DNA from: Taxawa tesnikishii (nom. ined.)
Taxonomy: Eukaryota > Ascomycota > Dothideomycetes > Dothideales
Direction: 5' to 3'
DNA length: 64,000 bases
NCBI GenBank assembly: GCA_030247885.1
Contig: JAPDRO010000005.1
Coordinates: 558,001-622,000, forward strand
Every line of letters starts with the position of its first letter. Position 1 is the first letter of the stretch. Made by a program: the position numbers and the translations under genes. Below the pieces are notes generated by a model, which had not been told where the DNA came from, searched no databases, and saw only the letters and a program-made list of their open reading frames with translations. Below are positions 1-64,000 of the stretch, one piece after another.

Positions 1-2018
1 CGATACCACCGCGTACAACGGTCCTCTTCTGTGATCCTTGCGGTAGGTCTCCGGCATCTTCTGGCTCGGTTAGCTCATCCCGCAGTTGGCCCTCCTCATC
101 ACTATCGATGATGAAATCATCCAACCCCACTGCCTTTTACGCCGCTTCTTCTTGTGCTTCGGATCTGGTTTGTCAGACTTTGAAGGAGCACTTGCGGTTC
201 CCACCGCAACGACTGTGAGTGCTTTCATCCATTCGCGCAAGATAGTCGCCTCTTTGCCCGTCTGAAGAACCTGTGCTGCAGAGGTTGGGGCATACTTTTG
301 CGACCAAGCTCTGGTCTCGCATCTTCCTTCATCAAATGGAGTAAGCGTGCTCGGGATGGCCTCGAACATTGATTTGCAGGCTTGATGCGTAGATTGTGCG
401 CCGGGCTGTAGACTCTCTAAAGCTCTGACCTGGATTGTTGGGCCTGTAATGAGCAGTTTGTTAGGTTTGCGCAAGCAGTCAGGAGGTTCCGGAAAGCCAT
501 CGTCAACAGGTTGCTTCGGTTCGAAGTCTAGAGTACTCCGGAACACATTCAGAATACTTTCTTGGGGATTTAACCGAGTAGATGTGTCTTTCATCTTACG
601 CAAGGGATACCCAGCGTTGATTCTAGTCGAGGGCTCATCGAGCATTTCAACATCGGCAGCTTTGTCAACGTCCATGGATCCATGAACATGCATCGCTTCT
701 CGGTCGGGCCAAGCCGCTTCGCGTAGACCGGGGTGTTTGATCATTTGACGATCTCGAGCCATTCCAAACGACGGTTGCGGAAGACGGTCCTCATTCTCTC
801 GGCCTCTGATATTGCGTGTTTGCATTCTCAGTTTACCAGGTGTAATCGCCGAAGCCTTCCTTGCCGGACTTTGAGCGATATCATGCGCTATGTCTGATGA
901 TGTTGCAACACCTGGGGCATTTTTGGCTTTGCCGAGGAAGAACGGATGTGTAGCCTTTGAAGGCTGGAGCGGCCTAGGAGGGTTGTGAGGCTGTTGCGTA
1001 GGAGTGTGAGCAGGTTGTGCCACGGGGTGTGCCTTTCCTCTCCGGAGAGTATCCGAGAGATCCTCGGCCCTAGACCTTCCATGTGAATTGGGTATCGCAG
1101 AATGACCAGTAGCTGTCCCTGCTTCTTCTTCGGTCTACCTCTCCTGTTCTTGGTCTTGGTCTCCTCCGCAACGTGGTCCGCGTGAGGCTTCGTGACTGGT
1201 GGGAGAAACGTCCCACTTCCGGTAAGCTGAAGCATCTTTTTGGGAGGCACGTTGGATGGAGCGTCGTCATTCGGAAAAGCTTTTGGTGTCGTCTGGTCTC
1301 CAACAGTTTCCGTCCCGACCTGTTTGTCCCCAGTTAGAGGCAACTCCTGCGGCTGAGCCACATTGGGCGTTCGGCGCGGTATCTGCACAGATGGGTAGCT
1401 CTTGGTTTGCCGTTCCGGAGCTTTGGCCTTCGGTGTGGCGGGCGATAGCTGGTGCTCCATGCTAGATGTCGGAAGGGACACTGGACTCGATGTAGGTATT
1501 ATCGCATCCTCCGAACCCTTCAAGGCCGATGCCCCTTCTTCCATACCAACATCTCTTCCTTCGATTTGACTTGTCCTTCGTCTTTTGCGCCGACGAACAT
1601 TTTGGTCGGGTTCCAGCCCTGAGGCAGCCGCAGAGGTGCCCAAGTCGTCGATTTTTGCTGTTTCGCGCCTTTGCCGCCCTTCTTTCGAGGAACTTTCGCA
1701 CTGGCATCATTCCTTCCCTTTATAGCATCCTTTGGGTCTTCTGTATAGCCAGGTAGCCCTTCTCTTATAGTAACGTCATCGTCTCCACTGTTGTGTGGTC
1801 CTTCAGGTGGTGTCGGAACAACTGATTTGGTCGGATGTAGCTCGCCGTTGGTACTGTCGAAATTCGGTTTCGGTTTGACTACGAGGTGGACCATCTAAGT
1901 ATAGGATTGCTATATGGCCAGTCGGCTGGAGAATGTACATACCACTTCCTTTGACGAAGAATGGATGTACGATCTTTTGCCCATCATTCATTGCAACCAC
2001 CACAGCCGCAGCTGCCAT
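1..2018 (-). CDS. ELG1: ELG1/ATAD5 homologue, PCNA-unloading clamp-loader subunit (N-terminal part, cut by left edge)
   Basis: Large subunit of the alternative RFC complex that removes PCNA from chromatin after replication; nuclear. Visible in order: an N-terminal PCNA-binding-like HPFF motif (KIVHPFFVK), a basic stretch RRRKRRRTS, the MLQLTGSGTFLPP and NRRGRPKKK segments, a second HPFFLGKAK motif, the WSQKYAPTSAAQVLQ segment leading into the AAA region, and GLDDFIIDSDEE near the edge. The AAA ATPase core lies beyond base 1. A likely intron is 1895-1942. The reading frame changes near 1652-1656, 1034-1036 and 135-138, each at a T-run on the plus strand (A-run in the gene), and one added A joins the conserved segments each time. 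A further change near 1800-1890 may be a second short intron. The family call rests on the motif order. The exon map is uncertain. Divergent from UTP8. Confidence 0.8.
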
Positions 2019-2348
2019 TCATGCTCTTTGCCAGTGTTAAGAGTCCGCCCAAGCACCTTGCATTTGGGGGCTGTAGAGGACTACGATCGTGATTTCTTTG
2101 GGTGGGTCGTTCGAATAGTGGTGAACAGGAAATGCGAGTTCATCGGAGCAAAGTTCATGACGTGCACGCGACGGAAGTGAAGCACGCGTCGCGAAGGCCT
2201 CTACTTCCCAATAGGCAGTAGCGCGTCTGCAGTGCGGGCCGAACCGAAACGGCTTCACTTTTTCGAAGAAGCTGCGACCGCCGCAAAGCCCGCAGTTGCT
2301 TGAAGAAGGAAGGATTGAGCGCTTTCAACACGCGCCCAAGTCACCACC
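2019..2348. promoter_or_regulatory. Shared divergent promoter, ELG1 / UTP8
   Basis: About 330 bases between the two start codons. It holds one ACGCGT (2184-2189), the core of the MBF/MCB element used by G1/S genes in fungi, which would suit ELG1. The motif also occurs inside several coding regions in this window, so on its own it is weak evidence. Confidence 0.4.
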
Positions 2349-5241
2349 ATGTCAGGAGAGAACGCCATAGAGGCGCCTTATACCATCGCAACCCTGCCAA
2401 AGCCGTTCGATGCTGGCGGAGGAAAGACTTTCGCATCTCCAGTGCATGGCTATCGTGGGCAAAAGAGAAGGAAACGGCCAGAGATTGCTGTAAGCGTGGA
2501 TGGAGAAGGCATAAGTATTTTCCACGTACGTTGTTGCTTGCTTTCTTGCACATCAAACCTGAAGACTCATTCCTTCAAAGGTCCAGAACACGCCCCTCAT
2601 CAGTTCATACGCTCTGCCACCGCAAACCCGCTTTACTTGCCCGCCATGTTCTATCTACCGCAAATTGACCGCCCGGAAATCCACTCAACGGCTCACTTAC
2701 GCTGCTGTGCGCAATGCTACGAGCGCAAAGTCTGAGCTTGTATGCTTCAGCGAAGAGGCGCAAAAGGATCCATCGGCCGCTTTGTCCAGCGACAACCAGA
2801 GCAAGAGCACATATCCACTTGACTACAGCAAGAGCGAGGTGCTGGACATCAGCGTCGTGGTGGTCGACTCTGGTTCCGAAGATATCGGCTCGGCTCTGGA
2901 TGTCTGTTTAGTGTACCGTGACGGCCACGTGGAGTGCATTTCAGGCGACTTGAGCGTTAGGAGATGGCAAGCAGAAAAGGAACTGGTCGTTGGCGCACGA
3001 GACGGCCCATTGTCTGGCCAAGACCACGGAGTCGAATTTGCTGTCATGACGGATTCAGAGGCTGCACGCAAAGGACTGCTGAAGGGCAGAGAGGATGCCC
3101 TTGCCGCACTCGACAACGATAGTCTGTACACCAGCGCGTCCGGTAAGGCTATTTCGCTCCTTGTGCTCGCGACTTCTTCATCGACGAAAAATCACAAAAA
3201 CAGCCGTCGCCTCCATGTGTTTGCGCTGCGGCCTAGGTCAAAGGACTCTATCTCAAGCACTCGACAAGGCCTACAACATATGCTGAGCTACGATCTCCCT
3301 CACATTGTCAACGAAACGAAGCAGACCATTGGAGCCGAGTACTTGCTTCAATCGTCAAATGGAAAGCTACATCAGCGCGTCAATGGTTCGATTGTCACCT
3401 ATGATCTAACAGGTACACTGCCCCGTGTCATGTCCCAACTTGACTCTCGACAGACCGGTTACCTAAGCTTTACTCGTGTGGGGCCCTCATCACTCATGGC
3501 TATAGAAAACGGTTGCTGTGGAATCTATGACATCAAGTACAGCTCCATCCAGGCATTTATACCCCTACCGACTTCGATTGCTTCGATCGGCGAGAAGAGG
3601 AAGCATGACGAGACAGGATCTGACACCTCATCTCTACACTTTGTTTCTTTCTTTTCCGAGATAGGGCTGGCTGTTGCTCTTTCCAGAAATGCTCTGGTGG
3701 GACTTCAGGTCGCTGGAGATGCTTCAACTCGGAAGAAGGCCAGGACGCAAGCCACCCTTCTCGTTAATTCCCTTGGAAAGGGCATCGGCAACAAGGCGCA
3801 ACAAACGAAGGCTTTTACCGAATGGAGAGCAAAGGTCGACGAGCTCGTAGACAACTCAACAGTCAGGGAGTTCGAAGACTTCCTCGCTAAAGAACTTGGC
3901 ATCAAACATGCGCCTAAGCCAGAGAAGGCTTTGACTGATAGTAGCGCAGATGGCGTTAAGGAGGACAAACAAGAAACCGACGCTGAATCATTGCCGGAAT
4001 GGGACTTCTCCAATCTGGATGGGCTTTTGCAAAAGACCGACAGACGCAAAGCGCTATATTGCCTGTCCAAGATTTTCAGTCGGACCACATCCGAAGTCAG
4101 TACCGCCGAGAGCGCTCAATCTACTTGCCCCATCACCATCGCTTATTTTCCACCCAACGTGTTCACATGGCTGGCGGTGACCGGATACGTTTCTGCCTCA
4201 ATGATCCAGCGAGCGTTGCGTGAAAACTCAAACGCGTCGTTATCACTCTTGAACGTAGTACCCGGCGATGTGATGAAAGCCATCAACGAGTTTGACCCGG
4301 AAATGCGCCTCATGAGCGAATTCCTCAACTGGCCCGTCTATATTGAGATTCGAGAGATCGTTGGTGGTCTGAAGTCTCTCATCCAGTCCCTGGACAGTCC
4401 GCCCCCGGCAGCCATTACCAAAGCCATCACCGTAGGCGGCAGTCCTGATGACGCTACTGCACCCGGCGACGACAACGAGATGGCTATCGAGGAAGATTTC
4501 CGCGAAGCTGAAGAAGACCTCGATTACGCCCTGCGTGCTCTCGACTCCGGTCTTGCGGTTCGCAGCTCCGCCCTACGCACTGTCTTTACGCGTCTACACT
4601 CTTTCCCTGCCTCCACCATTGTATCAACTTTGCGATCCACGCTTACCCAGCACGAACTCGTCTTCTTCATCCAGATCCTCCGCATTGAGCTCGCCGACGG
4701 CGGTTGGACGAGCCGCTACGTCGATGCCGAGGTGCAGCGACTTGCAGATGCTGGAACACCTTCCGACCGCTCCATCGCAATCATCAGCAACATGCTGAAC
4801 TGTGCTATTGACGCCATCGGCACGTCCGGATGGTTGGTCGGACTCAGCTCAGACGCCGAGATCGCCGCGGACGAAATGCTGGCCACTCTGCGCGCCGAGA
4901 CAAGCGCTGCGCTCGAGGGGTGTCACGAGGCGGAGTCGCTTGGCACCTTTCTGCGAGATTTCGAACGGTTTTCGAACCTGGTGCGCGTGGCCGAGCGGGA
5001 TGTGCTATGGTTCAAGAAGGGGAAGAAGGCGGGCAAGGTCGATCCCATCCGCCATCCTGGCTTCGAGGTTGTGCCCAAAGCGGAGGACAGTGTGCTGCCG
5101 CTGGGATTGAAGGTGCAGAACAACGTGGAGAAGACGCGGGTGACGAAGGGTGGTGAGGTGAAGGCGAAGAGTAAGAGTGCGATTGGCAAGGAGATCAGTA
5201 TGGGGGTAGGTAAGTATTCACTAGAGAGGATTAGGGTGTAG
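2349..5241 (+). CDS. UTP8: UTP8-like nucleolar protein (small-subunit processome / tRNA export)
   Basis: UTP8 acts in the nucleolus in 18S rRNA maturation and, in yeast, in tRNA export. Two exons, 2349-2525 and 2581-5241, are joined across a 55-nt intron with a GTACGT donor and CAAAG acceptor. They give about 945 residues. The junction recreates the family N-terminus: APYTIATLPKPFD in exon 1, then TPLISSYALPPQTRFTCPP just after the splice. The first half resembles the UTP8 beta-propeller domain. The second half is alpha-helical with acidic stretches (EEDFREAEEDLDYALRAL). The C-terminus, GKYSLERIRV, looks like the natural family end. A GTAAGT overlaps the end, so a final short intron cannot be excluded, but read-through fits better. 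The frame is intact throughout. Confidence 0.85.
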
Positions 5242-7369
5242 ATGATCAGCGACAGGAGTCAACAAGGGCAAAAGATGGATGAGGAAGGCGGGGGTGATTG
5301 CACGAGCTTGCGAGGATTAGGAAACATCAGGAGATGTTGAACACATCAGCTGTGATGATATACATGTACACATAGATCCAAAAACCCGCTCTATTTGGTT
5401 CAACCAACCTGGCTGAATGCAACCACTTCTCTTTCCTTCCTACCTCTGAAGACTCCTCGAAGTCCATCCTCCTGAGATATCTGGATGCCTGGTCGAACAG
5501 CAAAACGTTCAACATCGCGGATTCCCGCATGGTCACCCACTGCAGTACTGACGGGACGGTCGATTGGTTAAGTTCAGGAGAGCGGACGGGATCCTCTGTT
5601 TTCAGCCGCCTGTGGTCGAACGTGGGAGGCTTGTTGGTTATGCTATCATATAGTGTCGTGTGCGACTTACAGTAGCCCAGCGCAATGCCAAAGTGGCCCA
5701 TGTTTCTTCAGGCAAAACCCTACACCTGGTCGCTCGGCAGCTGCTGCGAGCGCTAGGATCATGCTTGAGTTCTAGGCAAATCGTCTTTCTCATAGTAAAA
5801 AATATGTGCGTAGCCGAGAGATGCGGCCTTTAATTGGAAAGAGACGTTTCCCTGTGCCTGAATGACTTCCGTCTTCTGTTCTGTTAGGATAAGCGGCGTG
5901 AAGACCGCCTCAGAAGAGAGCTTTCGTGATGGAGGTGTGTAGTCGTTCGACCACAGGTAGACCAAGAGAATCCGAGACCCGCTGAACCAAGACAAAATCG
6001 GAAGGTTATCAAGCGTCAAGAGAGCCGTGATCCTCATCGGTCGTTTTTGGTGCCATGAAGGCCTGCTAATAGACGAACTGGCCTTCGGCAGTTTGATAGT
6101 GGGAGCATACCGGATGTCCAAGCGACAAGGAAACAACATCTAGGCAGACAATCTAGGGGCCGAGAGGAAGCCGAGCCTGAGGTAGATAAATAGATGCATC
6201 TACTACATATGTGTGGAACCGACTGAAAAGCAAAGACAGTCGGTATCACGCAATGGTTCGTGTTACTCCAGCTGCTCGTTTGAGGCATAAGATAGTGAAG
6301 AGGAAGGCCGGAGCAGAAGTTGGAGCAAGCACGACAAGCACGGCAAGCTTCGGCCAAGTTCGACAAAGGCAAGCCGAGGCGATTCGCCCGGCCGGGAGAC
6401 CACATGCCTTGCAGATAGCCTGATCAGATGGACCAATAGCAGGAGGTTGAGGATCGAAGTGCCGGGGAAATTGCGCCGAACTGGTCGCGTGCTGCCACCG
6501 ACAGTTCGATGACGAGAACGTCGTGCTTCAATTCCTGCACTGTGCGACCTGCCTCAGCGTGTCGCGAGTCTTCTGTCCCTCTTCCAGGAGCTGTATCTGC
6601 CATGTCAGGGCCCGTCCAAGGCAAGCAAAAGCACGCGATCGTGCACAAACAATCCCGGGGCCGCCACAAGGCCATTCCATGGATTCCGGGGCATCCGGGC
6701 ATCCTGTCACCCTTTGTGAACATGGACATCAAGAGCGCTATCCCAGCGCTGTCCTGGTTCCTACCAGGGCATAACGGCTCCTTGGCCTTTCCGCCGGGAG
6801 CCGGATCTGTCGAACGCCGTCACAAAGCTTGTGCCCAACCAGCAAATCGCTTCACCGTTGGATCACAATGCTGCCAGATGCTGACATGAGCATGCTGCCT
6901 TCCCAGCGATCCCTACCAACCTTAGCGATGAACCTGTTCGCAAGGCCTCTTCTGGTCCGACGGGCGCCCCTCCTAACCACATCGGTAGCAGGCAGGCATA
7001 ACTGCGCATCCGTAGCGCTTATACGTCAGAGATCCAGATAAGTCTCGCGCGCCGCTGCTTCCTCTTCACACTTCCGACTGTCTCCGCGCCTTCCCAAACC
7101 CCCGAACTTCAGTTGTTTGTCATACCTCCCACCTTGAGAAGAAGCTCCAGCACCCGCGACACTACCCACAGTCCACTCTCCGCCTCTGTGCAACTGGTCG
7201 CGTGCTCTATCACTCACGCTCTGCCGTATGACATAGCAAAGCACACTACTATTCCCCCGCACCTATACCAGCTACCCGCCTGTTGTCGACAGCGATACTC
7301 CCGTTTCTTTTTCCCTAGCAATACAAGAAACGGAAACGCTATAGCAAGCACAACCAGAAACGACCGAGC
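5242..7369. other. Intergenic, no supported gene
   Basis: About 2.1 kb between UTP8 and the PAP2-like gene. Open frames of 60-126 codons occur on both strands (for example minus 5327-5701 and 5759-6139), but none has a recognisable domain, a matching intron structure or coherent neighbouring frames. I see no tRNA, repeat array or transposon. The last 200 bases before 7370 are the likely promoter and leader of the PAP2-like gene. Confidence 0.5.
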
Positions 7370-8754
7370 ATGGGCGCCGGTGCGTTCATTGAGCCCGTCG
7401 TGGTTCTTACCCTCCTCTTCGGCGGAACCTGGGTTAACCGCGCCGCGCCCGCGTACCTGTCGCGCAGACGACCCTACCACGTCGGCAAGCGCACAGACTC
7501 CTCGGACGGCCTTGAGTCTGGTAGAAGCAGTCCTACGGAAGACACGGATGAGTTACTGAACCGATCTGCGTCACCCGAACTACTGGCACAGGAACAGCAA
7601 AATGGCTGGCGGAGACGGGAGGTCCATGTGTTCGGCTGGAAGAAAACGGTGTGGAGCGCCGACACCAAACAGTTCGAGGACAGGTTGTTAAGTAGGCTGT
7701 TGCGCGCCTTCCCGTTCCTGGTGGAGGTGTGGTACTGGGCGCTGATATACTGGGTAAGCTCTACCAACCACCACATTACTCTGCTGTCGCTCTGGCGAGA
7801 CGGGATGCTGATGGGCTTGTACAGGTCTACCAACTCGGTCGCGCTTTCACTGCAGTCACCATAGTCCAAGGCACTGTGCATACGGCGCGGAAACACGCTC
7901 TCCAGCTCATTCACCTCGAACAACAGCTCCACATCTTCTGGGAACCGCAGATCCAATCCGTCTTCCTGGCCTATCCGACACTGATGCACTGGATCAACCG
8001 CATCTACTCCTTCATCCACATTCCAGGCACCATCCTCTTCCTCGTCTGGCTCTATTACTACACCATCACCTCCAACCGTCTCTCCACTCGCACCTCCACC
8101 AACACTCCCCACGGCTCGCCCGCTGGACCCGCACTCTACCAAGCACGTCGCCGGACCATGGCTGTATGCAATCTTATCGCCTTCATCGTCTTCACCGCCT
8201 GGCCCTGCATGCCACCACGTCTGCTTTCGGATCCTAACTACAAGGGCCTGGACGCCGCCGAGGCCAAGTCGTACGGCTTCATTGACACTGTGCATGGCGC
8301 CGAGGGCGAGAGCTCTGTATGGACGCAAAACAAATTCTGCAACCAGTACGCCGCCATGCCCTCGCTGCACTTCGGATACTCGCTTCTCATCGGACTCACC
8401 GTCATGTCGATCCCCCTCGCCCCACGACACCAAAGCTCCCGCCGTCTTCTCATTGCGGGTCGTTTTGGCGTGCGGCTACCGAGCCTGAGACGTCTTCTAT
8501 GTGTCGTGCTCGGCTTCCTCTACCCGGCCATCATCTTGGTGGCGATCGTCACGACGGCAAACCACTTCATCCTCGACGCGGTTGCCGGCGCCATGGTGTG
8601 CGGTTTGTCATGGAATGGCAACGGAGTGCTATTAAACCTCGTGCCCCTTGAAGACTGGTTCTTGTGGGCGTTGAGGATGCACAAGCCGGAAGTCGAGGCT
8701 GTCGATGTGGAGGGAGCCGAAGAAGGTTGGGGGACTGGGGTCGTGACGAAATGA
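7370..8754 (+). CDS. PAP2-superfamily integral membrane protein (AUR1/IPC-synthase-like fold)
   Basis: Two exons, 7370-7753 and 7825-8754, are split by a 71-nt GTAAGC-ACAG intron and give about 437 residues. Several hydrophobic segments are visible, including the N-terminal VVVLTLLFGGTW, then IPGTILFLVWLYYYTI and AIILVAIVTTANHF. The phosphatase signature is present as MPSLHFGYS followed by TANHFILDAVAG, that is, the serine-histidine motif and the downstream His/Asp motif of the inositolphosphotransferase-type PAP2 group. The N-terminal 100 residues form a cytosolic, Ser/Glu-rich extension. The substrate cannot be read from the sequence. It is not AUR1 itself, so a lipid phosphatase or phosphotransferase in an internal membrane is the safest statement. 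The exon junction is continuous and there are no frame problems. Confidence 0.8.
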
Positions 8755-9881
8755 ACGTAACAGGAACTGTGGCAGTGATTCTTAATGTGTATTGATCCCT
8801 TTCCTTCTGTGCCCGGGATGACATGATATCGAGACGAGCTCTGATGGCGCGCGGATGTCGTGGATGAGAAACGGAGATCTTCTAGGGCTCTGGCTGTCGC
8901 TTCTGGCTCGCTGCGGATGGTGCCATTACTCCCCCTTAATAATTGATTAATATTCTCCTTTCTCCAAACTAAGAAAAACAGCCCCTCTTTCGTCGCCATC
9001 GCAAACGCGGTGCAACGCGTCCTGCTTGTTCGTTCGTTCTGGGTAGGATCGTTTCGTGCATTGAGTGAGATCCAGAGATCTTCTTCAGTCATGAAAGCGG
9101 CAAGCAGAGGAATACTTGCTATTTAAGCAGATCGTACTTGCACCAAGACCTCCACGGAAAAGATACGACAAGATCAGGCTGCTGGCGTTGGCCCAAATAA
9201 GGTTGGTCGAACGAACACAGCACGTGATCTGCAGGCAGGCGGTGTTTGTACGGAGCGAGCCACGGATCGCAAGGACAATGCCACTAATGCGCCGTGATAG
9301 TAGCAGGCTGAGCCTGAGAAGGAGTACTGGGGGCATCCTAACTCAAGGATGCCTGCGGAGATGCGCTCTATCTGTCAGTCGCTGTCTCGTGAGATCTATT
9401 TAGCGTCCCTCGACTTCGTGAGATCTATCGAGCGTCCTTCGATTTGTCGATTGACATCGCCGACGCTCAATAGATCTCAAGAAATCGAAGGGCGCTCAAT
9501 AGATATCGCATCGTCGTCTGCGTGATCGCATGAGCGAGCACGACGCGGGCGTGCCCGATCGAGTTGTTAGCCGCACGGGAAGGATGACGTCTTGCATTAG
9601 TAGAGAAGCGTCCGTTGCAGTCGCGGCCAATGAAGACACACAGAAACCAAGAGCTTCGCTCAGTCGCCATCTCCAACTTCCTCGCGACGTAGTGTTTCTA
9701 GTCCGGGATGCTGTGTAATGCATGATAAAAGAACAGATCCCCTTCGACCCAAAAACGCTCGACGGCTCCGATCAGGCATTCTCTAGAGGACAATATAACT
9801 ACTCAAAACTTCCCTTGTCTGCTTATCGTCTTCTCCAGGCGTACGTCTCTCAGTCACGTGAGCAGCTGTTCAAACCACAGG
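8755..9881. other. Intergenic with a compound inverted repeat
   Basis: About 1.1 kb. Apart from the repeat cluster at 9388-9509, listed separately, I see no gene or RNA. Small open frames here lack any family signal. Confidence 0.5.
9388..9509. repeat. Four-copy compound palindrome of a 26-29 bp unit
   Basis: Two direct copies of a unit of the form GAGATCTATYGAGCGTCCYTCGAYTT lie at 9388-9416 and 9417-9445. Two copies follow in the opposite orientation: a partial one at 9462-9479 and a longer one at 9482-9507. The inner copies can pair into a long stem with a loop of about 36 bases. The copies differ at a few positions, mostly transitions. No flanking coding region or target-site duplication is evident. 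Confidence 0.75.
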
Positions 9882-10335
9882 ATGGAAACATCAATTGAAC
9901 CTAAGAACATCACTATCCCAACAACCGCCCTTTCTTCCGCGACCGCGTCCAACACCACTAGCACTGCTACCTCTGTTGCCACTGCGAGCCCATCCATCGA
10001 CAATGCCACCATCACTCCAACGATAGTCTTCGGCATCTTGAGCGTGTTGCTGGCCGTGATAGCGGTAGTGCTGGCCTACTTGCAGTTTCGCAAGCCATCG
10101 TTCCCACATGAGTCCGCGCTAGAAGGTGGTAATCGTGGCACCAATGCTGATGTCGATGCCGTTCCTCTCCAAGACAGCCCCAGACATGCAATACCTTATA
10201 CGCCAACATGTAAGCCCCTCTATTTCAGGAACGTACCATCCAGTGTTGACTTAGTCTAGTCCATGATACTTTCCAGACGCAAAAACACCATACCATGGAC
10301 AGCTTCATAGCTTCTCAAGATCGAAGGCAATGTGA
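9882..10335 (+). CDS. Putative small single-pass membrane protein with Ser/Thr-rich ectodomain
   Basis: I do not recognise a family. Starting at the ATG at 9882 there are about 45 residues rich in Ser, Thr, Ala and Asn (several N-x-S/T sites). One strong transmembrane segment follows, IVFGILSVLLAVIAVVLAYL, then a polar tail. A probable intron, 10210-10276 (GTAAGC donor, TTCCAG acceptor), changes the C-terminus and ends it at 10335. Without it the frame closes at 10259. No signal peptide is obvious, so the topology (N-out without cleavage) is inferred. The layout resembles small fungal cell-surface sensor-like proteins, but that is only shape, not homology. Confidence 0.45.
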
Positions 10336-10822
10336 GAGCCTTGATCGCGCATGGTCCTCAATCGACTGTGCTACGGCAAGCATAGAACCTCCCGTCGGTG
10401 TCGGTGTTGGTATTGTATCCGCCCGAGAACACAGCAGCCATGCCAGCTCTGGAGCTCTCGTCGGTAGGCTCGTTCACTCGTCATCCTTACGGCCAGTACT
10501 GATGCCATGTAGTCAACAGCACTTCCGGTGCAGAAAAACCTGTAGCATCGGAGGAACAACAACAGCCAGGAAGCTGTTGAGGGAGGTTCTCGCCTCTCCT
10601 TCTTTACTTGAGCTTCGGATTCCAGACTCGGCGGCTTGGTCAAGTGCGATATGCTCAAGGTGGTTGTTGCTGGCGTGAAAAAAAGCACAAGAGCCACTGA
10701 ATGAGACTTACTACAACGACAAATTGTACCGACCCGGCGGACTGTATTATTTCGTAGAACACAATGATTGTCAGATTTGTATAAGTTTTTTGTCGGTAGC
10801 GTAGGCGTGGAAAAGGTCATCT
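10336..10822. other. Intergenic, nothing recognised
   Basis: Roughly 490 bases holding the 3' ends of the small membrane protein and of the DUF866 gene, which converge here. No RNA gene or repeat seen. Confidence 0.5.
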
Positions 10823-11507
10823 TCATGCTCTCTTGATCTCCCACTTCAAGTTCTGAATGCTGACCTCCTCACCTGCCTTCTCGTCGTAATCATACCAGTC
10901 GCCCTCAGAGAAATCGATACCGTTGAATTTCGTGTTTGAGTCAGTTCCCTGGGCCTTCCACTCACCCTTCTCATTATCAACGGCCAGGACCCCGATTTGG
11001 TTACATCGGCACGTACCTGGGGATGAACTCGGTGAACTCGAGTCCTCTGCAGTCGATCTCGATGATGTTCTGCTTCTTTGCTGGCTCGTTTTGCTGGTAC
11101 GCTCTGGGTGCCTCCTTGATGTTCGCGGAGTGCTCTCTCTGGTAGCGGTTCAGGCACTTATCCTTGATCGCAACGACAGATTCGGGCAGACCTTGCAGTT
11201 CTTGCAGCGCCACACAAAGTTCGCCTCGCCTCTGCTTCCAGAGACCTCGTTCATTTCCTTCTCACAATCAGCAGAACACAACGGCGCAGACGAATGCGAG
11301 ACATACGAAGCGGCTAACACCGACTGGGTTGGGATGAGTCTCTCGGCATGATGTGCACTGGACCTTGAACGTATAGTAGAACGGGTTGTCCTCTGTATCT
11401 TCGGGAAGGAGATCCGTCACCCTGCCATTTCAGGTTGGCATCTCGTCGTTGCAGCTGAGTAAGCTCGCATACCCGTTGAGCTCGGCAGTCAATGCAAGAG
11501 CAAGCAT
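10823..11507 (-). CDS. CXXC-motif zinc-binding protein, DUF866 / UPF0587 (C1orf123-like)
   Basis: Small conserved eukaryotic zinc-binding protein of unclear role. Five exons (11473-11507, 11307-11421, 11192-11260, 11013-11138, 10823-10966) assemble into about 162 residues, the usual family length. Two CxxC pairs form the zinc site: QCTSC near residue 34 and RCKNC near residue 69. Other family segments are NPFYYTFKVQ, SRGEANFVW, DCRGLEFTEF and GDWYDYDEKAGEEVSI. The introns are 46-53 nt. Two have poor 5' sites (GTCTGC and GTGCCG), which I chose because they restore the family alignment. All exon phases then agree, so this gene appears intact. It is divergent from the PPR-like gene, with about 230 bases between the starts. 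Confidence 0.82.
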
Positions 11508-11737
11508 TCTTACTTGTGATAGTTCCGGTTGTTGGTTTCTCCTTCGAAAGTGGATGTTGTTTCTTGGAAATGGATTGGCGGGGTTGCAAAACGCTCTTTG
11601 ATTGGCTCGGCTACTACCCGGCAGATCAACTGACTGAACAGACGTGCGCCCATGCTTCTTGCATCTCGCGCTGGTTCAATCGACTGATTGCACGAAGAAG
11701 AAAGGCCTTGGGGATCCCTACCAAGGATGCTACGATA

Positions 11738-13732
11738 ATGCAAACAGTCTGGTCCCGTATAGCCCAGACCAGAGCTTCATGCCGCTGCCCCTCATGCCTA
11801 TCCTCCACCACCAATGGAGTGACACGGCGCGCGACAACAGCAGCCAGTGTAAGACCGACTCGATACGCCTACTCGTCGACTCTGTTCTATTCGGGAATTT
11901 TCGCGGCAGCGGCAACAGCAGATGCAGGCGTGAAACAAAGGAGAAGGGAGCAATGGGACAAGGCAATTGCGGACGTGAAGCAGGAGTTGGACAGCAGCTC
12001 TCCGGCACTCCTGGAAGAGGAGAGATTGGAAGCAATTGAGGCACGGATCCGAAGCAGGAAGAGGAAGGATAACAGCATTAGGAATGGAAGCGGACAGCCA
12101 GCGAGCGAGGACGGCTTCACGCCGTTCTCTGCGGTAGACGGGCAGGACGAAGTTGAGTCGCTCTTCAACGGTTCACCTCAGGCTCAATGGCCCATCAGCA
12201 CCGCGCCTGTGCCCAATCTCTGGAACCTAGCACCAGAGTCGGCATATGCAAGGGATATATATCGCGCCAAGAGACAAGTGTTGGACCGAAGATGGACGAC
12301 CAAGAAATTACGAATGACGGAGCTGTCAGTGGATAAGATGGTTATTCGCCTGGTACTGCACATGGACAGGCTTGGATGGCGGAGTAAGGCTGCGAGAGCG
12401 GTGCCGCATGAGTTCTACCCCTTCATACAAAGCCCAGTTGGAAGGCTTCAGGACTTGCTAGACGAATGCAATGCGCAGCTACGCCAACTACAGGCAAAGC
12501 AGGATAGCTGGGACGAGGAAATTCCGGCCGTGGACAGAACACACATGCGAGCCGCTTACTGTCAAGATGAAAATGGCTATTTCCACCGGACGGCAGGGGA
12601 ACTCAACGAAGCGCTAAAGAGGTTGTTTGATCGACGTTTATCCGGTGAACTGACCGCTCCTCAGATGATCGGAAAGACATGCTATAACCTTCTCATATCA
12701 TCTGCTCCGCCCAATTTGGATTGTTTCAACACACTTCTGACTGGCCTGTCAAAGACTCGAGACGATGGCGTCATGTGGTGGGTTATCGGATGTATGCGGG
12801 AAGCTCACGTTCGCATGAACGAGATCAGCATGGCGACCATTCTCCAATACTACACCGCAACCGATAACGCCCAACAGTTCACGCGCTTCGTGGAGATGAT
12901 GCGCGGCCACCACAATGGAATATCACTAGCGCGACCCGACATTAATATCACGCAAGCCGGATCATCCCGTCTCATCCGCACCGAGTCCGGCAAAATCATC
13001 CAAAAGCCGCACGCCAGTCCCGTAGTCTTCGGTGCGCTTGTTCAGGGCGTTCTCCACTTTTCCGGTTTCGAGGCAGCGATCCAGATCTGCAAAGATATGG
13101 GCAGCGAAGGCTGGGGTCTCACTATGGGCGGACTGACACCACTTCTCGCCGAATGCGCGAAGGAAGGCGATTGGGAGTCCGGCAACGCCGTCTGGAAGCA
13201 AATCAAACTGATTCAGTCCCGATCGCCGCAAAGCCAACGAAACATCTACGCCAAGACATACGCAGCAATGCTGCGCCTTTGCGCCGCCTGCGAAAGGCAA
13301 GACGTATTCAACGACATCTACAAGGAGGCCATCACCTATGCGAACGGCCACAAGAAGATCCTCTACCACTTGCAGCATCACGCCAACGTCGTGAGACGCA
13401 TCGACGACAGGCGGAGAAAAGCGCCGCTGATCCAGTGCGACCGTCCGAACGTGTTCCCCGAGACGCCGGGTGTAGTAGAGTCGTTCACTCCGTTCGCATC
13501 ACCTCCTGAGGAGTCAGTGGTGCGGTCCCCGGAGCCCATCATCGCCAGCCACCAGGATGCTTCGACCTCACAACCCAGCGCGCAGGTCTCGGAGATCATG
13601 GAGCAGAGACGAGCTCCCACACAACGGCAGCCAGCGACGGTGTTGAGGGAGCATTTGCACGGTGATCTGGCGGCTACGCATGAGCTTGACGAATACGAAG
13701 CCGGCGAGAGGCCGATGAGTATGGTGATGTAA
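11738..13732 (+). CDS. Mitochondrial PPR-like (pentatricopeptide) protein
   Basis: A single exon of about 664 residues. The frame is open upstream to 11492, but the ATG at 11738 is preferred: it begins a mitochondrial targeting-type sequence, QTVWSRIAQTRASCRCPSC, followed by arginine- and serine-rich residues and no acids. Typical fungal organellar PPR proteins begin with this kind of CRCPSC segment. The middle part has helical repeats (CYNLLISSAPPNLDCFNTLL, VVFGALVQGVLHFSGFEAAI, TYAAMLRLCAACERQDVFN) consistent with degenerate PPR units. The C-terminus is Pro/Ser/Thr-rich and probably disordered. Likely role: binding mitochondrial RNA or helping expression of a mitochondrial gene. The target cannot be inferred. 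Confidence 0.7.
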   Translation: MQTVWSRIAQTRASCRCPSCLSSTTNGVTRRATTAASVRPTRYAYSSTLFYSGIFAAAATADAGVKQRRREQWDKAIADVKQELDSSSPALLEEERLEAIEARIRSRKRKDNSIRNGSGQPASEDGFTPFSAVDGQDEVESLFNGSPQAQWPISTAPVPNLWNLAPESAYARDIYRAKRQVLDRRWTTKKLRMTELSVDKMVIRLVLHMDRLGWRSKAARAVPHEFYPFIQSPVGRLQDLLDECNAQLRQLQAKQDSWDEEIPAVDRTHMRAAYCQDENGYFHRTAGELNEALKRLFDRRLSGELTAPQMIGKTCYNLLISSAPPNLDCFNTLLTGLSKTRDDGVMWWVIGCMREAHVRMNEISMATILQYYTATDNAQQFTRFVEMMRGHHNGISLARPDINITQAGSSRLIRTESGKIIQKPHASPVVFGALVQGVLHFSGFEAAIQICKDMGSEGWGLTMGGLTPLLAECAKEGDWESGNAVWKQIKLIQSRSPQSQRNIYAKTYAAMLRLCAACERQDVFNDIYKEAITYANGHKKILYHLQHHANVVRRIDDRRRKAPLIQCDRPNVFPETPGVVESFTPFASPPEESVVRSPEPIIASHQDASTSQPSAQVSEIMEQRRAPTQRQPATVLREHLHGDLAATHELDEYEAGERPMSMVM

Positions 13733-14206
13733 AGTGTATACAAGCAAAGACTGCATGAGCTGGCGTTTGGTAGACGTAGCATGGCATTTGGTGGGGCGTT
13801 TGACGGATCACGTTCATGTAAATATTGAGATGTGTGTAGCACTGTTTTATAGGCTGCTCTTGGGTGTTCCCACCAACGCGTTTTGATGCTCGATTGCGCA
13901 TTCCTAACTTTTTGTCTGATATCACGATGAATGTCTCAAGTGCGGGATTGCACGACCGTATTCGGATATCTCCATTCACCCCCAGAACGCCCAAGCTGAA
14001 TCCTCATAACAACCGTGCATCGTCCGCACGGGAGGACTGTGAACAGAGACCTCAACAGCGTGCGGCCCTTCATCCTCTTTAAAAAACGTTCTGACCGAGA
14101 CTCAGCCATCAAAGCCATATGAGGCGACATTGGTCAATGGTCCAGCAACACTGCACCTGACCTCTCTGACGAAGGGACCTCCCTCCAAACTCACGCAAAA
14201 ACACGC
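13733..14206. other. Intergenic between convergent genes
   Basis: About 470 bases of 3' flanks of the PPR-like gene and NMD3. No gene or RNA seen. Confidence 0.5.
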
Positions 14207-15750
14207 TCACTCCGCATCCTCCATATTCATCTCGTCAAACTCATCCAACAGCTGTTCCATTGGGATCTTCAAGCGTCCCTCTTCCTCATCCTCAGTATCC
14301 GCCATGCTCATCTCATCCTGCTGTCTCTGAGCCTTGTAGAGCGCCATGCCCTGTCTGAGCTCCTCATCGTCCTCAACATCACGCAAGAACAGCTCAAAGT
14401 CGCGCTCGAGGCGGTCCTGGTCCTGCTTGCGCGGCGCCATCTCGCTCTCCTCCTTGGCCATACGCTTGAGCTTCCAGTTGCGCCTCGAAGCACCACCCGT
14501 CTTCTTGCGTGAGGCGTAGTGCTTCTTCACCAACACCACGTCAGGGATTGTGGACGCGTACTGCTTTGATGCCTCGATGGCTTCCAGGTTCTCGTTGTTG
14601 AACTGCGTGCCGGACAGCAGGTAACCCATGACGCTGTCGCCGACGTTCAAGATTGAGCCGAGGTGTGTTCGCGTGAAATATTCAGTGCTCGATGTGTCGT
14701 TCGCGCGCATGACAGTCGCTTCGGCGAGCACGAAGCGGCCTTTCTGCGGTCCAAGAGGTTCGATGTCCATGACGATGAATTCCACAAGCTCTTGAACGTC
14801 TGCTAGTGGCCCGAATGGAGCGCGCCAGTATACAGGCGTGGACACTTCCGTTGTCTGGAGGGTGTTTGGGTCGAGCAGGTTTACGGAAGTTCCAACCCGA
14901 TAGCAGAGCGTTAGGGGAGAGATGTTGCCGACTTGCTTGGCGAGTTTGATAGGTAACGCGACCAGGTCATCCTTGCAAATCGGTACAAGCTCGCACGAAA
15001 ACGTGAATTTGAAGGTCTTCTCGGATGTATGTATGTTCATGGAAATCAGCTCTTGCGACTTCTTCGTCCGTACCGGCGTGACCGAAGTCAAGAAGTCCAC
15101 AAATTTCTCCGCATGGTTCCGTTGTGAGTAAAAGAAGTCGATGCCGTCGTGGACTTCCTTGATATTGATAGTGTCCTTGTGTGCGCCGTGCTTCAGAATG
15201 AGTTGCTCCAGGTACAGGAACGTCCGCTTGTGAGGGACCTTTTGCCGGACCTGCACCACCGCTCGCCACGTGTTGTGTGTGAAGGATTTGGCGCAGTCCG
15301 GGCATTGTTGGTTGGCCTGGACGAACTCAACAGGGAATTTTGTTGCAGGATTGTCCCTTCAAACTCTTGCTGCACCGTAATTTGTAGCCTTATCCTGCGC
15401 GAGTGTGGTTCGGTCCAGATAAAGGAAGCATCGATGATTCTGACTTTGTTCAATCCTCTTAGCTTCTTCAGACAGAGGGCGAGGAGTTCTCGTGATTCGA
15501 GTGGAGCAATGACCCAGGAGTTTGGTGGCATAAGCCATCTGTCGCAGTCTCTGCATTGGTGAAGTGTACCCTCTCGCTGGATACCGGAGGTAGCGTCGAC
15601 AGTGAGCTTAACGCAGTCGTAGCAGAGAGCACCGGCGGATTGTGTGCCATCTATGGCAGCACCGCAGTTGTAGCAGAGGATGGTTGCGCCAGTCTGAGGG
15701 CGCGCTTGTGGCGCAAGAGGCACGGAGCCGCCGTCGATGTCCATGGACAT
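14207..15750 (-). CDS. NMD3: NMD3, nuclear export adaptor for the 60S ribosomal subunit
   Basis: NMD3 binds the pre-60S particle and links it to the exportin CRM1. The start MSMDIDGG at 15750 is followed by paired zinc-binding cysteines (ILCYNCG, ALCYDC, HQCRDCDRW, later QQCPDCAKSF). Next come the highly conserved VRQKVPHKRTFLYLEQLIL, the VGNISPLTLCYRVG stretch, and an acidic C-terminal tail (DTEDEEEGRL and DEFDEMNMEDAE) matching the export-signal region. The frame changes at the T-run 15338-15341 (AAAA in the gene), between TILQQ and VEFVQANQQCPDC. One added A restores an uninterrupted 514-residue protein of the usual family length. As NMD3 is essential in yeast, a sequence error is the likely cause. 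Divergent from the MAPEG gene. Confidence 0.93.
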
Positions 15751-16270
15751 TTTTGCTGGAAAGAGTCTGGGTATCTCTGATCGTAGAAGCGGCCGCAACG
15801 GAGGACGGAGGTGGGAAGAAAGAAGGGAAGAGGAAAGGAAAGAACGTAAGGAGTATCTAAAGAGTTCGAACAGACGGCTACAACAGAAAGATATGAGGTG
15901 GACGTCTCTCTCAGTTTGTAAGCAAAGAATGAGTCGGACTCATGTCTTGGATTGGAGGGGCATCCGGCATCCAGGGAATTCTTTCGCCACTAACTGATCC
16001 GCTCGTCAAGTCTTAGATTAGATTATACTAGATAAGATCAGATTAGATACGAATTCGCAACCAGGACCCGCGGCCAGACTCTGGGGAAGCGAAGCTGATG
16101 TGCCTGCGTCATTGTTTCATTCCAACGTCAACGTCAACCCACTCGTCCGTCCACGATCAAGTATATATCTCCACCTTTCATCTGCTTCACTTCTTCTGTA
16201 TCAATCCCATAAGACACTTCGGCTCACCAACAAACCAAACCAAACAACCACACATCATCCACCACTCACA
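15751..16270. promoter_or_regulatory. Divergent promoter, NMD3 / MAPEG gene
   Basis: About 520 bases. A run of imperfect AGATTA/AGATAAG words at 16013-16054 contains one GATA-type site. The last 100 bases before 16271 are pyrimidine- and A/C-rich, a usual fungal leader, and end in a good initiation context (CTCACAATG). Confidence 0.4.
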
Positions 16271-16768
16271 ATGTCTTCCGGAGCACTCAACTATCCTCTC
16301 CTCTCCATTCCGGCGTACTACGTCTTCTCTCTCATCCCACACATCTACGCCGGCAGCCTGCTTTCCTCGCACGGCTACAAGCCCAACAACGCAAACCCCA
16401 AGGCTTCTCTTTCCCCATCCGCCGTGCAAGGCAAGGTCCCTGATGTCGTCTTCCAGAAGTACCAGCGCGCAGAGAACGCGCAATCGAACAACTTGGAGCA
16501 GATGCCGCTCTACGCCGCCGCCATCCTCGCTTCCATCGTTGCTGAGCGCGCCACCGTCAAGGGTCTCGGAAATACCATGACCGGTGAGGACATCACCGGC
16601 CTGTCGACCTTTGTGGGAAGCTGGTTCGCTGTCAGGACGCTGTACAATATCGCCTACGTCCAGATCGCCGACCACTCGACCAGTTTCTTCAGGAGCGCTA
16701 TGTGGGCTGTCGGCAGCGGTTTGGCCGGTTACCAGATCTACAAGGCCGCTCAGATCCTCGGCCAGTAG
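16271..16768 (+). CDS. MAPEG-family membrane protein
   Basis: One exon of 165 residues, the normal size for the family (membrane-associated proteins in eicosanoid and glutathione metabolism). Four hydrophobic segments can be drawn: LLSIPAYYVFSLIPHIYAG, MPLYAAAILASIVA, LSTFVGSWFAVRTLYNIAYV, and FRSAMWAVGSGLAGYQIY. Between the first two lies the family pattern of a basic/polar loop and the sequence RAENAQSNNLEQMPLYA, which corresponds to the conserved RAxxNxxE-type motif. Fungal members are often annotated as glutathione-transferase-like, but substrate and activity are not readable here. An upstream in-frame extension to 16100 exists. The ATG at 16271 is preferred because translation upstream of it lacks any family match. 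Confidence 0.82.
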   Translation: MSSGALNYPLLSIPAYYVFSLIPHIYAGSLLSSHGYKPNNANPKASLSPSAVQGKVPDVVFQKYQRAENAQSNNLEQMPLYAAAILASIVAERATVKGLGNTMTGEDITGLSTFVGSWFAVRTLYNIAYVQIADHSTSFFRSAMWAVGSGLAGYQIYKAAQILGQ

Positions 16769-16974
16769 ACGAAGGCGGAGGCACGCTGGCAGGAGATTGT
16801 TTGTCCAATGATGACGAATCCGAATGATTGATGGGATGCCAATTGTGTTATTATTGTTGTACTTATCTCGATTCATGGCACCCAAGAAACGCAAGAATGT
16901 TCCAATCCGTGTAAGGAAGCCCTGGGGTATCTCAAAGCAAACTACTAAAACATGCCCATTCGAGTCTTTCTGCT

Positions 16975-18353
16975 TTAGACCATGACTCTCCTCAACCCTC
17001 CAGTGCCGCCCAGCAACCTCCGTCCCGTGACCGCACACCGCCCCTTTCCACTCTCCCATCTGCCCTCCCTGCTTCCACCATCCTCTTCGACCCAGCCCTC
17101 GGCCTCTCCGCCTCCGCCCTCCATGAACGCTTCCTGTCGTGGATGCTCGCCGTCCACCCAACGGAAGATACACGTGTAACAAAACACAAATCCTGTCTGC
17201 GCTGCCGTTGGTGTCTGAACTGGATTTCGACAGATGGGGCAGAGGTCCGAGGTCTCTGGGGATGGTGGGGGCACCGTCAAGATCGGCAAGGACGTCAGGC
17301 TTGAGATTGGAGGTTTGCGTGCTAAGGCGGGTTTTTCCTCTTTGCTCTCTTGTTTCCCCGCGGTTTCCTTCGGAGAACCCTTTCAGAGGGTTTCTCGGCG
17401 GGTGCCGGAAGCCCGGAAACGGTTGGTGGTGGCAGCTCGAGTCCCTCTGCTGCTTTGCGCGACAGCTGCCGCGCAAAGTCGGATGCGTGCCACCATTCCA
17501 GGAACTTGAGCGCGAAGATGGAGGTCGGTAGCAGAATGCGCAGACTACTCAGCACCCGTGGGTAAACGGTGTGCGTAAAAGTCCTGGGGCTGAAGATCGA
17601 GTTCGTCTGGCCCGGTCGTGCTCCTCTGCTCGGTTTGGTTTGTGCTGCCGCAGCAATGGCTCTGTGATCTGCCTCGTTGAGTCGTCGCATCCGTGTGCCA
17701 ATGAGCCAGAGGAATGGTGAATGGTATTTCGATCCGTCAAACAGATATGCCAGGTTGAATGCCAATAGCGCGAAATAGTACGCCGCGTTCACGCTGGGAT
17801 AGACTTTCCTGAGGAACCACTTGTAGTACCACAGTAACCTCTGTTTGATTCCCGCGTCCCGCGGCAGTTGATCTCTGTCCGCATACGCTGGGCCAAGTAG
17901 GTTGCTCCCCGCCGCGTGTACGTCGTATCCCTCGTCCAATTTCCTCTTAACGTACGGCAGCGCCACCATGACCGCCAGGTTCTTCCACACATCGCTGGTT
18001 CGCAGCTTCAGTGTCTCGCGCACTTGCTCAGGAGCCCCGAGAGCCGCACGCGGGATCTCTCCATTCTTAGTCCGCAGCACGCGCTCGCGTTTCAGTCCGT
18101 AGAAGTTCTCGGTAAAGCCGCCGGAGTAGGTGACGAGGTAGTGGCGCTCTACGAGGAGGGATAACAGCGCATATAACTCATCAAAGGAATTCAGTACTCG
18201 CAGGAGGTAGCGAGGTTGTCGATGTGTTGCGAGCGCGAGAAGGTAGCGGAGGGAAGGTGGGATAAGCGATGCGAGCTGAGACTCCGAAAGGAGCTCGAAG
18301 AGGGAGGGCTTTTGCTCATCATGCCCGGATTGGAGGGAGGTCATGAACTCCAT
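16975..18353 (-). CDS. PEX12: PEX12, peroxisomal RING-finger peroxin
   Basis: PEX12 is one of the three RING peroxins (PEX2/10/12) that ubiquitinate the import receptor PEX5 at the peroxisomal membrane. N-terminal family segments are visible: [37 protein letters not shown] and [16 protein letters not shown]. They are followed by [19 protein letters not shown] and a membrane-spanning region. The C-terminus carries the degenerate RING ([20 protein letters not shown], then [16 protein letters not shown]) and a [14 protein letters not shown] tail. The frame changes at the T-run 17332-17336 (AAAAA in the gene), between RAKRK and the linker before the RING. One added A gives about 459 continuous residues. 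Read as is, the protein would lose the RING. I treat the break as a sequence error, as in the neighbouring genes. Confidence 0.92.
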
Positions 18354-19917
18354 GATGGATTGTCTCGTTGTAGAACCAATAGATGTGATGGGTTGATCTT
18401 ACATGTGCTCCGCCATTGCATTCGTTCACTCATTCATTCGAAGCTTCCGGTTGCCGACAAACGTGGAGGACGGAGCCGAGAAGCCGACATGTTTACGGTG
18501 TGTTTTATCGATTGTGGGGTATGTTTTCGCTGTTGGGCTCTGTACGACGTCGCTTGCTACTCGTTGGACCATCTTCTGCATGGTCTTTCTGTGTGGATTA
18601 GCGTACACAAAGATGAGTATGCGCCTTCCAGCTCGGAGAGTCTGAGATTTTTGCACATCACAGGGCACCAACAACGTTGATTACGAACACGCATGCAGAG
18701 GTCTCGACTCGTCTCAGAATTCAGACAAACAGTCACCCACTCTTTGATGCTCAGTGGGAATTGAAACAGAACCACTGGTTGCGATGCAAGATGGTCGTAG
18801 ACACGTCAGCATGGCAATGCTTTTTACCAGCCACATCCAGTAGCATGGATGGTTGAAGCGCAGGCAAGCAGGCACCTGGGAAGCGCGGGCCCCTGATGGC
18901 GCTCGAGGGATGTGATTTGCATGCATTGGCGTACTTGGTACCGCATGACAGTCATGATTCGCAAACGGATTCTCACATCAAGGTTCGCGTGTATGGTATG
19001 AGTGTTCTATTCAGTGGCATCACTTGACATCAACTACTTTGCAAACAATACCGGTGAGAGGAGTAAGGGACGCTTGCTGCGATATCTTGTCGGTGGTCGC
19101 CTGTCCGTCCCGCTCTCCGTATACTCAGCTGCGCCTCCCGGCTCTCCGCACAACTGATTTACAGGACCTATCAGGGCCAGTCTGGTACTCGATCGATCGG
19201 TCGCAGATGCCTTCAATACTGTAGGCGACTACACCGTCTATTGGCATGATATCACATTGACTCAATATCGTTGCAACCATGCAAGCTGGCTATGCTACGA
19301 GAGCGAAGCCAACATCAACCCAGAGGAAATAATTCTCAATGCCACTGAGCAGGAGTTGCGAGATTGCTTCAGACCGCTCATCGCAAGAAGACATACTTGA
19401 CCTGGATCTGTCTGCAACGGCCGAACGTACGCAAATATGACCGCCAATCATCGACAGAATAGCAGCACCACCTGGGGCATGCATGCTTGAACGATGCCCT
19501 CAGGGCATTTTGTGCTCGCCGGCCTGGTGTCCACATGCAGGAACGCCCCTGAAGTCTTGGCTCTTCTGGCACAGCTTATACGACGCCTATTCTGTCGATC
19601 CTACTGATGCGGCATGCCCATCTTCGCATTGACGCAACTATGGGCAGTGCAAGCAGATTCTTGTTGCCTGGCCCGTGTGGCTGAGGAAACGAAGTATGGT
19701 ACGCCTTCCTGAAACCTGTTTTCGAAGCAATTCTGTCGCTATTGTGTCCTATCACTTACATGTACGGGTCTGTTCCAAGTTACATTTAATGGTAAGGTAT
19801 CCCTCGTCGTTCCGCTTGTTGTTCTTTTGTTCTAGCCAAAACACGGTCTCCTCTTCACACCCTACTTAACGCCCAGTGATCACTTTTCAAACATAACACC
19901 TTGACACCCGTGCAGCT
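18354..19917. other. Intergenic, no supported gene
   Basis: About 1.56 kb between PEX12 and the multi-pass membrane gene, which are divergent. Short open frames occur on both strands (up to 154 codons), but they overlap the PEX12 start or have no family features. No tRNA or repeat array seen. Confidence 0.45.
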
Positions 19918-21967
19918 ATGCGTGCAGTATATTGGATCCTAGTCTTTGGCATTTCTGCCGTTTCGGCCCAGCGGTCACCGGTTACCTGGACCCAGAAATG
20001 CATGGACAGGGTTGACGCAGCAGCTAAACAGCACAGCAACTCAGTCGTCTATGTTGACCAGAACGGAGTCCGGACAAACAGCCGGAAGTCTGCTGCAGGT
20101 GTGTCTGTAGGGACATGCCGAGCGCTTTGTGGCGATATGGAGAGGACCTTTTCGTTTTCGGTGTTTTCCACGGCCTTCACAAACTGGTTATTGCCATGGC
20201 TTGCGCTCGCTGCTCAACTCCCGTACGAAACTCGCAACTCATACTGGAACGTCTTGAGCTGCCTTCTGGCAATCGGCAGTCCTGCTTTTGTCACGTACGG
20301 ACTACTCCTCACGATGTTCAACCGTCTCCGGATTGCCAAAGACTTCCAGACGCTCATCAAAATCGACGACGCCTTGGGCGACAGAGGTTTCGGGACAGAG
20401 TGGTTAGGATGGGCCAGGTACATACTTCAGGAATCCCAGCAAACAACAATGCGCGCCTTTGACGGCAGAGACCACTGGCTCACCCACTTAATCTCACTCA
20501 GAAGTAATAAAGGATGGTGGGAAGCAGTACATGATCGTCTGGAAGGTACCAGACGCGGTGTCACTGTTTCCCTGGTCTTACAAATCGGCTTTGCAGTAGT
20601 GGCGTGGTTGTTTACTGTTATAGCTGCTTTTGACCAGATTGGCGACGTCACTACAGGTCTCTCGATATCCTCCAGCAGCATTTGGTTCTGGATGGTACCA
20701 GTGGTGAGTAATCCCAGTTCTGTGTTTTCGTGGCTTGCCACACATCAATTCCCCGTTTGACTGTCCGCTGACACTGAGTGAAGATTATAGGGTGGGTAGC
20801 AGTTGGGACACAATCTCGTCCTCACTCCATTGAGAACGCTGTAGGTCAGGAAGCTGCTTCACAAGAGGGGAGGGAACGCGCACGAATAAGCAGGATGGCA
20901 TGGTGTGTGGAAGAGGAATCGTGCAGATAAACCTAGAGAATGGGACTCCTTTACGACAGATTCAACACGCAGGTGCTGAGCCTGCTGGACCTCCACCCGC
21001 AGAAGCTCAACCCGCAGAAGCTCAACCCGCAGAAGCTCAACCCGTAGAAGCTCAACCTGCAAACAACCAACGTATCGCGGCCGTCAACAATGATCAACAG
21101 GCACAGATCAATAACCGTCCCGGTCCTGCCAGGCTGCAGTCTCTGTATACCTCGCTAGATTCGGTTTTCCACAGCAATCCAAAGAGCGGCCGGGATTATG
21201 ATTTCACCGGAGATGAAAGTAAAGAAGGACCCATCTTCAACTATGCGAGGGTCTTCGTTACGCGTCGATTTTGTCAGATTGTCGAGATCGGCTTTCTGCG
21301 AAGGTTGGAGCAGTTGGGAGAAAGGCCCAGTCACCTTCCACGCCACCTTAACACGTTGTACGAATCCCCTGATCCCGGGTACTTGAACTCGTATATGGAA
21401 TGGCACGAGGTACCGACAGACCTCAAGTACGACATGCTGAAAGCGGCCGCGATAGCAATGTTCGTTCAATGGGGCACCACAGGCCCTAGCATCATGATCG
21501 GTTATCTTACGCCATCCATCGGTCTCGGGTGCCGCTCGGGGAGTTACTTGCTATACGGCTGCGTGGCAACCGTCTCTTGGGTTCTACTAGTAACCGCTTC
21601 TCTACTCTCTCATGCCATCATGCTGCGCATTCAACAAATCAGCAACAATAGTCCGAAAGTGACGCTTTCAGGCCCGTTGCCATACTTGCATATCATAGCG
21701 CGCTTTTCGGGGTACTTTCTTGCATCAATCAACGCGGTCTACCTATTCTTGTTCAACATCTTCGAGCTCGCTGGCATCCTCGACACCTGTTGGTGCAACA
21801 GCAATTCAATAACACTGCACGACCACGGGTGGGTTTTGCTGTTCGAAAAAGCTTCCCAACTGGCTCCACTGGCGCGTGAAACTTGGACGGGTGGTACTGT
21901 TTTCGTGGCTGTAGTGTGTCTGCTGGCTACGGGTTACATCTTGCTTGGATGTCTGAAGGAGCCGTGA
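19918..21967 (+). CDS. Unrecognised multi-pass membrane protein with signal peptide and PAEAQ repeats
   Basis: I do not recognise the family. Exon 1 (19918-20703) starts with a signal peptide (MRAVYWILVFGISAVSAQ), then a soluble stretch with several cysteines, and membrane segments FVTYGLLLTMF, VSLVLQIGFAVVAWLFTVIA and SIWFWMVPV. A GTGAGT-AAG intron (20704-20783) leads into IIGWVAVGTQSRPHSIENA, which completes that last helix. After about 40 residues the open frame shifts near 20916. One extra base (for example in GAA) joins it to QINLENGTPLRQIQHAG, then a PAEAQ repeat, a hydrophilic loop, and three or four more membrane spans (GCVATVSWVLLVTASLL, FSGYFLASINAVYLFLFNIF, FVAVVCLLATGYILLGCL). Total about 660 residues. 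Alternative: two separate genes, but the phase arithmetic (one base short) favours one. Confidence 0.6.
20996..21060 (+). repeat. 15-bp tandem repeat encoding PAEAQ
   Basis: Four and a bit copies of CCCGCAGAAGCTCAA, the last with single substitutions (one Ala to Val), inside the coding region of the multi-pass membrane protein. It lies in a predicted hydrophilic loop. Copy number is likely variable between strains. Confidence 0.9.
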
Positions 21968-22325
21968 TCTATCGTCCTTTTTTCGGGTTGTCTTATGTCC
22001 TTGAGGGCCAAGAGGAGTTGTACGGAGGTTCTTGACCAACGACATCGCTTGATATCAGAATTTTATCGGCTCAGTAATGGCATGAAGTCAGCACCGCACG
22101 CCCTCTTTGCAATACAGATTGCCAAATCCTCCGATCTATGTGCCACATTCTATCCAGGCCCCTATGCAACAAGACGACCGACTCCCAAAGGCATGCACAG
22201 GCGCCCAACACGCCCACAGCTCGCTGATTTGTCAAATCCCCTCCACGCATCATCCTTAATCCTCTCTCTTCCGTGGCTCGCCGCATCTCGTCCCTCATCC
22301 TACCCTCTCTCCTCCTGGCCCCCTC
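21968..22325. other. Intergenic, nothing recognised
   Basis: About 360 bases between convergent genes. A CT-rich stretch at roughly 22240-22345. No gene or RNA seen. Confidence 0.5.
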
Positions 22326-22765
22326 TCAACCTCTGCCACCCATATAATCCGCTCCACCCGCCCTCCGTAACCTCTTAACAATGTCCCCCTCATCGAAATC
22401 CGACTTATCCCTCGCATCGACCTGGACACTGTGGTGCGCGAGCACGCGCTTAACGTTCCCGCTCTCGATGCTGACACGGGCCTTGCGCATGACCTTTGTG
22501 TTCTCGCCGATCCAGACGACGAGCACGAACTTGACCCGCGTGCTCTCGACGTCGTTGGCGTACTCGACCCGCACGTATGCGTATTGTGCCTGGCTGTCGT
22601 CGACCGCGGATGCCAGTTCGCTGAGCCCCCGCTGCCCGTCGCCGTCAGCGTCAGCTTGTCGCCTACGGCCGACGCGTACGAGATCAAGAGCCAGTTTGTG
22701 TCGTCTTTGTCGGAGCGTACGGCGTCGTAGGCCGCGAGGATTTCGGGCGCGTCGGCTCCGGACAT
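22326..22765 (-). CDS. Coactosin-like actin-binding protein (ADF/cofilin fold)
   Basis: Small cytoplasmic F-actin-binding protein. The N-terminal part, MSGADAPEILAAYDAVRSD then DTNWLLISY and KLTLTATGSGG, matches coactosin. The rest, LSELASAVDDSQAQYAYVRV, FVLVVWIGENTKVMRKARV and DIVKRLRRAGGADY, follows in the next frame. The change is at the C-run 22626-22630 (GGGGG in the gene). One added G gives the standard TGSGGLSELA junction and 146 residues, the normal family length. No intron is apparent. The start at 22765 is the family start; an upstream in-frame codon adds residues without homology. The C-terminal GGADY and lack of extra domains separate it from twinfilin or drebrin-like proteins. 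Confidence 0.88.
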
Positions 22766-23207
22766 GGCTAGTGGTGGGGTTTCGAGCCACAAGAAGGAAG
22801 GAAAAGTATTAGGTAAAGTAGGTACGCGGTCAATTGGACGGTTGGGAGGCTCGGCTGTGCCGTGCTACGTCGTGTCGGTAGGATAGTCGATTTTTGGGGA
22901 CACTTGTTATATAGGTATACTCTCGTGCCTCCTAAAAGTACAAGTGGTTCACCCGTTAGCTACAAACGGGAAGACCTGATGGGATTTGTTTTGCAACCGA
23001 GCATCCGATCGTTGGTAGTGGGTTAGCACAACCATTGCAGGCGCCTAGAATTGCTTTGTCTAACTGAACACAACCAGCGCGAACCCGTCAACATATATGG
23101 CTGTCGTGAGAACGTTGCAATTGTGCTGGACAAATTGTGGACTTAAAACACGAGCTTTGCCTTCAACACTGCAAATGGAAAGAGAGACCCAGTCGCACTA
23201 TCCACAC
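22766..23207. other. Intergenic between coactosin and PUF6
   Basis: About 440 bases, holding the coactosin promoter and the PUF6 3' flank. Nothing else recognised. Confidence 0.5.
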
Positions 23208-25442
23208 CTACGCCAGCTTCTCCAACAAGATCTTCGCGCCCGCATTTCCCCTTGATGTCTCAACCTTCCTCTTCTTGTTCTTCTTCTCCCCATCCTCGTC
23301 CACCTCTTTCCTGGCCGCTGCACCTCGCCCTTCGCCGCCTTCTCAAGCTCCTTCTTACCCTTCTTCAACAGCTTCTCCATCTCCTTCCTCTTCCCAGCGT
23401 CCAGGTCTTCGCTCTCCAGCATCGCAACGGGCACGAAGCTCGACGGCCCGCAGGCCCAGCTCACCAAGTGATCTTTAATGACATCGTACAGGGCATCACC
23501 AACCTTGAGCGCGGGCTCTACGCGCACAAGTTTCTTAGATGCGAAATCAAACTTGCCGCCGCTTGCCAGGGTCTTGAACATCTTGCCCGCAGCAGTGCTG
23601 TGGACAAGGTGATCGGAAGAGGTAGGATCGCCGCCTGCGGTTTCCGCGACGGCAGAGATGGCGGCGGATTTGTCGCCGACGCATTCGAGGAGGACTTCGG
23701 AGACGACTTGGCAGCCGAAGCTGGAGGCCACCAGGTCAGCGGCACGATTGGCGACAAACGAAAGTAACGATGGGGAGAGCGCTTGCACAAGCTCCATGCG
23801 GCGTGTCTCGGCATTCTTCTTCGATGTCGTCTCACGGATTGCGTGGATCTCGACCAGACTCGCTTTCTGCGCGTCCGTGAGGAGCCACTTTGCCTGACCT
23901 GCCAGCGGGTACAATAGCGGGATGCGCGCTGTGGCGTGCGTAGAAATGCCCAAGAGACGATCTTCACGCTCGGTGGTGTCGGAGATGGACTCGCCCAGTA
24001 ATTCAGGGAAGATCGCTTTTGCACTCATTTTCGTGTCATCGGTCACGTCCATGGCGGCGAGGAGCACCATGTAGGCGTGCGCATCGAAGGCCATCATCTC
24101 AACAGTGTCTTTGTAGACCTTCAGGATCACCTTGCGGTCCTTGGCACCACCGTAGGCGAGTGCGAGACACACAACGCGGCTGCCGCTCTTGGTGAATGCA
24201 AGGTTCTTGAGGAGGTCTCCACCTTGGTTTTCATCGAGATCAGACTTGAGCAGTTCAAGGAATTCGGTCGCCTCTGGTGTGCCAGGTTCAGTGTTCAGGA
24301 AGTATTGCAGCATAGCGTCGTGCAGCATCGTAAAACCCGTCATTTTCTTCTGGATCAGCTGGTTGATCATCTGGTGCAGGTACTGCATGATGGGTTTCTT
24401 CTTCTCCGGGCTCTTTTCCAATATCTGCTTCAGGTCTGCCGTAGCCTCAGTGTCGGACGCTGCAGCTCCTTTGGTCTTGCCGAAGACGGCGAACTCAGCT
24501 CCGTACCATTCGCGCAGCATGAGGGCTTTCTGAGTCGGAGTCGCAACCTGGCGGTAGATGTCGTCCATAATCCACGAGGCTTCCGGTTGGTTGATCAAAC
24601 GGCGGACATGGCCGTAGAACTCGGGGACAACCATGTCGCGGACAGACTCATCACTGTATAGCTAGTCAGTCTTGACCGTCTGTAGGAGAAATTGTTCACA
24701 GAATTGACGCACCCTTCAACGATCATCTTGCCCACCAAGAACTTTCCGTACTTGCTCTCCGACAGCGACCGAATATCCGCCTGCAACTCGCGCGCAATGC
24801 TCCGCCTCTGTTCCTTGTTCGCATACTTCAGCGCGCATTGAATCACCCGTACACTGTCGTGCTTGAAGACGAAGTCGCGAACTCTGCCCGTGATAATCTC
24901 AAACAACTCTGCGACAAGGGCCTTGCGCTCCTCGAGCGGGACGTGTGATTTCCTTCGTAGTCTCTCCCAAATCTTCTTCGACCGCGCAATCGAGTCGGCG
25001 TTGGGTTTGGCAGCTTTGCGTTCCTTTGCGAGACGACGCTGTTCTGCGTGAGCTTCGGCAGATGTTGTTTGAACTGCAATACTTGTAAGCCTCCGCATGT
25101 CTACGTGATCATGAGCTGTGGCGTATAAGTACCCTTGAACTTCTTGTCGCCAGCATCTCTGTTCGCGTTCGCCGCGCTCTTCTTAGGCTTCTGGTCCTCG
25201 ACTTCGTCCTCAACGTCAGATGTGTTGCCCTCGCTCTCAATCTTCACGCCATCTGGTATGTCGTCCATCTCATTGTCATCTTCTGTGGTGTCCGACTCTG
25301 GCAAGTCGGCCGCGACTGGAGGCGGGCGCTTCTGCTTGGTCGACTTTTCGTGCTTTGCGGATCCGGTCCTCTGCTTCTTGCTGGGCAGCGCTGCAGGAAT
25401 GGCGGCAGCCTTCGGACCTTCCTTGCGCTTTATTCCAGCCAT
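23208..25442 (-). CDS. PUF6: PUF6, Pumilio/CPL-domain ribosome biogenesis factor
   Basis: Nucleolar RNA-binding protein of the PUM3/PUF6 group, needed for 60S assembly (in yeast also ASH1 mRNA repression). Exons are 25133-25442, 24713-25073 and 23208-24653, with 59-nt introns. The start MAGIKRKEGPK is followed by an acidic, low-complexity region. Then come SIARSKKIWERLRRKSHVP, the repeat-type helices VFKHDSVRVIQCALKYANKEQR and ESKYGKFLVGKMIVEG, and the CPL region with FTKSGSRVVCLALAYGGAKDRK and SFGCQVVSEVLLECVGD. The frame changes near the C-run 23338-23340 (GGG in the gene). One added G continues into RKEVDEDGEKKNKRKVE and ends AKILLEKLA at 23208, about 705 residues. The alternative tail in the uncorrected frame is arginine-rich with no family match. 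Confidence 0.92.
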
Positions 25443-26180
25443 AGCAAATTTTGTCGTAATAACGTTTCTGGTTCTGTATGGGGGCAAGATGGTGCTTGCT
25501 ATTGGGGTAAATTCAGAGCCGAAAAGTTGAAGATTGGTTTGGTCCTTGTGATAAGATTAGATTTCCATCTCGGAAGGAAAGCATATGTCCGCATCCTTTC
25601 GGGGGTGAACACGACATGGCCGACTACGGCACTCTTTGCACAGAGCAGTTCCACGACATGCGACCAAACCAGGACAACACGTAATCCTTGTATACCCGTC
25701 CTTTGTTCTTCTTCTTCTGAGGCCGGTCTTGTAACACATTGTGTTACCCTCCGCTTATTGCTACTGTGCTCTCCACTCTTTCAAGGAAGGTTCGCAGCCA
25801 AGGGCGCCGTGCAATCTACATCTACCAGTAGACATGCAGCACATCTTGGCAGTCATGGATTCTGTAGAGCGGCATTGGTGCATCTACATGATGTTTTAGG
25901 CTATGTGTGTCTCACCCGGTGCAGATTTAGTTGCCGCGGAGGCATTGTAGAGAACGTCACCCCTCCTTTCCAGATACGCCCTGCCTGATCTCCCGCACGC
26001 CGCCGTGTCGATCGCCATGGCGCACCTCATTTGGCGTTTATAAACCCCTTCCATTCCCTTAGCCACGGCAACTGTAAGTGGCCAATGTAGCACTGTAGAG
26101 CTATATCTACACCTACCTTGCATATTCCCAAGATCTGTTGGCCAGTTGCTGTTGCATCAACCCGTCGTCTACAGCACAAG
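25443..26180. other. Intergenic, divergent promoter PUF6 / sugar dehydrogenase
   Basis: About 740 bases. Short open frames only. No RNA gene, repeat or recognised control site. Confidence 0.45.
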
Positions 26181-27767
26181 ATGAGGAACTACGTCTTCCA
26201 CGTTGCCGCATCACTGGCTGTCCTCAAGACGACTGTTGCACAATCCTCAATCGCAGGTGCTTCTTGCTCGCCTACCCTGACTGCAAGCTATGCTGCTCCA
26301 TCGGTCGCAGACGGTTACGTCGCTCGCCTGGTCGCTAACGGACTGACCGACCCTCGCGGCATCAAGTTCGACAGCCAAGGCACTCTTCTTGTCGTAGAAC
26401 AGGGTGTTGGTGTTACTGCGCTCTCTTTGGTAGATGCTGGACGCGGTTGTATAAGCGTCGGAAGTCGGAAGAGCGTCATCAACGACACCACTGTGGGCTG
26501 ATCAAATCCCCACGAGACGCACCTGCGCTGACACTATAGTCCAGCTGAACCATGGCATCGAAGTGTCTGCGGATGGCGCCACCCTCTATGCCTCCTCCTC
26601 CGAAGCGGTCTATAGCTGGGCTTATGATGCTCGTTCATCGTCTAATACATCAGCCCCGACCGTGATCGTCGCGAACATGACCGGCAGCGACCATACCACC
26701 CGGACCTTGCTTCTTTCCCGAAAAGTCAACGGCACATTGGTCGTCACCAGAGGCAGTACTTCCAATCTAGATATTGAGGCCGAGAACATCGACACCGGTC
26801 ACAGTCAGGTCAAAGCCTTTAATCTCAGCAACCGAACGGGTACCTACGACTTCAACGCGGACGGACTGCTCCTTGGCTGGGGACTTCGCAACGATGTGGG
26901 TGTAGATGAAGAGCCGATCACTGGTGGCATATATACGGTCGAAAATTCCGTGGATCAACTCAACCGCTCAGGAACGGACATTCATCAGAACAATCCTGGT
27001 GAAGAATTGAACTTCTTGGGATACCTGAACGGAACCGAGTACGCCGAGCAAGGCGCTAACTTTGGTTATCCAGAGTGCTATGCTGCTTGGAACGTTAGCG
27101 AGATTCCCGACAATGCCGGTCTGCAAGTCGGAAGCCAGTTTGCCATTGGCGATCAGAACGCTACGGTTAATGATACCGTATGTGCGCAGCGAGCTGCGCC
27201 TCGATTGACCTTCCAAGCACATATGGCTCCACTGGACATTCTTTTCAACAACAACGGTACTGCAGCATGGATCACGTTCCATGGCAGCTGGTGAGCCTGC
27301 ACATTTGCCATCTTTACTTGCCAGAGCATTAACACGGTCTTAGGGACCGAACGGATCCCGTTGGCTACAAGCTTTCAGTTGTGGAGTTCTCTAATGGATC
27401 CCCAACTGAGCCGTCGAATAGCACAACAGCGGCAATCGATATTGTATCGAACCAGAACAACTCCGCTTGCCCTCAAGGCTGTTTCAGGCCGGTCGGCCTC
27501 GCCTGGGACAGCCAAGGTCGGCTTTTCATGTCCTCTGATGCTACGGGTGAGATCTATGTCGTATTACGCGCCGATGGTAATGCGACTAGCGAGGTTGGTA
27601 GTTCATCGCCCTCAACCTTGCCCTCCCATTCAGGTGGCGGTGCTGCATCAAGCACCGGGAGCAGCCCTGCGGCCACCAGCTCAACTTCGATGGCAAGCGA
27701 GAAGGTTTGGGTGTTCAGCATCAATGCTCTTTGGGTCGTCATGTGTTTGTTTGCATTTTACATGTGA
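26181..27767 (+). CDS. PQQ-type sugar dehydrogenase (GSDH / AA12-like), secreted with GPI-like tail
   Basis: Extracellular oxidoreductase of the glucose/sorbosone dehydrogenase beta-propeller family; fungal AA12 members use pyrroloquinoline quinone on sugars. Exons 26181-26492, 26545-27290 and 27344-27767 give about 493 residues. A signal peptide (MRNYVFHVAASLAVLKTTVA) precedes the propeller. Family segments are DPRGIKFDSQGTLLVVEQG, LNHGIEVSADGATLYASS, PYG-like NFGYPECYAAW, FHGSWDRTDPVGYKL (rebuilt exactly across the second splice) and PVGLAWDSQGRLFMSSD. Many N-x-S/T sites suggest glycosylation. The C-terminus has a Ser/Gly/Thr-rich linker then a hydrophobic end (VWVFSINALWVVMCLFAFYM), as in GPI-anchored wall proteins. 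Typical AA12 enzymes may carry CBM or cytochrome domains; none is here. The frame is intact. Confidence 0.85.
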
Positions 27768-28504
27768 AGTCCGCAGGCAGAAAAACTCTATTGGTCCAAT
27801 AGATTCTCCATGTCTTCAGAATCATTCGGCTTCAACGACGCGGGGGCAGAAGAAATTATCTCTTTTCGAAACTTGTCAAGTCTCCCTCTGGAAAATGCCA
27901 TGTTGATTCGTGAAAAGCAAAACAAACCCCTGGACAGTCGTGTTCTACGTGCAGGTTGCGCCTCCCTTCGATACTTCGGCGAAGGCGTCCTTTCCCGCAC
28001 CCCTACTGCTGATAGCTCCTGCCCCAGAATCTGGAAGCGCAAACATGGAAGACCTGAATCAACGAAACAGTCATGAAGAATTGCGTCAACCAGCGCCTCT
28101 GAATGAACTGGAATCTCTCCAAAATTGCTGGCATTGTTGCTTCACTCGGTGGGGTTGCTTCACTTGGTGAACTTCGCCTACTTCACCCCAACCACCCCAC
28201 CTGTGAATCAATTGACCTTCGGCCAAAGTCAATTCCTTCTTCATCTTTTCTACCAGTCCATCGCGACACGGAACTTATCTATCACTGTTCACAGTCTCGA
28301 CTCAATCTTCCACTCTGCCTGCCGCCGCCATTGCCCGCTGCCGTGCATCGTGCATCAACCGTGGCAGCACATGAACATCCAGTCATTTGACTGAGCCAAC
28401 GCTCTCCACAGATCACTGGCACAGCCCAGGATACAGGTCTCATTCACTGCTTGCACATTCGAATACTGCGCTATATACGAGGACAACGAAGAAGAACATC
28501 CATC
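27768..28504. other. Intergenic, nothing firm
   Basis: About 740 bases. A minus-strand frame at 27788-28042 (84 codons) exists but shows no family feature and is not called. The final 120 bases are the likely promoter of the next gene. Confidence 0.45.
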
Positions 28505-30432
28505 ATGGCTGGTACTTTCAATGCAATACCTATTGAAGTAAGCTCATCCCTTGCAAGGTATGCCAGTCCAAGCAGAGCTTACGAAGATCTTCTTGCAAGG
28601 TCAACCAGATGATAGCCCACAATCTCGAGTATGATAGCGACGTCTGCAACTTCCGCTTGATCTGCCACGCTACTAGGAATGCCATTGACGGCGATTATGG
28701 CACCTACTGGCGTGTCCGTTTCCTTAGTGCCTACGATCCGCTGACAGATCCCACGAAGAGCGATGGTCGCAACGCAAACGAGGTCATGCGAAAAACCTAT
28801 CAGGAACGCAGATGCATCCTTCGCCGCGGCGCTACCTTCACGTACGGACAGACCAGGGCCGAGCAAAGATGCCTGATTCTCCTCAGAGATCTTGTGCTGG
28901 GTAAGTGAAGGCTATCCTCACCTGAAACAGTGCTTCACATGCGGTGTACCCTAGACTGACAGCGCGGACAGATTCGTTTAGCGGCGGAACCACCGATAAG
29001 AACGGCGAGCGCCACTCCCTCAACATGGAGGCCATCCAACAATTCGTGGCTAACCATGAGTTTCTCCACAACGTGCTTTTCACATGGCCACGCAAGGCCA
29101 GCCGCAGCAGCCCCCGTCATCGCAGCCGAGACACCTGCAACGATGACCTCGACCGGGTCCAGACTCCGCATCCGTTCCTGCATACCATGCAGGTGCTCCT
29201 CACGCACCTGTTCCTCGAGGTCTCTTCCGCTCGTGTTTGGCACTTCGCGCAAGTCTGGAGCTTTGCCGAGTCCCAGAAGGCCGTTTACGCCTGCGCCGAG
29301 GTCGCCCCCATCTTTGGTGGTGTCAATGGTGCTGAGATTGACATGCACTGGATCTTGCACAATGCGAATTTCTGGAAATATCACATGAATAGGGAGGAAG
29401 AGGCTACATTGCACGAGGCCATGGCAGCGCTTGTTGATGTTCAACGTCCCGGTGGTTGGAAGGCTAAGATCGAGACTGGTGTGCAGAGCGTTGGCAAGTA
29501 TTGGAAAGGTAGCTATGGTGAGTGTCTTGACGATATGAGGGTGCAAGGGGATGGAAAGGGACTGACGGAGGATACTCAGCCTACCTTGGTGAGAGCGACA
29601 TGAACTACATCCGCTCCGAGGCCTACGACGAGAGCCACGTCTTGCCCGACAACGTCAACGACGACCAAGATGATGGATTCCAGGTACCGTAATCTTCTCT
29701 AGCCTCTACGTGCCTCTCTATGGTCCACACTCGTTCCTAATCTCTTTGAATTTCACAACAAGTCTAACAGAAGCGACCATCACAGAGCCTCGAAATCTCC
29801 TCTATAGACCCGGCCGGCCTCTTCTGGCCCACCCCTTCGCGTCCGCACTGCCAACTCATACAGCCCCAAAGATACAGCCTCGTACGCGAGCTCAACGTCG
29901 CTCGCTCTCGCCGGTTCAGCAGAAGCCGTTCGCCTTCAGTGGCTTCGGAGACGACAATGAAGAGTTCGTCTCCCAATCCTGCTTCTTTCCTAATCTCTGT
30001 TAACAAAGGGCTTCAAAGCTGATGCGTACCAACAGAACCTTCAACGCAAGCGGCTGGCTGACGCCTATGCCACACCAACATGGCATTCCCGGCTGGCAGA
30101 AGATGCAAATGATGAAGTACTACGATGACGGCTTCGGAGGTATCGCTTGGGATGCGCTGTGGGCCTACGAAGGCGTAGTGCTCCCCGGTGGCCAGATCAT
30201 GCTTGGCCGCTGGTGGAACCCTGACCGTGGGACTGGCGAGCGTGTAAGTCTTCCTTTTTCTCTCTCCGTCACTCTGCCGGGTTGACCTACGAGATTCTCC
30301 AAAGTGAAAACAGCGCATGCTGATGGTGGAGTACAGCAATACTCTGGCCCCTTCTTGATGTGGAACGTCGACGCTGCCGTTGAGCAAGGATATGAGGGCC
30401 GCGAGTCCGAGGCATTCGACGCTCCATCTTGA
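28505..30432 (+). CDS. F-box-like fungal protein of unknown partner
   Basis: The N-terminus (MAGTFNAIPIE, then SDVCNFRLICHATRNAIDGDYGTYWRVRF) has the pattern of an F-box-type helix bundle, which would make it a substrate adaptor of SCF ubiquitin ligase. That is inference from shape. The middle contains KTYQERRCILRRGA and a helical region FLHTMQVLLTHLFLE. The C-terminus has the conserved KPFAFSGFGDDNEEF, GIPGWQKMQMMKYYDD, LWAYEGVVLPGGQIMLGRWW and QYSGPFLMWNVDAA, usual in a widespread fungal family. Introns that fit: 28901-28971, 29518-29579, 29684-about 29787, one near 29965-30031, and 30244-30336. The first intron (from 28516) and the region 29900-30035 do not join cleanly. One base seems missing near 29911 (CC run). 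The exon map there is provisional. Confidence 0.6.
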
Positions 30433-31503
30433 ACGGACGGCAACTACCAAGGCTACCCTCTGAACGACGCAACTACCGGACGACGAGACCAACATGTCTA
30501 GGAGCCATGCGCAGTACTTGTTACCGATCTGGAGCACCGAATCTAGCTCCTTACTCGCGACCGATTTCGATCAACGGTAGCGACTAAGACACTGGAGTGC
30601 AAACCACCTTTTCAGCACGCCTCGACCAACGGTCTTCAGCAGATCATCCATCACTCGATCCAGCCGACATCGAGAAAGCAAACCACTCCCCGAAAAGTTC
30701 TAGATGGGGCCAACACCACTCCGTTCCTGTCTTCAGACCTCCGTTCACTGGTTAGTTCTCTCTTGAGCGAGGAACACTTCTGCTTCCCTTGCCCCCACTG
30801 CAGAGAATCAATATCCATCATCCGATTTCATCACCAAGGCTCTCTCAAACCCTAATATCACACAAGATATCTGCGAGCTTTCCTTTCTTTTTCTTTGTAA
30901 AGATACCCCCATCGGAAATCTACGGTACATTCAAAACTGGCATTTTAATCTCATTCTAGGGCGTTAGGAAAATACAATGGCAGGAAGGGACAGGCGTCTG
31001 GAAACTGCGAGGTTTAGGTTCTCGTAGTCTGACCATATGCAAGTAACAGCAAGATTTAAAGAAACAAATAAAAAACTTGTCTCTTCTTGATGTTTGCGTA
31101 CCCGCCAGACTCCTCACTCTTGACCACAACAACGGCTGCAAAGCATGGTGCAAATGGATAGGTAAACGCAGGCGCAGCACGCCGCTCGTCGTTCTCGTCT
31201 ATATAAAAACAAGAATTCAGAAGCTCGGATTGAGCCGGGCTTTCCAAACCACCATCCATTCCTCGGAGGTCAAAGTTGAAGTAGACCTCCCCAAAGGGTT
31301 CGAAAACGCCGTAGACGCCGAGCTCGAATGCTTTTTCCCCGTTCGCTGACCCGCAAATTTCATGCCGTTGAAGGACAAAACACCATGTTGAGTTCCCTGG
31401 TATCATTGCTAACATGCAGATCGTGTTGAATCATCGCTCCCTTGCTTTTTCTCGCACATACTTCCCGTCCCAAACTCTAACCTAAACGACAGATAGAATG
31501 CGT
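30433..31503. other. Intergenic, no supported gene
   Basis: About 1.07 kb between convergent genes. A minus-strand frame 31056-31415 (119 codons) lies in the likely SAHH 3' flank and has no recognisable domain. No RNA gene or repeat seen. Confidence 0.45.
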
Positions 31504-33012
<1,509 letters not shown>

Positions 33013-33492
33013 TTTGAGTGGCAGGTTGTTCTGGAACGTGTGATTGAGGGAGAGAATTGGTTGATGAAAGGAGGGATGGGATGGGATGTTTTGGAAAGAG
33101 AGGGCGAATGCGGGCGTGAGAAAAGTCTTGAGCGCGTCAATCTCTCAACCCCACCAACTGCCGGCTCAATCATCATCATCCCACTTTGTTGGACCCTGAC
33201 AACATCTCACCGCCTCGAGGACCTAGCGCCCACCAGACACCGCAACGTTGAACCTCGTGTAATGCTGTACTGTGTGCGTAACAAGTATTGGAATGGGTGT
33301 TGAAGGTTGGAAGCGAATAAGTTCACTGTGTGGATGAATACATAACAATGTCCTCTCAAAGGTCCTCCATCTATGACCAAGTGGGGCAGAGATCTGTCCA
33401 CCACTGTGTCCAGCACTCCATAGATCGCATCCGGACAACCTCCAAAGAAAGGCTAGAATGTCTCATCTCCTATACCGCGGACATGACCGTCG
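33013..33492. promoter_or_regulatory. SAHH promoter region
   Basis: About 480 bases upstream of SAHH and downstream of RRN6. Purine-rich GGGATGGGATGG-like stretch at about 33070-33090. No defined site can be assigned. Confidence 0.4.
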
Positions 33493-36400
33493 TCAAAAGC
33501 CTTGCGTTCTCCTCCTCTTTTTCGCAGGCGCTCTCCCTCCAAATCGCCCTGGCTCGACCTGACTCGCAGGGAACTCAAATCCCTGGCTTTGCGTGACCTG
33601 CGAGCGCGCAAATCCCAGAGGTTGACTTACACCGATGGGTACAACTTGACTAGAACTGACAAGGCCAGGAGCTTGACTCGACAACAAGCCTTGCGATTGC
33701 GCCAATGCCGTCTCGCGACGCTGTCTGCGCAGGTGTTTCTCAGCCCGTCGTTTGAGACGCGCACGTTCTTCTGGGGTAAGATCTTCGTCCTCGAATTCGG
33801 CTTCCTTATCCAGCTGTCGCTGTGCTGCCAGCCAATCGTACTGATCGGGATCGCCACCTGGTTTCCAGTGGGCAAGCATGTTCGAAAGGGACTTGAGTAG
33901 AGGTGCAGGAGCAACCTTGTCAGAGGAGAATGTAGTAAGGCGCTGTAGATGAGCATACTCTGATGCCACCAGCGTCGAGGGGTGGCTTGATAACGAGTTC
34001 GAAGCCAGTGACGGAGTTGCGCTAGGTGAAGGAGTTGGCAATGCCTGTGAGGACATGCCCAGATCTTGCGAGGAACCCGTCATTCCGGGCCCTAATGCGT
34101 CAGTGCGGAAGGGAATGGGAATGTTGCCCGACTGCGAACCTGCCGATCCTCGCGTCGCTCCTTGCAACTGGTCTGCTGGCGATGGGCCAATGCTATGGCT
34201 CGCGAGGCAGACATCTGCGGTCAAGCGACGTGCTGCCTGCTCCTTGGCAAGCCTTACTCTTCCGGCCACACGCTGAGACAATGGTCCAAGAAAAGAGCCA
34301 ACAATATCATCATACACAACCGTCACCTCCGTTCGCTGGTTCTCCATTCTTGGAAGGCTAGGCAGATTCGTATCAGTTAAATCTGAAACAACAACTTGCG
34401 GCTGAGTTTCTTGACTGTGCAGATCCCACATTTGTCTGGAAGTGACGTCCAGAAGGCTTTGAAAATCGGCAGATGCTTGATCGAGGTCGGAGATTGTAAG
34501 CTGCTGCTTGTCGAAATCTGACCTATTGAAGGATGAGCATGCTCGTTCAAGATTGTGTAGAGTCACATTACCCACAGTAGACGCGTCTGCGTAATCTCCA
34601 ATTCATCCGCTTCGAGACGGACACGCATGTCGTCAAGCGCTGTTGAGAAGTCTTGGCTAGAAGGGAGTGCGGACTCCGCAACCTTGGTGTACACGCACTC
34701 ATAGTTCATCGACCAGATGCTTTTTGCTGTCGAAACAGCTGTAATGCGTATGCGTTGTCGGCGGGCTGAGAGACCACCTGACGAGTCTTTCTCAAACCTG
34801 CCACCATCCTCGTTCTCTGATAGATCGTCACCGACTATGAACGAGCTGTGGCCCAGCCTGGAAGCGCTCAGTTTCGACGCCATCTGTGCGACTTTGGTCC
34901 TCCACTGTGGCGGGAGAACAGCGTGCGTATAGAAAGCGGTGCTATGTTCTTCGGGCCCGCCAAAGTATAGCTGCTGGTAAACACGCATATCCGGCAGAAT
35001 GATGGTCATGTTGTAGAAGCGAAACTGGTTTTCCCGATAGAATTGTCCCAAACCAGATGGAGACCCATGGTGCATGCTGTCCGTGTACTCCACAGGTTGC
35101 ATGTGCACACTCAATTCATTGGCTGAAGCTTGACTGCTTGTCGGCAGCTCCGGTAGGTCCACGCTTGCTGCATCGGAGATAGACGTAAAAGCAGGCGAAC
35201 GCTGCTGATCCGCAGACAAACGATAGGTTGTCGTCGTTCTACCAAGGGACGACTTCACAAACACTACAACGTCTGGGGCAGAGTATAAGCATCAGATATT
35301 GACCAGACCGAAACAATCATAATTTACCTTCTTTGTCTACATAGCATGACAAACGCAAGCTGACATCCTCGGGATCCAGGAAATGTGTACAGCGTAGCAC
35401 GACGACTGCACCAGCTGTTCTCCAGCTTTCGTCATCTGATCGGTCTAGACATCTGGCCCGCATGAGAAGGAGGTGCGTCGAGGTCAGTACAAGGAATTGC
35501 CCACGGTCAACAGGGTGGCTCTGCAGACCAAGAATCCAATGTGGGGTGCCTGTCAAGCCAAGATCAGGATCCAGAAGCCTAACAGGATTGGATTTGAAGT
35601 CGAACAAAGCAAGCGATCGTCTGCTGCAGACAACGATGGTAGACAAATCGCCCGCCCATACAATTCTTGCCCAACCATCATCCGGGATCGGGCTGAGGAG
35701 CTTGGTGCGCGTATCACCATCTACTTCTCGGAGACTCGACCTGGCCACATTGCGTGGCAGGTGCTTCCTTCCCTCACGCTTTTGTGTGAGCTCCCAAACA
35801 GTCCATGTCCCGGTCTGATCAACGATTGCGAATTGCTGCTGGTACCAAGGGTTAAAAGAAACATCAGCATGCGAAAATCCTCCAGTAGAACGACCCGATA
35901 TCGTACAACTGGGGTTGGGATTCAATACTGCAGTTCTGGGTTCTCCAGCAGGGCCGCGCCGGATATGGGGCTGGAGAATGGATGTCGCCTTCAGTGTTCT
36001 GACCGCAAGCGGTGCGCTTCTCCCTTCAGGCAACTCAGCGAAGCGTATCTGCTGGATAGGACCACCAGGGTTCCAAAAGCCGGTTCTCCAGAGATCTGGG
36101 GGACCTCAATCCAGACAGATTTGTTCTTTTCCCAGCCTTGCCTTTGCGGTTGTATCTGAGCCAAACGTAACCTCATTCTCGATCCATCGCCTGGAAACGC
36201 ACAGATAGACGCAGTTCTCCGGTAATCCAAATCTCGCACTCTTCCAAATGCCAACAGATCTCCTACAGCGGGATCGTAGCGGGTAGACTCTTCTATTACC
36301 TGCCCCGAGATGTTTGCAAGAGAGTGTAGCAGGTCACCACTGGTAGTCAAGCTAATTGGTACATGCTTCGATCCGAGAGCTCGTTGACCTTTGGGAAGAC

Positions 36401-36608
36401 CAGGCGGTTTGTGTCCGTCTAAGTTGTACTTGTCTGCAGCGTCATGGCTGAAGTCTACAGGCTCAACTGCTAAGGTAGCATGACCCAGACGCTGCAAAGC
36501 ATATCGTGTTCCAGAACTCCTCCTCCAGTGCCACGAGCGACTGTCCGGATCATATGCGCATTCTCCTAGATGACCGTATTTGAGGTCATTGTTGCGTTGA
36601 TCAGTCAT
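33493..36608 (-). CDS. RRN6: RRN6-like RNA polymerase I core factor subunit
   Basis: Subunit of the Pol I core factor that recruits Pol I to rDNA promoters; nucleolar. Exons are 35328-36608, 34576-35272 and 33493-34522. The introns (55 and 53 nt) have phases that agree. The start MTDQRNNDLKYGHLGECAYD matches the family N-terminus. Beta-propeller-like stretches follow (VSFNPWYQQQFAIVDQTGTWTVWEL, WARIVWAGDLSTIVVCSRR). A C-terminal helical and Ser/Gln-rich part ends with the typical AKKRRRTQGF. The frame changes at the A-run 36075-36078 (TTTT in the gene), between SGEPAF and PIQQIRFAELPEG. One added T restores the conserved WNPGGPIQQIRFAE. The corrected length is about 1002 residues. Divergent from SPC25. 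The RRN6 name rests on N- and C-terminal motifs, because the family diverges fast. Confidence 0.82.
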
Positions 36609-36972
36609 TCGGTTTTTTCTCAGTATAGGCGTAAAGGAAGTCTTCAGGATCATGGCCGGGCAATAGCGATTCGTGAATTCTGGATATTGTGAAGGTGCAG
36701 TAGGGATATGCGCGTGCAGAAAAGTTGTACAGAAACTCTGCGACAGAGAAAACGCGCGATGGGCAGAGATGGAGCGCTTTCCGAAAGTCTGACGCGCGGA
36801 AGCTAAAGTGCACGTAGCCCAGCAACAGCCGAAGTCAACAAACCCGGCTATCACGAGCATTTGTTGACGCTTGCAGAAAACCTTCGATCACCATCACTAT
36901 CAGCCTACATAACGCGTTCGCGTACACATCAAAGTTCTCCAAACAAGCGTATAACCAGTGAAGCATCGTACC
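36609..36972. promoter_or_regulatory. Divergent promoter, RRN6 / SPC25
   Basis: About 364 bases. An ACGCGT word at 36912-36917, 56 bases before the SPC25 start, matches the MBF/MCB element of cell-cycle genes. It is suggestive only, as the word recurs by chance in this GC-rich window. Confidence 0.4.
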
Positions 36973-37826
36973 ATGGCTACTATCGCATCCACACCAAGCC
37001 ATGCACGCTTCGGCAGCTCGCTTTCTGGAAGCACCATGGCACCACCATTTTATACTGCAGACGCACCTTCCATGGCAGATTCACTACCTAGCATCAACTT
37101 TGGATTCGAAGACCTTCGCGAGCGCATGGCGCGCTTCACTGCGCGCTTCGACGATTTCATCGAGAAGGGCCGCAAACGCGTGCTAGAGGAGCGCAACCAG
37201 TTCAGACTCAGTGTCGCGGAGATTCAAGGTGGGACATAGATATAGCCAATTCGTTGCGATCTACTGACAGTATCATAGAGCAACAGCGCACCCGAAAGTG
37301 CGAAATCGAAGATGTCGCCAACAAGTCCATCGTGCATCAGAACACCCTGACCAAGGAGCAACAGGAGTTGGAGGAGATGGAGGAAGCCATCGCGGAGCTG
37401 AAAGCACAGCGCCAGGAGAACGAAGCACGCCGGGACGACCTAAGAGCGCAAATCTCCGAAGTTCAGAAAGCTATCCACGTCCGCCGTCAAGCACAGCAGC
37501 AGCACCAGCGTCAACTGGACGACCAAGCCAGACACAACGGACCTGAGTTAAGCTTCTGGGAGTCGAACTTGTGCATGCGCATAGACAAAGGAGGAAGGGA
37601 CGACACGCTGAAGTTCGTCTTTACTCATATCGACGAGCGGAAGTGGGAGAGGGAATGCTGGTTCGAGCTGAGTATGGGCCGGCGGGACTATTCTGTCAAC
37701 GAGACGGAGCCGCAACTGGAAAGGGAGGCTGTCGACGAGATTTTGGCTCGGTTGAATGAAACAAGGGAAATGGCTGGGTTCTTGAAGGCTATGAGAAGTC
37801 TCTTCTCGGATGCCCTCAAGCACTGA
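36973..37826 (+). CDS. SPC25: SPC25, Ndc80-complex kinetochore subunit
   Basis: Outer kinetochore protein that, with Spc24, anchors the Ndc80 complex to the inner kinetochore. Exons 36973-37228 and 37279-37826, split by a 50-nt intron, give 267 residues. An N-terminal region with INFGFEDLRERMARFTARFDDFI is followed by a long coiled coil through about residue 160 (VHQNTLTKEQQELEEMEEAIAELKAQ and similar heptads). The C-terminal globular RWD-like domain follows (ELSFWESNLCMRIDKG, DDTLKFVFTHIDERKWERECWFEL, FLKAMRSLFSDALKH). The splice joins SVAEIQ to EQQRTRKCEIED in phase. Length and order agree with fungal Spc25. The frame is intact. Confidence 0.93.
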
Positions 37827-38286
37827 GGTTGGTCAGACGTAGTGCTGAAAGTGTTGAAATTACGCATGTCCTGGATGGTTCGAACTTGTGATGATATACC
37901 CGGTTTGTATTGGCTTTAGGTGCTTCATCAAATGAGAGCACGGTTATACGTTTGACTGGTGTTGCTCTATTTCGAGCTTTTGCTAGCAGCTGGTGTGCAC
38001 TTGATCTGTGTTTGCGCTCCAGAACAGAACACGTCATGCGAGTCTAGCCGTAGGGGCACCAGTGCACCCTTGCCGTCCTTTCCTCACAACTCTTCCTATC
38101 TCGCCGTACCCCATAGACATTTTCTTGCGTCTTGTGCAGGCATATACAAACTCAACAGTTCTTACGCTAGTTACCTGGTCTTTACGGCTCTGTATCGGAT
38201 GCCCACGGCCAGATCTGCAGGCTTGCAAACACACGCTTAGATCTGAAACAATGTAATATTTTGATCAAACTTTTCATACCACCAAC
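37827..38286. other. Intergenic upstream of tRNA
   Basis: About 460 bases of SPC25 3' flank. Nothing else recognised. Confidence 0.5.
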
Positions 38287-38358
38287 GGCCGCGTGGCCCA
38301 ATGGTAAGGCGCTTGACTACGGATCAAGAGATTGCAGGTTCGATCCCTGCCGCGGTCA
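38287..38358 (+). tRNA. tRNA-Arg(ACG)
   Basis: Full cloverleaf of 72 nt without intron. Acceptor stem GGCCGCG pairs with CGCGGTC (one G-U). The anticodon stem CTTGA/TCAAG closes the loop CTACGGA with anticodon ACG (read as ICG). The T arm is GCAGG-TTCGATC-CCTGC. The internal B box GGTTCGATCC is intact, and an A-box-like TGGCCCAATGG is present. The wobble A would be edited to inosine. A T-rich tract follows within 10 bases (CATTTTG), as for Pol III termination. Confidence 0.97.
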
Positions 38359-38735
38359 TCATTTTGTTCCTTGGTTGCGCTATCTACTCTGTTCCGCGTG
38401 ACTTTTTCCCTTTGGATTGGCGATGAAGAAGAATTGAGCCAGTTGTTGACGCTTTGGGGCTGATAAGCCCGATGTTTTGCAAGAGGAGGCTCTGCGGGAG
38501 CGGCTTCTGTGCTACATATGCTTGGCACCGCTTCCCCCGACTCGCTGTTGTGTAATTGCTTACTATATTTTACGGACGACCAATTTTCGAAAGAAACCAA
38601 GCTAGAGGGCGACTGGTTCTTTCCCTTTCATCTGCTGTGGAATCTTGTCTGGTCTTCAACTTTGCACTTGTATCGTATCAAACATTTCCTGCCGCGTGGA
38701 CAGACAGTAGTCAGCAAGCAAGTTCAGTCTTCGGC
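38359..38735. other. Intergenic between tRNA and TMEM19-like gene
   Basis: About 380 bases. Includes the Pol III terminator-like T run just after the tRNA. Otherwise presumed promoter of the next gene. Confidence 0.5.
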
Positions 38736-40078
38736 ATGGAGTCCTTTCAATCTTCAGCCCGGTCTTTTGTAGTAGACCACCCGGTTCAGATCTTGATCAC
38801 TGCCAGTCTAGTGGGTTACTCGCTCCGCCGTAACAAGCTCACCCGCGGTGGCGTTGTAACTGCAGCCGTCACTGCAGGCGTCCATATTGCCCACCCGGAA
38901 CCTGTTTTCTTCTATCTCCTAGTGGTATTCTTCCTAGCTGGAACGTTAGCTACAAAGGTATGCCACTCTTCGTTCTCGCTCTATTTAGTTCGTCTACACG
39001 GAGACGAGTCGGGTGCTTTGTTGGAAGAATGCATGGACTGACGAGACACATGTACAGATCAACCATCGTGAGAAAGCGACGCTCACGCAATCTTCCGCCG
39101 GTGGAGTAGGTGGTGAAGGACCGCGAAATGCAGCGCAAGTACTGGCCAATTCAGCCGCGGCATCAGCGTTGGTCTTGCTGCACCTGTTCGTTCTGTGGGC
39201 GGGCTCAAACCGCTACAGCCTCCCGATCACGCACGAGACATTGATTCAGCGCCTGCCATTGGGTATCATCGGGCACGTCGACTCTTTCCATATTCTCACA
39301 CCTCTCATTATCTTGAGTTTCTGATCCTCCCACTTACCATATCATCCTTTCTGGATCTACCTTCTCTTTCTCATCTTCAACGCTAACAAGCAAATTCAGC
39401 AACTACGCCGCCACCGCTGCCGACACTCTGTCCTCCGAGCTCGGCATCCTCTCCGAATCTCCACCATTCCTCATCACCGCTCCCTGGAGAAGCGTACCAC
39501 GGGGCACGAACGGCGGTGTTACATCCACCGGTCTGCACGCCGGCCTTTTCGGTTCCTCGCTTGTTGCAATGACCGCTTGTATCGGACTCCGCACCCTCAC
39601 TGTCGCTGGGAGTCTGAAGACCGGCATCACAGCATTGATTGCAGGCGGAGTGGCAGCGGCCGTTGCGACCGCTTCAAGTAAGCAGCGACCCCACGTTAAA
39701 GCCGCGATCTTGCAACGACACCTCGGGACCGCGGTATACGTTAGTCTACTCGTATTTCTCTCGGATCTTGATAAACTTTTCTCAGCCTCTGCTGTTTTGT
39801 GGTTGCAAGCATTCCCGCCGTTTGGGCTCACGGTCGCGTTGGTGGGGTTGGCGGGCTCGGTGCTTGATTCCGTGCTCGGCGCGTTATTTCAGGCTACGGT
39901 AGAGGATGGTGCGACACATAGGGTTGTGGAGGGTGAGAATGGGAGGCGAGTGCCGGTGGTTGAAGGAGGGAGTAGGGTGCAGAGGGGAAGGGATTGGCTG
40001 AACAACAACGGGGTGAACTTTGTCATGGCCGCAGGCATGAGTCTGGTGGCGATGGTGCTGCTTCCGGTGCCGGGGTAG
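38736..40078 (+). CDS. TMEM19 / DUF92-family membrane protein
   Basis: Integral membrane protein of the DUF92 group, which includes TMEM19 and the plant phytyl-phosphate kinase VTE6; the fungal role is unknown. Exons 38736-38957, 39058-39272 and 39400-40078 give 371 residues. Family segments: HPVQILITASLVGYSLRR, TRGGVVTAAVTAGVHIAHP, PRNAAQVLANSAAASAL, NYAATAADTLSSELGIL (directly after the second splice), RSVPRGTNGGVTSTGLHAGL, and a hydrophobic end FVMAAGMSLVAMVLL. The second intron (39273-39399, 127 nt) works only with a GC donor: the exon ends GG, then GCACGT, with acceptor TTCAG and a good branch word CTAAC. It restores the conserved IIGNYAATAADT. No nearby GT gives the right phase. The frame is otherwise intact. 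Confidence 0.85.
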
Positions 40079-41151
40079 ATCTGAGCGGAATGGAATGGGA
40101 GCAAGAAAGGCAACAGGAGACTCAGATGATACAATTGCAGCCATCTCTTACAACAGGAACTTGTATTTGATATTGAGCTCGATTTACATGGTATCCAGAG
40201 CATTAGTTAATAGACGCGCCGAATTGGACAAGGCAACACTGTGACGGGGGATTCCATTGCCGGCATGCTTGTTGTGGGCTGCATTCGTGCCGCTTGGTCG
40301 GATAACGTTCAGTGCGAGATAGTCTTCGCCTAGGCCGCTGCATTCGGCGAAGTCGTCCAGTTGCAAACATCCCTTACCGTACCTGTTTGCCTTGACAAGA
40401 GGGTTGCCTTTGTAAGGCACAGTATTGGCCAACCGAAGGTTGTTGATCGGCGGTTGCGCATAACGCACGCGGAGGGATTGATCGTGATCAGGTATCGAGG
40501 AGTTGCCCCTTTAAAATACCTTGAGATACATGAACCTGAAGGGGAGAAGGCGAGTTGGCGTGGTTCGCCGCAAGGAAAGAGCAGAACGTGAGGAGTCCGT
40601 TGAGTCTCATCGTTGCTTGGTACGCGACCAAAGGAATTGCTCGAGAATATAATCGAAGAGGAGAAGTGTCAGCAAATACGCGGGGAAGAAAGTGGTCCAT
40701 CTATGATATAGCGATCTTACGATCACACTGGATGCCGGAAGAACTACCTACACCCATGACTGCGTATGATATGCTTTGCTCGTTAGGCGGATGTCGACAG
40801 TCTGCTTGAATGATATGGTAAGATCAGATGGTATTGCTGTCCGAAGAATGGCGGCTGACAGGACCACTTGAAGGAAAAACGGGGTTTGTTAGCACAACTG
40901 CCCTCGTGTTCATTGGTATGGAAGAGAGTATGATCGTAGAAGTGCATTTGGTACAAGGGTTCGGTAACACAAGAGATATAGAAGGCCATGTCCGTAGTCC
41001 AGAACGCCAAGAAACTGATGTCAATGCGCATCAAAGCTCCCTTCGAACACCGTGTCACTCGTGTGCTTCCCCAGAGATATCCTCTTCACTCTAATCACCA
41101 TCACACCACTTCCATACCGTACAACAGGTCAATTGCTCGCTGTTGTCTAAG
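40079..41151. other. Intergenic, no supported gene
   Basis: About 1.07 kb. Short frames on both strands without family signal. The last 100 bases are the probable IRC22 promoter and leader. No RNA or repeat seen. Confidence 0.45.
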
Positions 41152-42136
41152 ATGGTGTCTCTCAAGCTCAGCGCGCTTGCGCTTCTCGCTCTCCGCGTCC
41201 TCAACGTTGCTGCCGACATCGAAGTCCCAGAGGTACCGCTCCCTCGAACATCTTTTCACTTCGCCAGCAGCTAACGGAACACAGGGCCTCCAAGTCGAGT
41301 CAATCGAAGAGATCGAGGAAGAGATCGACAACCCTTCGAAGACGCCTGCCCTTAATGTCCAAATCTCCGCCTCTTTCCCCAACTCCGAGGTCTTCGGAGT
41401 GAAGCTCGTCAACGGCCACCCTACCCAAGTCGTTCTATCCGTCGACAACCAGGAGCCTGAGGAGGTTGTCCTACAGTTCGTCGGCGGTTCGCTGATGACT
41501 CCTGTTGGTGTTCCTGGCGCGCCATCCCCACCACAGATCGTCCGCAACTTGACCGCGCAACGCTATGGTGTTTCCATCCCAGCCGGCGAGGGTGATACCC
41601 TTACCTACACCTTCGTGAACGAGATGCACCCACAAGACCTGACCCTGAATCTGGCTGCCGTCATTCAAAACCACCGGGGCGATTTCTTCACCAAGCAGGT
41701 CTACAACGAGACCGTCAGTGTGGTTGAGGCGCCATCTAGCATCTTCGACCCTCAGATGTAAGTTTGTTCACAGTCGGTTTTCAATCCGATCGACTGACTC
41801 GCTTTCAGCATCTTCCTGTACCTTGTCCTCGCCGGTGCTTTTGGTGGTACATGCTACTTCATTTATAACACCTGGTACACCACTCTCTTCCCCCAGAAGA
41901 AGGGTCGCGGCAAGGGCGGTGAGCGGGCTAAGCGCTCCTCTGGCCAGTCCAAGAAGGTCGATCCAGCGGATCAGGTCAGCGTTATCGGTGCCGATGGTCC
42001 AGCTGTCACAAGCGGTGCTAAGGCATACGACGAGAGCTGGATTCCAGCACACCACATCAACAGGCCAGAAGCTAAGCGCATCAACTCCGGTGCCAAGGTC
42101 AGGCCTAAGAGCAGACAGGGACAGCAGCCACAGTAG
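41152..42136 (+). CDS. IRC22: IRC22 / TRAP-alpha-like ER membrane protein
   Basis: ER membrane protein related to the alpha subunit of the translocon-associated (TRAP) complex. Exons 41152-41232, 41285-41757 and 41809-42136 give 293 residues, all phases consistent. A signal peptide (MVSLKLSALALLALRVLNVAA) is followed by an acidic segment (ESIEEIEEEID) and a lumenal beta-sandwich-type domain (LNVQISASFPNSEVFGVKLVNG, QRYGVSIPAGEGDTLTYTFVNEM). One transmembrane segment (FLYLVLAGAFGGTCYFIY) and a basic cytosolic tail (KKGRGKGGERAKRSSGQSKK) complete it. This order is the standard fungal IRC22 layout. A role in protein translocation is inferred from the TRAP-alpha fold; the yeast name comes from a recombination phenotype. 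Confidence 0.88.
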
Positions 42137-42492
42137 ACTTCTAATATGAAGGAGACGATGGCATGTGCACGACGACGATGGAGGAAGAATGGGGAACAGA
42201 TCACATATGGCATGGCCATAGGAACAACGACTGTATGAGTATATATATCGGGTGCGAGTGGAAACGTGCCGGGAAATCAGACTTGGGTCGTGTACTCTAA
42301 ACATCCCCAGTTGGATGGTGTCTCTAGGATACAAAAGCGAATCTGAATACTGGACTAAATCCCAACAGGTGTAATTGGAAAGCCGAGATTGAGTTCGGCT
42401 AATACTTAGCATGGCATCTCATCAGGCAACTTGCACATCTACACAGACATGACTGGACTTACAGTGTTCCTGCTGTGAAGTAGTCGCCCGCC
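42137..42492. other. Intergenic, nothing recognised
   Basis: About 360 bases of IRC22 3' flank and upstream sequence of the HET relic. Confidence 0.5.
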
Positions 42493-44346
42493 ATGGACGA
42501 GAGCGAGTATGTCAGCTCATACAACGCCTATTATCAGTCCAGATCCGTTGGCCAAATGCGCACCAAGGTAGTGCGCCTCGAATCCACATTCGGCGACGAC
42601 GAAAGCACGGTATGTGATATCGTTGCCATCGATCTAAGCGCACCTGTCTCCTATCTCGCGGTATCCTATACGTAGGGATCAGAGCCGGCGGACCAGGTTG
42701 TTCGATGTGGTTCTCTGGATGTCAAAGTCACTAAGAGCTGCTGCGAAGCGCTCAAGAAGACAAGTGCCTATGCTCCTGGATGGGTATGGATCGATCAACT
42801 ATCCACCAACCAGTTCGATTGAGAGGAAAAAGGAGATCAGGTAGCGCAGATGGGTATGATCTACAAGACTGCTGCAGTCGTCGTGGCATGGCTGAGGGCA
42901 CCCTACATCCTAGAGGACGACGAGCATCAGATCGGATCACTTGGGAACGGGCTAGCCGATATGGCCTCGTCAAAACTCTCCGCTGAGGAAAAGGCCGCGG
43001 TGAACCTTGAGGCCGAGTCGTACCTTCGACAAGGTATCTTTGAGATACAGGATCTCCTGCAGCAGCCAGACAAAGGAATCAAGGAGAGGGCGTTTGATCC
43101 CAGGTTGCGGGATCTGTCATTCGTTCAAAGTCATACGGAAGAATGTCTGAGGTTGGTGACTCCGCTGCTCAAGAATTGGCTGGTGTTTCTCAATCTGCTC
43201 GAGCGACGCTACTTCGGACGAAAATGGGTGAGTTCCTACACCCTGGTGCCTCTACATAACCAGAGAGCGTTTGTTCCCTCTAACATCCTACCTAGTGATT
43301 CTAAAAACACCTGCCGAAACCTTGTCCAACATCGCATTTTGCTCGCGCGATTAGGCTGCGCCTCTGACATTCGCATAGGTTCTCCAAGAAATCGCCATGA
43401 AGACCGAGGAAGATCGTATACTATTCATGATTGGAGACATTCGGATCCCATGGGCCGTTTTGGAAGAGTATCCTTAGAGTTGGCCGAACTGAGAAATACG
43501 AGCCACGGGGTCTCAACATATCAAATCCCTATCTCAGCCAAAGACTAGGCAAAGGTGCTGGGGGCGTATCGCTGCTTTTAATTTCGTACGCGATATGAGA
43601 CGGACATGGCAGATCAGTGAACCTCATCACGACCGTTCCCAATCCCTTCGCAGGGATCCTCCCTTCACACACCAACCTCTCAGAAGACTTGATGCGGACC
43701 GAGCAGAACGAGCTCCACGTCGCCGGCTTCGTCCTGGACCAGTCCTCCCAAGCAATGCAGTGGTCTTCACCCGTCTTATCCGAATTTCCAGCTCGCGCGC
43801 GAGGGCAACGCGTTCCTCCAAGCTCATGACGCATCCCGAGCGCCAGGAGTGCTCGCAAGATTCCAAGCCGGCTTGGAATTCCTCACCCGGTTCAGGAGAG
43901 AGGAGGGGGACACGAAAGCGGATGAGATGCTCCTCTACATGCTCCACTCGCCACGGGACTGTCTCGAGCTTCAGTACGTGCCCACCACTGAGGAAGAAAA
44001 GGCGACGCGGATGCCTTGGACCGAGGCTAGTAGGCTCAGGCTGGCGACGTGGTTGCGGACGCACTGGGTAAAGGAGCGGATGGCAGGTGCTTGGTCGCCC
44101 GGTGTGTCGGCGCGCAACACGATCGGGGTGACGGAGCGAGGTTGGCCGCTGATCTGTCGCCCTGAGGTCAGGCCTGGCGATGAGGTTGTGATTCTTAACG
44201 GCATCACGAAGCCCATGGTGGCGAGGAAGATTGATGGACAGGGAAAAAGGATATTGGTGAGTGAGTGCACGGTGGCGGGGATCATGCATGGAAATTTGGG
44301 AGAGCTTCAGGCTGCGAAACAGCTTCATAGGTTTGTTTTCGTGTAA
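42493..44346 (+). pseudogene. Broken HET-domain (heterokaryon incompatibility-type) gene
   Basis: HET-domain proteins act in non-self recognition and cell death in filamentous ascomycetes. The HET core is recognisable from WVWIDQLSTNQ and VAQMGMIYKTAAVVVAWL. A helical middle part follows (RLVTPLLKNWLVFLNLLERRYF). The usual C-terminal segment of such proteins is also present (PGDEVVILNGITKPMVAR and ILVSECTVAGIMHGNL). The copy looks broken, with roughly three to five interruptions spread over the domain and the middle, beyond what introns would explain. The 3' part (from about 43850) is the longest open piece. The disruption differs in kind from the single-run length changes seen in neighbouring genes, so it is more likely real decay. 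Age is probably modest, as the motifs remain clear. Confidence 0.65.
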
Positions 44347-44575
44347 CGAGGGGTTGGGCGCGAAAGGATAAACGAAAGGAGCCATTGGGCGATACTTGCC
44401 ATGCTTTAAGGCGCAACATGCACCAGAACGGTGACGAGTGTATTCTTGAAAATGTACGACGCACATGTCGACTCATCCCGATAACTTGACATGAACGTCC
44501 ATGCAACTGGTGCCTGATTTGCAGTACGGGGAAGACTCCCTATATGGTTCCATACCGAACAAAATGCCAGTTAGC

Positions 44576-45977
44576 TCACCGCAGCTTCCAGTCCTTGTAA
44601 GTCCATTTCTCTGTAACCTCCCTCCTTGGTTTCCTGTGCTGGGTTGTGCGTCTCGCCTCGATCTTGCCGTTAAGCAGCATGTTGCGATACCTGTCCTTCA
44701 GCAAGTTTCCTTCCGGCTTGAGAGCACGCAAAGAGTCCTGAAGCTCGTCCGCAAGCACGACCTCTAGCGGCGCTTCAGGAACGCTAGAACAAGTCAGCAC
44801 GGAGGATCAGGCTCAAGATGTAAGGCTTGGACATACCGTTGCTTCCCTCCAAGTGGTCTTCTCCTTAGTACTTCCTCGTCGTCCGAGGCTTCGCTCTCGT
44901 CGACAACAGCGGTGAGCTGCTGGCGCTCTTTTCTTTTAGCTCGACCTGCTTTGCGAGCTCCAGTACCCGCCTCTGCTGCTCCTCCCGCTTCTTCATCTGC
45001 TGTTCCCACTTGGCCTGTCTCTCTGCCTCCTTTCTTCTCTTGATCTTGTTCCTCTCCGCTTGGGTTTTTCGCTCCGGCCGCTTCTTGTTCAGGTGTGACT
45101 CTTCTGACTCGCTTTGTATGCCTTCCCACTCACTCTCCCAAGCGCTCTCGTATTCCTCATCGGACACAGGATCTGGCTTAGCTGCCTCAGCGAGCGCCTT
45201 CTCCAGACGTTCAGCCTCCTCCTGCGCCTCCTTCAATCGCTTCCTCTCCGCCTCAACCTCCTTCTCGCCCTCACGCTGGATGAGTGCTTCCCAAGCTTCG
45301 AAGTCAGGGTTGTAACTGCGACCATCCTCTGGCTTCTTCACCGCGGGGAAGGGCTTCCCGTTCGCGGCAAGCGATATGGAAGCCTGCTTCAACGTCTTGG
45401 GTTCCTTGATCGGCTTGGCCTCTTCCAAAAACGAGAATCTAGGGTCTGCGGGAGCTGACTCGGCTGCCCATGGATCATGGTCCACAGATTCCACCACTAC
45501 GCTCTTTTGCATGTTTGGTCCAGCATATGCGATGTTCTTGAGATGCTGCAGCTCCCTGTGCGGGACGTATGTACCGTTCTTGTTGCGCTTGCTGCTGGGT
45601 TCGACAACGCCATCTGTACTTTTGCGCTTGCGAGTGTCGACAGCAGGGACGGCGGAGCGTGCGCCAAGGATCTCATCGGCCTTGAGCGGCTTGTGCTTCT
45701 TTACATAGTCTTGCTTGATCGCTTGCGAGCCGGTGGTATCGAGAGTAAAGAGTTCTCCGGCGGGACGTTCTGCAAGAACACCACTGTGACAACGTCAGCC
45801 TCTTCTCTCTCCGAGCGGTTCCCTGACAGAGCAGAGCTTACCCGATCTGTATAATCTCATCGCGAACATCTTCTAGGCCCGTCTGAACTTGGGTAATATC
45901 GACATTTTTGCGCCAAGCCTTTTTCCCTTCCGGGAGGGCTGCTTGTATTGCTGAGGAGCTCGTTGCACGTCGGTCAT
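44576..45977 (-). CDS. NOP53: NOP53 / GLTSCR2-like ribosome biogenesis protein
   Basis: Nucleolar 60S assembly factor; in yeast it recruits the exosome helicase Mtr4 to process 7S pre-rRNA. Exons are 45842-45977, 44837-45783 and 44576-44783, with introns of 58 and 53 nt. Visible: N-terminal QPSRKGK and the AWRKNVDI segment, the linker DEILGARSAVPAVDTRKRK, a long charged coiled-coil region (EKEVEAERKRLKEAQEEAERL), DEEVLRRRP, and the C-terminal APLEVVLADELQDSLRALKPE through EKWTYKDWKL. Two frame changes occur, at T-runs 45920-45924 and 44934-44937 (A-runs in the gene). One added A in each restores KKAWRKNVDI and ELKRKERQQLTAVV. The corrected length is about 430 residues. Both breaks look like sequence errors. 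Confidence 0.9.
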
Positions 45978-46349
45978 TGTGTTGGTGTACTCCTGCGGTT
46001 GGTGAACAGGCAGAAGAAAGCTGGGTTTTGTAGAGTTGGAGATTGTTCTGAAATTCTGCGGCGAAAACGGCAATCTAATCTGCAAGAGTGGACCGTGCGA
46101 AGAGTCGAGAGTGGAGCGGACAAGGGTCAAATGGAGATGGCAGATGGAGATCCCCGGGACAGCCTGCAGCCATCATAATCTCCTGAACCATAAATATATA
46201 CATCCCAGAACAATACCAGACCACTACATCCACCGTTACCGTTTTACTCTTGCCTGACAAACCATCCCCATCCCCATCCCGCCTGTCCTCACATCCTTCG
46301 CATCAAACACAGGACCGATACCATACATATCCAAGCATACGCATTCAAG
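45978..46349. promoter_or_regulatory. Divergent promoter, NOP53 / YPT6
   Basis: About 370 bases between the two starts. The part before YPT6 is C/A-rich with short CCATCCC words, a usual leader composition. No specific site can be assigned. Confidence 0.4.
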
Positions 46350-47313
<964 letters not shown>

Positions 47314-47782
47314 GCAGGTGAGACATCAAACACGAAACAAGCAGACCGTTCTTGTACATCTTTTCTTCAAGAGATACCTTTGGGATGTTGTGTGGGAAAG
47401 CGGGGGTTCGCCTTATTGTGTAGATTGTACAGTTGTTGCATGGCAGCCTGGCGTTTAGGAGGAAGCAAGCCGCTCGCATTAGGCGGGCGAGTCTTTATCA
47501 GCGAAACGGTGTTTTTGTATGTACACAAGGCGCATTCTGCAACACGTTTGCGAAACAGAAACATGGAGTGCTCTAGTGAGAACCAGTGCGACACATCCAA
47601 GACATTACATTAGCCGCCATGCCACGATATTGATACCGGCTCCTTTATCAACAGGTCCCGTGTCCCCAAAACGCCTGGAGCCGTCCCGTGCAGAGTTCTC
47701 AAGCCCGCAGGTCAATCATACAGAACACGCACATGTTCACAGAGCCTTGCGTCTCCCTGCGAGAAGCTCCCCAAGCCCCATG
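47314..47782. other. Intergenic between convergent genes
   Basis: About 470 bases shared by the YPT6 and KEI1 3' flanks. Nothing recognised. Confidence 0.5.
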
Positions 47783-48783
47783 TTACGACCGCTCAAGGTT
47801 CTTGCCCATCTTGAGCGGTGGGGGCCCAGTTCCACTTCTGGCCCTCCTCTCGCGCTCACCAACACCCGGTTCCGGCACTCTGATGCCCGACCTGCTGAAC
47901 TTGGCGCCGGTACCTCGCACCCACTCATCATTATCGTCCTTGCCGAGCCAGTAGCTCCGACCCAAGCGCGTCATCGCACGCCCCAGCTTGCCCCTCCATC
48001 CCTCACCCTCTTCGCGGCCCTCGCGGAACGGATTCTCCGCCAGAGCCGAGGTGGATTCGGTCGAGTACGTCGACGAGGAGGTGTTCAGGATATGCTGTCT
48101 CAGCACTCCGCGCGCGTACGCCATGACAACGAGAGCGAAGTAGATCCGCACGGCCCAGAGCGCGGAAATCACGGTAATGGACGCGATGCTGCCGCTCTGG
48201 AAAACGGCGTTGCTGAGGTCGTTGCTGCTGCTGCCGCCGCCGTTCGGTCCCGACTTGCCCACCGCGACGGCGTCCTGGCCTGCGATGCTGCCCGCGGCGG
48301 GTGTCGCGACCACGTCCACGTGCGAGATGTTTGTGCCTGCGGCCGGGTCCACGAAGCCCGCTGTATCGTTCATGGTCTTGCCGCCCGGGATCGGGCCGGA
48401 ACCGGGCCGGGTGTCGGTGTCGTGGAGGTGTTGCGCGAGGATGATGAACCAGCTGACGCCGAACAGCGCCGTGTATGCTGCGTTGATTAACGAGTCCAAA
48501 ATGTAGATCCACGCGAGCGCGAGACACTGCAACGGCGACTGGAGTCGGATGTGTGGCATGAGGTAGCATAGCAGGCCGAAGAGGAGCATGCTGTATATGT
48601 ACATGGATAGTTGGAGCGGCGACAGGTGGTAGCCTGTCAGCAATGCGAGGAGGCCATAGAGCCCGGAGATTTTGTTGATGAGAAGGGTCAGAGTTATGAG
48701 TTCGGTTGCGGTGCGCAGGGATATCAGGTAGAGGAAAGTCTGAGCGGTTGTCAGTAGGTGTAATCGTAGAGAGTCTGCAAAGA

Positions 48784-48819
<36 letters not shown>

Positions 48820-48863
48820 CGTACTTTGGGTCGCGGGATGCGAAAGATTGAGGGGAGCGGCAT
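47783..48863 (-). CDS. KEI1: KEI1, regulatory subunit of inositol phosphorylceramide synthase
   Basis: Golgi membrane protein that activates and localises the IPC synthase AUR1 in fungal sphingolipid synthesis. Exon 1 (48825-48863) encodes MPLPSIFRIPRPK. After an 85-nt intron, exon 2 (47783-48739) continues TFLYLISLRTATELITLTLL. Conserved segments: LINKISGLYGLLALLTGYHL, LSPLQLSMYIYSMLLFGLLC, HIRLQSPLQCLALAWIYILD and INAAYTALFGVSWF. The four or so membrane spans in the first half are followed by a Gly/Ser/Ala-rich loop, one more span (ISALWAVRIYFALVVMAYARGV), and a long basic cytosolic tail. Total about 331 residues. The intron carries a CCTG microsatellite right behind its 5' splice site. The frame is intact. 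Confidence 0.9.
48786..48820. repeat. GGCA tetranucleotide microsatellite in KEI1 intron 1
   Basis: Almost nine copies of GGCA (CCTG on the gene strand) begin 4 bases after the KEI1 5' splice site GTAC. They occupy about 40 percent of the 85-nt intron. Confidence 0.92.
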
Positions 48864-49520
48864 GGCTCGTTGATGCTGTCAAAGGTCTCTTCAATCGGCA
48901 GTTGTACGTCTGCGCGACGACTTTGTAGAGTCCGAGGAATTCTTGAAGCGTACGCAAAGAGGGAGTGTCGGTTCGGGGAGAGAGTACGTGTGAAGTGGTG
49001 GAATGAGAGTCTGGGTTGTTTTGCGCAGCAGTCTCACCGGACGCCGGACCATCCGCGAATTGCCCTTGACCTCATCTCGGCCATGCAGCTTAGTCATCAT
49101 GCGCGTGCTACATCAAGCAACGAGACCGATCATCTTCGTCTTGAGCCTGAACACCGCTACAGCATGTCGAGCCACTCTTGTCGGCGGAAGGAATGATTGT
49201 ATACTGATGGATTGGCTAAACGGCTATATGCTCTCCTCTAATGCTTGACCGCTGTTACCCCGTGTCGAATTGGGCAGCTCGCTCGTCTGCTGCATGAGGA
49301 TATCTATCCGTCCAGCGGCTGTAGTGACGCTCCTGTTGGACGCCTTATGATGATTATGGTTGCGGCGTAGCGGGTGTTTCTTGCTCCACCCAGCAGCCTA
49401 TATATGATCTGTTGCTGGCTGGGTTGTCGACCTTCATTCTTTGCTTGCCTCAGCTCTTCTTCCAGTGGAATAGTACTGCCCAGTTCTGACCAAAATTTGT
49501 TCCGTTTGACCAACCTAGTC
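48864..49520. other. Divergent promoter, KEI1 / SDR gene
   Basis: About 660 bases. No gene, RNA or defined site recognised. Short frames only. Confidence 0.45.
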
Positions 49521-50629
49521 ATGGCTCTTACCCCAAGATTGAGAGTTCGTGAGCAAGATCTCAAAGACAAAGTAGCGGTGGTAACGTATGTTCTCAGTCA
49601 CGGTGCCAAAAGCGTTTGGCATATGCACAATCGAAGGTGGCGAGCGAGGTCCTGCAGCTTCATCCAATCGAGTCATGAAAACACCGACGGTCACAGGCTG
49701 ATCTCGAGGTAGCGGAGCTAGCAAGGGTATCGGACGGGCCATTGCTATACACCTTGCAAGCAGAGGCTGTTCAGTTCTCGGTACTTGTTCGAGCAAGGAA
49801 ACGCTTCACCTGATCGACTCTTTGGCGCATACGGTATCAGACCTCTACAAAGGCCTTCAGAAGTACTCCAACGGCCAGGCACCAAAGATCGTTGGCGTTG
49901 CCGCCAATCTGTTGTCCGCCGACTGCGCCGACACCATCACAAAAGCGCTCGAAATCCATTTCGAGGGTCATTCAGTAGGTGTCGCGTTCACGTGCGCCTA
50001 GTGTTGACCAGTGTTTACTGACGGTGGGTAGGACATCGTAGTGTTCAATGCTGCGGTTGTCCTACTTGCCGCACCGGGCGAAGCAGACATCGCGACAGTC
50101 CAAGACATGCTCCTTGCCAACGTGCAAACCCCGTACCTAGTTGTTGATCAGCTTGTCAAAAGAAAATGTTCCGCCAAAATTCTAGGATTGTCAGCATCTC
50201 CTCTGACGTGGCGCGCACCACGATCCCCGGGTTTCATGCAGTGTAAGACCCTTACATCTCAAAGTCAGTAGGATCACGTTTGTTAACAGTGTGGAAAGCT
50301 CCCTATATTCCGCCGTCAAGGCTGCGTTGGAAAGCTTCACGCGTACGTGGGCGGAGGAGTTTGGAGCTAACCCGCAGTTGGAGTTTATGAAAGGGACGAC
50401 GGTCAACGCTGTTTCGGCCGGACTGATAGACAGCGATCTTATAAGCAGCTATGGCCCGGAAATGCGACAGTCTTTGGAGACGAAAATTCTTCCGAAACAG
50501 AGTCTGGGAGCGACGATCGGCAAATGCGAAAACGTGGCGGACATCGTGGGATTTCTCTGCAGCCACGATGCGAGATGGATGACTGGGAGTGTCGTCGCTG
50601 CCAATGGAGGATCCCGTAAGGTTGGATGA
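49521..50629 (+). CDS. Short-chain dehydrogenase/reductase (classical SDR)
   Basis: NAD(P)-dependent oxidoreductase of unknown substrate. Exons 49521-49585, 49713-49974, 50032-50242 and 50290-50629 give about 292 residues. The Rossmann cofactor motif TGASKGIGRAIA is rebuilt exactly over the first splice. Then come the NAG-like FNAAV, the catalytic serine region RIVSISSDVA and the YSAVK motif (catalytic Tyr and Lys), followed by the family end DIVGFLCSHDARWMTGSVVAANGG. The frame changes at the A-run 50163-50166: one added A turns the open frame into KMFRQNSRIVSISSD, and the exon phases then agree. NAG is replaced by NAA, seen in some SDRs. Position beside KEI1 gives no hint of pathway. Confidence 0.85.
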
Positions 50630-51760
50630 GGGGAACGGAAACGTGGATGAAGAACATGCGAGACAGAGCTGGTAGAGGTAAGGAATGTGAACGAGGGGAA
50701 CGGGAACGTGAGCAGGTAGTCAGTTCGGCGAGAGTTGTCAGAGAATGTTCCGAAACACGACAGCTGCCAATCCGCCGACAAACCGCTACCCCTGTGTTTA
50801 CTTTCTGTGACACTGTGTGTACGTAGTTTGTGTGGAAGGATGTGATACGTCCGGGAACGGCTTGCAGACCTACGCGTGCTGCACAACGATGTTTCTTTTG
50901 CTGTTCGAAGCAAGCCTCGCCCTCATCCCGAGGTTGAGTTGGTCATATGGAATGGAAGAAGGGTGATGCATCTCGTTGAGCACGGCAGGCCAGACATGGC
51001 CGCCAAGAGCGAGTTCTGCGATGCGGCTCGTCCTTCACCCTTGCCGCGCGGCAGACGGTCATGAAACAAATCGGAGCTCGCCAGCCTATAAAACGCGCCG
51101 TCATGCTTCACGTCAATCTGCAAAGGGTTTCACTATCGCCGACGAACACCGCGCCATCTGCGGCACTCCGGGACTTTTCATGCATTTGGCGCAAAGAGGT
51201 CCGTTTGTTACCCCTGCCAAGGGCTCGATTTCTTCCTCCAGGCCCGTCCAGGGCCACAAAGGCCTTGCGTGCTGCAACCGCCCAAGCCAGAAGACGTGAT
51301 TGTGGACAGAGAGGCTCAACGCTTCGCCTGTAACCAAAGATGCAAGTTCGTTATGCCCAGCCGCTTGTACGGAGGCGTCGTGTCTGGTAATGTCTGTAGT
51401 ACGTCTTGGAAAAGTTTCATGGTGCTTCGTCGTAAGCGTGAACCCCCCGTGCTCTGCATCACGTATCACCCTGGGGTTGAGGGCCTCCACGCTTTTGCAT
51501 AACAGCATGCCTGGCCCGCTGCTTCGTTACCTTCTTCTTCTCTCGTAGTGCTTTGTTTTCTCCTTTCCGCGCCACGCTCACTTTCACAACCTACATTTCT
51601 CGAGGCGTCTGTCTCGCAAAACCATCTTTCCTTTTCTGGTTGCTTTCCTTTTTCACCCACGCATTAACGCTCATTACGATTTTCATACGGGCTGCTTGGA
51701 CGGTCTCGGTTTGAAAACACCCATTCACTCTTTAATCGACAACCACCTTCATTCGACATA
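50630..51760. other. Intergenic, no supported gene
   Basis: About 1.1 kb. Overlapping short frames on both strands near 51100-51500 have no family features. The last 200 bases are pyrimidine-rich (CTTCTTCTCTC and similar) and are the likely promoter of the protease gene. Confidence 0.45.
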
Positions 51761-53140
51761 ATGCTGGGCCTTCGCTCGTTTATCCTTCTGGCCGTGCTGG
51801 CAACCCTCGCGCTGGCCGCACCCACTCCTCAGCGGAACATCAACAAGCGCTCGTTCTCTGTCCCTCGCGTTCGCCGCGCCAACTACAAGCGCGACCCGAC
51901 TGCGGCCATGGTAAAAGCATACCGCAAATTCGGATTCACCTTCAACGCCGCCCTCGCCAACGCCACCGGTGGTAGCACCATGCACCCGGATGGCGCAGGG
52001 CACCACAACTGGCATATGGGAAACCACTTGCCCATCGTCACCCCTTCCACCGCTTCCTCTGTTTCTGGTGACTCGGCCGTCGTCTCTACTGCCAATAAGG
52101 TCGACGTTCAATCCTTGGCAGCTACTGGCTCTTCGGGCGTCATCGGCAGCGGCAAAGTCACCGGTGAGGTCTCGGCAACTCCAGTGGACAACGCGGCCGA
52201 ATACATCTCTCCAGTCACCATTGGAGGTCAGCAACTCAATCTGGACTTCGACACCGGTTCATCCGATCTGTGGGTCTTCAGCACCAAGCTTTCCTCCTCC
52301 GCAATTAGCGGTCACTCCGCATTCAACCCTGACAACAGCAAGACCTTCAAGCTCCTCGATGGCGAGTCATTCACTATCTCCTACGGCGACAATAGCGGTG
52401 CTAGTGGTATTGTCGGCACTGACACCGTGACTATTGGCGGCGCCACCGTGACCAGTCAGGCGGTCGAACTTGCTACTTCCGTCTCTGCTGCCTTTATTCA
52501 GGACACTGACAGCGACGGTCTGGTCGGTCTAGCTTTCAGCAGCCTCAACGCCGTCTCTCCAAACCAGCAGAAGACTTTCTTTGACAACATCATGTCCGAC
52601 CTCGCACAGCCTGTCTTCACTGCCGACCTCAACGAGGACTCGACCGGCAGCTACGAGTTTGGCGTGATTGACTCGAGCAAGTACAGCGGCAACCTCACCT
52701 TCGTCCCCGTCGACGCCTCTTCCGGCTTCTGGAAATTCGAGTCATCCTCGTTCACCGTCGGTTCCACCACAGTTGTGAACCCCAACGCTTCCCCAGCCAT
52801 CGCTGACACCGGTACATCCCTCGTCCTCGTCGACGATGAGGTTGCCACGCACTACTACAAACAGATTAAAGGCTCGAAGAACGACGACTCAGTCGGTGGC
52901 TGGACTTATCCATGCTCCGCCGACATCCCCGACTTTGGTGTCTCCATCGGCGGTCAATACACCGCCGTGATCCCCGGCTCCAGCGTTACCTTCGCCAAGG
53001 TTACGTCGCAGACCTGCTTCGGAGGCATCCAGAGCAACGGAGGATCCAACATCCAGATCTACGGAGACGTCATGTTCCGCAACACATTTGTCGTGTTTGA
53101 CGGACAGAACAAGGTCCTTGGCCTAGCAAAGAAGAACTAG
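51761..53140 (+). CDS. Secreted pepsin-like aspartic protease (family A1)
   Basis: Acid endopeptidase of the penicillopepsin/endothiapepsin group. A single exon of 459 residues. The signal peptide (MLGLRSFILLAVLATLALAA) is followed by a propeptide with basic processing-type sites (NINKR, ANYKR). The mature bilobed domain starts near AEYISPVTIGGQQL. Both catalytic motifs are intact: DTGSSDLWV with Asp near residue 164, and DTGTSLVLV with Asp near residue 349. The flap tyrosine is in ISYGDNSGASG. Two cysteines late in the protein (YPCSADIPDF and SQTCFGG) form the usual C-terminal disulphide. The end, FRNTFVVFDGQNKVLGLAKK, is standard. The 90-residue propeptide with a Thr/Ser-rich stretch is longer than average. 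The frame is intact. Likely nutritional, possibly host-interaction, role. Confidence 0.95.
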   Translation: MLGLRSFILLAVLATLALAAPTPQRNINKRSFSVPRVRRANYKRDPTAAMVKAYRKFGFTFNAALANATGGSTMHPDGAGHHNWHMGNHLPIVTPSTASSVSGDSAVVSTANKVDVQSLAATGSSGVIGSGKVTGEVSATPVDNAAEYISPVTIGGQQLNLDFDTGSSDLWVFSTKLSSSAISGHSAFNPDNSKTFKLLDGESFTISYGDNSGASGIVGTDTVTIGGATVTSQAVELATSVSAAFIQDTDSDGLVGLAFSSLNAVSPNQQKTFFDNIMSDLAQPVFTADLNEDSTGSYEFGVIDSSKYSGNLTFVPVDASSGFWKFESSSFTVGSTTVVNPNASPAIADTGTSLVLVDDEVATHYYKQIKGSKNDDSVGGWTYPCSADIPDFGVSIGGQYTAVIPGSSVTFAKVTSQTCFGGIQSNGGSNIQIYGDVMFRNTFVVFDGQNKVLGLAKKN

Positions 53141-55786
53141 ATGGGAGCATCGCAAGCTCGATGAGCCATGCCTAGGCCGAGGACGTCAAGGGACCTTTTG
53201 CTGTCGTGTGTTAGGGCAGTGCCATAGCATACGTGAATGCCAAATTTCAAAACAAACGGCACATTGAGTATACACACCACATCCTCCATGCGACGCGTTC
53301 CCATGTCTGTAGTGTAGCATTTCAGCCTGTAGGTAGAGCACATGAGTTGAGGCATCGATGATCGTGCTTGTCTGATGAGATTTACGTGGTGGAGATCAGG
53401 TCTGCATCCAATCCGGCTCTCGACATCGATCATCTCTTTGAACGAATGACCGTCTACACGTTGACAGGCATAATAGAGCAACAACAGCAACGAATCCGAT
53501 CCGAACGACTGCCTCGCCAACAACGCCAAACCTGTGTCCAGCATCGTACGGAGGGGATGCTCTCCATAAAGTCTATCCCACACGGCATCTAAAGGTTTAT
53601 TCGGCCGGAGATCGCTCGGTGCACGCACGCGCGTCGCACTCAACATCACTGCCGGACAGCTGTGACATCGGATACTGCATTTGTTTCCAGGATGCTGTTC
53701 TACAAGTGTGTATACAAACAGCCAGCCTGATCGCTAAGGTAAACGAGAAAAACATCTCTAGGTTTCCTACAGAAGGTCGAAGCCGTCACCCGCGATAGTT
53801 GGGTCAGGTTGGGCCGGCTCCACACTCACGCAGAAGGTGTCACTCGCAAAATACAACATCACGGTGATGTCTCCGATCAGAACGATTCAGTATACGCCTC
53901 TCCTCGCCAGTGGTGCTACTGGATTGTTCAATTTTCGGCTTGCTGAAGAACCTGTCCGCCGAAAGAGTCGCAGCACAGTTCAATACCACAAGGCCAAGGC
54001 CGGAGTGATTGGACCGGTGAGCGTGCATGGATTGAGTGGCGCTCGGGTAGCCTGGCGTGGACAAGATCCTGGCGCCGCAAGCTCATGATATCCATTTCAT
54101 GGCTGACCATATGGTCCGGTGAGAGAGATATTGCGAGGAGGTAACGTGTAGTATCGAATCTGATGGCGCAGTCCAGCAGGATATGCATGAACGACTCAAC
54201 ATCATAATCGATCAACACAATATTACGTCCGAATCACGTATTGTGGTTGCCCTTCTTACATTTCCCAAGTTACTCGGCATTTGGGTTGACAGGCCGTCGT
54301 ATTGAGGTTCGGTTTCGGTGAAGTCGGTGGAGTTGCCGAGCACGTGGGAAACGAGAGGCAGAGTCTTCCGAAGTCGGCTCCTTCTATATAAGTTCCATAC
54401 CACCCACATAAGAATAATGACTACCGATTCACTTCTTTTCTCTTCTGTGCTTCTCTGTATTCGACATCTCTATCGTTCACGGAAGTGATGAGTCTCCCAA
54501 TCTCAGAACCCTGAGTCTTCTCGAAGTCAGGCACGCAGCAGCTGAGTTGACGTCGCTCCATGGCCAAGCATTGGCAAACATCCAACGCTGTACCCTGTGG
54601 CCCGTGGATACTCTCATTCGACTGAAAAGAGAAGACCTGGAGGTGAAATCAATGATTGCAAGCTAACAAACGTACTCTACCTGGGTCACGACACGCACCA
54701 ACAGTCTGGGCTGTGGAATATCCAGGCACTTCAGAAGATCCCCGACACGAGTCACCTCGAAGCGCGGCCAGCTCGCCGTGGAGCGGACAACCTGCCGTTC
54801 ACCAAGCCAATAACGAAACCGCTTTCGTTCCGATCACGTTTATAGTGCGTTCCTTGGCTATGCATGTACCCCAGAGTTCCAGAGCTGAAGAAACACGCAA
54901 GAACTCCTACGATACGTGGAGATCCGACTTCTGACCGTGACGCGGGGCTGGAGCGGAAGGTGATCATGCCAGCGGCACGGAACGGTGAGTGCGTTCTTCG
55001 AACTCCTCTCGGACTCTCACCGAGGTGCCCTACATATGACGACCGCCATGGCGATGCCACGGCGGAAAGCCAAAGTATAACTACATTTCGACCACACCAC
55101 GCGACCCCATAGATGTTGCCAATGTTCTCGGCCATAGCCACGTTTCTTGGAAGTCGCTCCAAATTGCTTCATACAGATGCAATCCTCTTGGCGCTGCTTG
55201 TTGAATTCCATGGCAGTTCTTCGGAGTTGCTTGACAGACACGGAAGGTTTGCTATCTTGGTCAACGATCGGAGTATTGACGAAAACATCTCGCCGTCGAA
55301 GGATTGATTGACCCATATTGCTCGACTCGAGGTGCCTTTCTGTCACATCGCCCCTGGTCTGTGGAGACTGTGCTGACTGTCGCACGAAAACAGTCCCCTT
55401 GGCATGTCCGCGTGTGGTCCAGCAAGGCCAGTACACCGGAGACCCCATGGGCTAGCGTAATGAGGATCAATAATCTGCAGCCCCAGCTCCATTACTGGCT
55501 CCAGCCGTGTCCAGACAACGAAACCTTCGGCGAGTTATCGGGCTCTCCACAGATTGAGATGGTAGGTCTATAAAGTCGGAGTATGTTCCCCCCAGAAGGT
55601 GTAGATCAGACTCTCGTTTTGTCCTTCTTATCATCTCGTTCCTTAGTCCCTGATACTCTTGACCCTTCTTGAGAGAGAATCTTGACTCTCTTGGCTACCT
55701 TCGCTTTTCTTGGCTACCTTCTAAGCTCACCAAGCTTGCCTGCCAGTCTTGCCATTTAACAGGCCATCAATTGTTGCACCGCGAAC
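53141..55786. other. Longest gene-free stretch (2.6 kb)
   Basis: No supported coding region. A minus frame at 53137-53649 (170 codons) overlaps the protease 3' end and has no family features. A clean TATA sequence (TCTATATAA, 54382-54390) is followed 26 bases later by an ATG at 54416 with a 23-codon frame, MTTDSLLFSSVLLCIRHLYR and onward. This could be a small transcript start, but nothing more supports it. No tRNA, terminal repeat or transposase-like frame seen. Confidence 0.45.
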
Positions 55787-57719
55787 ATGGGTGGCGGCGG
55801 TGGAAAACCATTGAACATCTTCACGATGAAAAGGGGCGACGAGCCCAAGGAGGTGTTCAATTGGCGACTGTGGTTCGCCGTCTTCTCCTTCGGTATCATG
55901 GGTGCTGCCCGCGGTATCGATGAAGGTCTCATCTCCGGAACTTTCAACACCAAGAACTTCCAGAAGGCGTTGCATTTCGACGAACTCGACGAGGTCGCTC
56001 TAGCCAACGTCAAGGGCAACGTTTCAGCTATGGTCCAGATTGGTAGTGTCGCAGGTGCAGGGCTGTGAGTTTTGTCCTCGTATCTGTACAGAAGACCGTC
56101 TAATGCTTTGTTCAGGGCTTTCCTGCTTGCTGATCGCATCGGCCGTCTATGGGCCACTAGGCAGCTTTGCTTGATGTGGATCCTCGGCATTGTCATCTTC
56201 CTTACTAACGGTGGCCGTCTTGGACAGGTCTACGCTGGTCGCTTCATTGCCGGCCTAGGAATTGGTCAGACGACCGGTACGTTCCTAAATTCATCGCAAC
56301 TGCTTCAACCACCTCAACAAAGCTGACAACGCCCAAGTGATTGCCCCCGTCTACATCTCCGAGATTGCGCCCAAGTCGGTTCGTGGTCTCTGCACTTGTG
56401 TCTTCGCCGGCTCTGGTAAGCCTCCGGACCAGTCAGCAGAGCTTGCTTTGGGAACTAACCTCCTCAGTCTATATCGGTATCATGCTTGCGTACTTCGCCT
56501 CTTGGGGAAGCTCGCTTCACATCGACAAGAGCTCGATTCAGTCCTGGGTAGTTCCTACCACTATCCACATCATGTTCGCTGGCATCATCTTCATTCTTTC
56601 GTTCTTCAACTATGAATCCCCTCGTTTCCTGATCAAAAGGGCGACCCGGAGCACGCTTATGAGAACTTAGCGCGCGTTCGAGGTCTGCCTAGAGATCACT
56701 ACTATGTCACCGATGAGATCAACGAGATCCAACATCAGCTGCACGAAGAGCAAGAGGCCACCCTGGGCCAGGGTTTCTTCGGATACCTCAAGGAAATGTT
56801 CCTCATGCCCAACAACTTTTACCGCATCTACCTGGGTCTTGGCTCTCAATTGCTTTCTCAGTGGTCTGGCGCCCAGTCTATCACCATCTACGCCCCAGAC
56901 TTCTTCGCTCTCCTTGGTACCAAGGGTCAGAATGAGAAACTGTTCGCTACGGCCATCTTCGGTGTTGTCAAGTTTGTTGCCGCAATTGCTTGCGCACTGT
57001 TCCTGGTCGACTACATCGGCCGCAAGCGTTCCCTGAGCATTGGCATTGGGCTCCAAGCAATCAGTATGGCATACATCGCTGCTTTCCTTACTGCTGTACC
57101 AACGCTTGGTGAGGGCGAGGAGTTCACCACGGCCCAAAAGCATGCAAGCACCGGCGCTATCGTCATGATTTACCTGTCCGGTACGTATCCCTTCCCATCA
57201 GTACGAACGATGCTAACAACTTGTCAGGTTTTGGATGGGCAATGGGATGGAACTCAATCCAGTACCTTCTGAACGCCGAAATCTACCCTCTTCGAATCCG
57301 TGCCATGTCCAGTTCGCTCGTCATGTGCTTCCACTTCGGTATGCTTCCCCTTCCCAACTGTCCCACCATGTTCCCTATCCGAGAACTAACAGGATATCAC
57401 AGTCAACCAATACGGCAACTCCCGCGCCGTGCCCTCCATGCTCCTCGATGTCTCCGATGGCGGCCTGAGCCCCAAAGGAACCTTTTGGCTCTTCACAGCC
57501 ATTACCATAATCGGTGGCGTCTGGGCCTGGTTCTTCATTCCCGAAACCGCGGGACGCAGCCTCGAGGGCATGGACGAGCTGTTCAAACTGCCATGGTACC
57601 GCATCGGAAGGTACGGTCAACGCGAGGCCGAGATCAGCGATCAGTTTGCGGCTGAGCGGCATCTCGAGGAGAAGCAGGCAGCGGGCGTTGAGAGGGTCGA
57701 GGTCGCTACAAAGGTCTAG
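55787..57719 (+). CDS. MFS sugar transporter (hexose/quinate-permease type)
   Basis: Twelve-helix proton-coupled sugar porter of the plasma membrane. Exons: 55787-56064, 56116-56276, 56338-56415, 56468-57180, 57228-57338, 57403-57719. About 552 residues. Family motifs: FGIMGAARGIDEGLISG (helix 1), the DRIGRLWATR loop between helices 2 and 3, GQVYAGRFIAGLGIG, VYISEIAPKSVRG, FNYESPRFL, WSGAQSITIYAPDFF, VDYIGRKRSL, NAEIYPLRIRA and PETAGRSLEGMDELF. The frame changes at the A-run 56635-56638. One added A gives RFLIKKGDPEHAYENLARVRG, and the following exon phases then agree. The substrate is not readable. The DEG in helix 1 and the central-loop length fit fungal hexose or quinate-type porters. Isolated from obvious catabolic partners. 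Confidence 0.92.
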
Positions 57720-58553
57720 GTTGCTTGCTCCAGTGCTCTCTGAATTTACTCGTGCACCGTATACAGACTGTTGAACGCGGAAGGTTTTATGTATGGATCT
57801 ATGATTATCACGACCATGGACACACAAAGATCAGTCTACGCAACCCCTTTACCCCTGCCTATCCGAAACGGGACCTCGCTTGAGTTTGGACACTCTACGG
57901 TCCCCTTTCCGTATGTTCGAGGATGTTGGAAACCTCTTCACCGCAACAAACAATAGGATGCTGTTTTCATGTCATGTGGTCCGTATATGGCAGCCTTCAC
58001 ATGTCCATCCATACGGAAATCGTGAAAGACGTTGATTGTCTCATGTGGTGTGGCGATTCCAGCGGACCCGGGAGCGCCATGTGAGTGAGGTCTATGAGGC
58101 GCGAAGACCCAACTGGAGTACCAGGTGGATTGCGATACGAACACCTATTCAAGTTCCACCAGAACAGCCAATATCCCTCTCCAACACGGCCAGGCAGATG
58201 GGTAAGCGATGGAGCAAGAAACGCACAGACGCCATTCAGAAAAAGGCACACGGCATGGAGTTCAGCAGGTTCATTCTGGTATATTTGTTTCCACTTTAAA
58301 CCCCAGCGTCTAAATGCAGTCGGCCAAATGCAAGCAAAAACGAGCAAATCTCGCAGGAGATGATTACACCCCACACCCCAACATACAAGATAGCGTACCC
58401 ATGAAGTTGGTTCCACCCCCGACTCCAGCGCCATTTGAAAGCTCCTTTCCTTACCAAAGAAGCCCTCCCATTAGATCAACACCACGCACCCTTTCTTTTG
58501 CACCAAAGTACACGCAACATCGTCCATCATCAACGCATCGGGATGGACAGGAC
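57720..58553. other. Intergenic between convergent genes
   Basis: About 830 bases with short frames on both strands and no family features. 3' flanks of the transporter and ACL2. Confidence 0.45.
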
Positions 58554-60528
58554 TTAACCGCTGAACTCTTTGATGCTGTCGTTCATCTTGCCTGGGATGA
58601 GGGCAAGAGGTACAATACCGGAGACGTGCATCTCAGGACCGAAGACCTTCATGGTCAGGCCGAGCTCTTGGCCAACGGCCTTGATGTTGCGGAGACCCTC
58701 CTGGTAGTTGGGACCAGCACGGCGGACCCAGATTTGGACATTGTGCTCGATGAGGAGAGGAGCGACTTGACGGAGGGCGCGGATGACACCCTTGAAAGTA
58801 GAGGCGACCTGTGGGATAACATGTAAGCCCAAGCTGTAAAGCAAGAGTGACGAAAGTTTAGAGAGAGATTGGACTTACGTTGGTGAAGTTGGCAATACCA
58901 CCACCGATAAAGAGAACCTTGCCGTCCGGGTGCATAGGTGCGCGTAGCATCAGGTCCAGAACGGTCTTGGCGTAGTTGTAGGTCTGAGTCTCGGTGGGAG
59001 CACCAGAATACTCACCGTAGTTGGCGAGCTCGCTGACGAAACCGGCGGAGGCAATGGCATCGGCGTACACGACGGAGGCACCACCACCAGCGACCAGAGT
59101 CCAGATACGGCCATTGGCATTGAGCACAGTCAGCTTGAGAGAAGCACCGGTCTTGGCATCCATCTCTGCGATGTAGGCCTCCTCCTTGGACATCTCACGG
59201 CCGAAAGGCGCAGGGAACTCCATTGGTGGACCGACATCGATGGTGACCTTGGCATCCTTCGATGGAGCAACTGGTATGCCGAGGGCGGTGGCGGAGCGGG
59301 CGATGGCCCACTTGGTACCGCACTCAAACTCAGCAGTCTGGTCAAGCTTAGCGGCAAGGTCAAGGAAGTGCACCTCCGCGGAGGTACCCTCAGCGTTGGG
59401 AATGACAACTAGAGGGTTGATCTCAAGGTAGGTGAACTGGCAATCAACATAGACGGCGTAGAGACGGGAGATGAAGTCAACTAGGACATTGTGGACGCCC
59501 TTGGGCACCTTCTTCAGGAGAGTGGCGGCGAGTTCGTCGTTGGATGGGAACTCAGACAGGTCGACCGGGATGAGGATCTTCTCAGCCTTCTCGTCGACAT
59601 CACCGACATCGACACCACCCTCGTGAGTGAAGAGGATCCAGTCACCCTATGAGGACTTGCGTTAGCTTGACCCATAATGGCGACAGAACGGCAATCTAGA
59701 AGGCGACGGTGGGATCTGAAAGCCAAGTCGACAGCGGGTAGATCCGCCAACGGCAAGGGGAACGACGCAGGAACAGGTGTTGTGCATGGTGGGTGAACAA
59801 GATTTGGGTTGGCGCTGGAGTGGGCCCCTGCGCATCTTCCATCCATCCGGCCAAGGGTGAGTGGAATAGCCGGGAGAAAATGGAACCCACCGCCACGACT
59901 GTTTTCACATGACAGCCGCTGTAACCCAACTTTTATTTCTCATGTATTTCCCAAATATTTTCATGAGAAACAACCCCTCTTTCGCATTGGAAAGAAACGA
60001 TGGCTCGAAACACGTCCCGGAACCAAGATTGAAAAAGAAAGATGCCTTTGCACAACCGAGTAAAAACAAGAAAGACGGTTTACTCACCTCACGAACAGAG
60101 TTGATGTTGATGTAATACTCAGTCTCCTGAGGGTGGGGAACGAAAGGCTCAACCAGGAACTGTCTCAGCACACCGTCAACAGTCTCGACTCTCTGGCTCT
60201 TGCCGGCTCTCTCCTCAATCCACGCCCTAGCGTCTGGCCATGTCTTGTTCAGGGCCAGAAGGCCGCTCTTGCCTCGCCTCTTGATCAGCTGGTCAGGCTT
60301 TGCGACGAGCTTCATGCCTGACTGGAGCAGCCATGGGTAGGTGACCTCGGCCTGGTCGAGGACATCCTTCACCGCGGCGCCCTCTGGGAAGTGCAGAGAA
60401 GCGAGTCTGGGAGGAGGGTTGTGGGTGGACGAAGGAGGGAGAGGAGTCGGCTTGATGACAGGAGCCCGGGTGAGGTGGTAGTTGAGGATGGCCTTGCCAT
60501 CAGCCTCGAGAATCGACTTTGCAGACAT
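58554..60528 (-). CDS. ACL2: ATP-citrate lyase, small (ATP-grasp) subunit
   Basis: With ACL1 it makes cytosolic acetyl-CoA and oxaloacetate from citrate, CoA and ATP, feeding lipid synthesis and histone acetylation. Exons 60088-60528, 59647 boundary to 58879 (58879-59646), and 58554-58808 give 487 residues, all in phase. The start [19 protein letters not shown] is standard. The ATP-grasp part includes [18 protein letters not shown], the metal/nucleotide region [15 protein letters not shown], and [13 protein letters not shown]. The citrate-binding part has [30 protein letters not shown] and [17 protein letters not shown] (across the last splice). The C-terminus is DSIKEFSG. The first coding intron is unusually long (59647-60087, 441 nt). 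Head-to-head with ACL1. The frame is intact. Confidence 0.97.
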
Positions 60529-60538
60529 TGTTCAAGCA

Positions 60539-60937
60539 CTGTGAGGGTTGTGTATTAGAAGAGGAATAGGCAGGAATGTGAGTAATGGGTATCAGAAACA
60601 GAAGGGAAGCAACGTGTGCAGAGCAGGATGTCAAGAGAGAAGGAATCGAGCGTGCTGGCGCGAGAGATGAATTCAAGACGCGGACAGGCAACGAGGGACC
60701 GGTTGTGAGCTCCCTGAAGTTTCGGATACGACAAGTGTTCGGGCAGCGGCTCAACAGTTGAGAGGACAGTGCTGAGCGATACACGGATATTGATTGAGTC
60801 GTGGGCTTGGGGTGGGCTTTTCCTTCGATCAAAAGTCCGAAGCGGCGAGCTCGGATGTGCTTTGGCTTGACCGGCGTTGATGGGATGGTGCGGTTTATGG
60901 GATGATCCAAAATTGGCAGGTCAGAGACCGGGCTTAC
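60539..60937 (-). other. Probable 5' leader intron of ACL2 (399 nt)
   Basis: A strong donor, GCCGCAG followed by GTAAGC (60937 downward), pairs with acceptor CCCTCACAG ending 10 bases before the ACL2 start. A branch-like TCTAATAC lies about 20 bases before the acceptor. No experimental support. Judged from splice signals alone. Confidence 0.45.
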
Positions 60938-61302
60938 CTGCGGCTGAGCTAGCGGTATACCGACCGAGCAGTTCGGAGGATTTGACGGCTGAGGAAGCGG
61001 AAGGACGGGGAGGATGGGGAGGCTGATGGATGGATTTGCGAGTGCGAGTGCGAGAAAGAGCGAGAAAGAGCGAGGACACGAACAAGTGAAGTCGAGAAGA
61101 GGTGATTGATGAAGCAAGAGATGTCGGCGTATGCTGCTGGGATGCGTCGTTCGGGGAAACAATTTTGGTTGATGGCCATGTTGGCCCTGCGCCAAGGGGC
61201 AGCTCTGCAGGCTTGCTCGCTAGTGCGGGCGGACATCCGAGCGGAGACTGGTGAGTGTTGCCGTTGAGTGGGGAATTGGTGCGTCGATCCACGCCCAGCA
61301 TC

Positions 61303-61329
61303 GCCAGCAACGCCAGCAACGCCAGCAAC
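61303..61329. repeat. 9-bp tandem repeat GCCAGCAAC
   Basis: Three perfect copies of GCCAGCAAC, with a degenerate copy just before them, inside the ACL2/ACL1 intergenic region. Confidence 0.85.
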
Positions 61330-62076
61330 GCCCCGGCAGGCTAGGGGCACGCCAGCCGACCACGTAAAAATAAACCACCTCGGAGGATTAAGGACGCCTG
61401 ACACACGCTACCTCCAGGAATTACGCCCAAGTGCAGAGGACACTTGTCGACACAGATTGTTTATTGCCCGCCCGTAGAGACGAACAAGGAGAAGGAATGC
61501 ACTTGCGCCACTGGACCCTTGTACATTACAGGATTGCGTACTGATCACGCATTGCATTTCGCTGACCTGCCCGTAGCGACGGCGCAGGAGCCTCAGCGCG
61601 CATTGCCTGCAACACTTGCAACATTGCATCGACTAAACATAATGTCCCGATCATTGACGCGATAGATTCGATAGGACAGGATTGGTGGTTTCCGGAAACG
61701 GGCACTGAGCGGCACGAACACACTACCATCACGACTGTGGCTACCCCGTCGGATTCTGCGGTGAGGAGAGCCGTGCGCGGAATGGTACGATGGCTCAGGT
61801 ACCGGCGAGCAAAAGTCGGGGTTGCGCCCGGTTGAATTTAGCGCTGCCGAGCATCCCTGCAACGCCGAGCTGCAGTTGAAGCGTCAACATATGTCACGGA
61901 GGTCCAGCTAAACCGCATCGTGCGCCAAAGACACTCAATTGACCTGACCGTACTGCATTCCTCTCTTCTTCTCTCTCTCCATCATCTTCTCTATACCCAC
62001 ACTTCTCTTCTCGTCTCCTCGTGTCTCTTCTTTCACGTACCCTCGCCCTTCTTTCCTAGAGATACCCCGCTGCAGC

Positions 62077-62164
62077 GTAAGTAAGCCGTCCCCTCGGACA
62101 GCTCAGTCCCAGGCCCCCAAACTTTTTGCGCTGTAAGCTTGCAGCTACGTACTGCTAAACTTAG
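62077..62164 (+). other. Probable 5' leader intron of ACL1 (88 nt)
   Basis: Donor GTAAGTAAG, branch-like TGCTAAAC and acceptor CTTAG occur in the right order and spacing, 120 bases before the ACL1 start codon. Based on splice signals alone. Confidence 0.5.
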
Positions 62165-62284
62165 TTCAACACCACATCCCACCGCCTCTCAGACATTACA
62201 ACTGCGACTTCTGCACATACTGACATCTCTCAGACATTGTAGCAATCCTCTAATCACCCTCCGCCCTCGACTTGCACATTCACA

Positions 62285-64000
62285 ATGCCCATGGCGGTCC
62301 CAGCAGTGGGAGGCACCCCTTCTCAGGCCTCTACCTCCACTCCTCAGACCAACGGCCACACCAACGGAGCCAATGGCCAGCTCGACGCCAACGACAACAT
62401 CAAGCGCTTCACTGCTCCAAGCAGGTCGCTGAGCCCACACCCTGACTACGCCCTCTTCCACCCAAAGACAAGATGTTTCGTCTAGTAAGTATACCCTTCT
62501 ACGCGAAACACAGAGCCTGGAGGAGACCTGGCTAACCGCGTCTTCCCTTGACAGCGGCCTCCAGCCCAAGGCGGTGCAGGGTATGCTCGACTTCGACTTC
62601 ATTTGCAAGCGTAGCACTCCTTCGGTTGCTGGTATCATCTACACTTTTGGTGGCCAGTTCGTTAGCAAGATGTGCGTACACCCCCGTGAGATAGTCTTGT
62701 GACAGTGTTCTGATCTCCATGCAGGTACTGGGGTACTAGCGAGACTCTCCTTCCTGTCTACCAGGATGTGGCCAAGGCCATGGCCAAGCACCCTGACGTT
62801 GACACCGTTGTGAACTTCGCCTCCTCCCGTTCCGTCTACAGCTCCACCATGGAGTTGATGAACTACCCCCAAATCAAGTCCATCGCCATCATCGCTGAGG
62901 GTGTGCCGGAGAGGCGTGCTCGTGAGATCCTCCACGTCGCCAAGGAGAAGGGTATCACCATTATTGGTCCTGCTACCGTTGGTGGTATTAAGCCTGGTGC
63001 TTTCAAGATTGGTAACACCGGTGGTATGATGGACAACATTGTTGCCTCCAAGCTCTACCGCAAGGGTTCCGTCGGCTATGTTTCTAAGTCCGGTGGTATG
63101 TCCAACGAACTGAACAACATCATCTCTCAAACTACAGATGGTGTCCACGAGGGTATCGCCATTGGTGGTGACCGCTACCCCGGTACCACTTTCATCGACC
63201 ACCTCCTGCGTTATCAGGCCGATCCTGATTGCAAGATCCTCCTCTTGCTCGGTGAGGTTGGTGGTGTCGAGGAGTACCGTGTCATTGAAGCTGTGAAGAA
63301 CGGCACCATTACTAAGCCTCTCGTCGCCTGGGCCATCGGTACCTGCGCCAGCATGTTCAAGACTGAGGTACAGTTCGGTCACGCTGGTGCATCGGCCAAC
63401 TCTCAGCTTGAGACCGCTGCTAAGAAGAACGAGAGCATGAAGGCTGCCGGCATCTACGTTCCAGACACCTTCGAGGACCTCCCATCTGTCCTCAACCAGG
63501 TCTACCACAAGCTCGTCAAGGAGGGCACCATCAAGCCTCAGCCAGAGCCGGCTGTACCCAAGATCCCCATCGACTACTCCTGGGCCCAGGAGTTGGGTCT
63601 TATCCGTAAGCCCGCTGCCTTCATTTCCACTATCACCGACGACCGTGGCCAGGAGCTCCTGTACGCCGGAATGCCCATCTCCGACGTTTTCAAGGAGGAC
63701 ATTGGCATTGGTGGTGTCATGTCCCTTCTATGGTTCCGTCGCCGTTTGCCTCGCTATGCTAGCAAGTTCTTGGAGATGGTTCTCATGCTCACTGCTGACC
63801 ACGGTCCGGCCGTGTCTGGTGCCATGAACACCATTATCACTACGCGTGCCGGCAAGGATCTGATCAGCGCCCTGGTCTCTGGTCTCCTGACCATCGGATC
63901 TCGCTTTGGTGGTGCTCTTGACGGTGCTGCTGAGGAGTTTACCAAGGCCTTCGACAAGGGCATGAGCCCCCGTGACTTTGTTGACACTATGAGAAAGGAG
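62285..64000 (+). CDS. ACL1: ATP-citrate lyase, large (succinyl-CoA ligase/citrate synthase-like) subunit, cut by right edge
   Basis: Partner of ACL2; cytosolic. Exons 62285-62484, 62555-62671 and 62725 onward, running past 64000. About 531 residues are visible. A variable Thr/Asn/Gly-rich N-terminus (about 40 residues) precedes the conserved [21 protein letters not shown]. The CoA-ligase part shows [21 protein letters not shown], the loop [17 protein letters not shown], the [19 protein letters not shown] stretch and [16 protein letters not shown]. The phosphohistidine region contains [19 protein letters not shown]. The citrate-synthase-like C-terminal part begins [19 protein letters not shown] and is incomplete here. 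Both splices rebuild conserved sequence (FVYGLQPKAV, SKMYWGTSE). Strong codon bias toward C-ending and GGT codons. The frame is intact. Confidence 0.97.

Follow-up and report, generated by a model that had tools for sequence, protein, structure and literature searches.

Nanopore-only assemblies of the fungus Drechmeria coniospora carry the same defect that is described below, where it was cured by short-read polishing; in those assemblies, over-long homopolymer runs are the more frequent error (PMC7500977). Among long-read-only bacterial assemblies, homopolymer-length errors are named as the commonest residual errors (PMC8812927). The window analyzed here is a stretch of 64,000 bases (bases 558001-622000 of contig 30) from a genome of 29.37 Mb in 34 contigs; judging by gene content and the short introns, the genes belong to a filamentous ascomycete. 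The assembly resembles both of those cases in being highly contiguous and yet having conserved genes whose frames are shifted throughout by single-base indels, mostly in homopolymers. Unlike in the Drechmeria coniospora assemblies, the breaks measured here are short, and because the length bias runs opposite, the exact process differs.

Ciliates such as Euplotes use programmed frameshifting widely. The window shares with Euplotes-type frameshifting that many genes are read in two frames, a likeness taken up below together with the differences. We conclude, at a probability of about 96%, that the assembly dropped single bases, mostly in short homopolymers, at the stage between reads and consensus, and that the genes of the organism are intact. 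Below, this reading is weighed against programmed frameshifting, missed introns and real gene loss.

Frame breaks in the window

All three reading frames were displayed around the 12 strong sites named by the first-pass annotation (Table 1), which had described genes broken by a homopolymer one base too short. At 12/12 sites, the frame in which the protein continues downstream is the upstream frame minus one base (sign test on direction, 0.0005, on sites chosen by that annotation). The claim that every case is a contraction and never an expansion held at these 12 sites. The homopolymers fared less evenly. A run of at least four identical bases lies within 6 bases of 10/12 sites, in keeping with under-called homopolymers, and the association is not universal: the run at ELG1 1034-1036 is shorter than four, and at the PUF6 site the bases at 23338-23340 read CCT, with no run of at least three within 6 bases. 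The two cases offered as weaker, at 20916 and 29911, are unsupported, there being no run at either coordinate and, by eye, no clear frame restart.

SAHH, ACL1, ACL2, KEI1, SPC25 and YPT6 had been described as intact genes without runs at risk. Their hand-set stretches (5,970 bases) carry 27 runs of at least four bases (4.5 per kb), five of them of at least five, compared with 92 runs of at least four (7.0 per kb), 18 of at least five, in 13,196 bases of broken genes. The intact genes are poorer in runs than the broken ones, yet not run-free. ACL2 and ACL1, which encode the parts of ATP-citrate lyase, are divergent neighbors at 58858-64000 of the window, with no break in the parts examined.

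Table 1. Frame breaks at the strong sites, in window coordinates, with the nearby run and the evidence at each.
Break	Interval	First-pass position	Strand	Run and evidence
ELG1 break a	90..180	135-138	-	run of 4; frame falls back one base
ELG1 break b	1034..1083	1034-1036	-	run of 3; frame display; model calls one base short
ELG1 break c	1620..1700	1652-1656	-	run of 5; frame falls back one base
NMD3 break	15326..15358		-	run of 4; PDB and Pfam matches consecutive; junction -1; model call
PEX12 break	17290..17380		-	run of 5; membrane region on one side, RING on the other; frame display
Coactosin break	22606..22700		-	run of 5; Cofilin_ADF on both sides; junction -7; model call
PUF6 break near C-terminus	23303..23342		-	no run of at least 4; chain in two frames; junction -7
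RRN6 break	36040..36130		-	run of 4; beta-propeller on both sides; junction -4
NOP53 break b	44890..44980		-	two runs of 4; frame display; profile on both sides, apparent intron
NOP53 break a	45880..45970		-	run of 5; frame display; profile just after break
SDR break	50120..50210		+	two runs of 4; frame display
MFS sugar transporter break	56616..56659		+	run of 4; Sugar_tr on both sides; junction -1; model call

If genes were genuinely one base short genome-wide and their proteins were restored at short runs, by slippage of the transcript or by programmed -1 frameshifting, every break would likewise be one base short. An in-frame X XXY YYZ heptamer is present at 2/12 sites, against about 2% of random window places, but the other 10/12 sites have no such heptamer, and the sites have no common slippery motif, a difference from Euplotes-type frameshifting. 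The affected places, in read direction, are A, T and G runs plus one run-free place, and the mechanism would need to operate in many unrelated essential genes. Unlike in Euplotes-type frameshifting, moreover, NMD3, PEX12 and PUF6 here match solved single chains. We regard restoration by frameshifting or slippage as very improbable.

The run-length spectrum is not decisive. Runs of at least six bases number only 48 in 264 kb, and in the sampled contigs G/C runs extend from four to five bases less often. As proof of error the spectrum was dropped because a 50-kb stretch of finished E. coli K-12, a bacterial comparator, shows the same fall at the 4-to-5 step (17/167).

Homology across the window breaks

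For adjacent matches to one family, a junction value was obtained by subtracting three times the profile gap from the DNA gap. On this measure an intron is expected to give approximately its own length, and a lost base to give -1, plus or minus multiples of three from ragged ends. The NMD3 chain in PDB is matched at 11-136 in one frame and at 137-514 in the next, with the Pfam profile running 1-122 and then 121-243. Pfam matches are similarly consecutive for the Rrn6 beta-propeller (1-66, then 70-331), Cofilin_ADF in coactosin (2-38, then 34-124) and Sugar_tr in the MFS transporter (145-203, then 200-358). The PUF6 chain is matched at 519-655 and then at 663-695 in two frames, the second stretch being weak (3.4 bits). 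Because the junctions of NMD3, RRN6, coactosin, the MFS transporter and PUF6 lie between -1 and -7 (Table 1), there is no room for an intron at any of them, and missed introns are refuted for these five.

Evidence at the remaining sites is of other kinds. Both pieces of PEX12 fit one peroxin-12 chain in order, with Pfam domains on either side of the break and a loose, poorly conserved join; the chains matching peroxin-12 and PUF6 are presumably from fungal sources. At NOP53 45920, the Nop53 profile is matched on one side, starting just after the break (4-31). At NOP53 44934, it is matched at 30-337 before and 363-391 after, and since an intron seems to lie inside that gap, the two-sided match is no proof of a break. 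Searches with the four ELG1 pieces around its three break sites returned no Pfam matches, and ELG1 returned none in PDB. In the SDR, the outer pieces have Pfam matches and the middle piece has none. The ELG1, SDR and NOP53 breaks rest on frame continuity, with the frame model in addition for ELG1 1034.

A separate observation concerns RRN6. Two long frames of this gene overlap at window 34563-34602 (-). The downstream frame matches the helical-bundle family only from position 94 onward and the upstream frame has no match to it, so another break, or else an intron, may be close to this overlap.

Conserved families across the genome

Genome-wide searches covered four families whose selection did not depend on a known break: TCP1/Cpn60, HSP70, tRNA synthetase class I and MCM. 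They yielded 25 junctions, of which 21 are intron-sized (49 to 410 bases), three are exactly -1 and one is 38. This hand count leaves out three pairs: one of HSP70 matches that overlap on C23, and two of tRNA-synthetase matches, distant on C12 and nested on C1. Of the three -1 junctions, C1 holds one, in a TCP1-family gene, and C3 holds two, in an HSP70-family gene and in one of the six MCM genes. Three breaks in 34.2 kb of matched coding DNA correspond to one per 11.4 kb (95% interval 3.9-55.3 kb). The 38-base junction, in HSP70 at C1:1374174-1374249, is ambiguous, neither intron-sized nor -1, and perhaps reflects an insertion in a family member that has diverged.

Of the three genes in the Rpb2 family, one is split, its junction being -1; the family was searched after the frame model and Pfam had shown one member to be broken, and a rate including it (4 in 37.6 kb) was set aside because this family was not blind. 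A search for sugar transporters gave 9 scored matches among 323 candidates, one per place, and no junction was obtained from it. Taken over all distinct measured breaks, 13/13 junctions are -1 or congruent to -1; five of these breaks came from the first-pass annotation, five were picked by the model as short and three came from the blind family searches.

Real pseudogenes, that is, genes which the strain has lost through single-base deletions, would also appear as frames broken as written in the assembly. However, the NMD3 family has a single gene in this genome and that gene is broken, and breaks also occur in members of the Rpb2, MCM and TCP1 sets. Yeast needs NMD3 and the Rpb2, MCM and TCP1 sets to live. 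The affected genes do not form a dispensable or redundant class; they include the sole NMD3 and single members of the Rpb2-type and MCM sets, which number three and six genes. Furthermore, family matches remain good on both sides of the breaks, and the direction is one-sided. Because the sole NMD3 copy and members of other essential sets share one one-sided, single-base class of break on several contigs, this does not look like gene loss, for which the chance is minute. The first-pass annotation had likewise favored an error in reads or consensus over gene loss, and the families not picked for breaks bear it out.

Frame-and-intron model

A frame model with added intron states was trained on the window and 200 kb from 20 other contigs (264 kb, 21 contigs in all). 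At the strictest setting (-12) it called ten places as one base short and none as long in 264 kb, and 9/10 lie outside the window. At this setting no call was made in 543 kb of simulated null, a comparison which favors the model because the null was built from the model's own statistics. With 13/48 simulated losses recovered at this setting, the model suggests that a base is lost roughly every 3.3 kb of coding DNA. At -10 there were 22 short and 2 long calls, against 4 and 5, respectively, in 543 kb of null; at -8 the null calls in 273 kb were 11 short and 6 long. Other intron costs also returned mostly short calls: 27 short and 5 long, 35 and 9, and 22 and 2 with dearer introns at three settings, and 10 and 0 with cheap introns, none of the latter inside the window. 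Without intron states there were 35 short and 7 long calls at -9 and 14 short and 1 long at -12.

The model recovered 4 of the 12 strong sites at -8, 3 at -10 and 1 at -12. The NMD3 break was called in the intron-free and dearer-intron runs and missed in the cheap-intron run. ELG1 1034 and coactosin were called without intron states and with dearer introns, including at -10, and the MFS transporter break was called at -8 only. Runs of at least four bases occur in 7/10 call intervals at the strictest setting (2.55 expected) and in 12/22 at -10 (6.53 expected), leaving 10/22 intervals at -10 without a run of four.

Outside the window, 15 of the 18 short calls at -10 were compared with Pfam (those at L006 2000, L009 1591 and L014 8746 were left out). 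Five are flanked by matches to one family that follow in order across the call, three are matched on one side and seven have no match. The two-sided families are Rpb2, two short-chain dehydrogenases, CorA and a HAD hydrolase; the direction of these five junctions is not independent evidence, as the model had already called them short. Among the strictest calls outside the window, 4/9 have a family in order on both sides.

Several calls were rejected. The calls at 37232 (SPC25), 24658 and 25102 (PUF6), 7755 (in a PAP2 gene) and 29574 read by eye as introns, and 7755 is one of the four short calls in the window at -10. Both long calls at -10 are in the window: 11002 reads as an intron and 62469 is a false call beside one. 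With dearer introns, long calls also include 56305 and 56471 in the MFS gene, plus five outside the window. With several calls in the window reading as introns, the tallies at looser settings include false ones. The intron in SPC25 has approximate limits of 37229-37271 (+), about 43 bases, and looks like a frame break to a simple model; the gene had been described as intact, and this reading of the call there agrees.

Missed short introns could, by the same token, be behind the frame changes generally. The calls at 7755, 24658, 25102, 29574, 37232 and 11002 all look like short GT-AG introns, 62469 adjoins one, and the gap at NOP53 44934 seems to hold another. Against this, all homology-measured breaks have junctions of -7 to +14 bases, while intron-sized junctions are of 49 bases or more. 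We consider it extremely unlikely that missed introns account for the breaks.

By the model null, the junction arithmetic and the family searches, one-base-short breaks exceed chance expectation. The defect is not special to the window, and other contigs are likewise affected.

RNA genes

A lone 5S rRNA gene was detected at window 5504-5623 (-) (Rfam RF00001, 70.3 bits); dispersed 5S genes are usual in filamentous ascomycetes. A tRNA gene is present at window 38287-38358 (+) (Rfam RF00005, 64.6 bits). The 5.8S rRNA gave no match at E 0.001 across the whole assembly, and the rDNA array may be absent or withheld from it.

Origin of the breaks and consequences

The window breaks are present in the deposited sequence and are almost certainly artifacts rather than biology. 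The 20 other contigs sampled span 0.51-2.83 Mb each, which suggests a long-read assembly, probably one made without accurate short-read correction. Under the reading that single bases were dropped between reads and consensus, they would have been lost in sequencing or in consensus building, and the deposited sequence would then shift the frames of intact genes.

Gene-loss claims, gene counts and predicted proteins taken from this assembly are unreliable. Roughly extrapolated to 29.4 Mb, the two rates correspond to approximately 1,200 to 4,100 broken reading frames. When applied to conserved families, junction arithmetic provides a read-free test able to flag such assemblies.
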